Below are positions 1 through 64,000 of a stretch of 64,000 bases of DNA, piece by piece (position 1 is the first letter of the stretch; each line of letters opens with the position of its first letter). The DNA lies in assembly GCF_024723255.1 (NCBI RefSeq), contig NZ_JANIAC010000004.1, positions 248,001 to 312,000 of the forward strand. The letters run 5' to 3'. The notes under the pieces are model-generated. The model saw only the letters and a program-made list of their open reading frames with translations, was not told the origin of the DNA and made no database searches. This DNA is from Aestuariibaculum sp. M13. GTDB taxonomy: Bacteria > Bacteroidota > Bacteroidia > Flavobacteriales > Flavobacteriaceae. Position numbers and translations under genes: made by a program.

Positions 1-1085
1 GAAATGATAGACTTTATCAGTCTTTACAGTACATAAATATTACGGCACAACCAAACCCAATGTTAAGATGGGAAAAGACAACCTCTTCAAATTTAGGATT
101 AGATTTTAGTGTATTGCAAAGTAAATTAAGAGGAAGTATTGATGTTTATAGAAAATATAGTTCAGATTTATTGGCAACAACCGATTTAGATCCAACTGTT
201 GGAGCATTAACAAGAAGAATAAATGCAGGAGCTTTACTTAACAAAGGTGTAGAGTTTAGTATAGGCTCAGATTGGTACAAAAAAGGCGGTTTTTCAATGG
301 GTTCAAATTTAGTTTTAGCATTTAATAAAACTACTGTAGATAAAGTAACCAGAGAGCAGTCTAATGCTTCTGTATATGTGAGTTCTCCAACTAATTATTT
401 CTTAGAAGGAGAGACGTATAATAGTTTATATGCTTACAAATATGGAGGGATGATAAATGGTTATCCTTATGTTTTGGATGAAAATGGAGAACCATCTATC
501 ACTTTCGATGAAGAAGGAAATCCTTTATCTAATACGATAAAAACAATTACGAACCCTGATGCTCTTGTAAATAAGGGAAGTTTAATGCCAACCTATACAG
601 GGTCTTTCTCTCAGCATTTTTCATTCAAACAATTTGAATTAAATATGTTGTTAGTGTTTTCAGGAGGTAACGTCATGAGAAAAGATGTTATCGATATGAG
701 TTCTGATGATGTTAACGACCAAGATATTGTTAATCGTTATACAGATTTACAACAAAATGGTAATACGCGTTTGTATGTCGATTTTGATGAAAGTGTTAGA
801 AACTATGCAGGGACCATAAGCAGTCAGTGGAGAAATTCGGATGTCAACGTAATTGATGGCGATTATATAAAACTTAGAAATATTTCATTGGGATATAATT
901 TACCAGAAGCTTTTGCAAAGAAAATCAAATTTTCATCAGCAAAATTCACTTTCCAGGTTAATAACCTTTGGTATTGGAGTGCAGCAGGAAATCGAATTGA
1001 CCCGGAAGTTTATGCCTCTAATTCAGGTACACGAAGCATCCCATTACCAAAAACTTTTTTGCTAGGTCTTAACCTTAACATTTAA
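1..1085 (+). CDS. SusC/RagA-type TonB-dependent transporter, C-terminal part
   Basis: This is the C-terminal end of an outer-membrane TonB-dependent transporter of the SusC/RagA family. The frame is open from the window edge (first complete codon at base 3), so the internal ATG at 60 is not the start and the N-terminus lies outside the window. The motif NPMLRWEKT is typical of the last third of SusC barrels, followed by alternating beta-strand patterns and a C-terminus ending FLLGLNLNI. Members of the family form the barrel through which oligosaccharides or peptides enter the periplasm, capped by a SusD lipoprotein. The SusD gene follows after 6 bases, so the two form a pair. The substrate cannot be told from this part. 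The metalloprotease downstream points towards peptides, which is inference. Confidence 0.93.
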   Translation, partial: NDRLYQSLQYINITAQPNPMLRWEKTTSSNLGLDFSVLQSKLRGSIDVYRKYSSDLLATTDLDPTVGALTRRINAGALLNKGVEFSIGSDWYKKGGFSMGSNLVLAFNKTTVDKVTREQSNASVYVSSPTNYFLEGETYNSLYAYKYGGMINGYPYVLDENGEPSITFDEEGNPLSNTIKTITNPDALVNKGSLMPTYTGSFSQHFSFKQFELNMLLVFSGGNVMRKDVIDMSSDDVNDQDIVNRYTDLQQNGNTRLYVDFDESVRNYAGTISSQWRNSDVNVIDGDYIKLRNISLGYNLPEAFAKKIKFSSAKFTFQVNNLWYWSAAGNRIDPEVYASNSGTRSIPLPKTFLLGLNLNI

Positions 1086-1091
1086 AAAATT

Positions 1092-2516
1092 ATGAAACAT
1101 ATATATAAATTTATATTACCAATACTAGTGCTGTTTGTCGCTTCATGTGAAGATTATACCGATGTAACACCAAAGGGGGCTTTAGTTATTGAAACAGCTA
1201 CCGATTTTCATAAAATGGTCTCTCTACCCAATAGAGGTTATCCTATAAATAACTTTCAGTATTTGGTGGATGATCAATGGATAAGGGAGTTTTATGTTAT
1301 TGGTCAAACTCCTAATATTAATACAATCAATTTTACGTTTGATGAAACTGCTGACCGTGTTTCCTTACTAAAGGGGTCAAGTTTTTATAATCAAGCTTAC
1401 TCCTATATAAACCGATGGAATACGATTATTGATCTTGTTGATGATAGTGATGGCGATGACTATACCAAGCGATTAGCAAAGGCGGAAGCTAAAATTTACC
1501 GCGCTTTCGATCATTTTTTATTAGTAAATACTTATGCTAAAGCTTACGATCCGGAGACCGCTTCTACCGATGGAGGTATTTGTATAATGGATAAATTTGA
1601 TTTAGAAGCACAACCCGTTAAATCTACTGTAGCTCAGGTTTATGACTTTATTCAAAAAGATATAGAAGATGCATTACCTTACATTCAAGAGGTGCCTTTA
1701 GATGTTTATCATCCGTCTTTGGCTTTTGCTTACGCTTTTAAAGCTAAGGTTCATTTATTTAAAAGAGAGATTGCCGAAGCACAGGAAGCAGCAGAAATGT
1801 CTCTTACATTCAATGATGAAATATTTGATATGGTGGCTTATAATGAGCAAGGTGGACCAAGTGTGGTTTCAGTTCCAGCGGCAGATAACCCAGAAGTGCT
1901 TAGTTATATGTACATGACAGGCTATAACGAATTAAATTATGCCTACAGCTACATTATAAGTCCTGAATTAAAAACATTATTTGGGGATGATGATGCACGT
2001 CTAAATTTGTTTTTCAATACAACGTCAACATCGTTTTTAGATGCCGGGTCAAATACGGCCTATTGGAATGTGCGATACACAAATTATTTCAATCCAACAG
2101 TAGGAATGAAAACACCTGAGGTTTATTTAATGTTGGCAGAATGTTATGCTAGGGATGATAAATTTAGTGAAGCTGTTGAGGTATTAAATACCTTAAGAGC
2201 AAAACGTATTCTTTCTGAAACAACCGATTTACAAGTGCCTTCAACTAAAAAGGAAACAATGGAACTTGTTGTTAATGAACGAAGAAAAGAGTTGCTTTTT
2301 GGGTTTCATCGATTCTTTGATCTTAAACGATTAAATAACGAACCAGAATATGCTAAAACAATAACAAGAGTTTTTCCTATAGTAAATCAAACCGTACCTC
2401 AGGAAACGTATACGCTTCAGCCTGATTCGAGGTTGTATATTATACCATTCCCTTTATCGGCTTTAATGAAAAATCCAAACCTTACATTAAATACAAACGA
2501 AACAGTACCATTTTAA
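1092..2516 (+). CDS. SusD/RagB-family outer-membrane lipoprotein
   Basis: This is a surface-exposed SusD/RagB nutrient-binding lipoprotein of 474 aa, the lid of the SusC upstream. A lipoprotein signal (MKHIYKFILPILVLFVASC) places the lipidated Cys at residue 19. The middle holds tetratricopeptide-like helices (for example KAKVHLFKREIAEAQEAAE), and the C-terminal part carries the family motif VVNERRKELLFGFHRFFDLKRL. The length is normal for SusD proteins. The gene starts 6 bases after the SusC stop, and the next gene starts 2 bases after its own stop, so transport and peptidase genes appear to be one transcription unit. Confidence 0.93.
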   Translation: MKHIYKFILPILVLFVASCEDYTDVTPKGALVIETATDFHKMVSLPNRGYPINNFQYLVDDQWIREFYVIGQTPNINTINFTFDETADRVSLLKGSSFYNQAYSYINRWNTIIDLVDDSDGDDYTKRLAKAEAKIYRAFDHFLLVNTYAKAYDPETASTDGGICIMDKFDLEAQPVKSTVAQVYDFIQKDIEDALPYIQEVPLDVYHPSLAFAYAFKAKVHLFKREIAEAQEAAEMSLTFNDEIFDMVAYNEQGGPSVVSVPAADNPEVLSYMYMTGYNELNYAYSYIISPELKTLFGDDDARLNLFFNTTSTSFLDAGSNTAYWNVRYTNYFNPTVGMKTPEVYLMLAECYARDDKFSEAVEVLNTLRAKRILSETTDLQVPSTKKETMELVVNERRKELLFGFHRFFDLKRLNNEPEYAKTITRVFPIVNQTVPQETYTLQPDSRLYIIPFPLSALMKNPNLTLNTNETVPF

Positions 2517-2518
2517 TT

Positions 2519-4954
2519 ATGATTAACAAATTAGTGTACATACTGCTAGTCCTGATAATTTCAGGGCAGCAGTGTGTTTATGCACAGCAAACAGATTTAG
2601 AAAAGAAAACAGATAGCACTCAAACAAAAGGGCTTCAGTCTTACACCAAATTAATTAGCGATAATTCAAGTACAAAGGAAGGCTTATTTACCGTTAGCGA
2701 AGTCGATTCAAAATTTTACTTTCAAATACCAGACAGTTTATTTAACCGGTATATGATGGTTGTAACAAGATATCTTTCTACTCCTGAAGGATTTAAACGA
2801 TATGGAGGAGAGAAAGTGAATGAGCAAACCATATACTTTGAAAAGGGACCTAATAATAATGTATTCCTAAGGTCATTACAGTACAAACAAGATGTTAAAA
2901 CGCCTGATGCTATGTTAGCAAAAGCGCTGGCAGGTAGTAATGAAAATCCAATAATTTTAGCTTTTCCTATTAAAGCTATTAATCCTGAGACAGGGAATAT
3001 TGTTATTGAAGTTACCGATGCATTTAAAAAAGATAATTCAGTATTCTCAGTTGAAAGTAAAGAGAAGAAGGATAAAAAATTAAATTCTTTGGCAGATGAT
3101 AAGTCTTATATAGAAAGTATAAATGCATACCCTATTAATATTGAAGTTAAAACGACAAAAACCTATAATAATGCTACGGCTACTGGAGAAAGTTTAACTA
3201 TTAGATTTAATACTTCCATTGTTGTGCTTCCAAAAGAGCCTATGCGTAAACGTTTCGCTGATGAGCGTGTTGGTTACTTTGCGAATAAATATATATTGTT
3301 CGGAGACGAACAGCAAAGAGCCCAAAAAAAAAATATAGTACAACGTTACCGTCTGGAGCCCAAACCTGAAGATCTTGAAAAATATAAAAACGGGGAGCTG
3401 GTTGAGCCTAAAAAGCAAATTGTTTATTATATAGATCCCGCTACACCTAAAAAATGGAGACCTTACTTAATAGCTGGAATAAACGACTGGCAAAAGGCTT
3501 TCGAAGCAGCTGGTTTTAAAAATGCTATTATAGGTAAAGAATGGCCGGAAGATGATCCTACAATGAGTTTGGAAGATGCTCGATATTCGGTGGTTCGTTA
3601 TTATGCCTCAGAAACGCCTAATGCTTATGGTCCAAGAGTTAGCGATCCCAGAAGTGGAGAAATTATAGAAAGTCATGTGGGGTGGTTTCATAATGTTATG
3701 AAATTAGTACAAAACTGGTACATGATTCAGGCCGGACCATTAGACCCAAGAGCACGTAAAATGCATTTAGATGATGAGTTAATGGGACAGTTAATTCGTT
3801 TTGTGTCTTCTCATGAAATAGGCCATACCATAGGCTTACGTCATAATATGGGAGCTAGTAGCGCAACGCCAGTAGAAAAACTTAGAGATAAAAAATGGGT
3901 TGAGGCTAATGGACATACTGTTTCTATAATGGATTACGCACGTTTTAATTATGTGGCACAACCAGAAGATAATATTAGTCCGAAAGGGATTTATCCTCGT
4001 ATTGGAATGTACGATAAATGGGCAATAAAATGGGGCTATAGTTATTTCCCAGAAACTAAAGATGCTTTTGAGGAAGAAGAATTGTTGAGTAAATTAACAA
4101 CAGATAGCTTAACGCAAAATCCGAAGTTGTGGTTTGGGGGTGAAGGTAAAGATGAAGATCCTCGAAGCCAAAAAGAAGATCTTGGTGATGATGCTGTTTT
4201 GGCCAGTGAGTATGGTATTAAGAATTTGAAACGCGTTGTTCCTAATTTAATAGAATGGACTTACGAACCAAACGACGCTTACGAAAACCTTGAAACTATG
4301 CACAAGGCTGTTGTAAGTCAATATTCAAGATATTTGTATCATGTTTTAAAATACTTTGGGAGTAACTATATAACTAAACGAACAGTTGATGAGTCTGGTG
4401 TTGTATTTAAGCCTGTGCCTAAACAAAATGTAAAGGCAGCTATAGATTATTTAGGAAGTCAGTTATTTGAAGCGCCTCTTTGGATGTATCCTCAGGAAAT
4501 AGGGCAATTGATAGAACTAAAAACAGCAACTCAGATATCAGACCAGCAAAATCAGGTTTTAAATATGCTTTTAAGTCCAGGGATGCTGTATAATTTAAAT
4601 CAAAAATCCATTGAATTTGAAGATGTTTATACGGTTTCAGATTTTTTAAATGATTTACAGAAAACGGTTTGGGTTAATTTTACAGGTGATGAAAAATTCG
4701 ATTTTTACAGAAGAAGTCTTCAGCGTAGTTATATCGAAAAATTAGAATTACTACTTATTCCATCCGAAGGAAAAGCTTTGACAACTGCACAACGTAGTGA
4801 TATTAGATTATATGGAAAGCAGCATCTTTTAAACTTAAAAAATGTGGTAAATAAACTAATGAAGCGAGAAGATGGAATTAACAAATCTCATTATGAGAGT
4901 ATCTTATTAGAAATCGAAAAATTAATTAATAAAGTTAATAAAGTAACAGTATGA
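2519..4954 (+). CDS. Zinc-dependent metalloprotease with HExxHxxGxxH motif (DUF5117/DUF4953 type)
   Basis: This is a large secreted or periplasmic zinc metalloprotease of 811 aa. A signal peptide precedes AQQTDLEKK near residue 23. The N-terminal part (about 40-330) resembles the DUF5118/DUF5117 regions of this Bacteroidota family. The catalytic site HEIGHTIGLRH (His432, Glu433, His436, His442) is a metzincin-type zinc motif, followed by SIMDYARFNYVAQP with the expected Met-turn methionine. The gene sits directly behind susD and overlaps the next gene by 4 bases (ATGA), so it is part of the SusCD operon. Cleavage of proteins or peptides before or after uptake is inferred from context. The family assignment rests on the motif and on recognition, not on a search. 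Confidence 0.88.
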   Translation: MINKLVYILLVLIISGQQCVYAQQTDLEKKTDSTQTKGLQSYTKLISDNSSTKEGLFTVSEVDSKFYFQIPDSLFNRYMMVVTRYLSTPEGFKRYGGEKVNEQTIYFEKGPNNNVFLRSLQYKQDVKTPDAMLAKALAGSNENPIILAFPIKAINPETGNIVIEVTDAFKKDNSVFSVESKEKKDKKLNSLADDKSYIESINAYPINIEVKTTKTYNNATATGESLTIRFNTSIVVLPKEPMRKRFADERVGYFANKYILFGDEQQRAQKKNIVQRYRLEPKPEDLEKYKNGELVEPKKQIVYYIDPATPKKWRPYLIAGINDWQKAFEAAGFKNAIIGKEWPEDDPTMSLEDARYSVVRYYASETPNAYGPRVSDPRSGEIIESHVGWFHNVMKLVQNWYMIQAGPLDPRARKMHLDDELMGQLIRFVSSHEIGHTIGLRHNMGASSATPVEKLRDKKWVEANGHTVSIMDYARFNYVAQPEDNISPKGIYPRIGMYDKWAIKWGYSYFPETKDAFEEEELLSKLTTDSLTQNPKLWFGGEGKDEDPRSQKEDLGDDAVLASEYGIKNLKRVVPNLIEWTYEPNDAYENLETMHKAVVSQYSRYLYHVLKYFGSNYITKRTVDESGVVFKPVPKQNVKAAIDYLGSQLFEAPLWMYPQEIGQLIELKTATQISDQQNQVLNMLLSPGMLYNLNQKSIEFEDVYTVSDFLNDLQKTVWVNFTGDEKFDFYRRSLQRSYIEKLELLLIPSEGKALTTAQRSDIRLYGKQHLLNLKNVVNKLMKREDGINKSHYESILLEIEKLINKVNKVTV

Positions 4955-5472
4955 AAAAGGTATTAGTAATAGCAATATTTTGTATTAGCAGTATTGCTCA
5001 GGCTCAGTTATCATCAAGTGATGAGGTAGCTCCTGAATTAGTTGAAAAACGAGAAGTATTAAAAAGAGAGATAACTGCTAATTACTTAGCGATAAAGGAG
5101 AGTCTTATAATATCAGATAATATGGCTGTTATATCAAATTCTGTAAAATTAGAAAAATCATTAAGTCAGTTTAAGTTTAAACAGTTAAGCTTAGACCAGA
5201 TGAATGAAGCTACTAAAACCAGAAGGGAAATTTTAGAACTTAATTCAGGTTTAAAAGAAACGTCTAACATAGATGAACAACGTAAGGTTTTTGAAACAAT
5301 GTCTTCGAAATTTTGGAGTATAGCTGAAAAGCTAAAAGCTGAAGATGTACAATTAAATCTTCAGGTTTGTCCGATGACGGGTGCTATGTGGCTTAGTGAT
5401 AGTAAAGAAATTAAAAATCCATACTATCCAAAAAATATGCTGACTTGCGGAGAAGTAAAAGCAAGTATATAA
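4951..5472 (+). CDS. Small exported protein with DUF3347-like C-terminus
   Basis: A 173-aa protein with a clear signal peptide (MKKVLVIAIFCISSIAQAQ). The central part is helical and charged. The C-terminus, with VCPMTGAMWLSDSKEIKNPY and then MLTCGEV, closely resembles the DUF3347 segment (CPM...WLS...I.NPY....M..CGEV) found in Bacteroidota periplasmic proteins and at the end of some CusB-like adaptors. The two cysteines and methionine suggest metal binding, but that is inference. The start codon overlaps the stop of the metalloprotease gene, suggesting translational coupling. A strong terminator follows, so it is the last gene of the operon. It may handle metal for the metalloprotease, but nothing in the sequence proves this. 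Confidence 0.75.
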   Translation: MKKVLVIAIFCISSIAQAQLSSSDEVAPELVEKREVLKREITANYLAIKESLIISDNMAVISNSVKLEKSLSQFKFKQLSLDQMNEATKTRREILELNSGLKETSNIDEQRKVFETMSSKFWSIAEKLKAEDVQLNLQVCPMTGAMWLSDSKEIKNPYYPKNMLTCGEVKASI

Positions 5473-5520
5473 GAAGATACCGATAAAAAGGTAAATATAA
5501 AATATGAATTAGTCCTTTTA

Positions 5521-5550
5521 CCGACGGCAAACTTTGTCGTCGGTTTTTTT
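5521..5550 (+). terminator. Rho-independent terminator of the SusCD-metalloprotease operon
   Basis: Arms CCGACG (5521-5526) and CGTCGG (5538-5543) can be extended inward by G-U and CAAA/TTTG pairs. Seven T follow directly. It lies 48 bases after the DUF3347-like gene and before the convergent sigma-factor gene. Confidence 0.88.
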
Positions 5551-5594
5551 ATATTAAATAAAGAGAAGTATTATAAAAACAGAAAGAGTACAAA

Positions 5595-6131
5595 TTAGTT
5601 CATACACTCTCGAATATAGCTCAAAGCTCTAGAAATATGTCCTTCAACAGTTTTAATTGAAATATTTAATTTTTCAGCTACTTCAGAATATTTCAATCCT
5701 GAAATTTTATTTTCTTGAAATACTTCTCTACTTCTTTCTGGTAAATTGTCAATGCAGTCTTTTAATTTTTTTAATTGAGAATTTTCAGCATTTTCATCTG
5801 AGTCAGAAGCTTGAACTAGAGCCGTGTAATAGTAAGACGATAACATATTGTTGTTTTTTTTTAACTCTCTGTAATTCATCATTAAAGAGGTGTAAGTAGC
5901 CTTATATAAATAACTATTTAATGATGAAGTGATGTTAATTTTTTTTCTGTTAGTCCAGATTTTTATGAACACATCCTGTACTACATCTTCAACGATTTTT
6001 TCGTCATCTGTATACCCTAATAAAAAGACACAAAGTTTTTTGTAATAATCAGAATAAAGCTTTTCAAAAGCCTTTTGATTACCACTTTTAATAGCATCAA
6101 AAGCTAAGTTTATGTTTTCTTTTTTATTCAA
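5595..6131 (-). CDS. ECF RNA polymerase sigma factor, FecI type
   Basis: A 178-aa extracytoplasmic-function sigma factor. Region 2 lies at about 20-60 (FEKLYSDYYKKLCVF, then EDVVQDVFIKIW), and region 4 at about 120-175 (LPERSREVFQENKISGLKY, EVAEKLNISIKTVEGH) with the helix-turn-helix. It probably directs transcription of the susCD genes downstream of the divergent fecR. The frame has no ATG: an in-frame TAA lies six codons upstream, and TTG at 6131 is the best start, 8 residues ahead of the conserved FDAIKSGNQKAFEKLY. The divergent arrangement with FecR recurs twice more in this window. A decayed near-copy of its 3' half lies at 29905-30197. Confidence 0.9.
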   Translation of the reverse strand: MNKKENINLAFDAIKSGNQKAFEKLYSDYYKKLCVFLLGYTDDEKIVEDVVQDVFIKIWTNRKKINITSSLNSYLYKATYTSLMMNYRELKKNNNMLSSYYYTALVQASDSDENAENSQLKKLKDCIDNLPERSREVFQENKISGLKYSEVAEKLNISIKTVEGHISRALSYIRECMN

Positions 6132-6237
6132 TATTATAACTAGTTCTTAGGGAATGTTATGCAAATGTGAAAAAAAAAATAAATTAATAGAGGGTTTTTG
6201 TTCTTTTTTGCATCATATGTACAAAATAACTAAACAA

Positions 6238-7383
6238 ATGGATAGAATAGAAGCTGATAGATTGATTTTAAGGCTTATTAATAATACAATTTCTGAGGAA
6301 GAATCAGAAAAGTTGGCTAAGTGGGTTGAGGATTCAGGTAATCTAAATTACTTCAACGAATTCGTTGAAGTTAATCAATTAATAAGCTCTAAAAAGAAGT
6401 TTGATCACAGGTATTCTTTAGAAAAGTTTGTAGAAAAATCACAGGCAGAAAATAGGTTTAGAAAGAGAACTTTATATATAGCTGCGTCTATTGTTATTTT
6501 TATCTCTTTAGGATTGTTTTTTACAAAAAATGAAAATTCAAAGAGTGAATTTGTAACTCCGGTAATTGTGAATAATAATATTGAAGTAGGATCTGACAAA
6601 GCTACTTTAACGTTAGAAGATGGTTCAGAGGTTGTTTTGGAAAAGGGGACTTTATATGAAAATGAAAAGGTAACCAGTAATGGCGAAGAACTAGTTTATA
6701 ATATCAAAGATTCTAGTTCAAAGGAGTTGGCTTATAACACGCTTACAATTCCAAGAGGAGGACAGTTTTTTATTAAACTATCTGATGGTTCCAAAGTTTG
6801 GCTTAATTCTGAATCTCAACTTAAATACCCTATAAGTTTTGAAGAGGGGGAAACACGTGAGGTAGAACTAGTTTATGGTGAAGCTTATTTTGAGGTTACA
6901 CATAGTACCGAACATCAAGGTTCACATTTTAAAGTTCTCAACCGTTCACAAGAGGTTGAAGTATTGGGGACAGAGTTTAATGTTAAAGCCTATATGGACG
7001 AGTTAAAAATTTACACCACACTTGTTACTGGTAAAGTTGAAGTGTCTACTTCTAATGGTAAAAAGGTCTTAACTCCTAGTCAACAATCAATTGTTGATGT
7101 ATCAAAGAATAATATTTCTATTTCAGAAGCCAATGTTTATAATGAAGTTTCATGGAAAAAGGGCATATTTAGTTTTAATGATAAATCTTTAAAAGAGATA
7201 ATGATAGTCTTATCTAGATGGTATGATATGGATGTTGAGTTTGCAAATAAAGATATAGAGGATAAGGAGTTTATTGGTGTTTTAGGTAAAGATCAGGCTA
7301 TAGAAAGTATTTTATCTAAAATAAAAAGTTTTGGCGTCATAAATAACTATGAAATAAACAATAAAAAAGTAATTATAAGATAG
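6238..7383 (+). CDS. FecR-family anti-sigma factor
   Basis: An inner-membrane anti-sigma regulator of about 381 aa from the ATG at 6238. The frame is open back to 6154, but those 28 codons look non-coding and include the divergent promoter region. The cytoplasmic N-terminal part (ISEEESEKLAKWVEDSGN) would bind the sigma factor. One membrane segment lies at about 77-96 (LYIAASIVIFISLGLFF). The periplasmic FecR domain (LTIPRGGQFFIKLSDGSKVW, GEAYFEVTH, VEVLGTEFNVKAY) follows, then a DUF4974 C-terminus (FSFNDKSLKEIMIVLSRWYD). In the known Fec paradigm the periplasmic part contacts the STN domain of the outer-membrane transporter. The STN-type susC is the next gene. Confidence 0.92.
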   Translation: MDRIEADRLILRLINNTISEEESEKLAKWVEDSGNLNYFNEFVEVNQLISSKKKFDHRYSLEKFVEKSQAENRFRKRTLYIAASIVIFISLGLFFTKNENSKSEFVTPVIVNNNIEVGSDKATLTLEDGSEVVLEKGTLYENEKVTSNGEELVYNIKDSSSKELAYNTLTIPRGGQFFIKLSDGSKVWLNSESQLKYPISFEEGETREVELVYGEAYFEVTHSTEHQGSHFKVLNRSQEVEVLGTEFNVKAYMDELKIYTTLVTGKVEVSTSNGKKVLTPSQQSIVDVSKNNISISEANVYNEVSWKKGIFSFNDKSLKEIMIVLSRWYDMDVEFANKDIEDKEFIGVLGKDQAIESILSKIKSFGVINNYEINNKKVIIR

Positions 7384-7423
7384 AATAGAATATATCAACC
7401 TTGATTTTGGTTGATATTAAAAG

Positions 7424-7516
7424 AAAAGGGGAACGAAGTATAAAAACATTTGGACGTGTATCAAACTTCGCCCCTTTAGATAGTATTAATTAAACAAATG
7501 TCTAACTAACACAAAA
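7424..7516 (+). promoter_or_regulatory. Conserved structured leader before STN-type susC (copy 1)
   Basis: Between fecR and susC lie an imperfect hairpin (AAGGGG-aa-CGAAG at 7426-7438 with CTTCGCCCCTTT at 7466-7477) and the motif TGTCTAACTAACAC at 7499-7512. The same arrangement precedes the susC genes at 21420 and 32347, with different stem bases that still pair. Inside the loop CATTTGGaCGTGT is nearly identical to copy 2. The left part (GGGGAAC followed about 20 bases later by CGTGT) also resembles an ECF-type -35/-10 promoter, so it could be the sigma target rather than, or as well as, an RNA element. A perfect 9-bp inverted repeat (ATATCAACC/GGTTGATAT, 7392-7417) lies just upstream and has no T-run. 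Confidence 0.55.
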
Positions 7517-7523
7517 CAAATTT

Positions 7524-10500
7524 ATGGAAATTAATTTTATTAATGTCCGTTCGCTTATGCGAAAACGGCTATGTATGCTAATTATGAGAACATTCATCTT
7601 TTTATTATGCACAACGGTATTTGGTTTAACCACAGATATGTCATTTTCTCAAACAAAAGTGACTATAGGTCAAGACCAATTATTAACAGTGGATGAGGTT
7701 TTTGAAATTATACGAGAGCAAACGGATTATAAATTTATGTATCCTAAAAATTTATTTAAGGACGTTCCCAAAGTACAATTAAAAAAGGGAACAATTAGCG
7801 TAGGTAAATTATTAGGAAAGAGTATTACAAGCAAACAATTTAATATAGTTTTATCTGAGGATAATACTATTATAGTTAAAGAGAAAAATACAATTCAGCA
7901 ACGACGAGTTACTGGAAATATCACAGATAAGGAAGGTCTGCCAATACCCGGTGCTACAGTTGTGGTAAAAGGAACATCTAAAGGAACAGTATCGAACTTT
8001 GATGGAACATATGGTATAGATGTTATAAGCCCTGAAAATGTTCTGGTAGTTTCTTTTTTGGGTTACAAAACCCAGGAAGTGCTTGTAGGTAGCAATTATG
8101 TTATTAATATTAAATTGGAAGAGGAAGTAGCAGGTTTAGATGAGGTTGTAATATCTACTGGTTATCAAAAAATCAAGCCAGAACAAGTTACAGGTAGTGT
8201 ATCAACCATACAGTCTAAAGATTACGATAGTCGTATCAATACCACAGATTTTTTATCAGGATTACAGAATAAAATCCCAGGTTTATTAATAAATAATGAT
8301 ATTGATTTTGAAGGAAATAGTTTATTTCAAATTAGAGGGATTTCTACCATTAGTGGAAGTAGAGAGCCTTTAATCGTTATAGATGGTTTTCCTACCGAAT
8401 TGTCTTTAGATAATATTAATCCAAATGAAATTGAATCTGTAACCGTTTTAAAAGATGCTGCAGCAGCAACTATTTACGGTGTACGAGCCTCTAATGGTGT
8501 TATTGTTATAGAGCGCAAAAAAGCTAAAGCAGGAAAAGTAAATGTTAACTTCACAACAACTTTAGGGTTTACACCTAAAGAAAATTATGATAGATACCGT
8601 TGGGATAAAGATGCATCTAATGTTAATATTGATTTTGTAAAGGATACCTATGTAGATAATGGTTCTTGGTTGTGGAATTTAATAACGAATCCTAATGCGA
8701 GTCCTGATTTTAATATAGACCCTGTACAATATATTCTAGCACAACAAAGTGCCGGGGTAATTACAGAGGAGGAGGCAAATCAGCAATTTGCAAGCATGGG
8801 ATCTTATAATAATTCAAAAGATTATAGCCGCTTGTTTTTACAAACGAATGCTGTAAAAACCTATAATTTAAGTTTGTCAGGAGGGTCTGAAGATGCTTTG
8901 TATTATATAACGGCAAATCATACAGATAGCGAGTTTAATGAAATTAATAACGATAATAGTACAACTATGCTTACCGGAAGAACAACGGTAAAGTTTAATA
9001 ATCGTTTTTCAATGGATTTAACGAATAATTTTCAACAATCAAAAGCTAATTCAGCACCAATTCCAGATATTACTAATTTTTATGCTTATGAACGTTTTGA
9101 AGATGAATATGGTAACCCGCTTTCTACATATTACAATTCATATTCAAATCCGTATTATAACGATTATTTAATTTCAGAAGGATTACTTGATAATAGATAT
9201 TACCCACTTCAAGAAATAAATGATGTAAGTACAGTAACAAATGCTTTAAATAATAGGATTGTTGCTAATTTTAATTATGATTTTAATACAGATTTAAGTC
9301 TTAATTTTGGAGGTGTTTATGAGATTTCAAGAACAGATGTAAAAAAACTATCAAATGAAAACTCGGCAGAGGTTCGTCAATATATTAATTATTATACAAC
9401 CGATGATGATGGAACGTTAGTTTATAACTTACCAACAGGTGCACTTTTAAGACAAAGTGAGACAAAAACTGACGGCTATACAGTAAGAGCTCAATTAAAT
9501 TATAATAAACAGATTAATGAAAACCATTCCATTAATGCCATATTTGGAGGGGAAGTTAGAGATGTACTAACAAAAACAAGTTCTGGTGCTTATTTTGGTT
9601 ATGATGATCAAAATTTATTACATCAACCTATGGATAATACATTATTGATGTCTTCTAATTATAGTCCTTCATATGTTAGAAATAACCCGTCATTATCTTA
9701 CAATAGTTTATTTGATCAAGGCTATGAAGATAATCGTTTCGTTTCAATTTATTCAAATTTAGTTTATGGGTTTAAGGGGAAATATACCTTAACCGGAAGT
9801 ATTCGAATAGACCAATCAAATTTGTTTGGGACAGACCCAAAGTATAAGTATAAACCTTTATGGTCTTTAGGAGCTGCATGGAATATTGATAAAGAAAAAT
9901 TTGTTCAAGGTGCAGAATGGTTAGAATCTCTTAAACTTAGATTAGCTTATGGGTTTAATGGTAATGTTGCTAAAAATTCATTGCCACAGGTAATTGCTGA
10001 AGCAGATTACAATAATTATGATCCAAATAATGGATTGATGTTAAGCTTAATGTCTCCTGCTAATAGTGGTTTACGTTGGGAGCAAACTAGTAATTTTAAT
10101 GTAGGACTAGACTATAGTATTTTCAAAAACGTTTCGGGTAGCTTTGAGTATTACAATAAGAAAAGTACCGATTTATTAGCGGTTAACCAGATTGATGCTA
10201 CAAAAGGACAGAGTTCAGCTTATGTAAATCAGGCTACGATTAGAAATAATGGATGGGAAACTAGTTTAAATGCAGATTGGATTTCTCATAAAGATTTTAA
10301 TTGGAATACAGGTCTAAATTTATCTTATAATACGAGTAAAGTACTTTCGGTAGCTAGTGATCTAACAGATAACAGTTTGTCCTCTTCATATTTGTCGGGT
10401 AGTTCAACAGATTTTTTAGAAGGTTATGCTATAGGTGCAATGTTTAATTATAGATATGCTGGTTTAAATGAACAAGGGTATCCTTTAATATATGATAAGG

Positions 10501-11036
10501 ATGGAGTTGCAAAACAAATCTATAGTAATGATGAAGGGATATTAGATGTTTCTTATGCAGGAAGTTCTATCCCTACCTATAACTTAGGTTTAAGCAACCG
10601 TGTAGATATTGGTAACTTCTATGTTTATTGTATGGTAAACTATTATGGCGGTTTTAAGACAAGGGTAACTGTTCCGTATGCGGGTGATTTAAGACCATTA
10701 GAAGGTTCGGGTAATTATTGGCTGGAACCTGGAGATGAGAATGATCCTAGTAAATTACCTTTTCTTAATACGTTATATTATGAAAACTTGGGGTATTCAG
10801 ATAAATATACAGTAAATGGGGCATATTTAACCTTAGGAGATCTTACAGCTACTTATAGCTTTAGAGATAGTAAATGGTTAAAGAGTAAAGGGATTAAAAA
10901 TTTTGAAGTAAGACTACAAGGATCTAATCTGTATACAGTAGGGTTTAATAAATACAATTTCAGTAAAGCTACTGGTAGTTATGAAAAAACGTATTTAACC
11001 CCAACTTATACAATAGGTCTTAATGTTAATTTCTAA
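7524..11036 (+). CDS. SusC/RagA-type TonB-dependent transporter with STN signalling domain
   Basis: An outer-membrane transporter of 1170 aa. A basic N-terminal extension precedes the signal peptide (MRTFIFLLCTTVFGL, residues 21-35), with cleavage near SFSQ. The STN domain (about 46-118, LLTVDEVFEIIREQTDYKF) is the part that signals to FecR. A carboxypeptidase-regulatory-like domain (about 127-200, GNITDKEGLPIPGATVVVKG) and the TonB plug (about 205-335, SVTVLKDAAAATIYGVRASNG) come next, then the barrel, ending YTIGLNVNF. The plug departs from the commonest SusC consensus (VISTGYQKIKPEQVTGS), as in the transporter at 21420. SusD overlaps or follows directly. Regulation is probably by the adjacent sigma/anti-sigma pair and the leader at 7424-7516. 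Confidence 0.95.
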   Translation: MEINFINVRSLMRKRLCMLIMRTFIFLLCTTVFGLTTDMSFSQTKVTIGQDQLLTVDEVFEIIREQTDYKFMYPKNLFKDVPKVQLKKGTISVGKLLGKSITSKQFNIVLSEDNTIIVKEKNTIQQRRVTGNITDKEGLPIPGATVVVKGTSKGTVSNFDGTYGIDVISPENVLVVSFLGYKTQEVLVGSNYVINIKLEEEVAGLDEVVISTGYQKIKPEQVTGSVSTIQSKDYDSRINTTDFLSGLQNKIPGLLINNDIDFEGNSLFQIRGISTISGSREPLIVIDGFPTELSLDNINPNEIESVTVLKDAAAATIYGVRASNGVIVIERKKAKAGKVNVNFTTTLGFTPKENYDRYRWDKDASNVNIDFVKDTYVDNGSWLWNLITNPNASPDFNIDPVQYILAQQSAGVITEEEANQQFASMGSYNNSKDYSRLFLQTNAVKTYNLSLSGGSEDALYYITANHTDSEFNEINNDNSTTMLTGRTTVKFNNRFSMDLTNNFQQSKANSAPIPDITNFYAYERFEDEYGNPLSTYYNSYSNPYYNDYLISEGLLDNRYYPLQEINDVSTVTNALNNRIVANFNYDFNTDLSLNFGGVYEISRTDVKKLSNENSAEVRQYINYYTTDDDGTLVYNLPTGALLRQSETKTDGYTVRAQLNYNKQINENHSINAIFGGEVRDVLTKTSSGAYFGYDDQNLLHQPMDNTLLMSSNYSPSYVRNNPSLSYNSLFDQGYEDNRFVSIYSNLVYGFKGKYTLTGSIRIDQSNLFGTDPKYKYKPLWSLGAAWNIDKEKFVQGAEWLESLKLRLAYGFNGNVAKNSLPQVIAEADYNNYDPNNGLMLSLMSPANSGLRWEQTSNFNVGLDYSIFKNVSGSFEYYNKKSTDLLAVNQIDATKGQSSAYVNQATIRNNGWETSLNADWISHKDFNWNTGLNLSYNTSKVLSVASDLTDNSLSSSYLSGSSTDFLEGYAIGAMFNYRYAGLNEQGYPLIYDKDGVAKQIYSNDEGILDVSYAGSSIPTYNLGLSNRVDIGNFYVYCMVNYYGGFKTRVTVPYAGDLRPLEGSGNYWLEPGDENDPSKLPFLNTLYYENLGYSDKYTVNGAYLTLGDLTATYSFRDSKWLKSKGIKNFEVRLQGSNLYTVGFNKYNFSKATGSYEKTYLTPTYTIGLNVNF

Positions 11037-11064
11037 TTCTTGTATAATTACAAAATCGAAAATA

Positions 11065-12465
11065 ATGGAAAATCAATATAAATATTTAGTAATAGCGTTA
11101 TTTATAGGGCTATTGGCAGTTTCTTGTGATAATTACCTCGATGTACAGCCTAAAGGTGTACAACTGTTAACAACGGTTGAGGACTATAATCAATGGTTAA
11201 ATAGTGAAGATGTTCAAACATCTATCCCAAATGAGTTAAATGATTTAGCTGATAATGTTGATGACGCTGATTATACAGACCCTCCAAGTTATGATGGGGT
11301 ACGAATATATGCTTGGCAATTACAATTTTCAGAAGATTTAAAAGCTACGCCTGTGTTTTGGGCCGATTTTTATCAAAATATATACTATTTTAATACAGTA
11401 TTAGCAGGTATTGATGATGCTACTGGGGGAGCAGAATCTGAGAAGCAAAATATGAAAGCAGAAGCTTACCTAGGAAGAGCTTTTGAATATCTTTATTTAG
11501 TCAATTTATATGGGAAAGTATATGATGTAAATACAGCTGACCAAGATTTAGCAGTGCCTTTTGTAATTTCTAATGATTTAGAGGATGATGTTCCAGAGCG
11601 TAGTACTGTTCAGGAAATTTATGAATACATTATTTCAGATATTGAAAAAGCGCTTCCAAATTTACCAGAAGATAATAGTACAAATCGTTTTAGAGGTAGT
11701 GTAGCAGCAGCCTATAGTGTGTTAGCTCGAACCTATTTGTTTATGGGAGATTATGAAAAGGCGGCTGAAAATGCACAATTGGCTTTAGATAGCGGAGCAA
11801 ATGCTTTAGTCGATTTTTCAACATTGTCTGGAGGAAGTGAAATGCCAGATTTAAGAACAAGAGAAAGTGCCATATATGCCCGTCTTAATAAGACGCATCG
11901 TTTTACAGCTTATTGCGATCTTAATTTTCTTCAATCTTTTGATACGTTAGATTTGCGATTGAATTATTATTACAGAACATCTGGGGATTATAGTTTTACC
12001 GATAGAGGAAGTGTTAGATATTATTCGTATGCGTATCCAATAAATAGAAACTCAATGGTTCAAATTAATTGGGGGCCATCTGTAGCAGAAATGAGATTAA
12101 TTCTTGCAGAATCGGCAGCAAGAGCTAATAATTTAAATACAGCTATTGACCAATTAGATTTGTTGAGAAGTAAACGTTTTATGGCGGAAGATTATGAGAA
12201 ATATGATCCAGAAAACCCTATTCAAGAAGAGGTTTTACAAAAAGTATTAGATGAAAGAACATTTGAGATGGCTTTTACCGGAATGCGTTGGTTCGATATG
12301 CGTAGGTTAGCAGCCGAAGGCTTAATGCCTACAGTTTACAGGTATGATGCTGCAGGAGAAATAGTAGAAACACTAGCTCCAGATAGTAATAAATACACAC
12401 TACAAATACCTATACAAATAATGTATTTTAATCCAGATTGGCCTCAAAATCCAATAGATAATTGA
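11065..12465 (+). CDS. SusD/RagB-family outer-membrane lipoprotein
   Basis: A nutrient-binding lipoprotein of 466 aa, partner of the preceding SusC. The frame is open from 11023, overlapping the SusC stop, but the lipoprotein signal begins at ATG 11065 (MENQYKYLVIALFIGLLAVSC), so that start is preferred. After the lipid Cys come DNYLDVQPKG, TPR-like helices (SVLARTYLFMGDYEKAAENA) and the C-terminal family motif VLDERTFEMAFTGMRWFDMRRL. No enzyme gene follows it; a perfect inverted repeat and then an unrelated ABC transporter block come next, so this locus is a bare regulator plus SusCD unit with no visible substrate clue. Confidence 0.93.
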   Translation: MENQYKYLVIALFIGLLAVSCDNYLDVQPKGVQLLTTVEDYNQWLNSEDVQTSIPNELNDLADNVDDADYTDPPSYDGVRIYAWQLQFSEDLKATPVFWADFYQNIYYFNTVLAGIDDATGGAESEKQNMKAEAYLGRAFEYLYLVNLYGKVYDVNTADQDLAVPFVISNDLEDDVPERSTVQEIYEYIISDIEKALPNLPEDNSTNRFRGSVAAAYSVLARTYLFMGDYEKAAENAQLALDSGANALVDFSTLSGGSEMPDLRTRESAIYARLNKTHRFTAYCDLNFLQSFDTLDLRLNYYYRTSGDYSFTDRGSVRYYSYAYPINRNSMVQINWGPSVAEMRLILAESAARANNLNTAIDQLDLLRSKRFMAEDYEKYDPENPIQEEVLQKVLDERTFEMAFTGMRWFDMRRLAAEGLMPTVYRYDAAGEIVETLAPDSNKYTLQIPIQIMYFNPDWPQNPIDN

Positions 12466-12481
12466 TTTTTTGTTAAGAACT

Positions 12482-12512
12482 TATAGACAACTGTAATGTA
12501 CAGTTGTCTATA
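12482..12512 (+). terminator. Perfect 14-bp inverted repeat, probable terminator after susD
   Basis: TATAGACAACTGTA (12482-12495) pairs perfectly with TACAGTTGTCTATA (12499-12512) around a 3-base loop. Only a short T-containing stretch (ATCTTGTTTT) follows, so termination is likely but the U-tract is weak. Confidence 0.6.
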
Positions 12513-12647
12513 ATCTTGTTTTAAGATTGTAAATCATTTGACAACTATTATTTGATGGTTAGGAGCATTTCTACATAGCCCCTTAGGTTTTTTATGCTGA
12601 TACAGGAGCAAAGAATACCGTCAAATTAATTTATAAATAAAATTTTT

Positions 12648-13571
12648 ATGAAAGATTCGTTAGTAAGAGTCGAAAACCTATCCCATAGATACAGTATTCA
12701 ATGGGCAGTTAAGGACATTAGTTTTGAAATACCAGAAAAAGGTATTTATGGATTACTAGGCTCAAACGGAGCAGGGAAATCTACAACGATGAATATTATA
12801 AGTGGGGTTTTAAAACAGAGTAAAGGAGATGTTTTTGTAAAAGGAATAAATTTATCTAAAAAACCCATTGAAGCAAAAAAGCAGATTGGTTTTTTACCTC
12901 AAAATCCTCCCTTGTATTTAGATACAACTGTAGAAGAGTATCTAACTAATTGTGCACATTTACGTAAGATAGATTCTAAGCAGGTTAAAGAAGCTGTCGA
13001 TCATGTTTTAGAAAAATGCGCGATATCACATTTTAGAAAACGATTAATAAAAAACTTATCTGGAGGTTACCGACAACGTGTAGGTATTGCTCAGGCTATA
13101 ATTCATGAACCAGCTTTTGTAATTCTTGACGAACCAACAAATGGATTAGATCCCAACCAAATTCTAGAGATAAGGAAATTAGTAAAAGAAATAGCTGAAG
13201 ATAGAGCAGTCTTATTATCGACACATATGCTTACGGAAGTACATGCAGTGTGCGATCATATTTTTATGATTGAACATGGAAAAATGGTGTTTTCTGGAAA
13301 AGCAGAAGATTTTGACAATTATTTAGCTCCAAATACTGTTTTTGTTCGATTGTTAGAAATGCCAACAGTAGAAGAACTATTGAAAAATATAGAAGGTTTA
13401 GAAAATGTTGAAGAATTTGGTGGTCCAAATTACAGATTAAAATTTTCGGTTTTAAATCAAGCCGTCGAGAGAGTTGTACAAGCAAGTGTTAAATATGATT
13501 GGCGACTTGAAGAAATTAGAGCAGAGAAAAATTCACTAAACGACGTGTTTGCTGCATTATCAAAAAAGTAA
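12648..13571 (+). CDS. ABC transporter ATP-binding protein (GldA-like)
   Basis: A 307-aa ABC ATPase. Walker A is GSNGAGKST (about 38-46), the signature LSGGYRQR (137-144), and Walker B VILDEPTNGLDP with catalytic Glu162. A switch His follows in LLSTHML. The C-terminal extension after about 225 is typical of ATPases that drive ABC-2 permeases, and the overall sequence resembles flavobacterial GldA. Its partner permease starts 11 bases downstream. In gliding flavobacteria GldA, GldF and GldG act together. Whether this copy serves motility or another export role cannot be read from the sequence. Confidence 0.9.
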   Translation: MKDSLVRVENLSHRYSIQWAVKDISFEIPEKGIYGLLGSNGAGKSTTMNIISGVLKQSKGDVFVKGINLSKKPIEAKKQIGFLPQNPPLYLDTTVEEYLTNCAHLRKIDSKQVKEAVDHVLEKCAISHFRKRLIKNLSGGYRQRVGIAQAIIHEPAFVILDEPTNGLDPNQILEIRKLVKEIAEDRAVLLSTHMLTEVHAVCDHIFMIEHGKMVFSGKAEDFDNYLAPNTVFVRLLEMPTVEELLKNIEGLENVEEFGGPNYRLKFSVLNQAVERVVQASVKYDWRLEEIRAEKNSLNDVFAALSKK

Positions 13572-13582
13572 GAATATAATTT

Positions 13583-15913
13583 ATGAAAATGATATTGAAA
13601 ATAGCTCGAATGGAGCTACAAAAAATTTTTTATTCTCCTATCGCCTGGTTAGTTCTCATTGCGTTTAGTATTCAAACAGGAATGCAATTAATGCAATTAA
13701 TTAATATGACAGTTGTGAATTCTGATCTAGGGTATTCTACAAGTAATTTAACGAGAGTTCTTTTTACAGGTCAAAGTGGTATTCTAAATAGAATGCAAAT
13801 GACATTGTACCTATACATTCCTTTGCTAACAATGGGCTTATTCAGTCAGGAATTTAGCTCTGGTTCTATAAAATTGCTTTATTCTGCTCCTATTTCGAAC
13901 ATTCAAATTGTTGTTGGGAAATTTGTTTCTATGATGATTTTTGGTTTGGCATTGGTGATTATTCTTTTGTTGGCTGTAAGTTTTGGATGCGTCGTAATTA
14001 GGGAATTTGAACTATCTCTTGTAATTACAGCTGTATTGGGGCTGTATTTATTAATATGTGCATATGCTGCCGTTGGCTTATTTGTATCTTCTTTAACATC
14101 GTATCAAATTGTTGCAGCTATTGGAACTTTTGCAATTTTATTTATCCTTGGCCAGGTAGGCTCTATGTGGCAGGATGTCGATTTTGTTAGAGATATAACT
14201 TATTGGCTTTCAATTAACGGAAGATCAGATACGCTTATTAGAGGCCTAATTTGCAGTGAAGATATTTTATATTTTATACTTGTATCTGGTCTGTTTATAG
14301 CTTTTACGGTATTATGTTTAAAAGGTATAAGAGAAAAAAGTCCTAAGCATATATCTGCTTTAAGGTACATTGCTGTTTTTATTATCATTTCCGTAATAGG
14401 GTATATAAGTACAGTACCATCATTAATGATGTATCACGATGCTACTCGTACCAAGTTAAATACCTTAACCTTAAATAGTCAGGACGTTGTGTCCCATGTT
14501 GAAGGGAAAATTAATGTTACTACTTATGTGAATATTTTTGATGATAATTTTTGGTACGGTGCACCTTCAAATCAAAAGTACGATATGAGTCGTTACGATC
14601 AGTATTTACGTTTTCACCCCGATATGGAGTTAAATTATAAATACTATTATGCACTTCCTACAGATAAAAATGAATTAAAAAGTCACAACGAACGATTTGC
14701 AGGCTTAACGTTACAACAAGCATTAGAGAAGGCGTCAAATATATCAGAAGTAAGTTCAGGTATTTTTAAACCAGCAGAACATTATACAGACGAAATTAAT
14801 CTTAAATCAGAGAACAATCGTTTTGTGACTAAAATCACTAACGAAACAGGTAAGGTAGCATATTTACGTGTTTATAACGATATGAAACGTGTTCCTGGTG
14901 AATCTGAAATTACAGCCGCTTTAAAGAAGTTAACCATGGATTTACCTGTAGTTGGTTTTGTAACGGGACACAGTGAAAGAGATGTCAATGATTTTGGATC
15001 CAGAGGTTATCTTCAGTTAGCTAAAGAAAAAAATTACAGATACTCTTTAATAAATAATGGATTCGACTTTAAAGAATTTAACTTATCAAAACCTGTTGAA
15101 GAGAGCATCGATATTTTAATTGTTTCAGATTCTAAAAAAGGATTTTCAGATAAAGAATTAAAGCATTTAAATAGTTATATAGATAGAGGTGGAAACCTGG
15201 TAATAGCGGCGGATTTAAACAGGCAGTTTAATATGAATCCATTGGTAGAACATTTAGGAGTTGAATTTATTCAAGGTCAGGTGGTCGAACATAATAAAGG
15301 TTACGGTATGGATTTAGTTACTTCGGTTGCAACCAAAGAAAGTTATGCTCTGGCTTATCAATTTGAAACTATTAGTGACGAAAAACCTGTTATGATGCCT
15401 GGTGCAGTTGGAATAAAATATAAAGAAATAGATGGGTTTAATTATACTCGTGTTTTAACTTCAGATTTAGTTGAAAATATATCAGCGATAGATTCTGCAG
15501 GGTCATGGAATGAGTTGCAGACAAGAAATTACACAGATAGTATTGCAAAATATAATCCTGAAAAAGAAGAAATTTTAGGACCAATAACAACCGCATTAGC
15601 TTTAACGCGAAATGTCGGCGATAAGGAGCAGCGAATCATGATTTTAGGAGACGCAGATTGTATTAGTAATGGAGAGTTGTCGACAAACAGAAACGGCTAT
15701 CGTGCCCAAAACTTTAACATGGGGACAGGTATGTTTTATTGGTTATCTAACAATGAAGTGCCAATAGATGTTAGAAGACCAAATCTTACAGATAACAAAA
15801 TTTATGTTACAAAAAGTAAAATACCTTTTTTAAATATTGTATTTAAGGTAATTGTTCCACTTGTGCTGTTAGTATCTTTTTTACTAATCTGGTTTCGTCG
15901 TAAAGGGAGATAA
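13583..15913 (+). CDS. ABC-2 type permease fused to GldG-like domain (GldF-GldG fusion)
   Basis: A 776-aa membrane protein. Residues 1-245 form an ABC-2 permease with about six membrane helices (IAWLVLIAFSIQTGMQL, then LYIPLLTMGLFSQEFSSGSI), equivalent to GldF. A further helix at about 255-275 opens the second half, which resembles GldG: an extracytoplasmic region (about 285-735) containing an ABC-associated domain (DMKRVPGESEITAALKKL, SVGFVTGH-like segment and LIVSDSKKGFSDKELKHLN), then a C-terminal helix (about 750-770) and WFRRKGR. In classical gliding bacteria these are two genes. Here the length of 776 equals the sum of both. It is paired with the ATPase just upstream. Confidence 0.85.
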   Translation: MKMILKIARMELQKIFYSPIAWLVLIAFSIQTGMQLMQLINMTVVNSDLGYSTSNLTRVLFTGQSGILNRMQMTLYLYIPLLTMGLFSQEFSSGSIKLLYSAPISNIQIVVGKFVSMMIFGLALVIILLLAVSFGCVVIREFELSLVITAVLGLYLLICAYAAVGLFVSSLTSYQIVAAIGTFAILFILGQVGSMWQDVDFVRDITYWLSINGRSDTLIRGLICSEDILYFILVSGLFIAFTVLCLKGIREKSPKHISALRYIAVFIIISVIGYISTVPSLMMYHDATRTKLNTLTLNSQDVVSHVEGKINVTTYVNIFDDNFWYGAPSNQKYDMSRYDQYLRFHPDMELNYKYYYALPTDKNELKSHNERFAGLTLQQALEKASNISEVSSGIFKPAEHYTDEINLKSENNRFVTKITNETGKVAYLRVYNDMKRVPGESEITAALKKLTMDLPVVGFVTGHSERDVNDFGSRGYLQLAKEKNYRYSLINNGFDFKEFNLSKPVEESIDILIVSDSKKGFSDKELKHLNSYIDRGGNLVIAADLNRQFNMNPLVEHLGVEFIQGQVVEHNKGYGMDLVTSVATKESYALAYQFETISDEKPVMMPGAVGIKYKEIDGFNYTRVLTSDLVENISAIDSAGSWNELQTRNYTDSIAKYNPEKEEILGPITTALALTRNVGDKEQRIMILGDADCISNGELSTNRNGYRAQNFNMGTGMFYWLSNNEVPIDVRRPNLTDNKIYVTKSKIPFLNIVFKVIVPLVLLVSFLLIWFRRKGR

Positions 15914-15958
15914 TGGTTTGATATTAAAAGGAGTAGTAGGGTTAAAAGCAAAATAGAT

Positions 15959-17284
15959 ATGGCATTTAAAGTAGATTCGCAAACACTAAACGATTTAAAT
16001 ATATTTAATTCAAGTAGCGGTAAAGATATATTTAGTCTTTTTAATAAAACCAGAACAAGAGGTGGAGCTGAGATACTAAAAGATATGTTTTTGTATCCAA
16101 TATCTCAAGCTAATGAAATAGCTAGCAGAGTTAGTGCTATAAAACTGTTTAAAAGAGAACAGCTGGAATTTCCTTTTAGTACTAGTGTTTTAGATACTAT
16201 TGAATTTTATTTAAGTAATACAGACGAACGAACAAAATTGTCCGGATTTGAAGATAATCTAAAAAGAAAGTTCGATCAATTTATAGGATCCAATACTGAA
16301 CACAAACAAATATATTCAGGTATTGAAGATACTTTGCAGTTTATAAGGAGTTTTAATCAATTTATATTAAGATTTAAGTCAAAGGTTTCTGATGTTGAAT
16401 TTGATCATAATTTTAAAAAGATATATTCTATTCTAACAAGTGAATCTTTTAGAAAATTAAACACTGAAGAAGGTAAGCAAAAATGGTCTTATGAAGAGGC
16501 TGTAAAATATGATGAAAGTCTTCGTTTCGATTTAAGAGATGATATTTTAAAGCTTCTAAATTATGCTTACGAAATAGATGTGTTTATCGCAGTAGCCGAA
16601 GTTTCTGATTCTATGAAATTTAATTTTGCAGAAATAAATACGAGTAATTTCAATACTATAGAGTTAAAAGGAGTGTATCATCCGTTGGTTTCGAATGCAG
16701 TTTCAAATGACGTATTAATAGACGAAAATAATAATATAATTTTTTTAACAGGGGCAAACATGGCCGGGAAGTCAACTTTTATGAAAACGTTCAGTATAGC
16801 CATGTATTTAGCTCATATAGGTTTTCCTGTACCGGTAGAACAAATGCGCTTTAGTATACAAGATGGAATGTTTACTACCATTAATCTAGCCGATAGTTTA
16901 AATATGGGATTCAGTCATTTTTATGCAGAGGTATCTCGTGTTAAAAAAATAGCACAAGAGGTTAATACTCATGATCGATTAATTGTTGTATTTGATGAAC
17001 TTTTTAGAGGAACCAATGTTAAAGATGCTTACGATGCTACTATAGCGGTTATTTCAGCTTTTGCAAGTAAAAGAAAATGCACTTTTATAGTTTCCACCCA
17101 TATTGTAGAAGCCGGGGAAGTGTTGAAAAAGCTACACGATAACATTAAATTTTTATATCTGCCAACACTTATGAAAGGTGCTCTGCCAGAATACACCTAT
17201 AAGGTAAAAGAAGGTATAACAGAAGACCGCCATGGTATGTTAATTATAAAGAATGAAAATATTTTGGATATTTTAAAATCTTAG
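15959..17284 (+). CDS. Truncated MutS-like ATPase (copy 1 of a tandem pair)
   Basis: A 441-aa MutS-family protein. It has a helical lever/clamp-like region (about 30-230) and the MutS ATPase domain (about 235-441): Walker A GANMAGKST starting at residue 265, and Walker B VVFDELFRGTN with Asp346-Glu347. The H-loop region ends STHIVEAGE. It lacks the N-terminal mismatch-binding domain with the Phe-x-Glu motif, and it has no Smr nuclease domain, so it is neither MutS1 nor a full MutS2. Such short MutS-like proteins are common in Bacteroidota and their role is not established. The next gene is a paralogue with its Walker A at the same residue number. The gene begins 45 bases after the permease. 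Confidence 0.88.
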   Translation: MAFKVDSQTLNDLNIFNSSSGKDIFSLFNKTRTRGGAEILKDMFLYPISQANEIASRVSAIKLFKREQLEFPFSTSVLDTIEFYLSNTDERTKLSGFEDNLKRKFDQFIGSNTEHKQIYSGIEDTLQFIRSFNQFILRFKSKVSDVEFDHNFKKIYSILTSESFRKLNTEEGKQKWSYEEAVKYDESLRFDLRDDILKLLNYAYEIDVFIAVAEVSDSMKFNFAEINTSNFNTIELKGVYHPLVSNAVSNDVLIDENNNIIFLTGANMAGKSTFMKTFSIAMYLAHIGFPVPVEQMRFSIQDGMFTTINLADSLNMGFSHFYAEVSRVKKIAQEVNTHDRLIVVFDELFRGTNVKDAYDATIAVISAFASKRKCTFIVSTHIVEAGEVLKKLHDNIKFLYLPTLMKGALPEYTYKVKEGITEDRHGMLIIKNENILDILKS

Positions 17285-17290
17285 TTGAAT

Positions 17291-18616
17291 ATGGAATTTA
17301 TAACAGATAAGCAAACACTTGATGACCTTAATATTTTAGGACAATACAAAAGTAATTCGATATTCAAACTTTTTAATCATACAGTAACCGTTGGAGGTAG
17401 TAGGGTTTTAGAGCAAATGTTTAATAAACCATTCTCTAGTATTGAAGCTATTAACAATCAGAGTGCTATATTTTCGTTATTTCAAAAATTAAACATTAGT
17501 TTGCCATTTATAGCTTCAGATTTTGAGTTAGTAGAAAATTATCTGGCATCTTCACAATCTTCCAATTTATATGTTAACGGTACATATGTTTTAAAAAGTA
17601 AATTTTTAAATGCAGTAATAAACGACGAAAACTATTTAATACTGGAAGAAGGCGTACATAAAACACTTCAATTTTTTCATAGTATAAAAGAGATTATAGT
17701 AGTTATAGAAGATGCATCAAAAAATACAGTTTATCAAAAGCAGGCTCAAAAGCTACAAGCATTATTAAATCAGAAACGTTTTAATTTAGTATGGGAAACT
17801 AAGACTGTTTCTAAGTTAACATTTCAGGAAGTAATTAAATTAAATCACCTATTTAGGGGAGTCTTTTATAAAGACATACAGCGTTTTATAGAAGAACTTT
17901 ATCATATAGATGTTTATGTAACAGTGGCAAAGATAGCTGAAAAACGAGGGTTTACTTATGCTAAGGCATCAAAAAAGGAAGATAAACTTATACAAATAGA
18001 AGGTTTATTTCATCCTTCTGTCCCCAATGCTGTTTCAAACGATGTGTCTATAGATACTAACAAACGAGTACTTTTTTTAACGGGAGCTAATATGGCTGGA
18101 AAATCAACCCTTATGAAGTCGTTTGGAGTTGCTCTTTATTTGGCGCATATGGGGTTCCCTGTTTCTGCAAAACATATGCGTTTTTCGTTACACGACGGTA
18201 TATTTACTTCCATAAATGTGCCAGATAATTTAGCAAAGGGATACAGTCATTTTTATGCTGAAGTTTTGCGGGTTAAACATGTAGCGACTCAGGTTGCAGA
18301 TAATAATCAGCTTTTGGTTATTTTTGATGAGTTGTTTAAAGGAACTAATGTTAAAGATGCTTCAGATGGTACAATAGCCATTGTAGATGCTTTTTCTAAA
18401 AGAGAAGGCACTTTTATTATATCTACACATATTATAGAAGCAGGCGAACAACTTAAAGAAAACGAAAAAGTCTTTTTTAAATTTTTGCCTACGGTTGTTG
18501 AAAATAATGTGCCAACGTATACCTATACTTTAAAGGAAGGTTTAACAGACGATCGCCAAGGCATGATGATTATTCAAAACGAAAGAATAATTGAAACCAT
18601 TAAAGGCGAGTTATAA
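17291..18616 (+). CDS. Truncated MutS-like ATPase (copy 2 of a tandem pair)
   Basis: A 441-aa paralogue of the preceding gene. The frame is open from a TTG at 17285, but the ATG at 17291 aligns the N-terminus (MEFITDKQTLDDLNIL) with that of copy 1 (MAFKVDSQTLNDLNIF) and is preferred. Walker A GANMAGKST again starts at residue 265, and Walker B reads VIFDELFKGTN. Mismatch-binding and Smr domains are absent here too. The pair clearly arose by tandem duplication but has diverged strongly in the helical region (about 80-210). The 6-base spacing suggests cotranscription and perhaps a heterodimer, as MutS proteins work as dimers; this is inference. Confidence 0.88.
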   Translation: MEFITDKQTLDDLNILGQYKSNSIFKLFNHTVTVGGSRVLEQMFNKPFSSIEAINNQSAIFSLFQKLNISLPFIASDFELVENYLASSQSSNLYVNGTYVLKSKFLNAVINDENYLILEEGVHKTLQFFHSIKEIIVVIEDASKNTVYQKQAQKLQALLNQKRFNLVWETKTVSKLTFQEVIKLNHLFRGVFYKDIQRFIEELYHIDVYVTVAKIAEKRGFTYAKASKKEDKLIQIEGLFHPSVPNAVSNDVSIDTNKRVLFLTGANMAGKSTLMKSFGVALYLAHMGFPVSAKHMRFSLHDGIFTSINVPDNLAKGYSHFYAEVLRVKHVATQVADNNQLLVIFDELFKGTNVKDASDGTIAIVDAFSKREGTFIISTHIIEAGEQLKENEKVFFKFLPTVVENNVPTYTYTLKEGLTDDRQGMMIIQNERIIETIKGEL

Positions 18617-18689
18617 AACCAATAGAATTAAATACATTATTACATTTGTATGATACGATTTGTAATCATGAAAACGACAAATAGAACAA

Positions 18690-19082
18690 ATGGTAAAAAA
18701 AATAATACTTGACGGAAATAATTTTAGAAATATTCCAACATTCTACGAAGAAATTAATCACCTTTTTATGAAAGATGAAAACTGGAAGTTAGGACAAAGT
18801 TTAGATGCTTTAAATGATTTGTTTTATGGAGCTTATGGGATATTGAAAGAAAATAAAACTATTGAGCTTGTTTGGGTTGGTTTTGAGAAAAGTAGGCTCG
18901 ATTTGGGTTTGGATACAACTAAAAAATTTTATTTGGAAAAGCTGGAAAAACCAGAGAAATTTAATAATGAATTTATTCATAAAAAATTAGCTGAATTGGA
19001 AAGTGGAGAAGGAAAAACTTATTTTGAAATAATACTTGAAATAATAGAAAATCATCCTAATATTAAATTGGTACAACAGTAA
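18690..19082 (+). CDS. Barstar-family protein
   Basis: A 130-aa cytoplasmic protein. VKKIILDGNNFRNIPTFYEE, followed by LGQSLDALNDLFYG and then IELVWVGFEKSR, follows the order of barstar (beta strand, helix, Asn/Asp-Leu-Asp-Ala-Leu helix, central strand). Barstars bind and block barnase-type ribonucleases. The C-terminal tail (EIILEIIENHPNIKLV) fits the last helix and strand. No ribonuclease or other toxin gene is seen next to it, so it is an orphan antitoxin-like gene. It is longer than the classical barstar of about 90 aa, because of an insertion around residues 75-105. It sits 130 bases upstream of the first initiator-tRNA-like element. Confidence 0.75.
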   Translation: MVKKIILDGNNFRNIPTFYEEINHLFMKDENWKLGQSLDALNDLFYGAYGILKENKTIELVWVGFEKSRLDLGLDTTKKFYLEKLEKPEKFNNEFIHKKLAELESGEGKTYFEIILEIIENHPNIKLVQQ

Positions 19083-19177
19083 GATTTAGGTAATACAAGT
19101 CTTTTGTTAAAATTATTTTTTCTCTAAAAATTATTTCAAATTCATATATTTACATAGTATAATCAGAAAACTAAAGC

Positions 19178-19200
19178 TGCATACGTTTTAGCATACGATT
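19178..19200 (+). repeat. ATACG direct repeats upstream of tRNA-like element (copy 1)
   Basis: Two units, GCATACGTTTTA and GCATACGATT(TA), follow each other at a 12-base period. A similar array (three ATACG units) precedes the second element at 46681-46710, also just before a GTAAAT stretch. They could be protein-binding sites of an integrase or part of a promoter. Confidence 0.45.
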
Positions 19201-19213
19201 TAAGTAAATTAAC

Positions 19214-19302
19214 AGCGGAAAACCCCAGTAAAATGGTTTTTTAAAAGGAAGTCTTGGGGCTCATAACCCGAAGGTCACAGGTTCGAGTCCTGTTCCCGCT
19301 AC
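19214..19302 (+). other. Initiator-tRNA-like element, copy 1 (tRNA-fMet 3' half with aberrant 5' half)
   Basis: The 3' half (from 19255) is a good match to a bacterial initiator tRNA: GGGCTCATAACCC is the anticodon arm with CAT and the three G:C pairs diagnostic of tRNA-fMet, followed by variable loop AGGTC, T arm ACAGG-TTCGAGT-CCTGT and acceptor strand TCCCGCT. The 5' acceptor strand AGCGGAA would pair with one mismatch. The D arm is abnormal: it is replaced by a longer segment with a hairpin AAAACC/GGTTTT around CAGTAAAA, so the element is 89 rather than 77 bases. It is therefore a pseudo-tRNA or tRNA-derived element, not a working tRNA. A strong terminator follows at 19326. A second copy lies at 46724. 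Confidence 0.7.
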
Positions 19303-19325
19303 TAAGATTAAATTCTTTCAAAATC

Positions 19326-19358
19326 AACGGTTTAGTTTTTGCTAAACCGTTTTTTTTT
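19326..19358 (+). terminator. Rho-independent terminator after tRNA-like element 1
   Basis: AACGGTTTAG (19326-19335) pairs perfectly with CTAAACCGTT (19342-19351), loop of six, then a run of seven more T. Its position, 24 bases after the tRNA-like element, suggests that the element is transcribed. The rest of the gap 19083-19443 holds the ATACG repeats and the element; nothing else was recognised. Confidence 0.9.
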
Positions 19359-19443
19359 ATGCCTAATATCTTGAAAGGTGAATACGAAAATGTATAAGAT
19401 TTGTCCTGTCAGAAGAAATTTTCTAACCCAAAAATAGTTACGG

Positions 19444-20025
19444 CTAAAGGCGATTTTCTAGGTTGAGTTTAAATAATAAGAATAAAATACTTTCCATTTT
19501 ATCACCAACTTTCTGTCTTATAATTTCAAAAGCCTTATACATTTGGTTTTCTACGGTTCTTACAGATATATTTTGATGCTCTGCAATTTCGTTATAGGTA
19601 AGCCCTTCTAGTTTAGCCATAGTGAAAATGGTTTTGCATTTTGGAGGGAGGTTTGAAATCTCTTTTTTAACAACTTCAATTAACTTGTTAATTTCGTTAT
19701 AATCTGTGTCTTCAATAATATTGTCAAGATGTTTTATGTGCTTCTCTTCAAGAGGAGACATAATTTTATTTTTTCGGTACTGGTCTATAAATTCGTTATA
19801 AACGGCTTTGTATAGGTAATTTTTAATTGAAATTTCGGGAGATAATTTTTTTCTTTTATGCCAGACTTTTAAAAATACATTCTGAACAATGTCTTCAGCT
19901 TTAAATTTATCTTTAGTTAATCCTTGAGCATAAATACATAATTTGGTGTAATATTCATCCATGATGTAAGCATAAGTGCTTTCATTTCCTTTTATTAAGT
20001 TTTCTATAAGGATGTTGCTATTCAC
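19444..20025 (-). CDS. ECF RNA polymerase sigma factor, FecI type
   Basis: An extracytoplasmic-function sigma factor of about 193 aa. Region 2: YYTKLCIYAQGLTKDKFKAE and then DIVQNVFLKVWHKRK. Region 4: LPPKCKTIFTMAKLEGLTYN, with helix-turn-helix EIAEHQNISVRTVENQM. The frame is open to a TTG at 20112 (222 aa), but those first 29 codons contain no acidic residue and have no counterpart in the sister sigma factors. GTG at 20025 (VNSNILIENLIKGNES) matches where the others begin and restores a divergent promoter gap of about 120 bases to fecR. It ends in a long hydrophobic tail (MESILFLLFKLNLENRL), shared with the sigma factor at 30357. Confidence 0.88.
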   Translation of the reverse strand: MNSNILIENLIKGNESTYAYIMDEYYTKLCIYAQGLTKDKFKAEDIVQNVFLKVWHKRKKLSPEISIKNYLYKAVYNEFIDQYRKNKIMSPLEEKHIKHLDNIIEDTDYNEINKLIEVVKKEISNLPPKCKTIFTMAKLEGLTYNEIAEHQNISVRTVENQMYKAFEIIRQKVGDKMESILFLLFKLNLENRL

Positions 20026-20148
20026 CTGAATATACGATGGATTAAGTGTTAAATTAGTTGAAAGTTTGTGTAAACTTATAATTTTTTTTCGAAAAGTTGT
20101 GGGTGATATCAAATCTCATCCGTATTAATAATATAACCTTTTAATAAA

Positions 20149-21312
20149 ATGACAGAAAGAGATAAACAAGCATGTATTAATTTTCTTGTAAATGAGGCGC
20201 AAGGTAATGATTTGGAGCATTTAGAAGATTGGCTTAGGGATTCTAAAAATAACCATCTATTCCAAAGTTATGTGAAAGCAAATTATATAATGGATTCAAG
20301 TTTGAATTCTTTTGATTCGGAAAAGGCTAAACAAAATTATATAAAAGTAATACGTGAGGAAAAACGTAAAGCGAAACGTATTAAGATTTATAGATGGACT
20401 GGTTATGTTGCAGCTATTTTAGTTGTGGCTTTGTTGATAGGGAATATTGTTTTTAACGGTTTGTTCGATAATTCAAAAGACCAAATAGTTCCGGTAATTG
20501 TAAACAATAATATTAAATCAGGTGAGAATAAAGCTATCCTAACTTTAGAAGATGGTTCAGAGGTTGTATTTGTGAAGGGAGCATCATTAAAAACAGCTAA
20601 TGCTACTAGTGATGGAGAAGAGATTGTTTACAATGATGATGTAAATAAAAAGGAGTTGGTGTTTAATACTTTAACCATTCCTCGGGGAGGAGAGTTTTTG
20701 GTTATACTTTCTGATGGAACAAAGGTGTGGTTAAACTCAGAAACTCAATTAAAATACCCTGTAGATTTTATAGAAGGTCAAACACGTCAAGTAGAACTAG
20801 TCTACGGTGAAGCGTATTTCGAGGTTTCTCCAAGTATTAAAAATGGAGGTTCAGATTTTAAGGTAGTTAATGCTAGTCAGGAGATACAGGTATTGGGGAC
20901 AAAGTTTAATGTTAGATCTTATCAAAATGAATTAAATGTTCTTACAACTTTGGTAGAAGGTAAAGTGTCTGTTCAGTCGTCAAATGAAACCAAAATTCTT
21001 AAGCCAAATCAACAATCCGTAGTAAATATTGAAAATCAAAATATTGAAATTAAAGAAGCTGATGTACGAGCTGAAACCGCATGGTTAAAAGGAGAATTTA
21101 TTTTTAAGCATAAAGCCTTAAAACAAATTATGCGAGAATTATCGCGATGGTATGATATGGATGTCATCTTTGAGAATAAAGATCTTGAAGAAATGAAATT
21201 TGTTGGAATCTTAAGTAAAGATTTAAGTGTAGAGGAAATTTTAAATACTATTCTTAATTCAGGAGTTATAAATAGTTATGAAATTAATAATAAGCAAGTA
21301 AAAATAAAATAG
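20149..21312 (+). CDS. FecR-family anti-sigma factor
   Basis: A 387-aa inner-membrane anti-sigma regulator. The cytoplasmic N-terminus (HLEDWLRDSKNNHLFQSYV) would hold the divergent sigma factor. The membrane helix lies at about 82-103 (YVAAILVVALLIGNIVF). The periplasmic FecR domain contains LTIPRGGEFLVILSDGTKVW, GEAYFEVSP and QVLGTKFNVRSY, and a DUF4974 end (HKALKQIMRELSRWYDMDV) follows. It is closely related to the two other FecRs in the window. The next gene is an STN-type susC, the expected signalling partner. Confidence 0.93.
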   Translation: MTERDKQACINFLVNEAQGNDLEHLEDWLRDSKNNHLFQSYVKANYIMDSSLNSFDSEKAKQNYIKVIREEKRKAKRIKIYRWTGYVAAILVVALLIGNIVFNGLFDNSKDQIVPVIVNNNIKSGENKAILTLEDGSEVVFVKGASLKTANATSDGEEIVYNDDVNKKELVFNTLTIPRGGEFLVILSDGTKVWLNSETQLKYPVDFIEGQTRQVELVYGEAYFEVSPSIKNGGSDFKVVNASQEIQVLGTKFNVRSYQNELNVLTTLVEGKVSVQSSNETKILKPNQQSVVNIENQNIEIKEADVRAETAWLKGEFIFKHKALKQIMRELSRWYDMDVIFENKDLEEMKFVGILSKDLSVEEILNTILNSGVINSYEINNKQVKIK

Positions 21313-21321
21313 TATAAAAAG

Positions 21322-21408
21322 AAAAGGGAACGAAATTCAAGCATTTGGTCGTGTCGTTGATTTCGCCCCTCTAACATGTAATAATTAAACAAAATGTCTA
21401 ACTAACAC
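21322..21408 (+). promoter_or_regulatory. Conserved structured leader before STN-type susC (copy 2)
   Basis: Stem AAGGG-aa-CGAAAT (21324-21336) with ATTTCG-CCCCT (21360-21370); the stem bases differ from copy 1 (CGAAG/CTTCG there) yet still pair. The loop keeps GCATTTGGtCGTGT. TGTCTAACTAACAC lies at 21395-21408, 12 bases before the ATG. It could be an RNA structure or the target promoter of the cognate sigma factor (GGGAAC, then CGTGTC). Confidence 0.55.
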
Positions 21409-21419
21409 AAAACAAATTT

Positions 21420-24400
21420 ATGGAATTAAAAACAATTAATGTCCGTTCGCTTTTGCGAAAACGGTTATTAAAGAGGATTATGAGAACATTTATCTTTTTA
21501 CTTTGTACAACTGTTTTCAGTTTTAATACTAGCAATAGTTTAGCGCAGGAACGTGTTAAAATACAAGCAGATAAGACGGTAACAATTGATGAGGTTTTCG
21601 AAATGATAATGAATCAAACCAAGTATCGTTTTCTTTATTATGACAAACTATTTGAAAAGGAACCTAAAATTCAATTAAAAGAAGGTGATATTACTGTAGA
21701 TCGTCTATTGCAAAAAAGCCTGTCTTCAGGTAACTACAGTGTAGTTTTAAGTGAAAATAATGTGATTCTCATTAAGAAAAAGGAAGATGATCAAAACATA
21801 AAAATCACAGGGAAAGTTATCGATGAGTCAGGTTTGCCTGTGCCTGGAGTTACAGTTTTGATTAAAGGAACATTTAAAGGCACTGCCACAGATTTTGATG
21901 GCTCTTATAGCATTGTTGTTCCGAATTCAGAGAATATATTAGTTTTCTCTGCCTTAGGTTTTGAAACAAAAGAAATTAAAGTAGGAAAGGAAAAAACAAT
22001 CAACATAACCTTAAAGGAATCTATCAAGGAATTAGAAGAGGTTTTAATCTCGACTGGATATCAAAATATTTCAAAAGAACGTGCTACTGGATCGTTTTCT
22101 GTTATAGAGTCTGAAGATTTACAAAGAATACCTGGATCTAATGCCATTATGAAACTCGAGGGGCAAGTAGCAGGGTTACAAATAGACCTTTTAGAATCTG
22201 ATAATACATTTGTTTATGGTAATTTATTACCAGAAACAGAAGGTAATACAAGTTATAATTTTAGAATTCGTGGGCAATCTACCTACCAAGCTGAAGATAT
22301 GCCTTTGGTGGTTTTAGATGGTGCTCCAACAGAATTGGATATTAGAACAATTAACCCTAACGATATAGAAAAAATTACATTTCTAAAAGATGCAGCAGCA
22401 GCTTCTATTTATGGAGCGAGAGCAGCAAATGGGGTAATTGTTATCGATACAAAAAAAGGTGAAACGGGAAAAACAAATATTAGCTATTCTCAAAGTTATA
22501 CGTTTTCTTCAAGACCTTCATTATCAGGTTTGCCGTTAATGAATTCGTCTCAAATATTAGATTTAGAGCAAGAATTGGTAGATAACTATTTTATTTTTGA
22601 TCCAACGGGTTCAAGTAGTATTTATAATGCTTCGCCTATTAGTAAAGGCGTTGATATTATGTTTCAAGCACAACGAGGAGAAATTACTGCAGAAGAAAAG
22701 GAGACTGCATTGGATGTTTTAAGAAATAGATATACTTATGGGCAGGTTGAAGATTATTTATTACAAGCATCAGAGGCTACTACACACGACCTGTCTCTAA
22801 GCGGTGGCCAAGGTGATTATAATTATTTTACGTCTGTTGCATTTTCAAAAGAAAAAACACAATCTAAAGGTACAGAAGGAAAACGCTTTACTTTAACGGC
22901 TAATCAAAACTTTAAACTGTTTAAATATGCGAAGGTAAGTACAAGTTTAAGAGGCTCGTTTTTCGACTATAAACAAAATGGTTTAGGTTTAAATCCTTTA
23001 GCTTCAAGTCTAACTACATTATTGCCATACGATCAAATAGTTGACGATAATGGTAATTCAGTAGATTACTATAACGCCTTTTATAAGGATTTTTCTCAAA
23101 ATTTAGAGGCACAGGGATATTTGCCCTGGACCTATAATTATATTGATGAACTAGAAAATAGTGATCGTCCGGTTAAGGAAGAAAATTATTCGGCCAATAT
23201 TTCTGTAACCTTACCATTATTGAAGGGCCTTAATGCTGTTGGAACTTACTTTACAGAACGTTCTTATTTAGATAATTCAAACTATTATAATGAAAATACC
23301 ATCTATAATAGAAACTTGATTAATTCGGCTACTACTATTGATGCAAACACAGGGGAATTAGTTGTAGGTATTCCACAAGGTGGCATTTTTCAAAGAAATA
23401 AATATATTAGGAATAGTTATACTGGTCGAGGTCAGTTAAATTACAATACCACAATACAGGGTAATCATGCTATTGATGCCATAGCTGGTATTGAGTTCAG
23501 ACAAACAAGGGAGCAAACCGAAGGAGGAAAGTTGTTTGGATATAATGAACAAACACAAACGTCTATAGATCTACCTTCTTCAACGTACATATCGATTTAT
23601 GGGTGGGACACTTCAATTTCATATGGTAATGAAAAAAAGGATTTTAGACGTCGATTTTTATCTTATTATGGAAATGCTGCATATTCTTATAAAAACAAGT
23701 ATACGGTTTCAGGAAGTGTTCGTTTAGACGATTACAACAACTTTGGACTTGATAAAAAGTACCGAAGAACACCTTTATGGTCTACAGGTGCTAAATGGGA
23801 TATTTATAAAGAAAGATTTTTAGAGAATGCAGATTTTGTAAATAGTTTGAGTTTTAGAATGTCTTATGGGTATAATGGAAATATTAGTTTAACAACATAC
23901 CCGTTTACAAATATTTCATTAGCTGATAGCGATTATAATTTATCTAACTTACCTTATGCTTCTATTTCTGCAGCAGCTAATCCTGCGTTACGTTGGGAGA
24001 AAACAGGTATTTTAAATTTTGGATTAGACTTTTCATTATTTAACAGTCGATTAAATGGTACTGTGGAATACTATAAAAAGAAAAGTGAAGATTTAATTCA
24101 GGACTTTCCAGTTTCAGAATTCTATGGATTACCAAATAATTCTTTAACAAGAAATACAGCAACTTTAGAAAGTAATGGTATCGATTTAAACCTAAATGGA
24201 ACCATTTTAAGAACAAAAGATTTTAGCTTAAATTCTGGTTTTGTGCTATCCTACAATAAAAATGAAGTAACAGATTCTAGATATGAAAGCTATGCTAATT
24301 ACCTAAATGGAACAGGAAGTACACCTCCAATTAAAGGGTACAGTTTAAATAGTATGTTTGCCTTTAGGTCGGCAGGGTTAGACGAATTTGGGGCAACCTT

Positions 24401-24989
24401 AGTTTATGATAAGGACGGGAATACTGTAGATGCCAATACCGTTTTAACCGATATTGAAGACATGAAGTATATGGGGAGTAGAACACCTAACTATTATGGA
24501 AGCTTCAATACCACCATTAATTATAAAAAGTGGTCGTTATATGCATTAGCGACGTATAAGTTTGATTACGTCTTGTTCAAGCCTGGCTTCAATAGTGTGG
24601 TATCTAGATGGGGTACTTTTAATGGCTATGATTTAAGTGCTGAATTGGCAAACCGTTGGAGACAAGCCGGAGATGAATTAACCACAACTGTTCCAGGACT
24701 TCAAGGAACTGGGGGATATAGTTTTGGACGTTATATGTTTGGAAGCGATAGAGTTATTGATGGCGATCATATAAGATTGAGAGAGGTAGCTTTAAGTTAC
24801 GATTTGTCTGATGTTTTATCCAAGACCTTTATAAAAGGTGCTAGTTTATCGTTTACAGCAAGAAACTTAGGACTTATTTGGAGTAAGAATAAGGATGGTA
24901 TAGATCCAGATTTCTTACCATATACAACAGGTCAGATTAAATTACCACCAACAGCCATGTATTCATTAGGGCTTAATGTAAACTTTTAA
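21420..24989 (+). CDS. SusC/RagA-type TonB-dependent transporter with STN signalling domain
   Basis: An outer-membrane transporter of 1189 aa. N-terminal extension NVRSLLRKRLL, signal peptide MRTFIFLLCTTVFSF, cleavage near SLAQ. STN domain at about 46-118 (VTIDEVFEMIMNQTKYRF), carboxypeptidase-regulatory-like domain at about 127-200 (GKVIDESGLPVPGVTVLIKG), plug at about 205-345 (ITFLKDAAAASIYGARAANG), and a beta barrel ending YSLGLNVNF. The plug contains an unusually long segment between LEGQVAGLQID and FRIRGQSTYQ. It is a paralogue of the transporter at 7524, sharing the leader and N-terminal sequence. It is followed after 9 bases by its SusD, then by a thioredoxin-like protein and a hydrolase. 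Confidence 0.95.
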   Translation: MELKTINVRSLLRKRLLKRIMRTFIFLLCTTVFSFNTSNSLAQERVKIQADKTVTIDEVFEMIMNQTKYRFLYYDKLFEKEPKIQLKEGDITVDRLLQKSLSSGNYSVVLSENNVILIKKKEDDQNIKITGKVIDESGLPVPGVTVLIKGTFKGTATDFDGSYSIVVPNSENILVFSALGFETKEIKVGKEKTINITLKESIKELEEVLISTGYQNISKERATGSFSVIESEDLQRIPGSNAIMKLEGQVAGLQIDLLESDNTFVYGNLLPETEGNTSYNFRIRGQSTYQAEDMPLVVLDGAPTELDIRTINPNDIEKITFLKDAAAASIYGARAANGVIVIDTKKGETGKTNISYSQSYTFSSRPSLSGLPLMNSSQILDLEQELVDNYFIFDPTGSSSIYNASPISKGVDIMFQAQRGEITAEEKETALDVLRNRYTYGQVEDYLLQASEATTHDLSLSGGQGDYNYFTSVAFSKEKTQSKGTEGKRFTLTANQNFKLFKYAKVSTSLRGSFFDYKQNGLGLNPLASSLTTLLPYDQIVDDNGNSVDYYNAFYKDFSQNLEAQGYLPWTYNYIDELENSDRPVKEENYSANISVTLPLLKGLNAVGTYFTERSYLDNSNYYNENTIYNRNLINSATTIDANTGELVVGIPQGGIFQRNKYIRNSYTGRGQLNYNTTIQGNHAIDAIAGIEFRQTREQTEGGKLFGYNEQTQTSIDLPSSTYISIYGWDTSISYGNEKKDFRRRFLSYYGNAAYSYKNKYTVSGSVRLDDYNNFGLDKKYRRTPLWSTGAKWDIYKERFLENADFVNSLSFRMSYGYNGNISLTTYPFTNISLADSDYNLSNLPYASISAAANPALRWEKTGILNFGLDFSLFNSRLNGTVEYYKKKSEDLIQDFPVSEFYGLPNNSLTRNTATLESNGIDLNLNGTILRTKDFSLNSGFVLSYNKNEVTDSRYESYANYLNGTGSTPPIKGYSLNSMFAFRSAGLDEFGATLVYDKDGNTVDANTVLTDIEDMKYMGSRTPNYYGSFNTTINYKKWSLYALATYKFDYVLFKPGFNSVVSRWGTFNGYDLSAELANRWRQAGDELTTTVPGLQGTGGYSFGRYMFGSDRVIDGDHIRLREVALSYDLSDVLSKTFIKGASLSFTARNLGLIWSKNKDGIDPDFLPYTTGQIKLPPTAMYSLGLNVNF

Positions 24990-24998
24990 TTTTTGGAG

Positions 24999-26414
24999 AT
25001 GAAAAAATATTTAATTTATATATATACAATAGCAGTAGGTTTAGGTTTAACCAGTTGCGACGATTATGTTGATATTAAAACTGAAGGCAAATTAGTGCCG
25101 GAAGAGACCATCAACTATAGGTACCTATTAAACAATACCTACAGTTTCGATAGATCGAATGCATTAATAGATTTGATGTCTGATGATATAGCGATAAGAG
25201 ATGGACACGCCCAGTATTTCGAAAATTACTACGGAACAAGTTCATACTATCGTCCATATAAAGAAGTATATAAATGGGCAGATTCTATTTATTACGCAGG
25301 AGAATCAGATTATACCTTAAATACAATGTATTCAGCATTATATCTGTCAAATGTTGTTATTTCTGAAGTTATGAATAGTAATGGAGGAACTGAATTAGAA
25401 AAAGCAGCTTTAAAAGGAGAGGCTTTAGTACATCGTGCATTTGTTTTTTTAGAGTTAGTAAATCTATATGGAAAAGCTTATGACGTTAGTAGTTCAGCAA
25501 CAGATCCAGGTATCCCAATGTTTACGGAACCAACTGTTGAAGAAGAAATAATAAGAACTCCTGTTGAAGATGTATACAATCAAATTGTTTCAGATTTAGA
25601 AGAAGCTATTGCTTCAGGAATGGTAGATAAGCAAACCGGAAGAAACATAGCGTTTCCTTCTTTATCATCAGCCTTCGCTTTATTGGCAAGAACATATTTG
25701 TATATGGGCAATTACACTGAAGCATTAAAAAATGCAGAAGCAGCATTAGACATTAATAGTTCATTAATCAATTTAGAAGATTATGAAAATGCTTATGATT
25801 ATTCTTTTTTTAAACGATACGAAGATCCTGAGTTAATGCTGTCTAAGCAAAGCAGCACATCATATATTTACTCACCTACGCTATTGTCTTTAAGTGATGA
25901 GGTGTTAAATTTATTTGATTCCGGAGATTTAAGATATACGATGTTTACACGTCCAATAGGCGATATGACCTGGGGGGCATTTTCAGGAGGTAGAGCGTTT
26001 TGTAGAGAAATATTAACAGGAGAAGCCAGAAATGCAGGGCCTACGGTACCAGAAATGATGTTAATTAAAGCAGAGTGTCTGGCAAGAGCAAATGATACAG
26101 AATCGGCAATGCAAACTATAAATACATTACGAATGAAGCGATTTAAGGCTGCTGATTATGTTGATTTAACGGCTACCGATTCAGAAGATGCTTTATTGAA
26201 AGTTTTAGAAGAGCGCAGACGCGAACTTATGGGTAAAGGCGGATTCCGTTGGTTTGACTTAAAGCGCCTTAACAAAGATGTGCGTTTTGCCAAAACCATT
26301 ACACATAAGTATTTAGATCAGACTTTTACTCTAGAGCCAGAAGGTAATCGTTATCAGTTTCCATTTGCATCTACATTATTTAATTATGCTCCAAATTTAG
26401 AGCAAAACCCTTAA
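24999..26414 (+). CDS. SusD/RagB-family outer-membrane lipoprotein
   Basis: A 471-aa lipoprotein paired with the preceding SusC. The frame opens at a TTG (24993), but the ATG at 24999 gives a clean lipoprotein signal (MKKYLIYIYTIAVGLGLTSC) with the Cys at residue 20. TPR-like helices (ALLARTYLYMGNYTEALKNA) and the motif VLEERRRELMGKGGFRWFDL mark the family. A terminator-like hairpin lies 15 bases after the stop, so the two following genes may be expressed at a lower level. Confidence 0.93.
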   Translation: MKKYLIYIYTIAVGLGLTSCDDYVDIKTEGKLVPEETINYRYLLNNTYSFDRSNALIDLMSDDIAIRDGHAQYFENYYGTSSYYRPYKEVYKWADSIYYAGESDYTLNTMYSALYLSNVVISEVMNSNGGTELEKAALKGEALVHRAFVFLELVNLYGKAYDVSSSATDPGIPMFTEPTVEEEIIRTPVEDVYNQIVSDLEEAIASGMVDKQTGRNIAFPSLSSAFALLARTYLYMGNYTEALKNAEAALDINSSLINLEDYENAYDYSFFKRYEDPELMLSKQSSTSYIYSPTLLSLSDEVLNLFDSGDLRYTMFTRPIGDMTWGAFSGGRAFCREILTGEARNAGPTVPEMMLIKAECLARANDTESAMQTINTLRMKRFKAADYVDLTATDSEDALLKVLEERRRELMGKGGFRWFDLKRLNKDVRFAKTITHKYLDQTFTLEPEGNRYQFPFASTLFNYAPNLEQNP

Positions 26415-26429
26415 TCATTTTATCAATAG

Positions 26430-26456
26430 GCACCCGTTTTAGTCGGCGGGTGCTTT
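26430..26456 (+). terminator. Terminator-like hairpin between susD and the thioredoxin-like gene
   Basis: GCACCCG (26430-26436) pairs with CGGGTGC (26447-26453) around a 10-base loop, followed by TTT and then A-rich sequence. The short T-run suggests partial termination or attenuation rather than a full stop. Confidence 0.6.
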
Positions 26457-26469
26457 AAAATTCAAATTC

Positions 26470-28440
26470 ATGCGATTAATAACAATGTTTTTAATAGGTA
26501 TGTTAACTGTTTGTACCTCAGTTTTTGGACAAACTTTTAATATTACTCCAAAATTTCCAAATCCTGGCGATCAAATAACAATTTCATATAATACTAGGCA
26601 AACGGTATTGAATGACAAAGAAGAAATTTATGGTCGGGTATATTTATTTGTAAAAGACCAATGGCAGGTTAAAGATTTAATTCTTCTGGAGCAATCAGAA
26701 GGTGTATGGGAAGCTTCTATAATTTTACCAGAACAAACAGCGCTAATAACTTGTGTTTTTGAAGCGGACGGTGTTGTTGATAATGGAGGTAAATTGACTT
26801 ATACTTGGATGTTAGATAGAGAGCCTTTAAGTCGTTATGCTTGGGCACTCTTAAGAAGTCCAGATTTTCAATACGAAACGCCTAAAATTGCTGATAGTTT
26901 AGCGATGATTGACCGTGAGGTTACGATGATGTGGATTAATAATGAAATGCAGTTTCATCCAGAGAGCAGACTTGATGTGTTTTATGCAGGGTTAAAACTG
27001 CGTAAAATTATGGAGCCAAATATGCCTTTGGATCGAATTAAGAAGGAAGTAAATTTTTTATTATCGAAAAAACTCAATAAGGTTCAGCAATATAAGCTTC
27101 AAAATACTTTGGAATTATTGCCTAAGCAAGAAGAAAAAGCATATTTAGATTCGGTTCAAAGTGTGCTATTAAAAACTTATCCAAGTGGTGTATTGGCAAG
27201 AGATAAAAGTATTCTGAAAATGTTTAGAGAACCAAATTTAGAAAAGAAAATAAAGGATTTTAAAGTGTTTGAAAATCAATTTCCTAATGAACAATTTAAA
27301 GATATTTATACAGATGTTGAGGCCATGTATTACGATAAGACCTATAAAGCTGTTGCCTATACTCATATAACCAAATACAACGACTTTAACTTTATTTTTG
27401 ATAACATTCAAGATGCAAGTTTTTACACGGTTTTAGATTATGCCTGGCATTTAGTTTCCATTCCTCATAATCGTGAGACTATGGCATTAGATAGTTTGTT
27501 AATGTTTTCTCGTAAAATTTTCCCGGAATTAGAGAAGAGAGAGCATATTATTCCAAAAGAGTTTCAAGGTAAGTTATCACCAAATCAATGGAAACAAAAT
27601 GCCTTAGAGTTGTCTTCAAAAGAGTATTTAACCTATGCAAAAATATTGGAAGACACAAAAAACTATGAAGAGGCAGAGAAGTTTGTTGATAAAATTAAAT
27701 CTATATACGAATACAAAGATTCAGATTATAATGATTTGTATGCAAGACAACTGATTAGAAGAGGGGAAAAAGACCAGGCTATAAGTTTTATTGAAGCATG
27801 TGTTAAAGAAAATAATACTACCCCTGAAATGTTAGAAGTGCTAAGGTCAGATTTTAATAGTCAAAAATATAGCATTTCTTTTGATGAATATATTTCAAAT
27901 CTAAAATCGAAAGGTTTAGCATTTGAAGAGCATAAAACTAAAGTTATTTCTGAGATTATAAATAAACCTATCGAAGGTTTTAAGTTAGAAAGTATGAATG
28001 GAAGCTTAGTTAAACTAAGCAAACAAAAAGGGAAAATAGTTGTTATTGATATGTGGGCTACTTGGTGTGCGCCATGTAAAAAAGCAATGCCAGGAATGCA
28101 AATGGTGGTAAACAAGTATGCTAACGACAAAAACGTACAATTTTACTTTTTAGACACTCAGGAATTCGATAAAAATTATAAACAAAAAGTACGCGAATTT
28201 ATTAAAGAAAAGCAATATAGTTTTAATGTTCTTTTTGATGCTAAAAACCCTGAAACAGGGAAATTAGATAATACTTATTCTAAATATGCCAAAGCATTTC
28301 ATTTTTCTGGTATACCTCAAAAAATGATTATCGATGCCAAAGGTAATTTAAGATGGCGATCTACTGGCTATATGGGAAGCCCGAGCGAATTAGCCGATGA
28401 AATATCAATTGTTATAGAGTATTTAAAAAACGAAAAATAG
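26470..28440 (+). CDS. TlpA-like thioredoxin-domain protein with long N-terminal region
   Basis: A 656-aa exported protein. Signal peptide with cleavage after CTSVFGQ (about residue 21). Residues 22-120 form a beta-rich region (FNITPKFPNPGDQITISYNT), and about 125-490 is helical, TPR-like (YLTYAKILEDTKNYEEAEKF). The C-terminal 150 residues are a TlpA/ResA-type thioredoxin domain with WATWCAPCK (Cys533, Cys536) and the cis-Pro region FHFSGIPQKM. Such proteins reduce disulfides in the periplasm. It lies 55 bases behind susD and 3 bases ahead of an alpha/beta hydrolase. A role in opening disulfide-bonded peptides taken up by this locus is inference from context. Confidence 0.87.
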   Translation: MRLITMFLIGMLTVCTSVFGQTFNITPKFPNPGDQITISYNTRQTVLNDKEEIYGRVYLFVKDQWQVKDLILLEQSEGVWEASIILPEQTALITCVFEADGVVDNGGKLTYTWMLDREPLSRYAWALLRSPDFQYETPKIADSLAMIDREVTMMWINNEMQFHPESRLDVFYAGLKLRKIMEPNMPLDRIKKEVNFLLSKKLNKVQQYKLQNTLELLPKQEEKAYLDSVQSVLLKTYPSGVLARDKSILKMFREPNLEKKIKDFKVFENQFPNEQFKDIYTDVEAMYYDKTYKAVAYTHITKYNDFNFIFDNIQDASFYTVLDYAWHLVSIPHNRETMALDSLLMFSRKIFPELEKREHIIPKEFQGKLSPNQWKQNALELSSKEYLTYAKILEDTKNYEEAEKFVDKIKSIYEYKDSDYNDLYARQLIRRGEKDQAISFIEACVKENNTTPEMLEVLRSDFNSQKYSISFDEYISNLKSKGLAFEEHKTKVISEIINKPIEGFKLESMNGSLVKLSKQKGKIVVIDMWATWCAPCKKAMPGMQMVVNKYANDKNVQFYFLDTQEFDKNYKQKVREFIKEKQYSFNVLFDAKNPETGKLDNTYSKYAKAFHFSGIPQKMIIDAKGNLRWRSTGYMGSPSELADEISIVIEYLKNEK

Positions 28441-28443
28441 AAT

Positions 28444-29832
28444 ATGCATTTTCATAAGTCATTACTGGTTTTAATATTTGGTTGTTTTTTTATTTCAGGT
28501 TATTCTCAAAATATTTGGCAAGCGCAACATAACTCTAAACGTTATGTTGTTAAGGTAAATAATAATGTTGTTGTAAATGACACAATATATCTATCTGTTT
28601 TGGAGCAGGGTTATGAAAATATTCCTTTGGTAATAAAACAAGATGGAGATAGTCTTTCTGCAGATAATGATTCTTACGGATTTAAGCTAAAAATGCTAGT
28701 ATTGAATAATTTTGGTAAAAGCACACTTCAGCCTTATAATACGACACCTTTCAGTTTAAATTTTAAAAAGGTAGATTCAGTTCAGCCACTATACTTTCCA
28801 CAACATCCTAAAAAGCCATATCCATATGTTGTTGAAGATGTTAAGTTTAACGGAAACTCAACGGGCTTAACCTATGGGGCAACGTTAACATTACCCAAAG
28901 GAAAGAAAAAATATCCGTTAGCGGTTTTGATTTCTGGTACTGGCCAACACGATCGAGATTATTCATATTCAGGACATCATTTTTTTACCGTTTTGGCAGA
29001 TTATTTGGCGAGAAAGGGGATTGCTTCTTTTAGAGTTGACGATAGAGGAATTGGTGAAACAACTGGTGATTTTAGTTTAGCAACTACTCTCGATTTTGCT
29101 AACGATGTAAGCGAGGCCATAAATTATTTGAGGAAACGAAATGATATCGATAACTCATTATTAGGACTTATTGGGCACAGTGAAGGTGGTATGGTTGCTT
29201 CTATTGAAACGTCAAGAAACAAAGAAGTGAAATATGTGATTAGCTTATCTGGTGTTGCGGTTAATGGTTTGAAAATGTTGGAGTTGCAGAATGCTGAAAT
29301 TTTAAAAGGACTCCATAAGTCCGATGGGTTGTTGAATAAGCATATGGAACTGTTTAATGAGATGTTTCAAACCGTTTACGATTCAAAAAAAGATGATAGT
29401 TTAGAATTGAAACTAGAGCATACTGTTGGTAATTGGAAACAAAAACAAGAAAAAGGCACTATTGAAGCTCTTAACTTACATGATGGTCGAGATATGAACT
29501 TAATTTACCGTTATGCAAGAACAGCTAAAACCAATTGGTACAGATATATGATCCATTATAACCCAGAAGAATTTTTATCTAAAATAGAAGTCCCTGTTTT
29601 AGCATTAAACGGTGAAATGGATATCATGGTGTTGGCAAAAGAGAATTTAAATGGATTTAAAAAATATTTGCCTAAATCAACCGATTTAACAACTAAAATA
29701 TATCCATCACTAAACCATATGTATCAGCATTGTGTATCATGTACAAATGAAGAAATACCGGAATTAGATGAGGTGTTTTCTCAAGTGGTTCTTAATGATA
29801 TCGCAAAATGGATTAAGCAACACAATAAATAG
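28444..29832 (+). CDS. Exported alpha/beta hydrolase (S9/esterase-like)
   Basis: A 462-aa protein with a signal peptide (LLVLIFGCFFISGYSQ). The first 120 residues form a beta-rich domain. The alpha/beta hydrolase fold begins near residue 140: LAVLISGTGQHDRDYSY (oxyanion region), FRVDDRGIGETTGDFS, and the nucleophile elbow GHSEGG with Ser246. ALNGEMDIMV gives the likely acid region, and YPSLNHMYQHC the catalytic His near the C-terminus. It could be a peptidase or an esterase; the sequence alone does not decide. The gene follows the thioredoxin-like gene by 3 bases and ends the operon before a strong terminator. Confidence 0.87.
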   Translation: MHFHKSLLVLIFGCFFISGYSQNIWQAQHNSKRYVVKVNNNVVVNDTIYLSVLEQGYENIPLVIKQDGDSLSADNDSYGFKLKMLVLNNFGKSTLQPYNTTPFSLNFKKVDSVQPLYFPQHPKKPYPYVVEDVKFNGNSTGLTYGATLTLPKGKKKYPLAVLISGTGQHDRDYSYSGHHFFTVLADYLARKGIASFRVDDRGIGETTGDFSLATTLDFANDVSEAINYLRKRNDIDNSLLGLIGHSEGGMVASIETSRNKEVKYVISLSGVAVNGLKMLELQNAEILKGLHKSDGLLNKHMELFNEMFQTVYDSKKDDSLELKLEHTVGNWKQKQEKGTIEALNLHDGRDMNLIYRYARTAKTNWYRYMIHYNPEEFLSKIEVPVLALNGEMDIMVLAKENLNGFKKYLPKSTDLTTKIYPSLNHMYQHCVSCTNEEIPELDEVFSQVVLNDIAKWIKQHNK

Positions 29833-29842
29833 ATTTGATTAT

Positions 29843-29876
29843 AACAAAAGCAGCAATAAGACTGCTTTTGTTGTTT
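29843..29876 (+). terminator. Rho-independent terminator after the hydrolase gene
   Basis: AACAAAAGCAG (29843-29853) pairs perfectly with CTGCTTTTGTT (29862-29872), loop of eight, followed by GTTT. Confidence 0.8.
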
Positions 29877-29904
29877 AAAATAGGTTGCAGTTAATATTTT
29901 AACA

Positions 29905-30197
29905 CTAATGCATACACTCTCGAATATAGCTTAAATCTCTAGAAATATGGCCTTCAATAGTTTTAATTGGAATATTTAATTTTTCTGCCACTTCAGAATA
30001 TTTCAATCCTGAAATTTTATTTTATAGAAATACTTCTTTACTTCTTTCAAGTAAATTGTTAATAAAGGTTTTTAGCTTTTTTAATTGCGTTTGACTTTGA
30101 TTTTCATCTGTTTCTGATGCTAAAATTAGAGCTGTATAATAATAGTTTGAGAGCAAATTGTTATTCTTCTTTAACTCTCTGTAATTGACCCTTAAAG
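29905..30197 (-). pseudogene. Remnant of an ECF sigma factor gene (C-terminal half)
   Basis: The minus strand closely follows the 3' half of the sigma gene at 5595-6131, from NYRELKKNN through region 4 to the end (SYIRECM, stop). An in-frame TAA at 30022-30024 replaces the Gln-Glu codons of EVFQENKI (here EVFL-stop-NKI), and the N-terminal half with region 2 is missing beyond about 30197. The gene is therefore dead. It lies between the hydrolase terminator and an intact sigma gene. The rest of the gap 29833-30356 holds only the terminator and an AT-rich inverted repeat (ATTAAGTTT/AAACTTAAT, 30308-30326) just behind the next sigma gene, a possible weak terminator for it. Confidence 0.85.
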
Positions 30198-30356
30198 TAA
30201 TTTACAGTTTTCTTAAAAGGAAAGAACAAAACACGGAAAAATATATTTTAATTAAGTGGCAAGATTATATGAATTAATTTGGCATTTTTTAAAATTAAGA
30301 TTTTATGATTAAGTTTAAAACTTAATGAGTTTTGTTAGATGTTCAGTATTAAATTA

Positions 30357-30959
30357 TTATTTCAATAATATTTTCTTTTTCGAAGAATCAAATAAGATAA
30401 AAAGAATACTGTTAGTTTTATCTCCTACTGATTTCCGTAAAATTTTAAAGGCCTTTGTCATATTTGCTTCAACAGCCTTAATGGAAACATTAAGATATTC
30501 AGATATTTCAATATTTGTTAGACCATCTCTTTTACTTAAAAGGAAAGTTTGTTTACATTTTTTAGGCAAGTTTTCTATTTCTTGCTTTACTAATAAGATT
30601 AATTTTTCAAGTGATTTTTCATGATCTTCTTCAATAATTGTACTTAAACCTTCAATGTATTTTTTTTCCAATTCAAGAACTTTTCTTCTTTTTCTATGAT
30701 GATCTATGAATTCATTGTAAACAGATTTGTATAAGAGGTTTTTGAAGTTAAAACTAGGGTTTAAGTCTTCTCTTCTTTTCCAAATACTAATAAAAACATT
30801 TTGGACAATATCTTTAGCTATATCATCGTCATGACATAAGCTAAATGCATAAATACAAAGTTTATGATGAAAATGATCCACTAAAAAACTATAAGCTTTT
30901 GCTTCTCCTTGTTTTAATGCGTTAATAAGATCTGAATTTTCGTAAATATGGTTATTCAT
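30357..30959 (-). CDS. ECF RNA polymerase sigma factor, FecI type
   Basis: A 200-aa extracytoplasmic-function sigma factor with an ATG start. Region 2: SFLVDHFHHKLCIYAF and then DIVQNVFISIWKRRED. Region 4: LPKKCKQTFLLSKRDGLTNI with helix-turn-helix EISEYLNVSIKAVEANM. The C-terminus is a hydrophobic-to-basic tail (SILFILFDSSKKKILLK), as in the sigma factor at 19444. It is divergent from fecR across about 110 bases of AT-rich sequence that must hold both promoters. The likely target is the susCD operon downstream of fecR. Confidence 0.92.
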   Translation of the reverse strand: MNNHIYENSDLINALKQGEAKAYSFLVDHFHHKLCIYAFSLCHDDDIAKDIVQNVFISIWKRREDLNPSFNFKNLLYKSVYNEFIDHHRKRRKVLELEKKYIEGLSTIIEEDHEKSLEKLILLVKQEIENLPKKCKQTFLLSKRDGLTNIEISEYLNVSIKAVEANMTKAFKILRKSVGDKTNSILFILFDSSKKKILLK

Positions 30960-31068
30960 ATCAAATTCGTAATTAGTTAGTTGGTTGTTTGTGCAATTTA
31001 TAAAAAAATACTAAAAAAATTAGGGTTATGTAATTGAGCATCGTAATTAAATAAAAAGGTAGTAAAAA

Positions 31069-32244
31069 ATGGTGCCAAAAGAAACTGAAAATATAATTGT
31101 TAAATTTTTAACATATCAGTGTTCGTCAAACGAACTGGATTATTTGGAAGATTGGTTACAAGATTCAGGTAATTATGAACTGTTCTTAGCTTATGTTAAA
31201 ATTAATTATTCAGTGGACTATAATTTAAAATCATTTGAAAAGACTGAAGTTAGGGATAGTCTATTAAGTTTAATTGATGACGATAAAAAACTTAAAGAAA
31301 GTAAGGTAGTTAAGCTAAAAATAATAAATAACCTTATTAAGGTTTCGTCAGCTGCAATAATTATCGGAGTATTGGCTACTGCTTACATGTTTAAAGAAAA
31401 GTTGTTTAATTATGAAAGGGAAGAACCGGTTATAGTTAATTCTTTTATTGAACCAGGGACAGATAAAGCAACTCTAACCCTTGAGGATGGTTCTGAAATT
31501 GAGTTGAATAAAGGTGAAGAATTTGTGTTGCAAAATGTAAATAGTAATGGAGAAGAAATTATTTATGAAGATAAAGGCAGTAAAGATTTAAAGTATAATA
31601 TTTTAACAGTACCTAGAGGAGGACAGTTTCAAATAACTCTGTCTGACGGTACGAAAGTGTGGTTAAATTCTGAATCTCAATTAAAATATCCTGTAGCCTT
31701 TTTAAAGGGAAACACACGAACAGTAGAATTGGTTTATGGAGAAGCTTACTTTGATGTGACTTCCAGTGAAAGAAATGGTGGGGATGATTTTAAAGTATAC
31801 CAAAATGATCAAGAAGTTCATGTTTTGGGAACAGAATTCAATATTAAAGCTTATAGAGAAGAAGCAAATATATACACTACATTAGTAGAGGGAGAAATTG
31901 AATTAAGCGTAGATGATAAAATTCAACATGTAGCACCTAATCAACAAGTGAAACTTAATGTCTTAAATCGGGATGTTAAATTGGCAGAGGTTGATGTTGC
32001 CAGTCTCATTTCATGGAAAGAAGGTGTATTTAGTTTTGAAGATATGTCTTTACAGGAAATCATGGTTGTATTGTCTAGATGGTACGATATGGATGTTGTT
32101 TTTGAAAATGAAGCTATAAAATCAGAGGAGTTTATGGGGGTGCTATTTAAAGACAGAGATATTAAAGAAATTTTAAAATCAATTAAAAATTCAGGAGTAA
32201 TAAATGATTATAAATTTAATGAAAAGAAGCTAATACTAAACTAA
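31069..32244 (+). CDS. FecR-family anti-sigma factor
   Basis: A 391-aa inner-membrane anti-sigma regulator: N-terminal sigma-binding part (LDYLEDWLQDSGNYELF), membrane helix at about 88-108 (LIKVSSAAIIIGVLATAYMF), FecR domain (LTVPRGGQFQITLSDGTKVW, GEAYFDVTS, HVLGTEFNIKAY) and DUF4974 end (DMSLQEIMVVLSRWYDMDV). It should sense ligand occupancy of the STN-type SusC encoded next. Order and spacing are the same as in the two other loci. Confidence 0.93.
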   Translation: MVPKETENIIVKFLTYQCSSNELDYLEDWLQDSGNYELFLAYVKINYSVDYNLKSFEKTEVRDSLLSLIDDDKKLKESKVVKLKIINNLIKVSSAAIIIGVLATAYMFKEKLFNYEREEPVIVNSFIEPGTDKATLTLEDGSEIELNKGEEFVLQNVNSNGEEIIYEDKGSKDLKYNILTVPRGGQFQITLSDGTKVWLNSESQLKYPVAFLKGNTRTVELVYGEAYFDVTSSERNGGDDFKVYQNDQEVHVLGTEFNIKAYREEANIYTTLVEGEIELSVDDKIQHVAPNQQVKLNVLNRDVKLAEVDVASLISWKEGVFSFEDMSLQEIMVVLSRWYDMDVVFENEAIKSEEFMGVLFKDRDIKEILKSIKNSGVINDYKFNEKKLILN

Positions 32245-32250
32245 AATAAG

Positions 32251-32334
32251 AAAAGAGGGAAGAAGTTTTGAAATTTCGCGGTCTCCAAACAACATCCCTC
32301 TGCAAACATTAATTAAACAATTGTCTAACTAACA
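32251..32334 (+). promoter_or_regulatory. Conserved structured leader before STN-type susC (copy 3)
   Basis: GAGGGA (32255-32260) pairs with TCCCTC (32295-32300), with a possible inner GTTTTG/CAAAC stem. TGTCTAACTAACA lies at 32322-32334, 13 bases before the ATG. The stem sequence differs from copies 1 and 2, but position, pairing and downstream motif are kept. The loop no longer contains CATTTGG; it reads TTTCGCGGTCTC instead, which may reflect a different cognate sigma factor. Confidence 0.5.
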
Positions 32335-32346
32335 TTAAGCTAAATT

Positions 32347-35300
32347 ATGAAAATTAATTTTATTAAGTGCCGTTTTAAAATCCAAAAGCGGCTGCTACTA
32401 ATTATTATGAGAACTTTTTTAATTCTATTTTGTACTACTGTTTTCAGTCTCAATTCAGAAATTACTTTTTCGCAAGAAAAAATTTCTATAGATAAAGATC
32501 AGTGGGTTTCTGTAAGTCAAGTTTTCAAAATAATTAAAAAACAAACCGATTACAGTTTTATTTATCCTAAGCGCTTATTTGAAAATGCACCCAAAATACG
32601 TTTAGAAAAAGGGGAAGTAGAAATTTCAGAATTGTTAAACCAGGTTTTTTCATTCAGTCATGTTCAGTATGAATTGGTTGATAACAATTTAATTTTAACA
32701 GAGGCCTCTGTTGATAGCGATTTAGGTAATAATATTATTCAAGGTGTTGAGGTTTCCGGATCTGTTGTTGATGAAGAAGGAATGCCTTTGCCTGGTGTGA
32801 ACGTTTTAGAAAAAGGGGTTTCGAATGGAACGGTAACAGACTTTAGTGGAAGATTTGTGATAAATGTAAACTCTGAAGCCGTTTTAGAATTTACTTATAT
32901 AGGTTACAAAAAGGAAGAAGTAAAGGTTACTAAAACAACAACCTTAAATATTGTCCTAAAGCAGGAGGTTTCTGTTTTGGATGATATTGTTGTTGTGGCT
33001 TACGGATCATTAGATAAAAGTAAAGTTACGGGGTCTGTACAAAAAGTAGACGGTGAAGATTTAAAGGAGCTTCCGGTGTCTCAGGTAACACAGAAATTAC
33101 AAGGGCGTTTGACAGGTGTTCAAATACAGCAAACTACTGGAATACCCGGTGCTGGTCTTTCGGTACGTGTTAGAGGGCAGGCGTCCATTTCAGCTGGTAG
33201 TGATCCTTTATATGTTGTTGATGGCTTTCCTATTACTGGAGATATTGCAAATTTAAATCCGGATGAAATAGAAAGTATCTCGGTATTAAAAGATGCATCT
33301 GCAACTTCACTTTACGGTTCAAGGGCAGCAAATGGGGTTGTACTAGTTACAACAAAACGAGGAAAGGGAAAAGGCGCTTTGTCCTTTAGTATGTATTCTG
33401 GTATTCAGCAGATACCGGATAAAGGTAAGCCAGACATGCTTAATGCTACTGAATTCGCTCAATTTAAAAAGGAAATTTTTGAAGCTAGGGGGCAAGCCGT
33501 CCCTGAGGCTTATCAAACGCCTGAAGAATATGGAAAAGGAACTGATTGGTTTGATGTTATAACAAGAACAGCACCAGTTCAGAACTATAGTTTGTCATAT
33601 AGTAGTGGAACAGATAAATTAAAAGCTTCGGTAGTCGGAGGATTTTTTAATCAACAAGGCGTACTGTTGAATTCAGAGTTTAAAAGGTTTTCTTTAAGAG
33701 CTAATTTAGATTATGAAGTTAGCGATCGCTTCAAAGTCGGTTTTAATGTTGCTCCAACTTTTACTACAAGGAAATCACCACAAACAGATGGCGTATGGTA
33801 TCAAACGGGAGGTATTATTCAAGGAGCTTTGCTAACCAATCCTATTTATGATTATATTAATTCAGATGGTTCTACACCATATGGTTTACCGGGATGGGAT
33901 AATGAGTTTTTTGTTAACGGAGTTGTTCCTATGCCTAACTGGTATCATCAAATTCATGCTGTTAAAAATACAAGTAAAAATCTAGGTGTTCTTTCAAATG
34001 CCTTTTTAGAAGCAGAGATTGTACCAAATTTAACCTATAAAATTATGACTGGTATTGATATAGGTAACTCTGTGAGTGATTATTTTAGTCCTTCAACAGC
34101 AGGCGGTGTATTTAATCCAGGTAACCCTAACGATCCTTCAAGAATTAATGCAGGTCATTCAAATAATTATGGGTATTCCTGGATTTTAGAAAATACGCTA
34201 AAGTATGATGTAAACTTAGGTGATCATGACTTTGAAGTACTAGGAGGTTATACCACACAAGCTGCGCAAGGTGAAAGTGGAACAATGTCAGGCACCGGTT
34301 TTCCTGATAATCGTATAGAAACTTTAAATGCTGCAACTACAATTACAGGTAGTACAGATATTCAAGAATGGAGCTTGGCTTCTGTTTTAGGTCGTGTGAA
34401 ATATAGCTTTAAAGATAAATATTTATTAACCGCATCGTATCGAGCAGATGGTTCCTCTAAATTTGGTAAAGCCAAGAGATGGGGTAATTTTCCTTCTATT
34501 GCTGGAGGGTGGATCGTGACTAAAGAAAACTTTATGGCGAATATTCCAGAAATCTCATTTTTAAAACTTAGAGGTAGTTATGGAGTAACAGGTAATAATA
34601 ATGTTGGAAATTACACACAATATGCCTCGGTGGTATCTACCAATTATCCTATAAATAATGTTTTATTTGGTGGAAAAAGTTTAGCAGGATTAGATAATTC
34701 TGAACTAGGTTGGGAGCGAACAGGACAGTTAGACTTAGGTTTAGAGTTAGGACTGTTTGATAATCGTATTAATCTTTCATATGATTATTATGAAAAGAAG
34801 ACTACAGATTTATTATATACTGTTGAAATTCCTATTTCCTCGGGGTTCTATAACTATGCTACAAATATTGGAGACTTTAAGTTTTGGGGACATGAATTTG
34901 CCTTAGATACTAAGAATTTTGAAGGTGAATTTAAGTGGAATACTAATTTTAATATTGCTTTTAACAAAAATGAAGTTTTAAAATTAGGAGTAGATAATGC
35001 ACCTGTTAGAGGTGAGTATACAATTACCGAAGTAGGTAAGCCAATGGGGCAACTGTATGGTTTACAGGCTGACGGATTATTTCGAAATCAAGAAGAGTTT
35101 GATGAAGGAGCAAAACACACAGGTGCAGCTGTTGGAACTATTCGATTTGTAGATCAAAATGAAGATGGTCAGGTAACTAATGACGAGAGGGACTTTACAT
35201 ATTTAGGAGATACTAATCCAGATTTTATTTACGGTATAACAAATACGTTTAAATATAAAAATTTCGATTTGTCCGTCGTGATGCAAGGGTCACAAGGAAA

Positions 35301-35715
35301 TAAAATAGTTAATGTAATTGAAAGGTTTACAGGAAATCTTGATGGATCTTTTAACGTAAATAGAGGGGTTTTAGATAGATGGAGATCTGAAAACGATCCT
35401 GGAGCTGGTCGTTACGGTACAGTGGCTGCAGGAACAACAGGGCCTGAACGAGATTGGTTTAGTTCAAAATTGGTTTACGATGCATCTTATTTGACTATTA
35501 AAAACATCACTTTAGGATATAATTTTCCAACATCAAATATCAGTTTTTTATCAAATTTCAGAGTTTACGCAAGTGTGCAACAGGCATTTGTGTTTACAAA
35601 GTATCCTGGGGCAAACCCAGAAGTGTCTTCTGCAGGAGGGTTATTCTCTGGAGCAGATAGAACGGCTTACCCAATACCGAGAACATTCACTTTGGGTTTA
35701 AATGTGTCACTTTAA
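32347..35715 (+). CDS. SusC/RagA-type TonB-dependent transporter with STN signalling domain
   Basis: An outer-membrane transporter of 1122 aa. Signal peptide MRTFLILFCTTVFSL after a basic extension, cleavage near TFSQ. STN domain at about 47-117 (VSVSQVFKIIKKQTDYSF), carboxypeptidase-regulatory-like domain at about 133-205 (GSVVDEEGMPLPGVNVLEKG), and plug at about 208-335 with the canonical SusC motifs VVVAYGSLDKSKVTGSV, RVRGQASISAGSDPLYVVDG and SVLKDASATSLYGSRAANG. The barrel ends FTLGLNVSL. It is more orthodox than the transporters at 7524 and 21420. With the GH3-GH5-GH78 operon downstream, a carbohydrate substrate is likely. Confidence 0.96.
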   Translation: MKINFIKCRFKIQKRLLLIIMRTFLILFCTTVFSLNSEITFSQEKISIDKDQWVSVSQVFKIIKKQTDYSFIYPKRLFENAPKIRLEKGEVEISELLNQVFSFSHVQYELVDNNLILTEASVDSDLGNNIIQGVEVSGSVVDEEGMPLPGVNVLEKGVSNGTVTDFSGRFVINVNSEAVLEFTYIGYKKEEVKVTKTTTLNIVLKQEVSVLDDIVVVAYGSLDKSKVTGSVQKVDGEDLKELPVSQVTQKLQGRLTGVQIQQTTGIPGAGLSVRVRGQASISAGSDPLYVVDGFPITGDIANLNPDEIESISVLKDASATSLYGSRAANGVVLVTTKRGKGKGALSFSMYSGIQQIPDKGKPDMLNATEFAQFKKEIFEARGQAVPEAYQTPEEYGKGTDWFDVITRTAPVQNYSLSYSSGTDKLKASVVGGFFNQQGVLLNSEFKRFSLRANLDYEVSDRFKVGFNVAPTFTTRKSPQTDGVWYQTGGIIQGALLTNPIYDYINSDGSTPYGLPGWDNEFFVNGVVPMPNWYHQIHAVKNTSKNLGVLSNAFLEAEIVPNLTYKIMTGIDIGNSVSDYFSPSTAGGVFNPGNPNDPSRINAGHSNNYGYSWILENTLKYDVNLGDHDFEVLGGYTTQAAQGESGTMSGTGFPDNRIETLNAATTITGSTDIQEWSLASVLGRVKYSFKDKYLLTASYRADGSSKFGKAKRWGNFPSIAGGWIVTKENFMANIPEISFLKLRGSYGVTGNNNVGNYTQYASVVSTNYPINNVLFGGKSLAGLDNSELGWERTGQLDLGLELGLFDNRINLSYDYYEKKTTDLLYTVEIPISSGFYNYATNIGDFKFWGHEFALDTKNFEGEFKWNTNFNIAFNKNEVLKLGVDNAPVRGEYTITEVGKPMGQLYGLQADGLFRNQEEFDEGAKHTGAAVGTIRFVDQNEDGQVTNDERDFTYLGDTNPDFIYGITNTFKYKNFDLSVVMQGSQGNKIVNVIERFTGNLDGSFNVNRGVLDRWRSENDPGAGRYGTVAAGTTGPERDWFSSKLVYDASYLTIKNITLGYNFPTSNISFLSNFRVYASVQQAFVFTKYPGANPEVSSAGGLFSGADRTAYPIPRTFTLGLNVSL

Positions 35716-35731
35716 TAATTAATGAAATTAA

Positions 35732-37252
35732 ATGAAAACTATGAAAACTAATATTTATATATTTTTAATACTGGGATTATTATTTGTGTCATGCGATGAT
35801 GAATTCCTAACAAACTTACCAGAGACAGTGGTTTCTGCCGATGACTTTTTTAAGACCGAGGAAGATTTCGATCAAGCAACTATAGGTATGTATGCTCCGC
35901 TAAGGAATTTATATGGCATAGGCTTGGCAGACTATGGAGCATGGATTACGGGAGAAATGAGATCTGATAATACTATATTTTATTATAATTCTTCTAACAG
36001 AGGATTTGCTGGACTGGAATATATTGACCAATTTATAGCTGATGCAAATGGAGCTCATGCAAGTACAAAATATGATAATAATTATATTTTAATAGGTCGT
36101 GCTAATCAAATTTTAAGTAGAGTTGATAATGCAGAGATAAATGAAGATGCAAGAAGCAACTTTAAAGGGCAAGCCTTGTTCATTAGATGTTTTGCTTATT
36201 TTGACTTGGTTCAGTACTTTGGTGCGGTGCCGCTTAAATTAGACCCGCCTGCTTCCTATAACGATACGTCAGGACCTAGAGTGGATACTGAAGTTATTTA
36301 TAAGCAGATAATATCAGATTTAGAGTTAGCTATTACATTATTGCCTAATGTTGGAAATCAAGATGCAGGACGAGTAACCAAAGGGGCAGCCCAAACCCTT
36401 CTTGGTAATATCTATCTTGTCAGAGAAGAATGGGATCTAGCCGAGGCAACTCTATTAGATGTGTCTGGCTATTCTTTACTTTCAGATTATGAAGCAATTT
36501 TCAATCCAGCTAACAAAGGAAATTCAGAATTAATTTTTGAAGTACAATATTGGGATGATGCGAGTGCTGGTTTATCTAGTAATTTCGCTTTTAATTTCTT
36601 GCCGGTTCTAAGTGACGTAGGGGTTATAGATGGTTTCCCTTCTGGATATTCCAATGGAGCTGGCGGTTGGAATATTCCTTCACCTGAACTTATTGCATCT
36701 TATGAGTCGGGTGATTTGAGGCTAAATGCTTCTATAGAATTCTATACAGGAGGGCAATATGTGGATGTTCCTTATATTAAAAAGTATACTCAAGGTTCAT
36801 CATTAGCACCTAATACAAACAATAATTGGCCTGTTTATCGATATGCAGAAGTTTTGTTAATGATAGCAGAAGCTAAAAATGAACAAGGAGAAGCAGATGC
36901 CATTAACTATTTTAATATGGTACATGCACACTCTAGAACTGGTTTAAGTGAAATAACATCTGCCAGTCAATCTGAACTACGAGACATGATCTTGCATGAG
37001 CGACAAATTGAATTAGCTTTTGAAAATAAAAGGTGGTTAGATTTAGTAAGAACAAATAATGCTATTTCTGTTTTAAATGCTCAAGGTGATAATATCAGAA
37101 GTAACCCACAGAATTATTATTACCCAATAGGTATTTCTCTTCCTCCAGGTGCTTATAATGTTACTGAAAAACATTTGTTACTGCCAATTCCTCAAAGAGA
37201 AATAAGAGTCAATCCTGAAATTAGTCAAGAAGACCAGAACCCTGGTTATTAG
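35732..37252 (+). CDS. SusD/RagB-family outer-membrane lipoprotein
   Basis: A 506-aa SusD lipoprotein, 16 bases behind its SusC. The signal (MKTNIYIFLILGLLFVSC from the second Met) places the lipid Cys at about residue 21. N-terminal DDEFLTNLPETVVSADDFFKTE, the FIRCFAYFDLVQYFGAVPL segment and the C-terminal MILHERQIELAFENKRWLDL are classical for SusD proteins of carbohydrate PULs. A perfect 15-bp inverted repeat follows. Confidence 0.95.
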   Translation: MKTMKTNIYIFLILGLLFVSCDDEFLTNLPETVVSADDFFKTEEDFDQATIGMYAPLRNLYGIGLADYGAWITGEMRSDNTIFYYNSSNRGFAGLEYIDQFIADANGAHASTKYDNNYILIGRANQILSRVDNAEINEDARSNFKGQALFIRCFAYFDLVQYFGAVPLKLDPPASYNDTSGPRVDTEVIYKQIISDLELAITLLPNVGNQDAGRVTKGAAQTLLGNIYLVREEWDLAEATLLDVSGYSLLSDYEAIFNPANKGNSELIFEVQYWDDASAGLSSNFAFNFLPVLSDVGVIDGFPSGYSNGAGGWNIPSPELIASYESGDLRLNASIEFYTGGQYVDVPYIKKYTQGSSLAPNTNNNWPVYRYAEVLLMIAEAKNEQGEADAINYFNMVHAHSRTGLSEITSASQSELRDMILHERQIELAFENKRWLDLVRTNNAISVLNAQGDNIRSNPQNYYYPIGISLPPGAYNVTEKHLLLPIPQREIRVNPEISQEDQNPGY

Positions 37253-37273
37253 TAATAATTGAAATCAATAAAA

Positions 37274-37309
37274 CTCTTTCTTGAATAGTGTTTTCTATTC
37301 AAGAAAGAG
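37274..37309 (+). terminator. Perfect 15-bp inverted repeat after susD
   Basis: CTCTTTCTTGAATAG (37274-37288) pairs perfectly with CTATTCAAGAAAGAG (37295-37309) around TGTTTT. The sequence after it is only moderately T-rich (ATTAATATTCCCTTTA), so it may attenuate or stabilise the susCD transcript rather than end it fully. Confidence 0.65.
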
Positions 37310-37396
37310 ATTAATATTCCCTTTATTAAAACATAAGGGTAGTCTTATTGTGTAATAAGCTGAAGTATTCTTCATGCTTAATAAATTAAACTAAAG

Positions 37397-39721
37397 ATGA
37401 AAAAATACTTATTAATTATATTATTCATAGTTGCCGGAAATCTACATGCTCAAAAATCTACCAAAGAATTAATTCAAAAACTTTCTTTGGAAGAGAAAGA
37501 AAGAATAGTTATTGGGTCTGAGATGGAAATACCATGGTCTGAAGGAGGAGATACTGGAGTTGGAGAGGTTGGGGGTAATGTGCCTGGAGCAGCCGGAAAA
37601 AGTTTATTAAATGAACGCCTTAATTTACCTGTTGTAGTTTTTGCAGATGGACCAGCAGGAGTACGTATAAACCCCATACGTAAAGATAATCCAAATAAAA
37701 CATATTATGCTACAGCATTTCCGGTAGCTACCATGTTGGCGTCTAGTTTTAATACTGAGCTTATGGAGGAGGTAGGAAAAGCATTTGGGCATGAGGCTAA
37801 AGAATATGGAGTAGATGTACTTTTGGCTCCTGCTTTAAATATACATAGAAACCCTTTGGGAGGAAGAAATTTTGAATATTATTCAGAGGATCCGCTAGTA
37901 TCGGGCAAGATGGCTTCAGCTTTTACTAACGGAGTACAATCGTTAGGTGTTGGTGTTTCAATTAAGCATCTAGCCGTAAATAACCAAGAAACTAATAGAA
38001 GTCGTATTAATGCGATAGTAAGTGAAAGAGCATTAAGAGAAATTTACTTGAAGGGTTTTGAAATTGCAGTCAAAGAATCTCACCCATGGACAGTTATGTC
38101 TGCTTATAACAAGATAAACGGAGAATATGCTTCAGAGAGTGCCGATTTACTTAAAAATATATTAAGAGATGAATGGGGCTTTAATGGTTTTGTTATGACT
38201 GATTGGTTTGCTGGAGAAGATGTTCCTAAACAAATTCGTTCAGGAAATGATTTGTTGATGCCGGGAACTCCAAAACATAAGGGCATGATTGTAGAAGCGG
38301 TAAAAAACGGTGAGTTAAAGAAAGAAGATTTGGATAATTGTGTAGAAGCAATTTTAAATATTTATCAAAAAACACCAAGTTTTCTAAGTTATGAACCTAC
38401 AGGGGCACCTGATCTTGATAGATCGAAATTGATAGCCAAAAAAGCAGCTAAAGAAGGTGCAATTCTTTTAAAGAATGAAGGTACAACCTTACCTTTATCT
38501 GTGTCAGAACCTAAAGATGTGGCTTTATTTGGTGTTGGATCTTACAAAACTATTGCTGTTGGAACTGGGAGTGGCAATGTAAATATGGCCTATTCAGTTT
38601 CTTTATTGGAGGGTTTAGAAGGTAATGATTTAAAGGTATCTCAGGAGTTAAAAGAGGTATATCAAAATTATATAGCAAGAACGCTTGATAGTATGCCCAA
38701 AAAAGCTTGGTCTTTTGGTCCTGATAAAATATTACCAGAGAAATTATGGAGTCGAACGGAATTGGACAGTATTTCCAAAAAAACTAGTGTTGGAATTTTA
38801 ACCATAAATAGAACATCCGGAGAGTTTTACGATAGAAAACAAGCTTACGATTTTTATTTGTCTAAGGAAGAAGATACCTTACTTAAATCATTAGCTGAAG
38901 CATATCACAGCCAAAATAAAAAGTTTATCGTTGTTTTGAACATAGGAGGTGTTATTGAAACGACGAGTTGGAAATCCTATGCAGATAGTATTCTTTTAAT
39001 GTGGCAAGGAGGACAAGAAGGAGGTAATGCTATTGCCAATATTTTAATAGGTGAAACTAGTCCTTCAGGGAAATTACCAATGACTTTTCCTAACAGGTAT
39101 ATGGATCATTATTCTTCTAAAAATTTTCCAGGGAGGGAATTGGTAGATAATCCCTTTCCTAGTGCATTGGTAGGTGTCGAATCAGAGGTTGTTTATGAGG
39201 AGGATATTTATATTGGATATAGGTATTTTGAAACGTTTAATGTGCCGGTTTCTTATCCTTTTGGATTCGGGATGTCTTACACAACATTTGAAATTGCAAA
39301 TAACTCTATTAATGTAAATAAAGACGGAGTGTTGGAAATTAGTTGTTCTGTTAAGAATATTGGGAATGTTAAAGGAAAAGAGGTTGTGCAGGTTTACATA
39401 GCTTCACCTGACGGTAATTTAGAAAAGCCGAGCAAAGAGTTACGGGCATTTTCAAAGTCAAAATTATTAAGTCCCAATGAATATCAAAATATCTATTTTC
39501 AAATAGAGCCTAAAGATTATGCTTCGTTTTCAACTGAAAAATCGGCGTGGGTTTTAGAGGCTGGAACCTATAAAATAATGGTTGGAAATTCCATATCAAA
39601 TATTTCGTTTACGGAGTCTATAGAAATTCCAAACACTTTAGAAGTATTGAAAACAACGAAAAGCCTTGTGCCTAATCGAGAAATATCTAAACTAACTAAA
39701 AAAAGTATGAACATTGAGTAA
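37397..39721 (+). CDS. GH3-family beta-glycosidase
   Basis: A 774-aa exported glycoside hydrolase of family 3. Signal peptide with cleavage after GNLHAQ (residue 19). The N-terminal TIM-barrel domain carries VFADGPAGVR, GRNFEYYSEDP, SIKHLAVNNQE and the nucleophile Asp269 in VMTDW. The second alpha/beta domain (about 350-600) includes AAKEGAILLKNEG, and a fibronectin-III-like C-terminus (about 650-760, VKNIGNVKGKEVVQVYI) follows. The usual activity is beta-glucosidase, with beta-xylosidase and others possible. It leads a tight operon with the genes at 39714, 41963 and 45572, downstream of the SusCD pair. Confidence 0.94.
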   Translation: MKKYLLIILFIVAGNLHAQKSTKELIQKLSLEEKERIVIGSEMEIPWSEGGDTGVGEVGGNVPGAAGKSLLNERLNLPVVVFADGPAGVRINPIRKDNPNKTYYATAFPVATMLASSFNTELMEEVGKAFGHEAKEYGVDVLLAPALNIHRNPLGGRNFEYYSEDPLVSGKMASAFTNGVQSLGVGVSIKHLAVNNQETNRSRINAIVSERALREIYLKGFEIAVKESHPWTVMSAYNKINGEYASESADLLKNILRDEWGFNGFVMTDWFAGEDVPKQIRSGNDLLMPGTPKHKGMIVEAVKNGELKKEDLDNCVEAILNIYQKTPSFLSYEPTGAPDLDRSKLIAKKAAKEGAILLKNEGTTLPLSVSEPKDVALFGVGSYKTIAVGTGSGNVNMAYSVSLLEGLEGNDLKVSQELKEVYQNYIARTLDSMPKKAWSFGPDKILPEKLWSRTELDSISKKTSVGILTINRTSGEFYDRKQAYDFYLSKEEDTLLKSLAEAYHSQNKKFIVVLNIGGVIETTSWKSYADSILLMWQGGQEGGNAIANILIGETSPSGKLPMTFPNRYMDHYSSKNFPGRELVDNPFPSALVGVESEVVYEEDIYIGYRYFETFNVPVSYPFGFGMSYTTFEIANNSINVNKDGVLEISCSVKNIGNVKGKEVVQVYIASPDGNLEKPSKELRAFSKSKLLSPNEYQNIYFQIEPKDYASFSTEKSAWVLEAGTYKIMVGNSISNISFTESIEIPNTLEVLKTTKSLVPNREISKLTKKSMNIE

Positions 39722-41960
39722 TTATAAGATATATATAGCCTTTGTATGCTTTTTAACACTTTCTGTTCATGGTCAAATGACTTCAGCAGATTTTTTAAAA
39801 GCAGATGGCACCGTTTTACGAAACAATAATGGTCTGGGTGATACCATAACACTTAGAGGGACAAATTTAGGGGCTTGGTTAAGCATGGAATATTGGATGG
39901 GACCCGTAGGTAAAGGCTCATTAAACAGAAGCACGTGGCAAGCAAGCGCTTCATCCTCCTATCCAGGTACAGATTTACAGAATGTTTTTGATAGAGATTT
40001 AAATTCGAGGTGGTCAAGTGGTTTGGCACAAATACCTGATGGCTCTCAATATTTTATGGTTGACATGCAGGAAAACGTTTTGTTTAATCGTGTGTCTTTT
40101 GAGGCGGGATCTCACACAGGTGATTATCCTCGTGGTTATAAAATTGAAGTTTCAGAAGATGCAAACAATTGGGAGGAAGTCATGTCTGGAACTGGTTCAA
40201 CAGAAAACATCTTTGTTCAGCTACCAAATATTTATTTTAAGCGATACATAAAAATAACACAAACAGGAACGGCTAATTCTAATTTTTGGTCCATAGCAGA
40301 ATTTAATCTGTATATGGAAGATGATTTTACAGTTAGAAATTCGTTAATCGATAGGTTTGGAGAAGATGGAGCAGATGTGGTTTTAGACAGTTTTCAAAAG
40401 GCTTGGATAACTACAAATGATTTAGATAATATTAAGGCCATGGGAATGAATATGGTGAGAGTGCCCTTCTACTGGATGGAAATAATGTATAATGATGGTA
40501 CTATAAAACCACAAGGTTTTGATCAATTAGATTGGGTAATAGCAGAGTGTAATAGTCGTAACATGTATGTAATTTTAGATTTGCACGGAGCGCCTGGTGG
40601 TATGAACGGTTTTATAACTAGTGGTCAGGCCTTTTTTAATGAGCTATGGACGAACAGTACATATCAACAAATGACCATTGATATCTGGAAAGCATTAGCA
40701 CACCGCTATAAAGACAATCCAACAGTAGCAGCATATGATTTGTTAAACGAACCTTTAAGTTCAGACCAGACCAATTACCCTATTCATGGGTTTTATAATA
40801 CCCTTTATAAGGAAGTTAGAAGTATTGATCCGGACCATATAATATCTATAGGGGCTTTTCCCGGGTTCAATTTTGTAGTACCTCCAGCACATTATGGTTG
40901 GACAAATGTGCTTTATCAAGTACATCACTATAATGAAGATAAGACCAACTGGGCATCTCAAAATGGTTTTATAGATGCTATTTTATTAGATGTTGCAAAT
41001 CATATGTATAATTGGAATGTGCCCGTGCTTGCTGGTGAATTCAATTTTTGGGATTTCCCGGATTTATGGGAACGCTATCTTTCAGGTTTGAATAAGTTAA
41101 ATGTATCTTGGTCTAATTGGGCTTACAAGGTAAAACGAATAGATAATCCAGTTGAGAATTGGGGTTATTATGATGGATTTGATGGTCCTATTCCTGATAT
41201 TCATTATGATTCTCCGGAAGTGATTTCTGAAAAGTGGAGTCAGTATATAACACCTAATTTTAGAATAAATCAAGGCCATATAGACAATGTAAAGCAGTTT
41301 ACCACAACTCAGGTTACTTTACCGCCTTTCGGGGAAACTATATGGATTAAAGGTAATAATTTAAAATATTTAACTATTCTCGATGATAATGAGACGTTAA
41401 GTTGTGACAAAATTAAGGTAGATAACCAAGTTAAGTTTGAGGTTGTTTATGCAGGGAATGGAGAAATAGCACTTTTAGGAGCAAATAATATGTATGTGTC
41501 GGCAGGAAACGGAGTAAATAATATGCTTTGCAATGCTTTAAACATAGGAGACACTGAAACATTTAAGTTTATACAAATAGAAGATGGTAGGATAGCTTTA
41601 CGTAGTAAACAAGGTTATTATGTGAGTTCTGAAGATGGACAGAAACCAGTTATAGCTAATAGACAAAGTGTTGACGGTTGGGAGGTCTTTTCTTGGGGAA
41701 CCAATTTTTCTAATGGAAAACCTAAAAATGTTACCGCAAAAATATATCCAAACCCTGCTAAAGGCGAAGTTATTATTAAGAGCGATTTAAAAAACTATAA
41801 CCTTAAAGTCTTTAATATGTTTAGTCAGTTAGTGAAAGAAACTAATGGGGTTGAGGGGGAAATGAATTTTAGTACCTCCGATTTAAGGCCAGGACTTTAT
41901 GTTTTTTTTATAAATGATGAGAAAACTGATCCATTAGTAAGAAAAATTATTATTCATTAA
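39714..41960 (+). CDS. GH5-like glycoside hydrolase with inserted discoidin-type domain and T9SS sorting signal
   Basis: A 748-aa secreted enzyme. No ATG precedes its signal peptide: the frame opens at 39711 after a TGA, and TTG at 39714 is the only good start, overlapping the GH3 gene by 8 bases. Order: signal peptide (1-20); start of the barrel (LRGTNLGAWLSMEYWM); an F5/8-type (discoidin/CBM32-like) domain at about 70-202; the remaining barrel with DLHGAPGGMNG, acid/base Glu346 (DLLNEP) and nucleophile Glu442 (LAGEFNFW); a fascin-like beta-trefoil at about 545-665; and a T9SS sorting domain (YPNPAKGEVIIKS to the end). This resembles exo-beta-1,3-glucanase-type GH5 enzymes. Substrate unproven. 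Confidence 0.88.
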   Translation: MSNYKIYIAFVCFLTLSVHGQMTSADFLKADGTVLRNNNGLGDTITLRGTNLGAWLSMEYWMGPVGKGSLNRSTWQASASSSYPGTDLQNVFDRDLNSRWSSGLAQIPDGSQYFMVDMQENVLFNRVSFEAGSHTGDYPRGYKIEVSEDANNWEEVMSGTGSTENIFVQLPNIYFKRYIKITQTGTANSNFWSIAEFNLYMEDDFTVRNSLIDRFGEDGADVVLDSFQKAWITTNDLDNIKAMGMNMVRVPFYWMEIMYNDGTIKPQGFDQLDWVIAECNSRNMYVILDLHGAPGGMNGFITSGQAFFNELWTNSTYQQMTIDIWKALAHRYKDNPTVAAYDLLNEPLSSDQTNYPIHGFYNTLYKEVRSIDPDHIISIGAFPGFNFVVPPAHYGWTNVLYQVHHYNEDKTNWASQNGFIDAILLDVANHMYNWNVPVLAGEFNFWDFPDLWERYLSGLNKLNVSWSNWAYKVKRIDNPVENWGYYDGFDGPIPDIHYDSPEVISEKWSQYITPNFRINQGHIDNVKQFTTTQVTLPPFGETIWIKGNNLKYLTILDDNETLSCDKIKVDNQVKFEVVYAGNGEIALLGANNMYVSAGNGVNNMLCNALNIGDTETFKFIQIEDGRIALRSKQGYYVSSEDGQKPVIANRQSVDGWEVFSWGTNFSNGKPKNVTAKIYPNPAKGEVIIKSDLKNYNLKVFNMFSQLVKETNGVEGEMNFSTSDLRPGLYVFFINDEKTDPLVRKIIIH

Positions 41961-41962
41961 AT

Positions 41963-44900
41963 ATGATTGGTATGAGAGTTATAATATGTTGTTTTTTAGC
42001 TTTTTTAGTTTCAACTGGTTGTAAGTATAATAAAACAAGAGTTGATGATTTGATGGTAGAATACCTTGAAACTCCAATAGGAATTGATGAATTTAAACCT
42101 AGGTTTAGTTGGAAAATGGTTTCAGGTGATGATAAAAATAACTTGTTTCAAAAGGCATATCAGATTATTGTAAAAGATGTTAATGAACTGCAGGTTTGGG
42201 ATTCAGGTAAGGTAGAATCTGATATTTCGTTGAATATAGAATTTGAGGGGGAATCATTGAGATCAGAATCAAAATACACATGGGATTTGAAAGTTTGGAA
42301 TCAAAATGATGAAGTTTTAACAAATAAATCATGGTTTGAAACGGGACTGATGAATTCGGATATAATGGCTTGGGAAGGGGCGACATGGATTGGTGGCTCT
42401 CAAGAGGATATGGTATTGTACTCTCATGCGCTTTCTGTGTTTAAATTGAGTTATGATGTTAAGTTAGATGAAGAAAGCCAATCATCAAAGGCTGGATTTG
42501 TATTTGGAGCAAACGACCGCAGACTGATGGATAAAAATTCTAACATTATGGGAGTTGAAAATGGAAAAGACCAAAGCTATTTTGTTTTTGAATTAAATGT
42601 AGACCATATTAAAAACATCAATGGTAATGCAACACTTGATGTATACAGGGTAGGCTATACTTCAGGTGATTCAGAAAGTGAGCCTTTGTACTCTTACATT
42701 ATACCCAGAAGTTTAATAAATACAGAAAATAAATATGATTGGCATCAGGTGTATTTCGAGATGAACTTTGGAAAGTGCTTAATTTATATAGATGGGAAAG
42801 AAAATAAAAATATTATTAATGAACCAATGGATGTGCCTAACTGGGTAGACGTAAGAGGAGTATCTTTAAATCCACTTGGAGATAATGGAGGAGACTTAAT
42901 AGTTTATCCTTTATTAGCGGATATAGGATTTAAAATGGATCAAGGACAAAAGGCTTCATTTAAAAATTTAAAAGTAAAAAATTTCAGACAACCATCAAAT
43001 ACTGTTTTTCAGGAAAATTTAAAGGGAAGTGTTGAGTATAAGGGTGTTTTTCAGGAATTTATAAATAATGGGGTTGAGGTGCTTAATGGACAATATAAAG
43101 TTGGAGCTTCTAATGAAACTGTTTTCATTACAGCAAATCCAAGTAAAAATTCCATGCCGATGTTACGTACTGAGTTTAGTGTGGATAATAGCATTCAATC
43201 TGCAAAGCTTTATGTTACGGCAAGAGGTATTTACGAGTTGTATTTAAATGGAAAAAGAATTAGTAATGATTATTTTAATCCAGGCCTTACACAGTATAAC
43301 AAAACTCATATGTATCAAACTTATGATGTGACTGAATTGCTTAACAATGGTAAAAACGCATTTGGGGCACTACTAGGAGAAGGATGGTGGAGTGGAAATG
43401 CAACATACCGAGGGTATAATTGGAACTACTTCGGGGATCGTCAATCTTTATTAGTTAAATTGAAGTTGACATTCCAGGATGGATCAACAAAAATCGTAAC
43501 AACAAATCCAGATGAATGGAAATATTTTAATGATGGACCCATAGAGTATTCGAGCTTTTTTCAAGGTGAGTATTACAATGCTATGAAAGAAAAGAATATT
43601 GAAGGGTGGAATCAAGTTGGTTATGACGATGAGCTTTGGAAAACTGCTGTAGAAGTTAATCTGAATAGTAAAAATGCTTATATCGATAAAGAGTTGAATT
43701 ATGACGATTTAAAAATTATAGGACAAATAGGTGAAAATGCTACAATAGTTAAAACCCTAACAGCTCAAAGTATGGAAGAAGTAAGGCCCGGTGTTTTTGT
43801 TTATGATATGGGGCAAAATATGGTTGGTTTTCCAGAGATAAACTTAAGTGGTGAAGCAGGAGATACTATAACATTAAGATATGCCGAAATGAAATATCCG
43901 AACCTTGACGAGTATAAAGGTAATGTAGGCATGATTATGATGGAAAATATAAGAGGAGCATTAGCAACCGATAAATGGATTTTAAAGGGAACTACAAGTG
44001 AGTTGATAAGGCCACGTTTTACTTTTCATGGTTATAGGTATATTGAAATAACTGGCATTGAAAAGCCAGTACCTATTGAGAGTGTAAAAGGAAAAGTAAT
44101 TAGTTCTATTAATGAATTAGCATCATCTTATAACACTTCAAATAAATTGGTAAACAAGCTTTGGCAGAATATAACATGGTCTTTTAGGGGTAACTTTTTG
44201 TCAATACCTACTGATACTCCGGCAAGAAATGAAAGAATGGGATGGAATGGGGATATAAATGTTTTTGCCAAAACGGCGACCTATTTAGGTCATGTTGACC
44301 TGTTTTTAAAAAGACATCTAATTGCTAATAGAGATCTTCAGGAATCCTCAGGCCGGTTTCCAGATATTGCACCAGTAGGAACGGGTTTTGGAGGTACGTT
44401 GTGGGGAAGCGCAGGGGTTACAATTCCGTGGGAACTTTATCAGCAATATGGTGATAAAAGGATTATAGAGAACCATTATGAAGCGATGAAGAGATATGTA
44501 GACTTTTTGGAATCTAAAGAAGATAAAGAAACAGGTGTTTTAGACGAAGGACCTTTAGGAGACTGGTTGAGTCCGGAAGGTTTTAAAAATGATAATTCTT
44601 TATTTTGGACAGCTTATCAAGTTAGAAGTTTAGAAATTTTATATAAATCTGCTGAATTATTGGGTAAACATAAAGACCGGGAAAAATATAAATCCTATTA
44701 TGAAAATCGAAAAGTGTTTTTTAATGAGACTTACGTAGATGCTATAACTGGTAAGACCATTCACTCAGGTTACAGTGGTGCTTCGTTGGCTACAAAACCC
44801 AAGGATTTTTTACAACCAGAAAAGGGGAATTTAGTAGATACACAAGCCTCGTATGCAATACCTCTGTCTTTTAATGTATTTGATGAAAAGTATAAGCTTT

Positions 44901-45565
44901 TAGCAAGACAATATCTCGTTCAGGCAGTAAGCAGACAAAATGCAGATTTTAATAATATTTTACGCCCGGTGAATTCCTTAATGACAGGTTTTGTTGGCAC
45001 AGTATCGCTTGGGATTGCGCTGTCAGAGGGGTATAATGATGAAGCTATTTATAACCTGTTGCAGCAAACTTCCTATCCTTCATGGTTGTATTCAGTAACA
45101 AATGGAGCTACTACTATTTGGGAAAGATTAAATTCTTATACAAAAGAAGAGGGGTTTGGAGGAAACAATAGTATGAACTCATTTAATCATTATTCTTTCG
45201 GAGCTGTGGGAGCTTGGATGTATGGTTATTCTTTAGGAATAAGACCTTTAAAAACTGGTTACAAAGAATTTATTTTAAGTCCAACTCCAGACCCTACTGG
45301 TAATATGGATTGGGCAGAGGGGTATTATAATTCTACCTATGGAACGATAAAAAGTAAATGGGTTGTCGAAGGTGATAAAACGACATACTACCTTACTATT
45401 CCACCTAATACAACAGCTAAAGTCCGGATTAAATACAAGCAAAATCAAAATATAGAAGTTTTCATAGAAGATAAACTTAAAATTATCCAACAGTATAATA
45501 AAATAGAAGGAAATAGAAAGGAATATAGTTTAGGTTCGGGCGAGTATACAATAGAGGTTAAATAA
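41963..45565 (+). CDS. GH78 alpha-L-rhamnosidase, lipoprotein
   Basis: A 1200-aa family-78 alpha-L-rhamnosidase that should release terminal L-rhamnose. A lipoprotein signal (VIICCFLAFLVSTGC, Cys20) anchors it in a membrane. Beta domains include LRTEFSVDNSIQSAKLYVTA, and the (alpha/alpha)6 barrel holds DTPARNERMGWNGD with acid Glu757, and TTIWERLN with base Glu1054. A segment at about 145-345 (KLSYDVKLDEESQSSKAGFV) interrupts the N-terminal region and looks like a concanavalin/LamG-type sandwich, making the protein longer than most family members. Start is ATG 41963 or 41972. It lies 2 bases behind the GH5-like gene and 6 before the regulator. Confidence 0.93.
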   Translation: MIGMRVIICCFLAFLVSTGCKYNKTRVDDLMVEYLETPIGIDEFKPRFSWKMVSGDDKNNLFQKAYQIIVKDVNELQVWDSGKVESDISLNIEFEGESLRSESKYTWDLKVWNQNDEVLTNKSWFETGLMNSDIMAWEGATWIGGSQEDMVLYSHALSVFKLSYDVKLDEESQSSKAGFVFGANDRRLMDKNSNIMGVENGKDQSYFVFELNVDHIKNINGNATLDVYRVGYTSGDSESEPLYSYIIPRSLINTENKYDWHQVYFEMNFGKCLIYIDGKENKNIINEPMDVPNWVDVRGVSLNPLGDNGGDLIVYPLLADIGFKMDQGQKASFKNLKVKNFRQPSNTVFQENLKGSVEYKGVFQEFINNGVEVLNGQYKVGASNETVFITANPSKNSMPMLRTEFSVDNSIQSAKLYVTARGIYELYLNGKRISNDYFNPGLTQYNKTHMYQTYDVTELLNNGKNAFGALLGEGWWSGNATYRGYNWNYFGDRQSLLVKLKLTFQDGSTKIVTTNPDEWKYFNDGPIEYSSFFQGEYYNAMKEKNIEGWNQVGYDDELWKTAVEVNLNSKNAYIDKELNYDDLKIIGQIGENATIVKTLTAQSMEEVRPGVFVYDMGQNMVGFPEINLSGEAGDTITLRYAEMKYPNLDEYKGNVGMIMMENIRGALATDKWILKGTTSELIRPRFTFHGYRYIEITGIEKPVPIESVKGKVISSINELASSYNTSNKLVNKLWQNITWSFRGNFLSIPTDTPARNERMGWNGDINVFAKTATYLGHVDLFLKRHLIANRDLQESSGRFPDIAPVGTGFGGTLWGSAGVTIPWELYQQYGDKRIIENHYEAMKRYVDFLESKEDKETGVLDEGPLGDWLSPEGFKNDNSLFWTAYQVRSLEILYKSAELLGKHKDREKYKSYYENRKVFFNETYVDAITGKTIHSGYSGASLATKPKDFLQPEKGNLVDTQASYAIPLSFNVFDEKYKLLARQYLVQAVSRQNADFNNILRPVNSLMTGFVGTVSLGIALSEGYNDEAIYNLLQQTSYPSWLYSVTNGATTIWERLNSYTKEEGFGGNNSMNSFNHYSFGAVGAWMYGYSLGIRPLKTGYKEFILSPTPDPTGNMDWAEGYYNSTYGTIKSKWVVEGDKTTYYLTIPPNTTAKVRIKYKQNQNIEVFIEDKLKIIQQYNKIEGNRKEYSLGSGEYTIEVK

Positions 45566-45571
45566 CTAAAA

Positions 45572-46618
45572 ATGAATAAATTTATGAATTTAAGTTTTGA
45601 AAATAATTCAGTGTTGCCATTGTATATGCAAATAGCTAATGCGGTTGTTAATAATATACAAAAGGGGAATTTAAATATTCATGAAAAAATGCCTTCCATA
45701 AATACCTTTAGTAAAAAATATTCGGTTTCCAGAGATACCGTTGAAAAAGCTTATAAAGTTTTAAAACAAAGAAAGATTTTGGTTGCTAAAAAGGGAAAGG
45801 GGACTTTTGTAAACAGTTCTAGGATTATCGTCAAAACAAAAGTACTTTTTCTTATTAATAAGCCTAGTCAATATAAGTTGGAAGTTTATAATGCCTTTAC
45901 AAAAGATTTAGGTGAAGATTACCTTGTTAATTTTGAAGTTTACCATTGCGATGAGGTTTTGTTTTTTAATTTATTAGAACAAAATTTACATACGTACGAT
46001 TACTTTGTAATCATGCCTCATTTTAATACAAGTAGCGACGAAAGACAGAATTTCTCCGAAACAGTATTAAAATTAATAAAGAGTATTTCTTCCGATAGGT
46101 TAATTATATTAGATAACAATGATTTAAAGTTAGGAAATCAATGTATAGAAATTTTTCAAGATTTTGAAAGAGATACTTTCGAAGGTTTAAATAATGCGTA
46201 TTTTAAAATTAAAAAATATCAAGAGTTAATTTTAGTAACCCCTAAGAGGTTTAATTATTCGTACATTGATAAAATCACAAATGCATGTAAAAAATTTTGT
46301 AATTATCATGAATTTGGATTCAAAGTTTTAAATGAAGTTTCTCATAATACAATTGTAGGAAAAGAAAATTTATTCATAGTTTTAGAAGATGATGATTTAG
46401 TAAAATTATTAGATAAGTTAAACCAATTAAAATTAGAGTTAGGGAGAGATGTTGGTGTAATCGCATTTAATGAAACTCCATTTAAGAGATTGTTAGGGAT
46501 TTCTGTTATGTCTACAAATTTCAAGTTAATGGGAGAAACAGCTGCATCTATGATGCTCAATAGACAAAAATCTAAGGTTAAAAATAAATTTTGCTTTATT
46601 GATAGGATATCCTGTTGA
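45572..46618 (+). CDS. GntR-family transcriptional regulator with LacI-like ligand-binding domain
   Basis: A 348-aa regulator. N-terminal winged helix (about 12-85): LPLYMQIANAVVNNIQKGNL, MPSINTFSKKYSVSRDTVEK, GKGTFV. The C-terminal 250 residues resemble a periplasmic-binding-protein (LacI/GalR-type) sensor (VLFLINKPSQYKLEVYNAF, DVGVIAFNETPFKRLLGISV). Its position as the last gene of the GH3-GH5-GH78 operon suggests that it senses a sugar from this pathway and controls these genes; this locus would then have both sigma/anti-sigma and sugar-responsive control. Start is ATG 45572 or 45584. Confidence 0.9.
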   Translation: MNKFMNLSFENNSVLPLYMQIANAVVNNIQKGNLNIHEKMPSINTFSKKYSVSRDTVEKAYKVLKQRKILVAKKGKGTFVNSSRIIVKTKVLFLINKPSQYKLEVYNAFTKDLGEDYLVNFEVYHCDEVLFFNLLEQNLHTYDYFVIMPHFNTSSDERQNFSETVLKLIKSISSDRLIILDNNDLKLGNQCIEIFQDFERDTFEGLNNAYFKIKKYQELILVTPKRFNYSYIDKITNACKKFCNYHEFGFKVLNEVSHNTIVGKENLFIVLEDDDLVKLLDKLNQLKLELGRDVGVIAFNETPFKRLLGISVMSTNFKLMGETAASMMLNRQKSKVKNKFCFIDRISC

Positions 46619-46680
46619 AAATATAAAAGAATTATATTAGTTTTAGTGAGAAATTAAATGTCTAATCCAGACATCAAACT

Positions 46681-46710
46681 GAATACGATTTTAATACGGA
46701 GACGAATACG
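46681..46710 (+). repeat. ATACG direct repeats upstream of tRNA-like element (copy 2)
   Basis: Three units, GAATACGATTTT, AATACGGAGAC and GAATACG, spaced by 11-12 bases and followed by TTTTTGTAAAT. Copy 1 at 19178 shows the same unit and the same distance to its tRNA-like element. A plausible -33/-7 promoter (TTG at 46616, TAGTTTTA at 46639) lies upstream. Confidence 0.45.
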
Positions 46711-46723
46711 TTTTTGTAAATCG

Positions 46724-46816
46724 AGCGGCTGAAAGCCCCAGTAAAAAGGGTTTTGGGAGGTTGTGGCTTCAAGCTCATAACCCGAAGGTCACAGGTTCGA
46801 GTCCTGTTCCCGCTAC
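46724..46816 (+). other. Initiator-tRNA-like element, copy 2
   Basis: The 3' half (GCTCATAACCCGAAGGTCAC, continuing through the T arm to CCCGCTAC) is identical to copy 1 and matches the 3' half of tRNA-fMet. The 5' half begins AGCGG and has a hairpin AAAGCCC/GGGTTTT around CAGTAAAAA, which preserves pairing relative to copy 1 (AAAACC/GGTTTT) with changed bases. The segment before the anticodon loop differs from a tRNA (TTCAAG instead of TCGGG) and can instead form GGTTGTG/CATAACC, so a normal anticodon arm is lost. It is 93 bases long and followed by a terminator. Together with copy 1 it could mark the ends of a 27.5-kb island, or be a tRNA-derived RNA gene. Confidence 0.68.
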
Positions 46817-46822
46817 GAAGCA

Positions 46823-46850
46823 AGAGAATCTAGAAATAGGTTCTCTTTTT
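46823..46850 (+). terminator. Rho-independent terminator after tRNA-like element 2
   Basis: AGAGAATC (46823-46830) pairs with GGTTCTCT (46839-46846, one G-U) and is followed by TTTT-ATTT. It sits 7 bases after the element, as terminator 1 follows copy 1. Confidence 0.85.
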
Positions 46851-46957
46851 ATTTGCAATAAATTCAAGTGTTTCAGAAATTATATTAAATCTTCAATAAA
46901 AGGACTCTGAAAAGGTGGTATTTCATATTCCACTAAATCAATCAAATAATTAAAGTT

Positions 46958-47062
46958 ATGAATTCAAATAAACTATCAATACTTTATATATTAGAAAAAA
47001 ATAAAATTAGGGTGATGCAGATCACAATTGTAGTCAATAACCGCTATTTAAATGCATTTTAG
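46958..47062 (+). pseudogene. Possible N-terminal stub of a tyrosine integrase
   Basis: A 34-codon frame beginning MNSNKLSILYILEKNKI resembles the start of the arm-DNA-binding domain of Bacteroidota tyrosine integrases (typically ...SILFYLKKNKI...). It then degenerates (RVMQITIVVNNRYLNAF, stop). No catalytic domain follows, as the next gene lies on the other strand. Its place 142 bases after the second tRNA-like element is where an integrase would be expected in an integrated element. The rest of the gap 46619-47136 holds the ATACG repeats, tRNA-like element and terminator; nothing else was seen. Confidence 0.42.
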
Positions 47063-47136
47063 GAGGTGCTTTAAGTAGTTGTACCCGTTTTTTTATGCTG
47101 AAATTTTGTGATAATAAATACTAACTAGAAATAATT

Positions 47137-48552
47137 TTATTCAGAAATAGTAATAATTACCCTTTTGTATCTCGTTAATGAAGGGGAGCCCGAATCGGTA
47201 ACCTCACAAATCATATGAAATGTATCGCCGGATTGTGCGTCCTTTGGTAAGATAAATTTTGTAATTGAAGATTGAGTTTTTGGAATAGTTTCTTGACCAG
47301 AATATGTATTCGCTTCTGTGTAATTCCACCAGGTTATATGGAGATCATCATTATCAGGGTCGAAGGATTTGGATGCATCTAGTTTTATTTTGGACCCCGC
47401 TTTAGTAGTAATGTTTAAAGGGGTGTTTTTTAAATTTACTATAGGATGGTGATTTGCAGAATTATAATCGTTCACACACCAATCGGCCCTTGCGGCAAAA
47501 TCATTTTGAACATGTTCTAGCCACATCCATAAGGGTTTAAAATATTTGTTTCTTACAGTTACCTTATTTGAAACTGTGTCATGCTCCATTTTTTTAGACC
47601 AACTGTTATGTATACTTCTTTGTCCTTCAGGATATGTTGTTTCAGAATCGGGTAGGAGGTCCATCCAAACATTATTCCTTACTTTCGTATAACGACCTCC
47701 CCAACCACCAAAGTCTGGAGACTCGGTGCTTCTGAGTCCATTCGGTATATTATGGAGAAATGCAGGGGTATCTCCTTCGGCATTAAAAGCGCCATGGTTG
47801 TTTTCATAGGCATCACATAAAGCACCGTGATTGGTTAAAATGTTTTCTTCCATCCATTTTGATTCGAAATAGGATTTTATGTCATCAGGAAGCACTTTAT
47901 GCCATATGTAAGCCATACAATCAAATTGATCTGAAATTATCGTGGTTATCTTTAAATGTTCCCAGTTAGGCCTAATGTAGTTCTGATAAGTTTCATCTTG
48001 TTCCCAAATTAGAAAAAGACGTGTTTTTTTAGCGATTTCACTCATGCGCTCTGGGTGGTCTTCCTGAATTATTTTTAAAGCTCTGGAAATCGTATTGCAA
48101 CCTCCCCATGCCTGGAGCCATATGGGGCGTTTATCGGTGTTGTCTAGTAAAACACTGGCTATTAGTTTGGCGCCATCGGTACGAAGGTAGTCTTCTCCAA
48201 TCTCATTTATGTTACCAACTTTCCATTTGCTTAAAAGGTATTCTGGACTAGGATAATTTGAGTCGTGTAAGAGTAAATTGTTATAAACTTTAGCATATAA
48301 ATTTATATAATCTTTAATCCAATTAACATCATGAAACGCATGCCATCCTTCACCACCAACCCAATGGAATTGCGAACTACTATTTATTATGCCTTCAATG
48401 TCAAACTCGTTGGAGGTTAATAAAAACCGAACCATAGAAGCTCTGTCATCAGCTTCTCCATCAGTAGTTACAATAACTCTTGGCTTTTCATTTTGACTAT
48501 AAGTAGAAGAATAGCTTAATAGGGTTAGAATTAATATAATAATATGTTTCAT
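47137..48552 (-). CDS. DUF1593 protein, nucleoside-hydrolase-like fold
   Basis: A 471-aa exported protein with a signal peptide ending STYSQ (residue 19). VIVTTDGEADDRASMVRFLL carries the Asp-rich metal site of the nucleoside-hydrolase fold, and IWLQAWGGCNTISRAL and LFLIWEQDET are further DUF1593 features. The C-terminal 100 residues form an Ig/cadherin-like sandwich (KLDASKSFDPDNDDLHITWW). DUF1593 proteins recur in polysaccharide-utilisation clusters and have been described as cellulose-binding or glycan-related; the reaction is not established. It lies 26 bases downstream of the GH2 gene on the same strand, so they probably share a transcript. Confidence 0.88.
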   Translation of the reverse strand: MKHIIILILTLLSYSSTYSQNEKPRVIVTTDGEADDRASMVRFLLTSNEFDIEGIINSSSQFHWVGGEGWHAFHDVNWIKDYINLYAKVYNNLLLHDSNYPSPEYLLSKWKVGNINEIGEDYLRTDGAKLIASVLLDNTDKRPIWLQAWGGCNTISRALKIIQEDHPERMSEIAKKTRLFLIWEQDETYQNYIRPNWEHLKITTIISDQFDCMAYIWHKVLPDDIKSYFESKWMEENILTNHGALCDAYENNHGAFNAEGDTPAFLHNIPNGLRSTESPDFGGWGGRYTKVRNNVWMDLLPDSETTYPEGQRSIHNSWSKKMEHDTVSNKVTVRNKYFKPLWMWLEHVQNDFAARADWCVNDYNSANHHPIVNLKNTPLNITTKAGSKIKLDASKSFDPDNDDLHITWWNYTEANTYSGQETIPKTQSSITKFILPKDAQSGDTFHMICEVTDSGSPSLTRYKRVIITISE

Positions 48553-48578
48553 AGATATTATTTGAGTCTCAAGTAATA

Positions 48579-51500
48579 TTAGATCTTAAATATTTTAAAA
48601 AGTTTTGTAAAACCTTCAGATTGGACTTTAACAAGGTACATTTGTGAGGTGTATAAATTTAATATTATTTCATTTGAGCTACTCGAAAATTGTTTTATTT
48701 TTCTTCCAACCAGATCGTAAACACTAATTTGGGTTAATGTGCCATTGGTTTTAATAGTGAATTTTCCAGATTGAGATACTGTAGGATAAATTAAAAAATC
48801 AGGATTCCATGTTGTAGTTGACAATGGTACGTTTTTGGCTCTGAAGGCTATAGTTTCGGCAGTCATGATGCCTTTATAAATATTAAATTCATCAATAGAA
48901 CCAATCCATGTCGCATCATTGGCATATCCACTTTTGCATAAATAGACCAAGGTATTATCGAGTAATTGAATGGAATTATGGGATGCCAGAGTTTTTTGAT
49001 CGATTAATATACCGTTAATATACCAAGAGATGTTTTCTTGGTCTATCTTACTAATTAAATGATATGTTTTTCCATCGTTCAGTACAGCTCCATTTACTCT
49101 AGTTTCATTGTTCCAGGGTGCATTGAAATTACCACAAGATATAGCCGTACTACTTTGCCCTCCATTAATCAGAGTGGTATAATAATGATTGGTTCCAAAA
49201 GACCCGGTTGTATTTCCAAAATAGCTTAACATGGTGAATGCAGCATTATTTAATCCTGCAGTAACGAAAGATTCAATAGTAATGGATGGGTATGTGTTTA
49301 TTTCAATATCATTACCAGGTAGATTAATAAAATCGCCTTGATTATAAGTAGTGTATAATCCATTTTCAATTGCTCCGCCAAAAATTACTCCATCTGCATT
49401 GCCGACAGTGTCATTAGCTGTCCCGTCATTAAAAGGGTATGAATGCATTAGTGTACAATTATCAACATCAACAATATATTTAATAGTATGTTCACTCGAT
49501 TCAAGACCGTCCTCAGAGTTTATGGTTATAGTTAGGGTTCCATGATCTTCTATATTGATGGTTCCGATTCCGGATAAGTTAGTGTTTGGGTCTTCGGCTG
49601 TAGCATCAATATTGACTGAAGTTGTGCCTACAGGTAATAAAACATGATGCTCAGTTAAACTTGGATCGAATTGCTTAACAAAACCATTTTCGTCTGATAT
49701 AGAAAGGCTTGTTAAGTTTAAATTGTTACGCTTGAATGAAGGCACATAGATCCCTCCTGTTATAACACCGTGGTTGTTATTGGTCATGTCAACGGCCTGA
49801 GACTTATTGGGTAAATCGAAATGCCAATACCCAATAAGGTTGGCTTCGTCACCTTTTAAAACTTTAAGGGCATTAGCCTCTATCGTTTCATAGGTAAGTT
49901 CTGTATTCCATACACGTACTTCATCAATTATACCTTTAAATGCGCGATCAGTACCAACATTGTCGAATCCTATATAGACATTGCTCGCAGAATAATCTAC
50001 CGCAATATTAACATCATTTTGTGAGGTTTCAATACCATCTAAATAAATGCGACGTGAATTACTATTTACAACAAACGCGATATGATGCCATTGGTCGGGT
50101 GCTGCTTGCCCGGGACTGATACCATCCCAGTCATCAGACGAATTACTCATACCTATGATGTTATTATTATCCAGATACTGAATACCTCCATTGTCATTGT
50201 TTGCAGGATTTCTTCCAAATAATAATCCAGAACGAGAGGTTTGTGAGCCTTCAGGTTTAAACCAGACTTCCATAGTAAAAGGCAAAGAATTGAGTTCTAG
50301 CCGTGAAATTTTGATGTTACTATTATAACCATTGCCTCCAGGTAAATACATGGCAAAGTTGGTACCATCCACTTCTTGTATATTAACAATATAAATTTCG
50401 GTTGTATTTCCATCAGGGGAGGTAACTTCTAGATTAACGTTGGCAACACCGTTTACTAAAGTAGCAGTACCGTTTCCTAATACTGTAGCACTTGAAGCTG
50501 TTGGTATGCCTGTTACATCAATACTAGTTGTGCCTTGAGCGACATAGACGGTATATTCTTTTATTGCAGGATCAAAAATAGGATCTAGAGCTGATACAGA
50601 AAGTTCTATATTATCTAAGGTTGCAGCCATTAATTCTGCAGAGCCTACTTTTAGGGTAATATCACTACCGTTTCCATCACTTTTAACAACAACCAAAGCT
50701 CTACCTTTCCAGGTTTTCCTTGTTGAAGCCATGTAATAATCGATGTCTTGAAGATTGGCATTATCAACTCCAATAATTTCTCCGCCGCCTTCAACTACGA
50801 AAGTCAGTCTTTCATCTGTATTAGGTTGAATATTTCCTTCAGCATCTGTTAGTTCAACGGTTATATAAACTAGATCTTGTCCATCGGCTTGTATGTCAGG
50901 TCTATCTGCAGTAAGCTTAATTTTGGTAGCTTCACCAGCAGTTTTTAAAATGGTTGTCTCAACTTCGTTACCATCTTCAACTCCAACAGCTTTTAATGTA
51001 CCTGGTTGATAAGGCAGTGTAAATACTGTTTTAAATTCCTCATTAATGCTTGTGTTTTTTTCTCCAATAAGGACATCGTTTAAGTATAAACGTACCTTAG
51101 GGTATTTTGAATAGATTTCCACATCAATATTTAGTCCTTCGTAACCATCCCAAGTCCAACTTTCCCAAGTAGGCCAAACAGACCAAGAGGTTTCGTGAAT
51201 CTCTCTACCGTCTAGAGGAGCTGGTTCCTTAACAGCCATATATAATTTTCTGTTATCATTATATAACATTTCGCGGTAATAGGAAATAGGTTTTCTATGA
51301 CCAATAAGGTCAATATCCCCACAATAGGCACCATGCCAGGGAAAGTGATTCGCATCCCAATGTTCTCCAGGAGTATCTCCCGTATAGTAGTAACGTCCAA
51401 TACCGGATTCGCCGAGGTAATCCATCGCTGTCCAAACAAAATCACCTAGAATATAGCTGTGTTGCTGTGACATATTCCAGTTGTAAAACGCATCTTTAGG

Positions 51501-53060
51501 GTAAGATTCTGATTGAAAGATGATTCTATCTGGAACACGTTGATGGTCTGCTTCTGCTTCGTGCATCTGGTAATTGTAACCGCAAACATCATGCTCTGCC
51601 ATAAGTGGGTCAAATATTTCCCAACCTTGTCCCCAAGTGGTCATAGCAGAGGATACAGGGCGTGTTGTATCTACCTCTTTAACTGCATTAGATAACATTC
51701 TTGCTGTGTTTACAGCATCTGTAGAGGTACGTTCAATAATTTCATTACCAATACTCCACATGATAATAGATGGGTGGTTTTGGTCGCGACGTACCATATC
51801 CTGTACATCTTGAATAGCCCACTGATCAAAGAACATAGCATAATCGTAAGTTGTTTTACTTACACGCCAGCCATCAAAAGATTCGTCAATAACCAGTAGG
51901 CCAATACGATCACAGGCGTCGAGAAAAGCCTCGGAAGGCGGGTTGTGTGCTGTGCGAACGGCATTAAATCCGGCAGATTTTAGTAATTCTGCTTTTCGTT
52001 CTTCAGCTCTATTATAAGCTTTGGCGCCTAAACAGCCGTTGTCATGATGTACGCAGCCGCCGTTAATTAACATAGGTTCGCCATTAAGTAAAAATCCATT
52101 TTCAAGACTAAAGTCAATAGAACGTATACCAAAGGTGTGTTTTGTTTCGTCTAGAACGACATTGCTTTCAAGGACTTGTATTGTGGCTTTGTATAAATTG
52201 GGATCATCTGTAGACCATAAAAACGGATTATTAACGACTATAGTTTGTTCTACAGTTTGCTCAGAATTTGCCGCTATTTGTATATTACTTTCAGTTGAAC
52301 CTTCGCCTTCAATTTGAGATGATAAAACAACGTTTTTTGTAGTGTTCGTGGTATTTTTTACTAATGTTTTTATATTTACTGTTGCTTGAGAAGCACTTAC
52401 ATTAGTTGTTTTGATTGAAGATTCCCAGTGAGGGACTTGAACATTTCCTTTTGCTAAAAGCCAAACATTTCTGTAAATACCAGAACCGCTATACCAGCGG
52501 CTGTTTTTGTGTTGTGAATTGTCAACACGAACAGATATCGTATTGTTTCCGGTTATGTTAAGGTAGGCGGTAAGGTCGTAATAGAATGAAGAGTATCCAT
52601 AAGGACGGTTGCCTAAGGAAACACCATTTATATATACATCAGAGTTCATGTAAACACCTTCAAAATAGATAGAAATTTGTTTGTTCTGCCATTCTGCCGG
52701 AACTTGAAAATGTTTTTGATACCAACCTGTGCCGGCTGGAAAATAACCGCCATCATTACCCATAGGGTTGCCTGCAGAGGTTTTTCCTTCAATACTATAA
52801 TCATGTGGTAAATTAACAGCTCTCCACGCTGCATCATTAATAGGAGTGGATTCATCAATTTGAAAATCACCTAATTGAAATTTCCATTCAAAGTTAAATA
52901 ATTGCTTCCATGACGTATCAATATTTTGGCCAAGGGTGGTGTTTATAGTAATTTCGGTAACAGGAAGACTGTTAGTTTGAGCTTGTATCGATAGAAATGA
53001 AACTAAAAGGAAGATAATGGTAAGGCAAATTATTTTTGATAATTTCTTAGAGATTTTCAT
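48579..53060 (-). CDS. Multidomain GH2 beta-galactosidase-like enzyme with LamG domains and T9SS signal
   Basis: A secreted enzyme of about 1493 aa. The frame opens at 53093, but those codons overlap the upstream gene's terminator, so ATG 53060 (or 53063) is preferred. In open-frame numbering: signal peptide to about 39; GH2 sugar-binding domain 50-215; Ig-like domain to 325; catalytic barrel with acid/base Glu451 (WSIGNE) and nucleophile Glu529 (FQSESYP); DUF4982-like domain 625-715; Big-like domain 720-815; cadherin-like sandwich 825-905; LamG 910-1085; second cadherin-like domain 1125-1210; second LamG 1215-1400; T9SS sorting domain 1420-1504 (LIYPTVSQSGKFTIKTNG). Likely a beta-galactosidase; other GH2 activities are possible. 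Confidence 0.92.
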   Translation of the reverse strand: MKISKKLSKIICLTIIFLLVSFLSIQAQTNSLPVTEITINTTLGQNIDTSWKQLFNFEWKFQLGDFQIDESTPINDAAWRAVNLPHDYSIEGKTSAGNPMGNDGGYFPAGTGWYQKHFQVPAEWQNKQISIYFEGVYMNSDVYINGVSLGNRPYGYSSFYYDLTAYLNITGNNTISVRVDNSQHKNSRWYSGSGIYRNVWLLAKGNVQVPHWESSIKTTNVSASQATVNIKTLVKNTTNTTKNVVLSSQIEGEGSTESNIQIAANSEQTVEQTIVVNNPFLWSTDDPNLYKATIQVLESNVVLDETKHTFGIRSIDFSLENGFLLNGEPMLINGGCVHHDNGCLGAKAYNRAEERKAELLKSAGFNAVRTAHNPPSEAFLDACDRIGLLVIDESFDGWRVSKTTYDYAMFFDQWAIQDVQDMVRRDQNHPSIIMWSIGNEIIERTSTDAVNTARMLSNAVKEVDTTRPVSSAMTTWGQGWEIFDPLMAEHDVCGYNYQMHEAEADHQRVPDRIIFQSESYPKDAFYNWNMSQQHSYILGDFVWTAMDYLGESGIGRYYYTGDTPGEHWDANHFPWHGAYCGDIDLIGHRKPISYYREMLYNDNRKLYMAVKEPAPLDGREIHETSWSVWPTWESWTWDGYEGLNIDVEIYSKYPKVRLYLNDVLIGEKNTSINEEFKTVFTLPYQPGTLKAVGVEDGNEVETTILKTAGEATKIKLTADRPDIQADGQDLVYITVELTDAEGNIQPNTDERLTFVVEGGGEIIGVDNANLQDIDYYMASTRKTWKGRALVVVKSDGNGSDITLKVGSAELMAATLDNIELSVSALDPIFDPAIKEYTVYVAQGTTSIDVTGIPTASSATVLGNGTATLVNGVANVNLEVTSPDGNTTEIYIVNIQEVDGTNFAMYLPGGNGYNSNIKISRLELNSLPFTMEVWFKPEGSQTSRSGLLFGRNPANNDNGGIQYLDNNNIIGMSNSSDDWDGISPGQAAPDQWHHIAFVVNSNSRRIYLDGIETSQNDVNIAVDYSASNVYIGFDNVGTDRAFKGIIDEVRVWNTELTYETIEANALKVLKGDEANLIGYWHFDLPNKSQAVDMTNNNHGVITGGIYVPSFKRNNLNLTSLSISDENGFVKQFDPSLTEHHVLLPVGTTSVNIDATAEDPNTNLSGIGTINIEDHGTLTITINSEDGLESSEHTIKYIVDVDNCTLMHSYPFNDGTANDTVGNADGVIFGGAIENGLYTTYNQGDFINLPGNDIEINTYPSITIESFVTAGLNNAAFTMLSYFGNTTGSFGTNHYYTTLINGGQSSTAISCGNFNAPWNNETRVNGAVLNDGKTYHLISKIDQENISWYINGILIDQKTLASHNSIQLLDNTLVYLCKSGYANDATWIGSIDEFNIYKGIMTAETIAFRAKNVPLSTTTWNPDFLIYPTVSQSGKFTIKTNGTLTQISVYDLVGRKIKQFSSSSNEIILNLYTSQMYLVKVQSEGFTKLFKIFKI

Positions 53061-53075
53061 CATTTTTTGGAGATA

Positions 53076-53110
53076 AAAACTCCTCAATCTCAAAATAATT
53101 GAGGAGTTTT
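53076..53110 (-). terminator. Rho-independent terminator after the galactose-binding-like gene
   Basis: AAAACTCCTCAAT pairs perfectly with ATTGAGGAGTTTT around 9 bases. On the minus strand it lies 37 bases after the gene at 53147-54346 and 16 bases before the preferred GH2 start. Confidence 0.8.
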
Positions 53111-53146
53111 AAAATGTGCAATGTTAACTTTATTTAAAAAGAGATG

Positions 53147-54346
53147 TTATTTTACAATTAATTTTGATGTGGCTTTATCGTTAACTTTTACGATATAAAT
53201 ACCAGAATTTAAATTTTGGTTTACCTCAATTGTTTTGGAAGTAGGAACAAAATTTTGATTAAACACTTCTTTTCCTAAAATGCTATATATTTTTATGTTA
53301 ATTTTTGATCCAACACTTGAGCCATTTAAGGTTACTTTAAAGCTTTTTCCATTTAATGGATTAGGGTATAATGAATAAGTGTTTTTGATTTCTGAATTTT
53401 GAGTAGATAAGGTTGCGGTATTACCCCAGAACTCTAATTCTGCGATTTCACCGAAAGAGTCACCTCTTATCGGATACCAATATACATAACGGTAAAGACC
53501 TGTATCAGAAATTACTTGCTCGGTTAATGTGCCTCCTAATCCATCTGCTTCGCCCCAATCTAAAGTCGCTAAAACGGTATAATCGTTAAAAATATCTGGA
53601 CCATTTGATCCACGTACTTCACATTTGGTCATACGATATTCATTTCCATTTGGTCGAGGGGCGTATTTCCAACTGCTTAATTGTGCACCCATTCCTTCGC
53701 CAAAGTCATAACCAATAAAACTAATACCAGATGGAGGTGAATCAACTACAGTATTAAAATTCTTATCAAATGCATTTGTTTTTAAATTGTTTACACCATC
53801 CCAAGAGCCATCATGTCCAATAAGGTCTCCAGTTGCCTCTCCATTTGAATCGTGAAATTCAAGTTCTGAAACACTGGCATACCCCCAAGATGGGGAATAC
53901 CAGTATATAAAACGATAGCTAGGTCCCGGGCCTATTGCTACATCTGTTAGAATTCCTATTGCTGGAGCAGAAGTTATAGTATGTAGAGTTACATAATTGT
54001 TCAGGTAATTGGGGTCATTTGATGCGCGTAATTCGGAGTTAACCATACGGTTCACATGATTTGCATCCGGAGCATATTTAAAATTAGTTAGTACAATGCC
54101 CGTCTCTCCGTAATCATAGCCTATAAAACCTGCGCCCTCTGCGGAACTTCCCCAAGTATTTAAATCACCATCAATCGCACGATCCTTACCACAAGAGGTA
54201 CAATTGTTATAGGTCTCTTCGAACCCGATTAGAGTTCCCGAGATTTTACTTTGGGCGTGTAGAATGCTTAATGAACAAAGCATAAGCATGATTAACAAAG
54301 GAACTTGCTTACTTGTAATTTGATAATAGTGTAATTGTTTTTTCAT
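53147..54346 (-). CDS. Secreted protein with two galactose-binding-like repeats and T9SS signal
   Basis: A 399-aa secreted protein. After the signal peptide (to about residue 31) come two homologous repeats, about 35-168 (DRAIDGDLNTWGSS, GFIGYDYGETGIVLTNFKYA, YRFIYWYSPSWGYASVSELE) and about 175-312 (NAFDKNFNTVVDSP, SFIGYDFGEGMGAQLSSWKY, YRYVYWYPIRGDSFGEIAEL). The pattern resembles F5/8-type or NPCBM-like carbohydrate-binding sandwiches. There is no catalytic domain. The C-terminus (YSLYPNPLNGKSFKVTLNG to SGIYIVKVND) is a T9SS sorting domain, so it is surface-displayed or released. A role as glycan-binding helper for the neighbouring GH2 and GH29 is inference. Confidence 0.82.
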   Translation of the reverse strand: MKKQLHYYQITSKQVPLLIMLMLCSLSILHAQSKISGTLIGFEETYNNCTSCGKDRAIDGDLNTWGSSAEGAGFIGYDYGETGIVLTNFKYAPDANHVNRMVNSELRASNDPNYLNNYVTLHTITSAPAIGILTDVAIGPGPSYRFIYWYSPSWGYASVSELEFHDSNGEATGDLIGHDGSWDGVNNLKTNAFDKNFNTVVDSPPSGISFIGYDFGEGMGAQLSSWKYAPRPNGNEYRMTKCEVRGSNGPDIFNDYTVLATLDWGEADGLGGTLTEQVISDTGLYRYVYWYPIRGDSFGEIAELEFWGNTATLSTQNSEIKNTYSLYPNPLNGKSFKVTLNGSSVGSKINIKIYSILGKEVFNQNFVPTSKTIEVNQNLNSGIYIVKVNDKATSKLIVK

Positions 54347-54432
54347 AATAATTAAAATTTAAAATGGTTAATAGATTGTTTAGTTCTCCATTTTTACACT
54401 TATTAGGTTTAGTTTGGTCTGGTAAATTGGGG

Positions 54433-54801
54433 TTATAACACGAATTCAGTTTCATCTTTATCTTCTACTAGATTGTAAATATTTAAGTCTCGGTTTGTGT
54501 TGGTTATATGTTGGTTGTCAAACATTAAATCGAGTGCTTTGTCTATTTCCTTAATGAGTAATGTTCTTGCTTCCTTTTTTGATATTTCTGCTGGCTTACC
54601 GGTAATGTACTTGTCTGAACATGAAAATCTTTTAAGTTTGTTTTTTTTCGAGTCATCAACTAAGTCAATAGATATTCCATAAATTTCTTTTGAAACTGAA
54701 TGTTTTGTTTCTTGATTAGGCAAATGTTGTCCAATCATTAAATTCTTACCATTCAACTTTTTCCCTTTTGCAATATCCCATTCAAACATTATTATTTTCA
54801 T
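54433..54801 (-). CDS. Small hypothetical protein
   Basis: A 122-aa protein that I do not recognise. It has no signal peptide or membrane segment, so it is probably cytoplasmic. It is Lys- and Asp-rich, opens MKIIMFEWDIAKGKKLNGKN and contains a helical stretch EISKKEARTLLIKEIDKALD. ATG at 54801 is the likely start, with a second ATG five codons in (54789). It sits alone between two secreted-protein genes on the same strand, about 86 bases upstream of one and downstream of the GH29 terminator, so it may have its own promoter. Base composition matches the neighbours. Confidence 0.55.
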   Translation of the reverse strand: MKIIMFEWDIAKGKKLNGKNLMIGQHLPNQETKHSVSKEIYGISIDLVDDSKKNKLKRFSCSDKYITGKPAEISKKEARTLLIKEIDKALDLMFDNQHITNTNRDLNIYNLVEDKDETEFVL

Positions 54802-54999
54802 ATTGAAAGCATTCTTATAAATTAATTGCTCATTTCCCTTTATCTGAAACGTTTTCTCAATATTAGTATTAGATTCTTAAAAGGACCGTCTGAAATTCAT
54901 CAAGAGAGATTTACAAATCAGTCAAATGGATTTTTAAAGGGGTGGTGTAATTTTTATGCAAGGTTTAACATAATAGGTTAAGCAAGGAATGGAAAAATG

Positions 55000-55031
55000 A
55001 AAACCCTCTATATTTTATGATATGAGGGTTT
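55000..55031 (-). terminator. Terminator-like hairpin after GH29
   Basis: AAAACCCTC (55000-55008) pairs with GAGGGTTT (55024-55031), with further inner TATA/ATAT pairing. On the minus strand it follows the GH29 stop by 40 bases. The rest of 54802-55070 shows nothing else. Confidence 0.65.
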
Positions 55032-55070
55032 AGGGCAATGGAAATTAAATGATTAGATGTTTACAATATG

Positions 55071-56687
55071 CTATTGAATTTTAAATACTAAAGGCGCTAT
55101 TAATTTTTGGTTTTCAGTTAATTCAATAATTAATCCATCTGAAGAGAAATTAAAGGATTTAATATCCCCTCCAAGAAGTTGTACATTTCGATTATTAATT
55201 TGTAAATACGGGTTTTTGGTGGATAGTGATTTGATTTTTATAGGGATATTGTTTTCGGGCAGTTCCATAATAATGGCAAACAGGGCATCGCCTTTTTTAG
55301 TAAATCTGACATCCTTATCTGTATAGGGAATGCCTTGTTCTTCATTGAAGCCTTGTTCTTTTAATGGATTAGAACGTTCAGTTTTTGGACCTTCTCCATA
55401 AATATGCCATGGTCTGGTGTCATAAATGCATTCACTATTAATATCCATCCATTTTGTAATATCTTCTACAATTTTTAATTCATGTTCGTCGATGGATCCA
55501 TCTCCTCTTATAGGTATACTTAACAGAAGATTTCCGTTTTTACTAACAATATCAACCAGCATTTGGGTTACTGTTTTGGCCGATTTATAGCTATTACTAT
55601 TATATATCTCTCTGTCGTAATGCCATGCCCCGATGCAAGTACAGGTTTGCCATGGCTTATCCTGAATATCATTCGGTGCACCACGTTCTACGTCCCAAAC
55701 CATGCATTCTTTTTGTTGATCGCTTAAGATTTTACCAAATAAAACAGCTTCTAATTTACCTTGATGTTGTTTCATGTTTGAGTTATAATAATGGGCAGCA
55801 ATATCTAAACCAACATTGCTAAAGGGCCATAGGGGGAGTGCAGTATCATCAAAATAGATTAAATCGGGTTGAAATTGGTCTATCATATCTATGGTACGAT
55901 TGTAAAAATTTGTGCAATACTCTTTTGTAGGTATACTAGATCCATGATTCCAATCCCACTGTTCCATAATGCTGTTTAAGTCTTCACTGTTTGTGCTTAA
56001 ATCATGATTTTGAGCATAAAGGTTTTGTGGGTCAAGACCTTCCCACCATTGCCCTATGCCATCTTCTTTTGTTAGGGTTCCGTCATAAGGGATTCCTTTA
56101 TATTTCCCTTCGCTGTCGCTCATTTGAGATGTTTCATACCATCTCCAGGCATGGGATGAATGGATGCTAACACCAAAAGGTAATCCATTATTTTTAGCGG
56201 CTTGTTTCCATCCTGTTAGGATATCTTTTTTAGGGCCTACTGCAACAGAATTCCATTTTTGGTATTTACTATCCCATAAATCTAGGTTATCATGATGGTT
56301 TCCCATAGCAAAAAAGTAACGAGCACCAGCACGTTTATAAAGAGCAACCAGTTTTTCTGGATTCCATTTTTCGGCTTTCCATTCATTGATAACATCTTTA
56401 AAACCAAATTTAGACGGATGTCCATATTGTTTAATATGCGAATTATATTGCCAATGTCCCTGGCTATACATGTGTCTGCCATACCAATCTCCCGATTCAG
56501 GCTGACATTGAGGCCCCCAATGTGCCCATATTCCAAATTTGGCATCTCTAAACCATTCAGGAGTTTCATAGTGTTGTAAGGAGCTCCAGTTCGGTTCAAA
56601 TGTATTTGTGTCTGGTTTTTTTTGAGTTTGATCTTTACATGAGGTTATGCTAATGATGAGCGAGATGGTAATTATTAAGTTTTTCAT
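55071..56687 (-). CDS. GH29 alpha-L-fucosidase, lipoprotein
   Basis: A 538-aa family-29 glycoside hydrolase that should remove alpha-L-fucose. A lipoprotein signal (LIITISLIISITSC, Cys17) is present. The barrel shows WFRDAKFGIWAHWGPQC, GARYFFAMGNHHDNLDLWDS, and the nucleophile Asp280 in DLIYFDDTALPL. KNGNLLLSIPIRGDGSID is the conserved strand near the end of the barrel, and the C-terminal 90 residues form a beta-sandwich. Length and order are normal for the family. It is divergent from the 1042-aa enzyme gene across 219 bases. Confidence 0.93.
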   Translation of the reverse strand: MKNLIITISLIISITSCKDQTQKKPDTNTFEPNWSSLQHYETPEWFRDAKFGIWAHWGPQCQPESGDWYGRHMYSQGHWQYNSHIKQYGHPSKFGFKDVINEWKAEKWNPEKLVALYKRAGARYFFAMGNHHDNLDLWDSKYQKWNSVAVGPKKDILTGWKQAAKNNGLPFGVSIHSSHAWRWYETSQMSDSEGKYKGIPYDGTLTKEDGIGQWWEGLDPQNLYAQNHDLSTNSEDLNSIMEQWDWNHGSSIPTKEYCTNFYNRTIDMIDQFQPDLIYFDDTALPLWPFSNVGLDIAAHYYNSNMKQHQGKLEAVLFGKILSDQQKECMVWDVERGAPNDIQDKPWQTCTCIGAWHYDREIYNSNSYKSAKTVTQMLVDIVSKNGNLLLSIPIRGDGSIDEHELKIVEDITKWMDINSECIYDTRPWHIYGEGPKTERSNPLKEQGFNEEQGIPYTDKDVRFTKKGDALFAIIMELPENNIPIKIKSLSTKNPYLQINNRNVQLLGGDIKSFNFSSDGLIIELTENQKLIAPLVFKIQ

Positions 56688-56906
56688 TTCAAATAATAGG
56701 ATGTCTAAAGTTTATTTAGTTTGATGTTTACAAGAACGAAATTACAACTTCATCTCTTGATAATACTTGTTGTTCAATAGATTGAAGAATTTGTGATGTT
56801 AAATTGAACGATTCGTGTCGCTGTTTTGTTCAGTATCTAGTCAACTTTGTAAAGTGCCGTAAAAGGAAATTCCTTTTAGGAAAGAACTAAACTAAACTAA
56901 TTAATT
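56688..56906. promoter_or_regulatory. Divergent promoter region with a 7-bp inverted repeat
   Basis: This 219-base gap must hold promoters for GH29 (-) and the 1042-aa enzyme (+). AAAAGGA-AAT-TCCTTTT at 56861-56877 is a compact palindrome 30 bases before the ATG at 56907, a possible operator or 5'-UTR hairpin. No convincing Bacteroidota -33/-7 promoter with proper spacing was found. Confidence 0.3.
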
Positions 56907-59900
56907 ATGTTAAAACAAATTACATTTAAGGAAATCGCGTTTTTTGCGGTTCTAACATTGCTAGAAATTTCAATTGCAAAGATTCATGCTCAAACGGCAA
57001 GTTCGAGTGATAATCTGGTTGCCCAACCTGCTGCAGATCGCTCAGTTCCTTTCGATATTACGGATACAGGTATATCAAAAACTGTGGAGTTTGGTGCAGA
57101 TTTGGCCTGGGCAAATGAACAAGCCTTTCGTCGTAATATTCTTTTTATGGGTTTAGATCAAATCGATATTGTGAGGGCTTCATTTCAACCAACCTTTCCC
57201 TTGGTGAATGATACCGATTTAACTCAAGAACAGATTGACGATTTAAATTATCGACTATATCTTATAAATACCTACGTTGGTCCAAACACAGATTTGGCGT
57301 TGAATTGTGATCATCCTTCTGTCGATCCATATTATGTGGGATACCCGGCACGATGGGAAAAGTTAATTGAGGTATCAACACAAAGGTATTTAGATGCAGG
57401 GCACAATGTTATAACCGTAGGCGCATTTAATGAACCAGATTATGGATGGGGACAAGGTTCTGCTCAAGATATGTATGACATTACTGCCTTATTGAATAAT
57501 AATCCTCTTTTTAATAATGTACGTCTTTCTGGAGGGAATACTTTAAACTGTGATGAAGCACAAGGCTGGTATGATTATTTAATACCTGCAGGTGTTGATG
57601 AAGGAAATACGCATCAGTTGGCGGGGAGTTTTGATGGTTATGCTAGTTTTTTACAAAGTGTAAGATCTAATGGACATCATGCTTCTCTTGATGAACTACA
57701 CAATATTGTTGAAGCTTTAGTTGGCTATGAATATGGTATGCAAACTGGAATTTGGTGGGCAGATATTGACTTAGCTAGTGGTGAGATGGTAAAGGCTTTT
57801 GATGGTCAGCGTTTAGGGTATGCAGAACATAGAGCAAACTGGACTGCCGCTGCGGTATATCGTTCACCGGAAGGGAAAATACAGGCTTTTGGAGGAACTT
57901 CCGAAAGACAGGCTGTAACAACAACATTCAATTACATATCTAAAGATCGTGCAGTTTATTATGATGGTTATGGACCACAACGTGAATTTGTATTGGAAAT
58001 GCCCGGAGGTGCACCTGGAAGTTATGGTAATGGTCAAACCAACGCAGAACGCGTTATAAATATTACCTGGGGAGACGATATTCAGCCTGTAATCGACGGA
58101 CGTTATGTTTTGGTAAACAGAGCAAACGGACAGGTCATGAGTATTGAAGGTAATGCTGCTCAGGACGGATCGAATGTAGGCCTGTTAAGTTATTCTGGAG
58201 CAACAACACAACAGTGGGATGTAACGCCTGTAGATAGCCGAGTAGGGGGTGATTTTAGTTATTTTAAATTTCAACCGGCTTCAAGTAGTACAAAGTATTT
58301 AGATCTTAGTGGCTTTAGTCTGGATGATGGGGGTAATATTCACCAATGGTCTGCCGGGCAATATGGAAATCAGCAATGGTATTTAGATTATGCTGAAGAT
58401 GGCTGGTTTTATATTCGAAGCAGAGAAAGTTCAAAATGTCTTGATATTGAAGGAACTAATGTGGTGCAATGGGGTAAAGATGGTAGTTATGATCAGCAAT
58501 GGCGTTTCCTTCCTGTTGGTGCTCCTATTGAATTTAATCCGCCTAATGCGCCAGCTAATTTAGTAGCAACAGCTCAGGGCTCTTCAATTAAACTAGATTG
58601 GACAGCTAATTCAGAAAGTGATGTTGCAGGGTACACTATTTTTAGAGCTGAAAGTGCCAATGGCGCTTACAATACCATAGCCAGAAATGTAACTGCAAAC
58701 TCATTTGTCGATAATACTGCATTAGAAGGGGTGCCATATTTTTATCAAATTAGAGCGATTGATGGTTCGTTAAACCGTTCGGATTATTCAAATCAGGTTT
58801 CGGCTAAGGCAACTGGAGCGAATAGTATTGTTACAGAAATTAGTTTTGATGGAAATGCTTTAGATAGCTCGGTTAACCTAAATCACGGTGCAACTTATGG
58901 TGAACCTTCATATGGTGTTGGAAAAGTGGGGTCTGGATCAATTAATTTAGATGGTGCTGAAGATTTTGTTCAGCTTCCCGCAGATATTGCCAGTCATCAG
59001 GAAATTACAGTTGCCGCTTGGATTTACTATAATGGTGGTGGCCAATGGCAACGTGTTTTTGATTTCGGAAATGGTACAGATGAATATATGTTTTTAACAC
59101 CAGATTCATGGACAGGAGGTATTCAATATGGAATTAAGTATAATGGCGCCGAAGAAAATCTTTATGGCCCAAGTATTGCAACAGGAGAGTGGACGCATGT
59201 CGCAGTAACTTTAGGTGCAAATGGAGCCGCTTTGTATGTTAATGGAGGTTTGGTTGATAGCAATGCAGGCTTTGTTTTGAGTCCTAATGATTTTAAACCT
59301 ATCCAGAATTATATAGGAAGAAGTCAGTATCCAGATCCGGCATTAAATGCTTCAGTTGATGATTTTAGAGTTTACAATTATCCATTGTCTGCTACCGAAA
59401 TTGCAGATTTGGCAGGAATTACAGTTGGTGAGGCGACTACGTTTAGTGTGCAATCTGTTGTTACAGGAACTATAGGTGCAGGAAAAGGAAGTAAGTATGG
59501 TTCTGCTGAGGTTGTGTTAGTAGATGATTTATCTAACCCTGTTGTTGGAGCCACTGTAACTGGATATTTTTCAGGTACATGGAATGAATCCGTAACTGGA
59601 ATTTCAGGTTCTAATGGTGTTGTTAGCTTTCAAACATCATCTACCGCCAAAGGAGGTGTAGTTGTTAACTTTTGTATTAGTGATGCCACTCATAGTAGTT
59701 TAGCATATAATGATTCTCAAATGACTTATAATTGTTCAAGTAGTGCAAAATCATCTGTAAACACAAAGACTTTAAGTTTAGAAGAAGATACAACAGCACT
59801 TTTAGACTTGTCTGTTTTTCCTAATCCTACATCAGGTAGATTAACTGTTAAGTTTAGTAAAGAGCCATCAGGAATAAATATAATGGACTTAAATGGTAGG

Positions 59901-60035
59901 CTAATATTTGTAAGTAAAACGGCTTTAGGAGCCAATACTTATGAATTGGATATGAGTCAACTGAATTTAGGAATTTATTTGTTACATGTAACGACCGAAG
60001 AATCACAGGTAACAAAAAAGATTATAAAAAAGTAA
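56907..60035 (+). CDS. Multidomain secreted glycoside hydrolase-like protein (clan GH-A fold, RICIN, FnIII, LamG, T9SS)
   Basis: A 1042-aa secreted protein. Signal peptide to about 29 (KIHAQ). Residues 45-390 look like a TIM-barrel hydrolase: GADLAWANEQAF, VGAFNEPDYGWG with Glu176 as candidate acid/base, and SLDELHNIVEALVGYEYG with Glu263 as candidate nucleophile. I cannot assign a CAZy family. Next come a ricin-type beta-trefoil at about 395-540 (three QQW-type repeats), fibronectin III at 545-632, a LamG domain at 640-835 (SINLDGAEDFVQLPADIA), an Ig-like domain at 845-945 (GSAEVVLVDDLSNPVVGATV) and a T9SS sorting domain (FPNPTSGRLTVKFSK to the end). It converges on GH42 at a shared terminator. 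Confidence 0.85.
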   Translation: MLKQITFKEIAFFAVLTLLEISIAKIHAQTASSSDNLVAQPAADRSVPFDITDTGISKTVEFGADLAWANEQAFRRNILFMGLDQIDIVRASFQPTFPLVNDTDLTQEQIDDLNYRLYLINTYVGPNTDLALNCDHPSVDPYYVGYPARWEKLIEVSTQRYLDAGHNVITVGAFNEPDYGWGQGSAQDMYDITALLNNNPLFNNVRLSGGNTLNCDEAQGWYDYLIPAGVDEGNTHQLAGSFDGYASFLQSVRSNGHHASLDELHNIVEALVGYEYGMQTGIWWADIDLASGEMVKAFDGQRLGYAEHRANWTAAAVYRSPEGKIQAFGGTSERQAVTTTFNYISKDRAVYYDGYGPQREFVLEMPGGAPGSYGNGQTNAERVINITWGDDIQPVIDGRYVLVNRANGQVMSIEGNAAQDGSNVGLLSYSGATTQQWDVTPVDSRVGGDFSYFKFQPASSSTKYLDLSGFSLDDGGNIHQWSAGQYGNQQWYLDYAEDGWFYIRSRESSKCLDIEGTNVVQWGKDGSYDQQWRFLPVGAPIEFNPPNAPANLVATAQGSSIKLDWTANSESDVAGYTIFRAESANGAYNTIARNVTANSFVDNTALEGVPYFYQIRAIDGSLNRSDYSNQVSAKATGANSIVTEISFDGNALDSSVNLNHGATYGEPSYGVGKVGSGSINLDGAEDFVQLPADIASHQEITVAAWIYYNGGGQWQRVFDFGNGTDEYMFLTPDSWTGGIQYGIKYNGAEENLYGPSIATGEWTHVAVTLGANGAALYVNGGLVDSNAGFVLSPNDFKPIQNYIGRSQYPDPALNASVDDFRVYNYPLSATEIADLAGITVGEATTFSVQSVVTGTIGAGKGSKYGSAEVVLVDDLSNPVVGATVTGYFSGTWNESVTGISGSNGVVSFQTSSTAKGGVVVNFCISDATHSSLAYNDSQMTYNCSSSAKSSVNTKTLSLEEDTTALLDLSVFPNPTSGRLTVKFSKEPSGINIMDLNGRLIFVSKTALGANTYELDMSQLNLGIYLLHVTTEESQVTKKIIKK

Positions 60036-60055
60036 TTAGAAAATAAAAGAAAATA

Positions 60056-60089
60056 AAAAAGCTGCATGGTAATTCATGCAGCTTTTTTT
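60056..60089. terminator. Bidirectional terminator between convergent genes
   Basis: AAAAAGCTGCATG (60056-60068) pairs with CATGCAGC plus T-run (60075-60089). The A-run on one side and T-run on the other let it work for both the + gene ending at 60035 and the GH42 gene ending at 60104. Confidence 0.92.
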
Positions 60090-60103
60090 AATGGAACTAG
60101 ATT

Positions 60104-62197
60104 TTAGTTTTCTTCTATAATTTTAACACCCCAGGGTTCGAGATCTAAAGTTTGATTATGTTGAATTTTTGCTCCGTAAAGAAGCTCTATTCCTTTTCTA
60201 TATTGATATTTAAACGATTGTTTTTCTTGAGAATAATTAAGGAAATATCGAATCGTTTTACCCTGTCTGTTAGTTCCAGATTTTGTAATAAGAGGATATT
60301 CCAATTCCTGATCAATGCCCCAAAGATTAGCTTTTTTAAGCTGGTCTGTTAAAATTTCGGTTATGAGTTTGTCACCAGGCATAAATCCAATATACGTAGC
60401 AACACCATTTCCGTATTGGTTTTCGGTAATTGCAGCATATTGACCCCAGAAAGGGTGGTCGTAATAGGCTAATACTTGCGTGTTGTCGTCGGTGGTAAGA
60501 AGCTCCATAAAGTATTTAACTTCTTCATCGTTTTCGTTTAATCCGTAGTTGTCACCTTTAATAGATGCATGTTCAGGTCTGGCAAATTGACTATAGTAAT
60601 TTCCTGTCGCTTTTTGTATTATTCCGGGTTGTTTGGTATGCCGAACTTTTACATTTTCATCAGAAAAACCAGATTTAAAAGTATATACAATTCGACCTCC
60701 ATTTTCAACATACTTATTCAAGGTATTCAGGATATCATTAGAGGCAGCATATAAGACTGGAACAATAATCATTTTATAATTACTTAGCTTTTCAATGGTT
60801 GAAGGGTCTACAAAATCAACGCCAACGTTCATTTTATAAAGCGCATCATAAAACGGACGCACAATGTCGTTGTATTTTTCAGAACTGAACCAGCCAAAGC
60901 TAAAGTCGTCAAACCCCGTCATAGCTTCATTACTCACAAAAAAGGCAACATCATTTTTCTTTTTTAATCCTAGAAGATGGTCATTTAAACGTTTAAAGTC
61001 TGCCCCAATAGTTTTGGCTTCGTTATATGTTGGGTTGGGTTCAAAATCGTGACTTAATAACCCTTTCCAGTAGGTTTCAATGGCGTTGTGTAAGGAGTGC
61101 CAATGCCAGTACCCAACCATGGAAGCTCCTGAGGCTAAATGGCTGAAGGCCTGTAAACGCAATTGCCCTGGATAGGGAGTCCATTTTGCAAAACCTTGAG
61201 CTTCTGTTTCAATAACAAAGTAACTGTTCCCGTTTTTAAAGGAGCGTGCCATATCGCCGCCAAATGAGATTTCAATGCCTGTTAAATGGTCTTGAGTTGG
61301 ATGGTAAATATCAATACCAACAACATCCATGGCTTGGTCAATTTCAAAATGATCGGCATCGGGTTGCATACCAAATGAGTAGCCTCGCCATTCCAAGTCA
61401 TGATTATGTGTCACAAATTGATTTGGTTTTGAATATTCACGTACAATATTAGCTTGCCAGGTAAGGAAATCTGTAACTAACAAGCGTTGAAAATGTTCAA
61501 ATTCCGATCTTAAACTGGCATTTATGGTGCCGTTAACCGAAGGAAACTCTTCCCAGGAATTTATGCGGTTACTCCAATAGTCTAAACCGTATTTCGTGTT
61601 GATGCTATCTAAAGATTTAAATTTGTCTTTCATATAAGCGACAAATTTTTCTTGAACTGGTTCTCCAGCGGTATTAAAGTGTTTGGTTTCATTGTCTACC
61701 TGATATCCTATAATGCCCGGATGATCTTTTACATGCTCCATCATTTTACGAATAACACGTTCTGCATAAAAACGATAAGTTTCATGTGATATATCCATGT
61801 TTTGACGTGGCCCGTAAACGTTTGTATTTCCATCTGGTGTAGTGGCCAAAATTTCGGGATGTTTATGTGCTAACCACGCAGGGATGGCGTAAGAAGGAGT
61901 CCCGAAGATGACACCAATGCCATTTTTATACATGGCATCTAATACCCTGTCGATACTGGAAAAATCATAAACACCATCCTGAGGTTCAACGGTGCTCCAG
62001 GTGGATTCTGCAATACGAACGAAATTGATATTGGCATCTTTCATCATGTCAATGTCTTTTTGTAAACGTTCGTATGGCATGTATTCGTCGTAATAAGCAA
62101 CGCCGTAATATAAGTGGTCTTGCTTATAATTTTGCCCTATGGTAGACTGGAATATCAGCAAAACAATAGGGGTGATAATTAGTTTTAATAGTTTCAT
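60104..62197 (-). CDS. GH42 beta-galactosidase
   Basis: A 697-aa exported family-42 glycoside hydrolase. Signal peptide to about residue 22 (TIGQ). The barrel begins YYGVAYYDEYMPYERLQKDI, and FVRIAESTWSTVEPQDGVYD is typical of the family. Acid/base Glu170 lies in GYQVDNETKHF and the likely nucleophile Glu330 in YFVIETEAQGF; GASMVGYWHWHSLHNAIETY follows. A trimerisation-like alpha/beta domain (about 420-620, MIIVPVLYAASNDILNTLN) and a small C-terminal beta domain complete it. It should cleave terminal beta-galactosides. It lies 192 bases from the hybrid regulator gene on the same strand, separated by a terminator. Confidence 0.94.
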   Translation of the reverse strand: MKLLKLIITPIVLLIFQSTIGQNYKQDHLYYGVAYYDEYMPYERLQKDIDMMKDANINFVRIAESTWSTVEPQDGVYDFSSIDRVLDAMYKNGIGVIFGTPSYAIPAWLAHKHPEILATTPDGNTNVYGPRQNMDISHETYRFYAERVIRKMMEHVKDHPGIIGYQVDNETKHFNTAGEPVQEKFVAYMKDKFKSLDSINTKYGLDYWSNRINSWEEFPSVNGTINASLRSEFEHFQRLLVTDFLTWQANIVREYSKPNQFVTHNHDLEWRGYSFGMQPDADHFEIDQAMDVVGIDIYHPTQDHLTGIEISFGGDMARSFKNGNSYFVIETEAQGFAKWTPYPGQLRLQAFSHLASGASMVGYWHWHSLHNAIETYWKGLLSHDFEPNPTYNEAKTIGADFKRLNDHLLGLKKKNDVAFFVSNEAMTGFDDFSFGWFSSEKYNDIVRPFYDALYKMNVGVDFVDPSTIEKLSNYKMIIVPVLYAASNDILNTLNKYVENGGRIVYTFKSGFSDENVKVRHTKQPGIIQKATGNYYSQFARPEHASIKGDNYGLNENDEEVKYFMELLTTDDNTQVLAYYDHPFWGQYAAITENQYGNGVATYIGFMPGDKLITEILTDQLKKANLWGIDQELEYPLITKSGTNRQGKTIRYFLNYSQEKQSFKYQYRKGIELLYGAKIQHNQTLDLEPWGVKIIEEN

Positions 62198-62331
62198 ATT
62201 TTAATTATTAAATAGTTAGTTGAATTGAAAATTTACAAGCGTATCAATTGTAAGGAAATATAAATCGAAAGAGCATCTGAAATTCGCCAATAAGGAATTA
62301 GTAATTGGTCATTTATAAAGGAGGAATAAAA

Positions 62332-62362
62332 AAAGCCGAATGAGGTATGTTCATACGGCTTT
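62332..62362 (-). terminator. Rho-independent terminator after the hybrid regulator gene
   Basis: AAAGCCG (62332-62338) pairs with CGGCTTT (62356-62362), with inner ATGA/TCAT pairs. On the minus strand a run of T (62328-62334 complement) follows the stem, 28 bases after the regulator stop. Confidence 0.8.
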
Positions 62363-62389
62363 ACAAAAAGTTAAAAAAGGAAATTTAGT

Positions 62390-64000
62390 TTAGCTGTCTT
62401 TTAGCTTTTGTAGATATTCGCTTGGGTTGGTTCCAAATTCTTCCTTGAAACATTGCCTGAAATAGCTACTACTATTAATCCCAACCTGATACATGATTTC
62501 AGAAATATTAAACTGCCCGGTGATTAAAAGTTGTTCTGCGTAGTTAATGCGAACTTTTCTAATGAATTCGTTGGCAGTTAAATCTGTTAAGGCTTTAATT
62601 TTTCTATATAACGTGGAATGGCTCATGTTTAACTGTGCAGCAACATAGGAAATGTTCATTTTTTCATCTTCTAAGTTTTCCTCAATTACTTCAGTTAATT
62701 TATTTAAAAACTCCTTATCCAATTCACCTACCGATTCATTTAGCAGTTGTTGTTTTTGTTTAAATTTAGAAACACTGGTTAAAGAATATTGTTTTCTGGT
62801 ATCTATAATGTTTTTGAGTCTGCTTTTTAAAAGGTTACTACTAAACGGTTTGGTTAAATAGGAATCTGCCCCCACATCGTAACCTACTTTTTGATCATGT
62901 AAAGACACTTTAGCCGTTAATAAAACAACAGGAATATGACTCGTGTCGATATCTTGTTTTAGGTGTTTACACATGTCTATACCGTCCATAATTGGCATCA
63001 TGACATCACTAATAATGATATCAGGAATCGATTCTTTAGCCAATTCGAGACCAACTTTACCATTTTCGGCAGAGATGATTTTATAAGTATCGCTTAGCGA
63101 TTCTTTTATATATTGAATGATATCCTGATCGTCATCTACAATTAAAACAACATTTTTGTCATCTTCTTCATTTTCTGGTTCTTCCGGGTAATAATGTATG
63201 GCATCGGGGTAGCTGTTATTGGTTAAGAATTTAATTTTAAATGTGGTGCCTTGGTTCAACTCACTGGAAACTTCAATATTAGCTTCATGTAATTCGACCA
63301 TATTTTTCACTAAAGCTAAGCCTATTCCGGTACCTTTAACCGGGTGAGAAACATTCTTGGCTTGGTAGTATCGGTCAAAAATATGGGGTAAATCTTCTTT
63401 AGAAATGCCATAACCAGTGTCTGAAATGGTTATTTCTGTATAATCGATATTATCCTCTAAGTAATTGTTGAAATCTACAGTAATCGAGCCTTTTTGCGTG
63501 TATTTTAGAGCGTTTGAAATAAGATTGTCTATAATAATTGTAACAACGTTAGGGTCGAAAAACATTTCTGTTTTTTGTTTAGGCTCATTAATTTGAATAT
63601 CAATGGCTTTGTTTTGATTGAGGTCTTTATATTTTATACCAATTTCATGAATGTATTGGTTTAAGTCGTCTTTTATAACGCTAAGTTTTCTGTTTTTATT
63701 TTCAGATTTTCTAAATTCAAGAATCTGGTTTACAATGTTCAATAATCGATTGGCAATCCGCTGAATCATTTGAAGTTTTTTCGACTGGTCTTCTGTCAAG
63801 GAGTTTTCAGAAATCAAGTCTTCTAAAGGCCCCAGAATTAGCGTCATTGGGCTTCTTAGTTCATGGGTAATGTTTGTGAAGAATTTAAGCTTGTCTTCAT
63901 TTAAATCATGCTCCTGTTGTCTGCTTTTTTTCTCTAAAATCAGTGCGTTTTCAACTTTTAATTTTCTTTGGTAAAATCTGGAAACTAAAATAAAGATTGC
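62390..64000 (-). CDS. Hybrid two-component system regulator (HTCS), C-terminal part
   Basis: The 536-aa C-terminal part of a hybrid sensor/regulator; the frame continues past the window edge, so the apparent ATG at 63847 is internal. The fragment starts at the end of a membrane helix (AIFILVSRFYQRKLK). Next are HisKA with phosphoacceptor His46 (FFTNITHELRSPMT, codon 63863-63865), an HATPase domain (about 155-260, DNLISNALKYTQKG, DTGYGISKEDL, GTGIGLALV), a receiver domain (about 282-396, Asp332 in IISDVMMPIMDG, Lys in LTKPF), and an AraC-type DNA-binding domain (about 440-536, MNISYVAAQLNMSHSTLYRK, YFRQCFKEEFGTNPSEYL). The missing N-terminal part is probably a periplasmic two-bladed-propeller sugar sensor. 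It likely controls the GH cluster beside it. Confidence 0.95.
   Translation of the reverse strand, partial: AIFILVSRFYQRKLKVENALILEKKSRQQEHDLNEDKLKFFTNITHELRSPMTLILGPLEDLISENSLTEDQSKKLQMIQRIANRLLNIVNQILEFRKSENKNRKLSVIKDDLNQYIHEIGIKYKDLNQNKAIDIQINEPKQKTEMFFDPNVVTIIIDNLISNALKYTQKGSITVDFNNYLEDNIDYTEITISDTGYGISKEDLPHIFDRYYQAKNVSHPVKGTGIGLALVKNMVELHEANIEVSSELNQGTTFKIKFLTNNSYPDAIHYYPEEPENEEDDKNVVLIVDDDQDIIQYIKESLSDTYKIISAENGKVGLELAKESIPDIIISDVMMPIMDGIDMCKHLKQDIDTSHIPVVLLTAKVSLHDQKVGYDVGADSYLTKPFSSNLLKSRLKNIIDTRKQYSLTSVSKFKQKQQLLNESVGELDKEFLNKLTEVIEENLEDEKMNISYVAAQLNMSHSTLYRKIKALTDLTANEFIRKVRINYAEQLLITGQFNISEIMYQVGINSSSYFRQCFKEEFGTNPSEYLQKLKDS

Follow-up and report, generated by a model that had tools for sequence, protein, structure and literature searches.

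Two tRNA fragments in the stretch of DNA analysed here (64,000 nucleotides of Aestuariibaculum sp. M13, the window) are very probably the attachment sites of E3, a tyrosine-recombinase integrative element that is the third of four stacked behind an initiator tRNA-Met gene. The four segments follow the intact tRNA head to tail, measuring 37.6, 35.4, 27.5 and 34.8 kb, and the window holds the third. A first-pass annotation of the window had proposed a 27.5-kb island bounded by repeats of a tRNA 3′ end. The evidence supports that reading: in this marine-type bacterium the two fragments delimit a single gene island of 27.5 kb on its left and right, though not a lone unit. The annotation lacked two points: the array of four elements and the loss of the E3 integrase.

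Overall architecture of E3 and the array

Comparison within the window shows that a 43-nt 3′ half of the initiator tRNA-Met is present twice in direct orientation, identical letter for letter (Table 1). ARAGORN finds no complete tRNA in the window, so both copies are tRNA fragments. The annotation had placed both correctly, with longer limits; the AGCGG start that it noted in both is indeed shared, but everything up to the anticodon is not tRNA; it is right-end sequence of the upstream element and differs in other elements. Searched against their own genome, the fragments match the true tRNA-Met(CAT) at C6:194190-194263, an intact gene 73 kb upstream of the left fragment. Four copies of the fragment share contig and strand with that gene, at C6 231768, 267215 (window copy 1), 294720 (window copy 2) and 329573. 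A second array, behind another tRNA-Met, contains a related copy at C3:715772-715863. Self-match aside, own-genome matches to copy 2 range from E 6e-43 to 5e-18; four more (E 0.002-0.06) span only 20-30 nt and were rejected as further scattered copies. All six strong copies thus lie at or behind two tRNA-Met genes, and the scattering over unrelated places that the annotation had named as contrary evidence was not found.

Table 1. Features of E3 and its borders (window coordinates; PUL, polysaccharide-utilization locus)
Feature	Position	Strand	Description
Right-end arm-like repeats of preceding element E2	19179..19197	+	GCATACG x2, 12-bp period
Left attachment core of E3	19260..19302	+	tRNA-Met 3′ half, anticodon region to acceptor end; matches C6:194190-194263
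Terminator-like hairpin	19326..19358	+	AACGGTTTAGT-TTTT-GCTAAACCGTT and T-run; ends exactly at integrase ATG
E3 integrase gene relic (~98 bp)	19359..19456	+	Start codon, one intact and one decayed repeat, then truncated
Cargo PUL 1	19444..29832		ECF sigma (-), FecR, SusC-like, SusD-like, thioredoxin-fold protein, alpha/beta hydrolase
Cargo PUL 2, regulators and SusCD	30357..46618		Sigma-like (-), FecR-like, SusC-like, SusD-like (by cluster)
Cargo PUL 2, other genes	30357..46618		GH3, GH5 with T9SS tail, GH78 alpha-L-rhamnosidase, GntR/periplasmic-binding regulator
Right-end arm-like repeats of E3	46681..46710	+	GAATACG, TAATACG, GAATACG; 11- and 12-bp spacing
Right attachment core of E3 = left core of E4	46774..46816	+	tRNA-Met 3′ half; G060 breakpoint C6:294774 = window 46774
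Hairpin at E4 left end	46823..46850	+	Common to chromosomal flank beyond E4, C6:329620

The integrase gene adjoining the core is intact in E2, E5 and E6, frame-broken in E1, reduced to a relic in E3 and absent from E4. The relic retains an intact GAATACG at 19380-19386 and a decayed repeat at 19392-19398, and blastn to an intact left end with its integrase gene gives 80% over 219 columns, an alignment that takes in core and hairpin and stops at 19456. The right-end repeats of E3 are of the same class as this sole surviving left repeat, just as the majority class at the right end of E2 is that of its own integrase gene (C6:231948). No tyrosine recombinase gene follows the hairpin in E4, and the status of E4 as an element rests on its right end because it has neither integrase nor left repeats.

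As the annotation had read them, the first sigma/FecR locus and the GH3, GH5 and GH78 genes were confirmed by Pfam, and the second sigma and FecR genes and the SusC/SusD pairs by homology clustering, with members of the SusC and SusD clusters confirmed by Pfam. Across elements of the E3 type, the cargo seen includes polysaccharide-utilization loci, restriction-modification genes and an integron-like array.

A strain difference with a breakpoint at the core

In G060, a genome labelled as the same species, collinearity at ~98% extends through the tRNA and resumes at C6:294774, the first base of the second fragment. The element present in G060 has a left end of similar sequence, which is why the left alignment continues for ~50 nt beyond the tRNA. 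Between these points G060 carries a different 33.7-kb element where the genome of the window has 100.5 kb (segments 1-3, E3 included). No ortholog of the cargo at 26400-46390 was found in G060 or in the congeneric genomes G001, G002 and G003, the best-scoring match reaching 69% over 1 kb; short pieces match these genomes at up to 89% over ~70 nt. The island-less relative to which the annotation had looked exists in that G060 lacks E3, another element being in its place, but a literal empty site, in which nothing separates the tRNA from the right flank (19.2 to 46.8 kb), was not seen in the relatives compared. The congeners have more sequence between tRNA and right flank, and no orthologous right-flank gene was found near the tRNA in the stretches taken from relatives, only paralog-like matches of 25-31%, with the exception of one 13 kb beyond a core in G003.

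That the fragments act as functional tRNA-like RNAs, or are tRNA pseudogenes with no link to mobility, is highly improbable. One junction does fold somewhat like a tRNA, and ARAGORN calls a tRNA-Met there (C6:231788-231864). However, the 5′ parts of the copies vary and go with the element, and the strain breakpoint falls on a fragment. A functional tRNA-like RNA was rejected, as the window holds no complete tRNA by ARAGORN and no Rfam match at gathering thresholds.

Repeats within the integrase reading frame

In intact elements, as in 17/17 relatives from named genomes, the integrase gene lies directly behind the core, and a hairpin with a T-run abuts its ATG at all 43 left ends examined. The first ~25 integrase codons hold 12-bp repeats (GNAYACG) of class GAATACG, GCATACG, GAACACG or GTATACG. 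Within this region 52 of 55 Tyr/His codons end in C, versus 143 of 520 elsewhere in these genes; a second, overlapping gene set gives 80/85 versus 205/772. This bias indicates that the DNA is kept, not only the peptide.

Repeats of the left repeats’ class recur 62-65 bp inside the far end of 28/28 elements, and the majority class is equal at both ends in every one. A looser count, of far-end classes present among the left repeats, also gives 28, against a shuffled mean of 12.2 and a maximum of 22 in 20,000, although these matches represent far fewer independent events because repeat class tracks integrase lineage (a minimum of 4 changes on the tree) and several of the pairs are almost identical copies. 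A degraded segment with a truncated integrase (G003 C108), left out of the 28, is mismatched, with GAATACG at its left end and GAACACG at its right. When stretches chosen around such sites were scanned without requiring a core, 45 of 49 repeat clusters adjoined one; two of the four not scored beside a same-strand core are palindromic GTATACG repeats of E11, on the other strand. A rule that stacked neighbours differ in repeat class was rejected: five of seven junctions differ (E1/E2, E2/E3, E3/E4, E5/E6 and G271 C4) and two do not (E7/E4 in G060 and G002 C22).

The in-frame repeats could instead encode a conserved integrase peptide, the far-end repeats being unrelated regulatory motifs. The region is open in frame in the aligned integrases and extra repeats come in 4-codon units, as a peptide would require. 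Yet codon choice there is nearly fixed on TAC/CAC, the encoded residues shift (E/A/V, Y/H) where the DNA class shifts, the far end has the same class, and repeat clusters adjoin cores in the stretches chosen around them. We therefore consider a purely peptide-based explanation improbable and favor DNA sites.

Distribution and viral relatives

This is a recurrent element type across Flavobacteriaceae. The left-end signature occurs in 48/299 genomes (about one in six; 42 of 236 sampled genera) and the right-end signature in 25/299, the genome of the window included in both; a reversed-pattern control gave 0 among the 299. Some of the searched genomes were also among the sequences from which the patterns had been designed.

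Related integrases occur in flavobacterial temperate phages (Leeuwenhoekiella phage Arctus_1 and IMG/VR contigs). For the 12 closest among 15 IMG/VR loci identity is 33-46%, and for the phage record 36%. The tRNA-Met 3′ half is visible in 4/16 viral loci, with many of the remainder truncated close to the start of the integrase. On two viral contigs a tRNA-Met 3′ half with repeats on either side lies contiguous with an integrase gene, and no complete tRNA is present, as expected of attP. By eye, in-frame repeats appear in several viral loci, often with A for the last G.

In contrast to these viral records, the elements carry an uncharacterised partner gene, which a profile search detects in 26/27 elements and 0/16 viral loci, one of the latter (L252) having almost nothing downstream of the integrase. 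Only the remaining elements are independent for this count, because the 22 sequences of the profile included six among the 26 elements, as well as 15 among the 16 genome loci then found. A weak tblastn match in viral locus L250 (E 0.31) was taken as chance. The predicted model of the partner protein is helical (mean pLDDT 77), with no PDB fold at E <= 0.001, no PDB sequence match better than E 0.15, no Pfam or NCBIfam family above cut-off and nothing in PHROG better than E 0.017.

Stacking might also arise by homologous recombination between the tRNA 3′-half repeats, through exchange or deletion, with the integrases as passengers. The 43-nt direct repeats could recombine, E3 and E4 lack an integrase and that of E1 is broken, and RecA-type exchange could also produce the repeat-to-repeat replacement in G060. 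This is nevertheless unlikely, given the agreement of repeat class at both element ends, the core-adjoining integrases with in-frame repeats in several named genera and the breadth of the left-end signature. In addition, 43 nt is short for efficient homologous recombination.

Proposed mechanism of integration

The architecture of the array and the difference between strains are directly observed, and from them we infer site-specific integration. Each element would bring its own copy of the tRNA 3′ half, and a crossover near the anticodon loop would rebuild the tRNA and leave the old 3′ half at the far end. With the tRNA rebuilt, the site would stay usable and elements would pile up. The 12-bp repeats are most likely integrase arm-binding sites on both sides of attP. 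Since the left arm set lies inside the integrase’s own reading frame, integrase binding could also damp expression. These roles, like that of the partner gene, are ones we infer.

With its integrase and one or more left repeats gone, E3 is presumably immobile alone. One may speculate that a same-class integrase still acts on it in trans; the intact element E5, on contig C3, has an integrase of the E3 repeat class. No PF03432 relaxase was matched in the whole genome, by a profile that rings in only 1 of 14 control genomes, so transfer between cells probably needs a helper, judging by this one family. Homology clustering of 15 segments found no conjugation-like gene cluster shared among them; a ribbon-helix-helix gene that grouped by homology in 3 of the 15 shows sub-threshold similarity to NikA/MobA/MbpA.

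Comparison with known systems

The kind of element is already known, namely tRNA-targeted tyrosine-recombinase islands, and the in-frame repeats and partner gene make this a notable variant. The tRNA 3′ part is duplicated at both ends, integrases adjoin the core in sister elements, and presence/absence with a breakpoint at the core is seen in one conspecific genome, as replacement rather than an empty site. By the relaxase search and the clustering of segments, E3 does not qualify as an ICE. Nor is it a prophage: no virion genes occur among the 8 of its 14 ORFs run through Pfam, and the other six fall in the sigma/FecR/SusC/SusD clusters.

Published systems are compared here by the available parts of their descriptions. 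KplE1-type prophages and islands likewise have an integrase beside a tRNA and a core formed by the tRNA 3′ part; in KplE1, integrase arm sites lie in attL by the integrase start and negative autoregulation of intS was shown, but the arm sites overlap the promoter, whereas the putative sites here are inside the reading frame, behind a hairpin that abuts the ATG (PMC2951348). ICECleSHZ29-like ICEs of Flavobacteriaceae/Weeksellaceae are also inserted in tRNA-Met-CAT, but they measure 75 kb, encode conjugation genes and have a 17-bp repeat at the extreme 3′ end of the tRNA (PMC12561888), unlike the 43-nt core from the anticodon region on and the genome without a PF03432 match seen here. GInts, too, are cargo-bearing islands whose defining parts are a recombination module and a short far end, but they need a three-integrase operon and a small protein (PMC5385486), whereas there is one integrase per intact border in this genome and the partner is unrelated. 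Tycheposons, known to us by a second-hand description, are tRNA-anchored elements of other bacterial groups with a tyrosine recombinase and nutrient-related cargo, tRNA-Met being a named site (PMC10872708). The intact sister elements share these traits, which are not diagnostic because they are common to many islands; the available description mentions neither partner gene nor in-frame repeats (PMC10872708). No title describing the present elements was found in the open-access literature searched, and they do not figure in the available parts of a survey of islands in 70 marine genomes (PMC3478194) or a review of mobilizable elements (PMC11389934).

We tentatively suggest a wider possibility, that these elements form a distinct, family-wide, non-conjugative Flavobacteriaceae lineage whose attP overlaps a coding sequence. 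Integrase occupancy of in-frame 12-bp arm sites behind a terminator hairpin might control both recombination and the integrase’s own expression, and the helical partner, not found in related phages, might be a new directionality or transfer factor. Same-class integrases might then act in trans on elements that, like E3, have lost their own, and so redistribute polysaccharide-utilization loci among these bacteria.

The in-frame repeats offer an unusually clean overlap of DNA site and protein sequence in one stretch, with each far end as an internal control. Flavobacteriaceae differ in the polysaccharides that they digest, and the vehicles for such gene sets are seldom delimited. The elements described here are candidates for such a vehicle: their ends are exact, they have an integrase and their DNA signature can be searched for, which makes exchange directly testable.

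Tandem elements behind tRNA-Met

The window island (E3) belongs to a head-to-tail array. In this 4.16-Mb genome of nine contigs, the 3' half of the initiator tRNA-Met on contig C6, which holds the window at C6:248001-312000, is repeated downstream in copies of the same orientation (cores), delimiting four core-to-core segments, E1-E4; a second tRNA-Met, on contig C3, bears a second array (E5 and E6). The two tRNA fragments between which the first-pass annotation placed a genomic island do exist at window positions 19260-19302 and 46774-46816, their tRNA-derived 43 nt being identical, and it was right about both the kind of island and its borders.

Positions and sizes of tRNA-Met genes, tyrosine recombinase genes and C6 segments
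Feature	Position	Core-to-core length	Remark
Initiator tRNA-Met	C6:194190-194263
Second tRNA-Met	C3:750034-750108		bears E5 and E6
E1		37.6 kb
E2		35.4 kb
E3		27.5 kb	window island
E4		34.8 kb
Tyrosine recombinase, E1	C6:194317-195648		reading frame broken
Tyrosine recombinase, E2	C6:231918-233222
Tyrosine recombinase, C3 array	C3:748649-750025
Tyrosine recombinase, C3 array	C3:714360-715721

G060, a single-contig genome classed as the same species, aligns with C6:168001-194319 at 98% identity, a span that takes in the tRNA and, beyond it, ~50 nt in which the left ends are similar. The alignment picks up again at C6:294774, where the second window fragment begins, and extends to 342816 in 96-98% blocks, a difference of ~1 kb lying within E4. 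Where the window genome has 100.5 kb (E1-E2-E3), G060 carries a different element of 33.7 kb (E7). An empty site in relatives had been proposed as a check: G060 does lack E1-E3, with the breakpoint at the core, but none of the relatives compared showed the right flank directly adjoining the tRNA. For 20 kb of E3 (window 26400-46390), no ortholog is present in G060 or three other genomes (G001, G002 and G003); the best-scoring match in these four reaches 69% over ~1 kb, and short pieces of ~70 nt reach at most 89%.

E4 lacks an integrase, as it does in G060, and its start (C6:294820-294850) carries the terminator-like hairpin that is also present in the chromosomal flank past its right end (C6:329620-329650). 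Weak tRNA-like matches at C5:447786-447815 (E 0.002) and C7:367531-367550 (E 0.06), each within ~1 kb of other tyrosine recombinases, may mark elements of further types located at different tRNA genes.

Integrases and matching ends

Tyrosine recombinase genes with weak PF00589 scores (30-44 bits) sit behind the cores, and each of the four tabulated is followed by an uncharacterized ORF of 211-242 aa (the partner). The integrase-partner modules of E1 and E5 share 89% DNA identity, though at different tRNA-Met genes. A peptide-pattern scan of genome contigs recovered at least 17 relatives of the E2 integrase, in Aestuariibaculum, Mangrovimonas, Maribacter, Winogradskyella, Lutibacter, Lacinutrix, Flavobacterium and an uncultured member of the Flavobacteriaceae, and in 17 of 17 the gene start directly follows a tRNA-Met 3' half. 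All 19 integrases of alignment A2 share the Tyr of the motif YSFRHT (Y375); we take it to be the first residue of the tyrosine recombinase HxxR box.

At the left end, a hairpin (stem 10-12 bp) and T-run stop exactly at the integrase ATG in 43 of 43 cases (28 elements and 15 of the 17 loci, L070 and L071 being excluded; the ATG of E3 starts only a relic). Most intact integrase genes contain, among their early codons, two to four 12-bp repeats starting GNAYACG, and far-end repeats of this type terminate 62-65 bp ahead of the anticodon. Search patterns with the class positions (GAATACG, GCATACG, GAACACG or GTATACG) unconstrained matched right ends in 25 and left ends in 48 of 299 Flavobacteriaceae genomes, the window genome counted, and the reversed patterns, run as a control, gave no match among the 299.

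When every left end was paired with the first right end to follow it on that contig and strand, 28 elements resulted, 19 new from these searches and nine, including E3, from stretches examined earlier. Among these paired ends, to which the comparison is confined, the majority repeat class is identical at left and right in 28 of 28. A looser count of class matches gave 28 against a shuffled mean of 12.2 and maximum of 22 (20,000 shuffles), the 28 pairs including near-copies (G281a/G031, E2/E8, E1/E5 and G002a/E6), and on an integrase tree of 26 of the 28 elements (broken E1 and relic E3 omitted) only four changes explain repeat class. One counterexample lies outside the 28: a degraded G003 segment with a truncated integrase has GAATACG at the left and GAACACG at the right.

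The repeats also mark codon choice. In the N-terminal repeat region of 19 integrases (three of the genome's own and 16 of the 17 loci), 52 of 55 Tyr/His codons are TAC/CAC versus 143 of 520 in the rest of the genes (Fisher p 2e-23), and a second set of 26 elements, whose genes partly overlap the first, gave 80/85 versus 205/772 (p 8e-36); kinship of the genes inflates both p-values, the contrast itself being within-gene. We infer from these sequences that the in-frame repeats are arm-type sites for the integrase. KplE1 intS offers a precedent: its arm sites control expression of their own integrase and overlap the promoter (PMC2951348), whereas the repeats here lie inside the integrase reading frame.

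Viral relatives and the partner gene

Among viruses, integrase relatives occur at 15 IMG/VR loci and in one Leeuwenhoekiella phage record. In two viral contigs (L247 and L248), the repeats, tRNA-Met 3' half and repeat-bearing integrase start form a single unbroken stretch and ARAGORN finds no complete tRNA, as would be expected of a free attP; judged by eye, their hairpins do not strictly abut the integrase start.

By profile, the partner gene was found in 26 of 27 integrase-bearing elements and in 16 of 17 genome loci, of which six and 15, respectively, had contributed to the profile, versus 0 of 16 viral loci, one having almost no sequence downstream. The gene appears to be characteristic of the islands. 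Its modeled structure is helical, with no significant fold match; a directionality or transfer factor would be a guess.

Cargo

Among 15 segments, each selected for its position at tRNA-Met cores, the commonest protein clusters were integrase (10), SusC-like and SusD-like (9 each) and partner (8), followed by sigma, FecR and a thioredoxin-fold protein (7 each). The cargo first read in E3, two sigma/FecR/SusCD loci with GH3, GH5 and GH78 enzymes, was recovered, and that of E1 includes GH2 enzymes, a sulfatase, a trypsin-like peptidase and a thioredoxin-fold protein. In another genus, element E11 of G032 (L096:5182-12168) encodes an AAA_25/DnaB-like helicase domain protein, then HsdR and HsdM (type I restriction), which suggests a replication module and defense cargo within one element type.

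At C3:716423-746208 (L019:11423-12553 and L020), E5 carries an integron-like recombinase, over the NCBIfam cut-off for NF040815 and under that for integron integrase TIGR02249, followed by a long run of small ORFs on one strand with repeated units of ~125-170 bp. The cargo of this tRNA-Met element is cassette-array-like; in L072, L075 and L076 a comparable recombinase lies after the partner region.

Near the end of E2, window 15959-18616 encodes two neighboring MutS domain III/V proteins (441 and 443 aa), with a sub-threshold Barstar-like ORF downstream (18690-19082). A ~140-aa ORF whose N terminus is cysteine-rich and zinc-finger-like recurs in several elements (L014:14773-15219, L072:8079-8507 and others), often immediately downstream of the partner; it had no match in Pfam (two tested) or NCBIfam (one tested). 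The relaxase PF03432 had no match in the whole genome, in a test positive in just 1 of 14 control genomes.

State of the window island

E3 retains both cores, the left hairpin and GAATACG-class right repeats. Because its integrase is reduced to a ~98-bp relic with one intact repeat left, E3 is a stranded element; the intact E5 integrase, of the same class, may possibly mobilize it in trans. Searches of the open-access literature turned up no description of such elements. Islands anchored at tRNA genes by a tyrosine recombinase are a known kind, and the in-frame arm-like repeats and orphan partner gene are its new features here.
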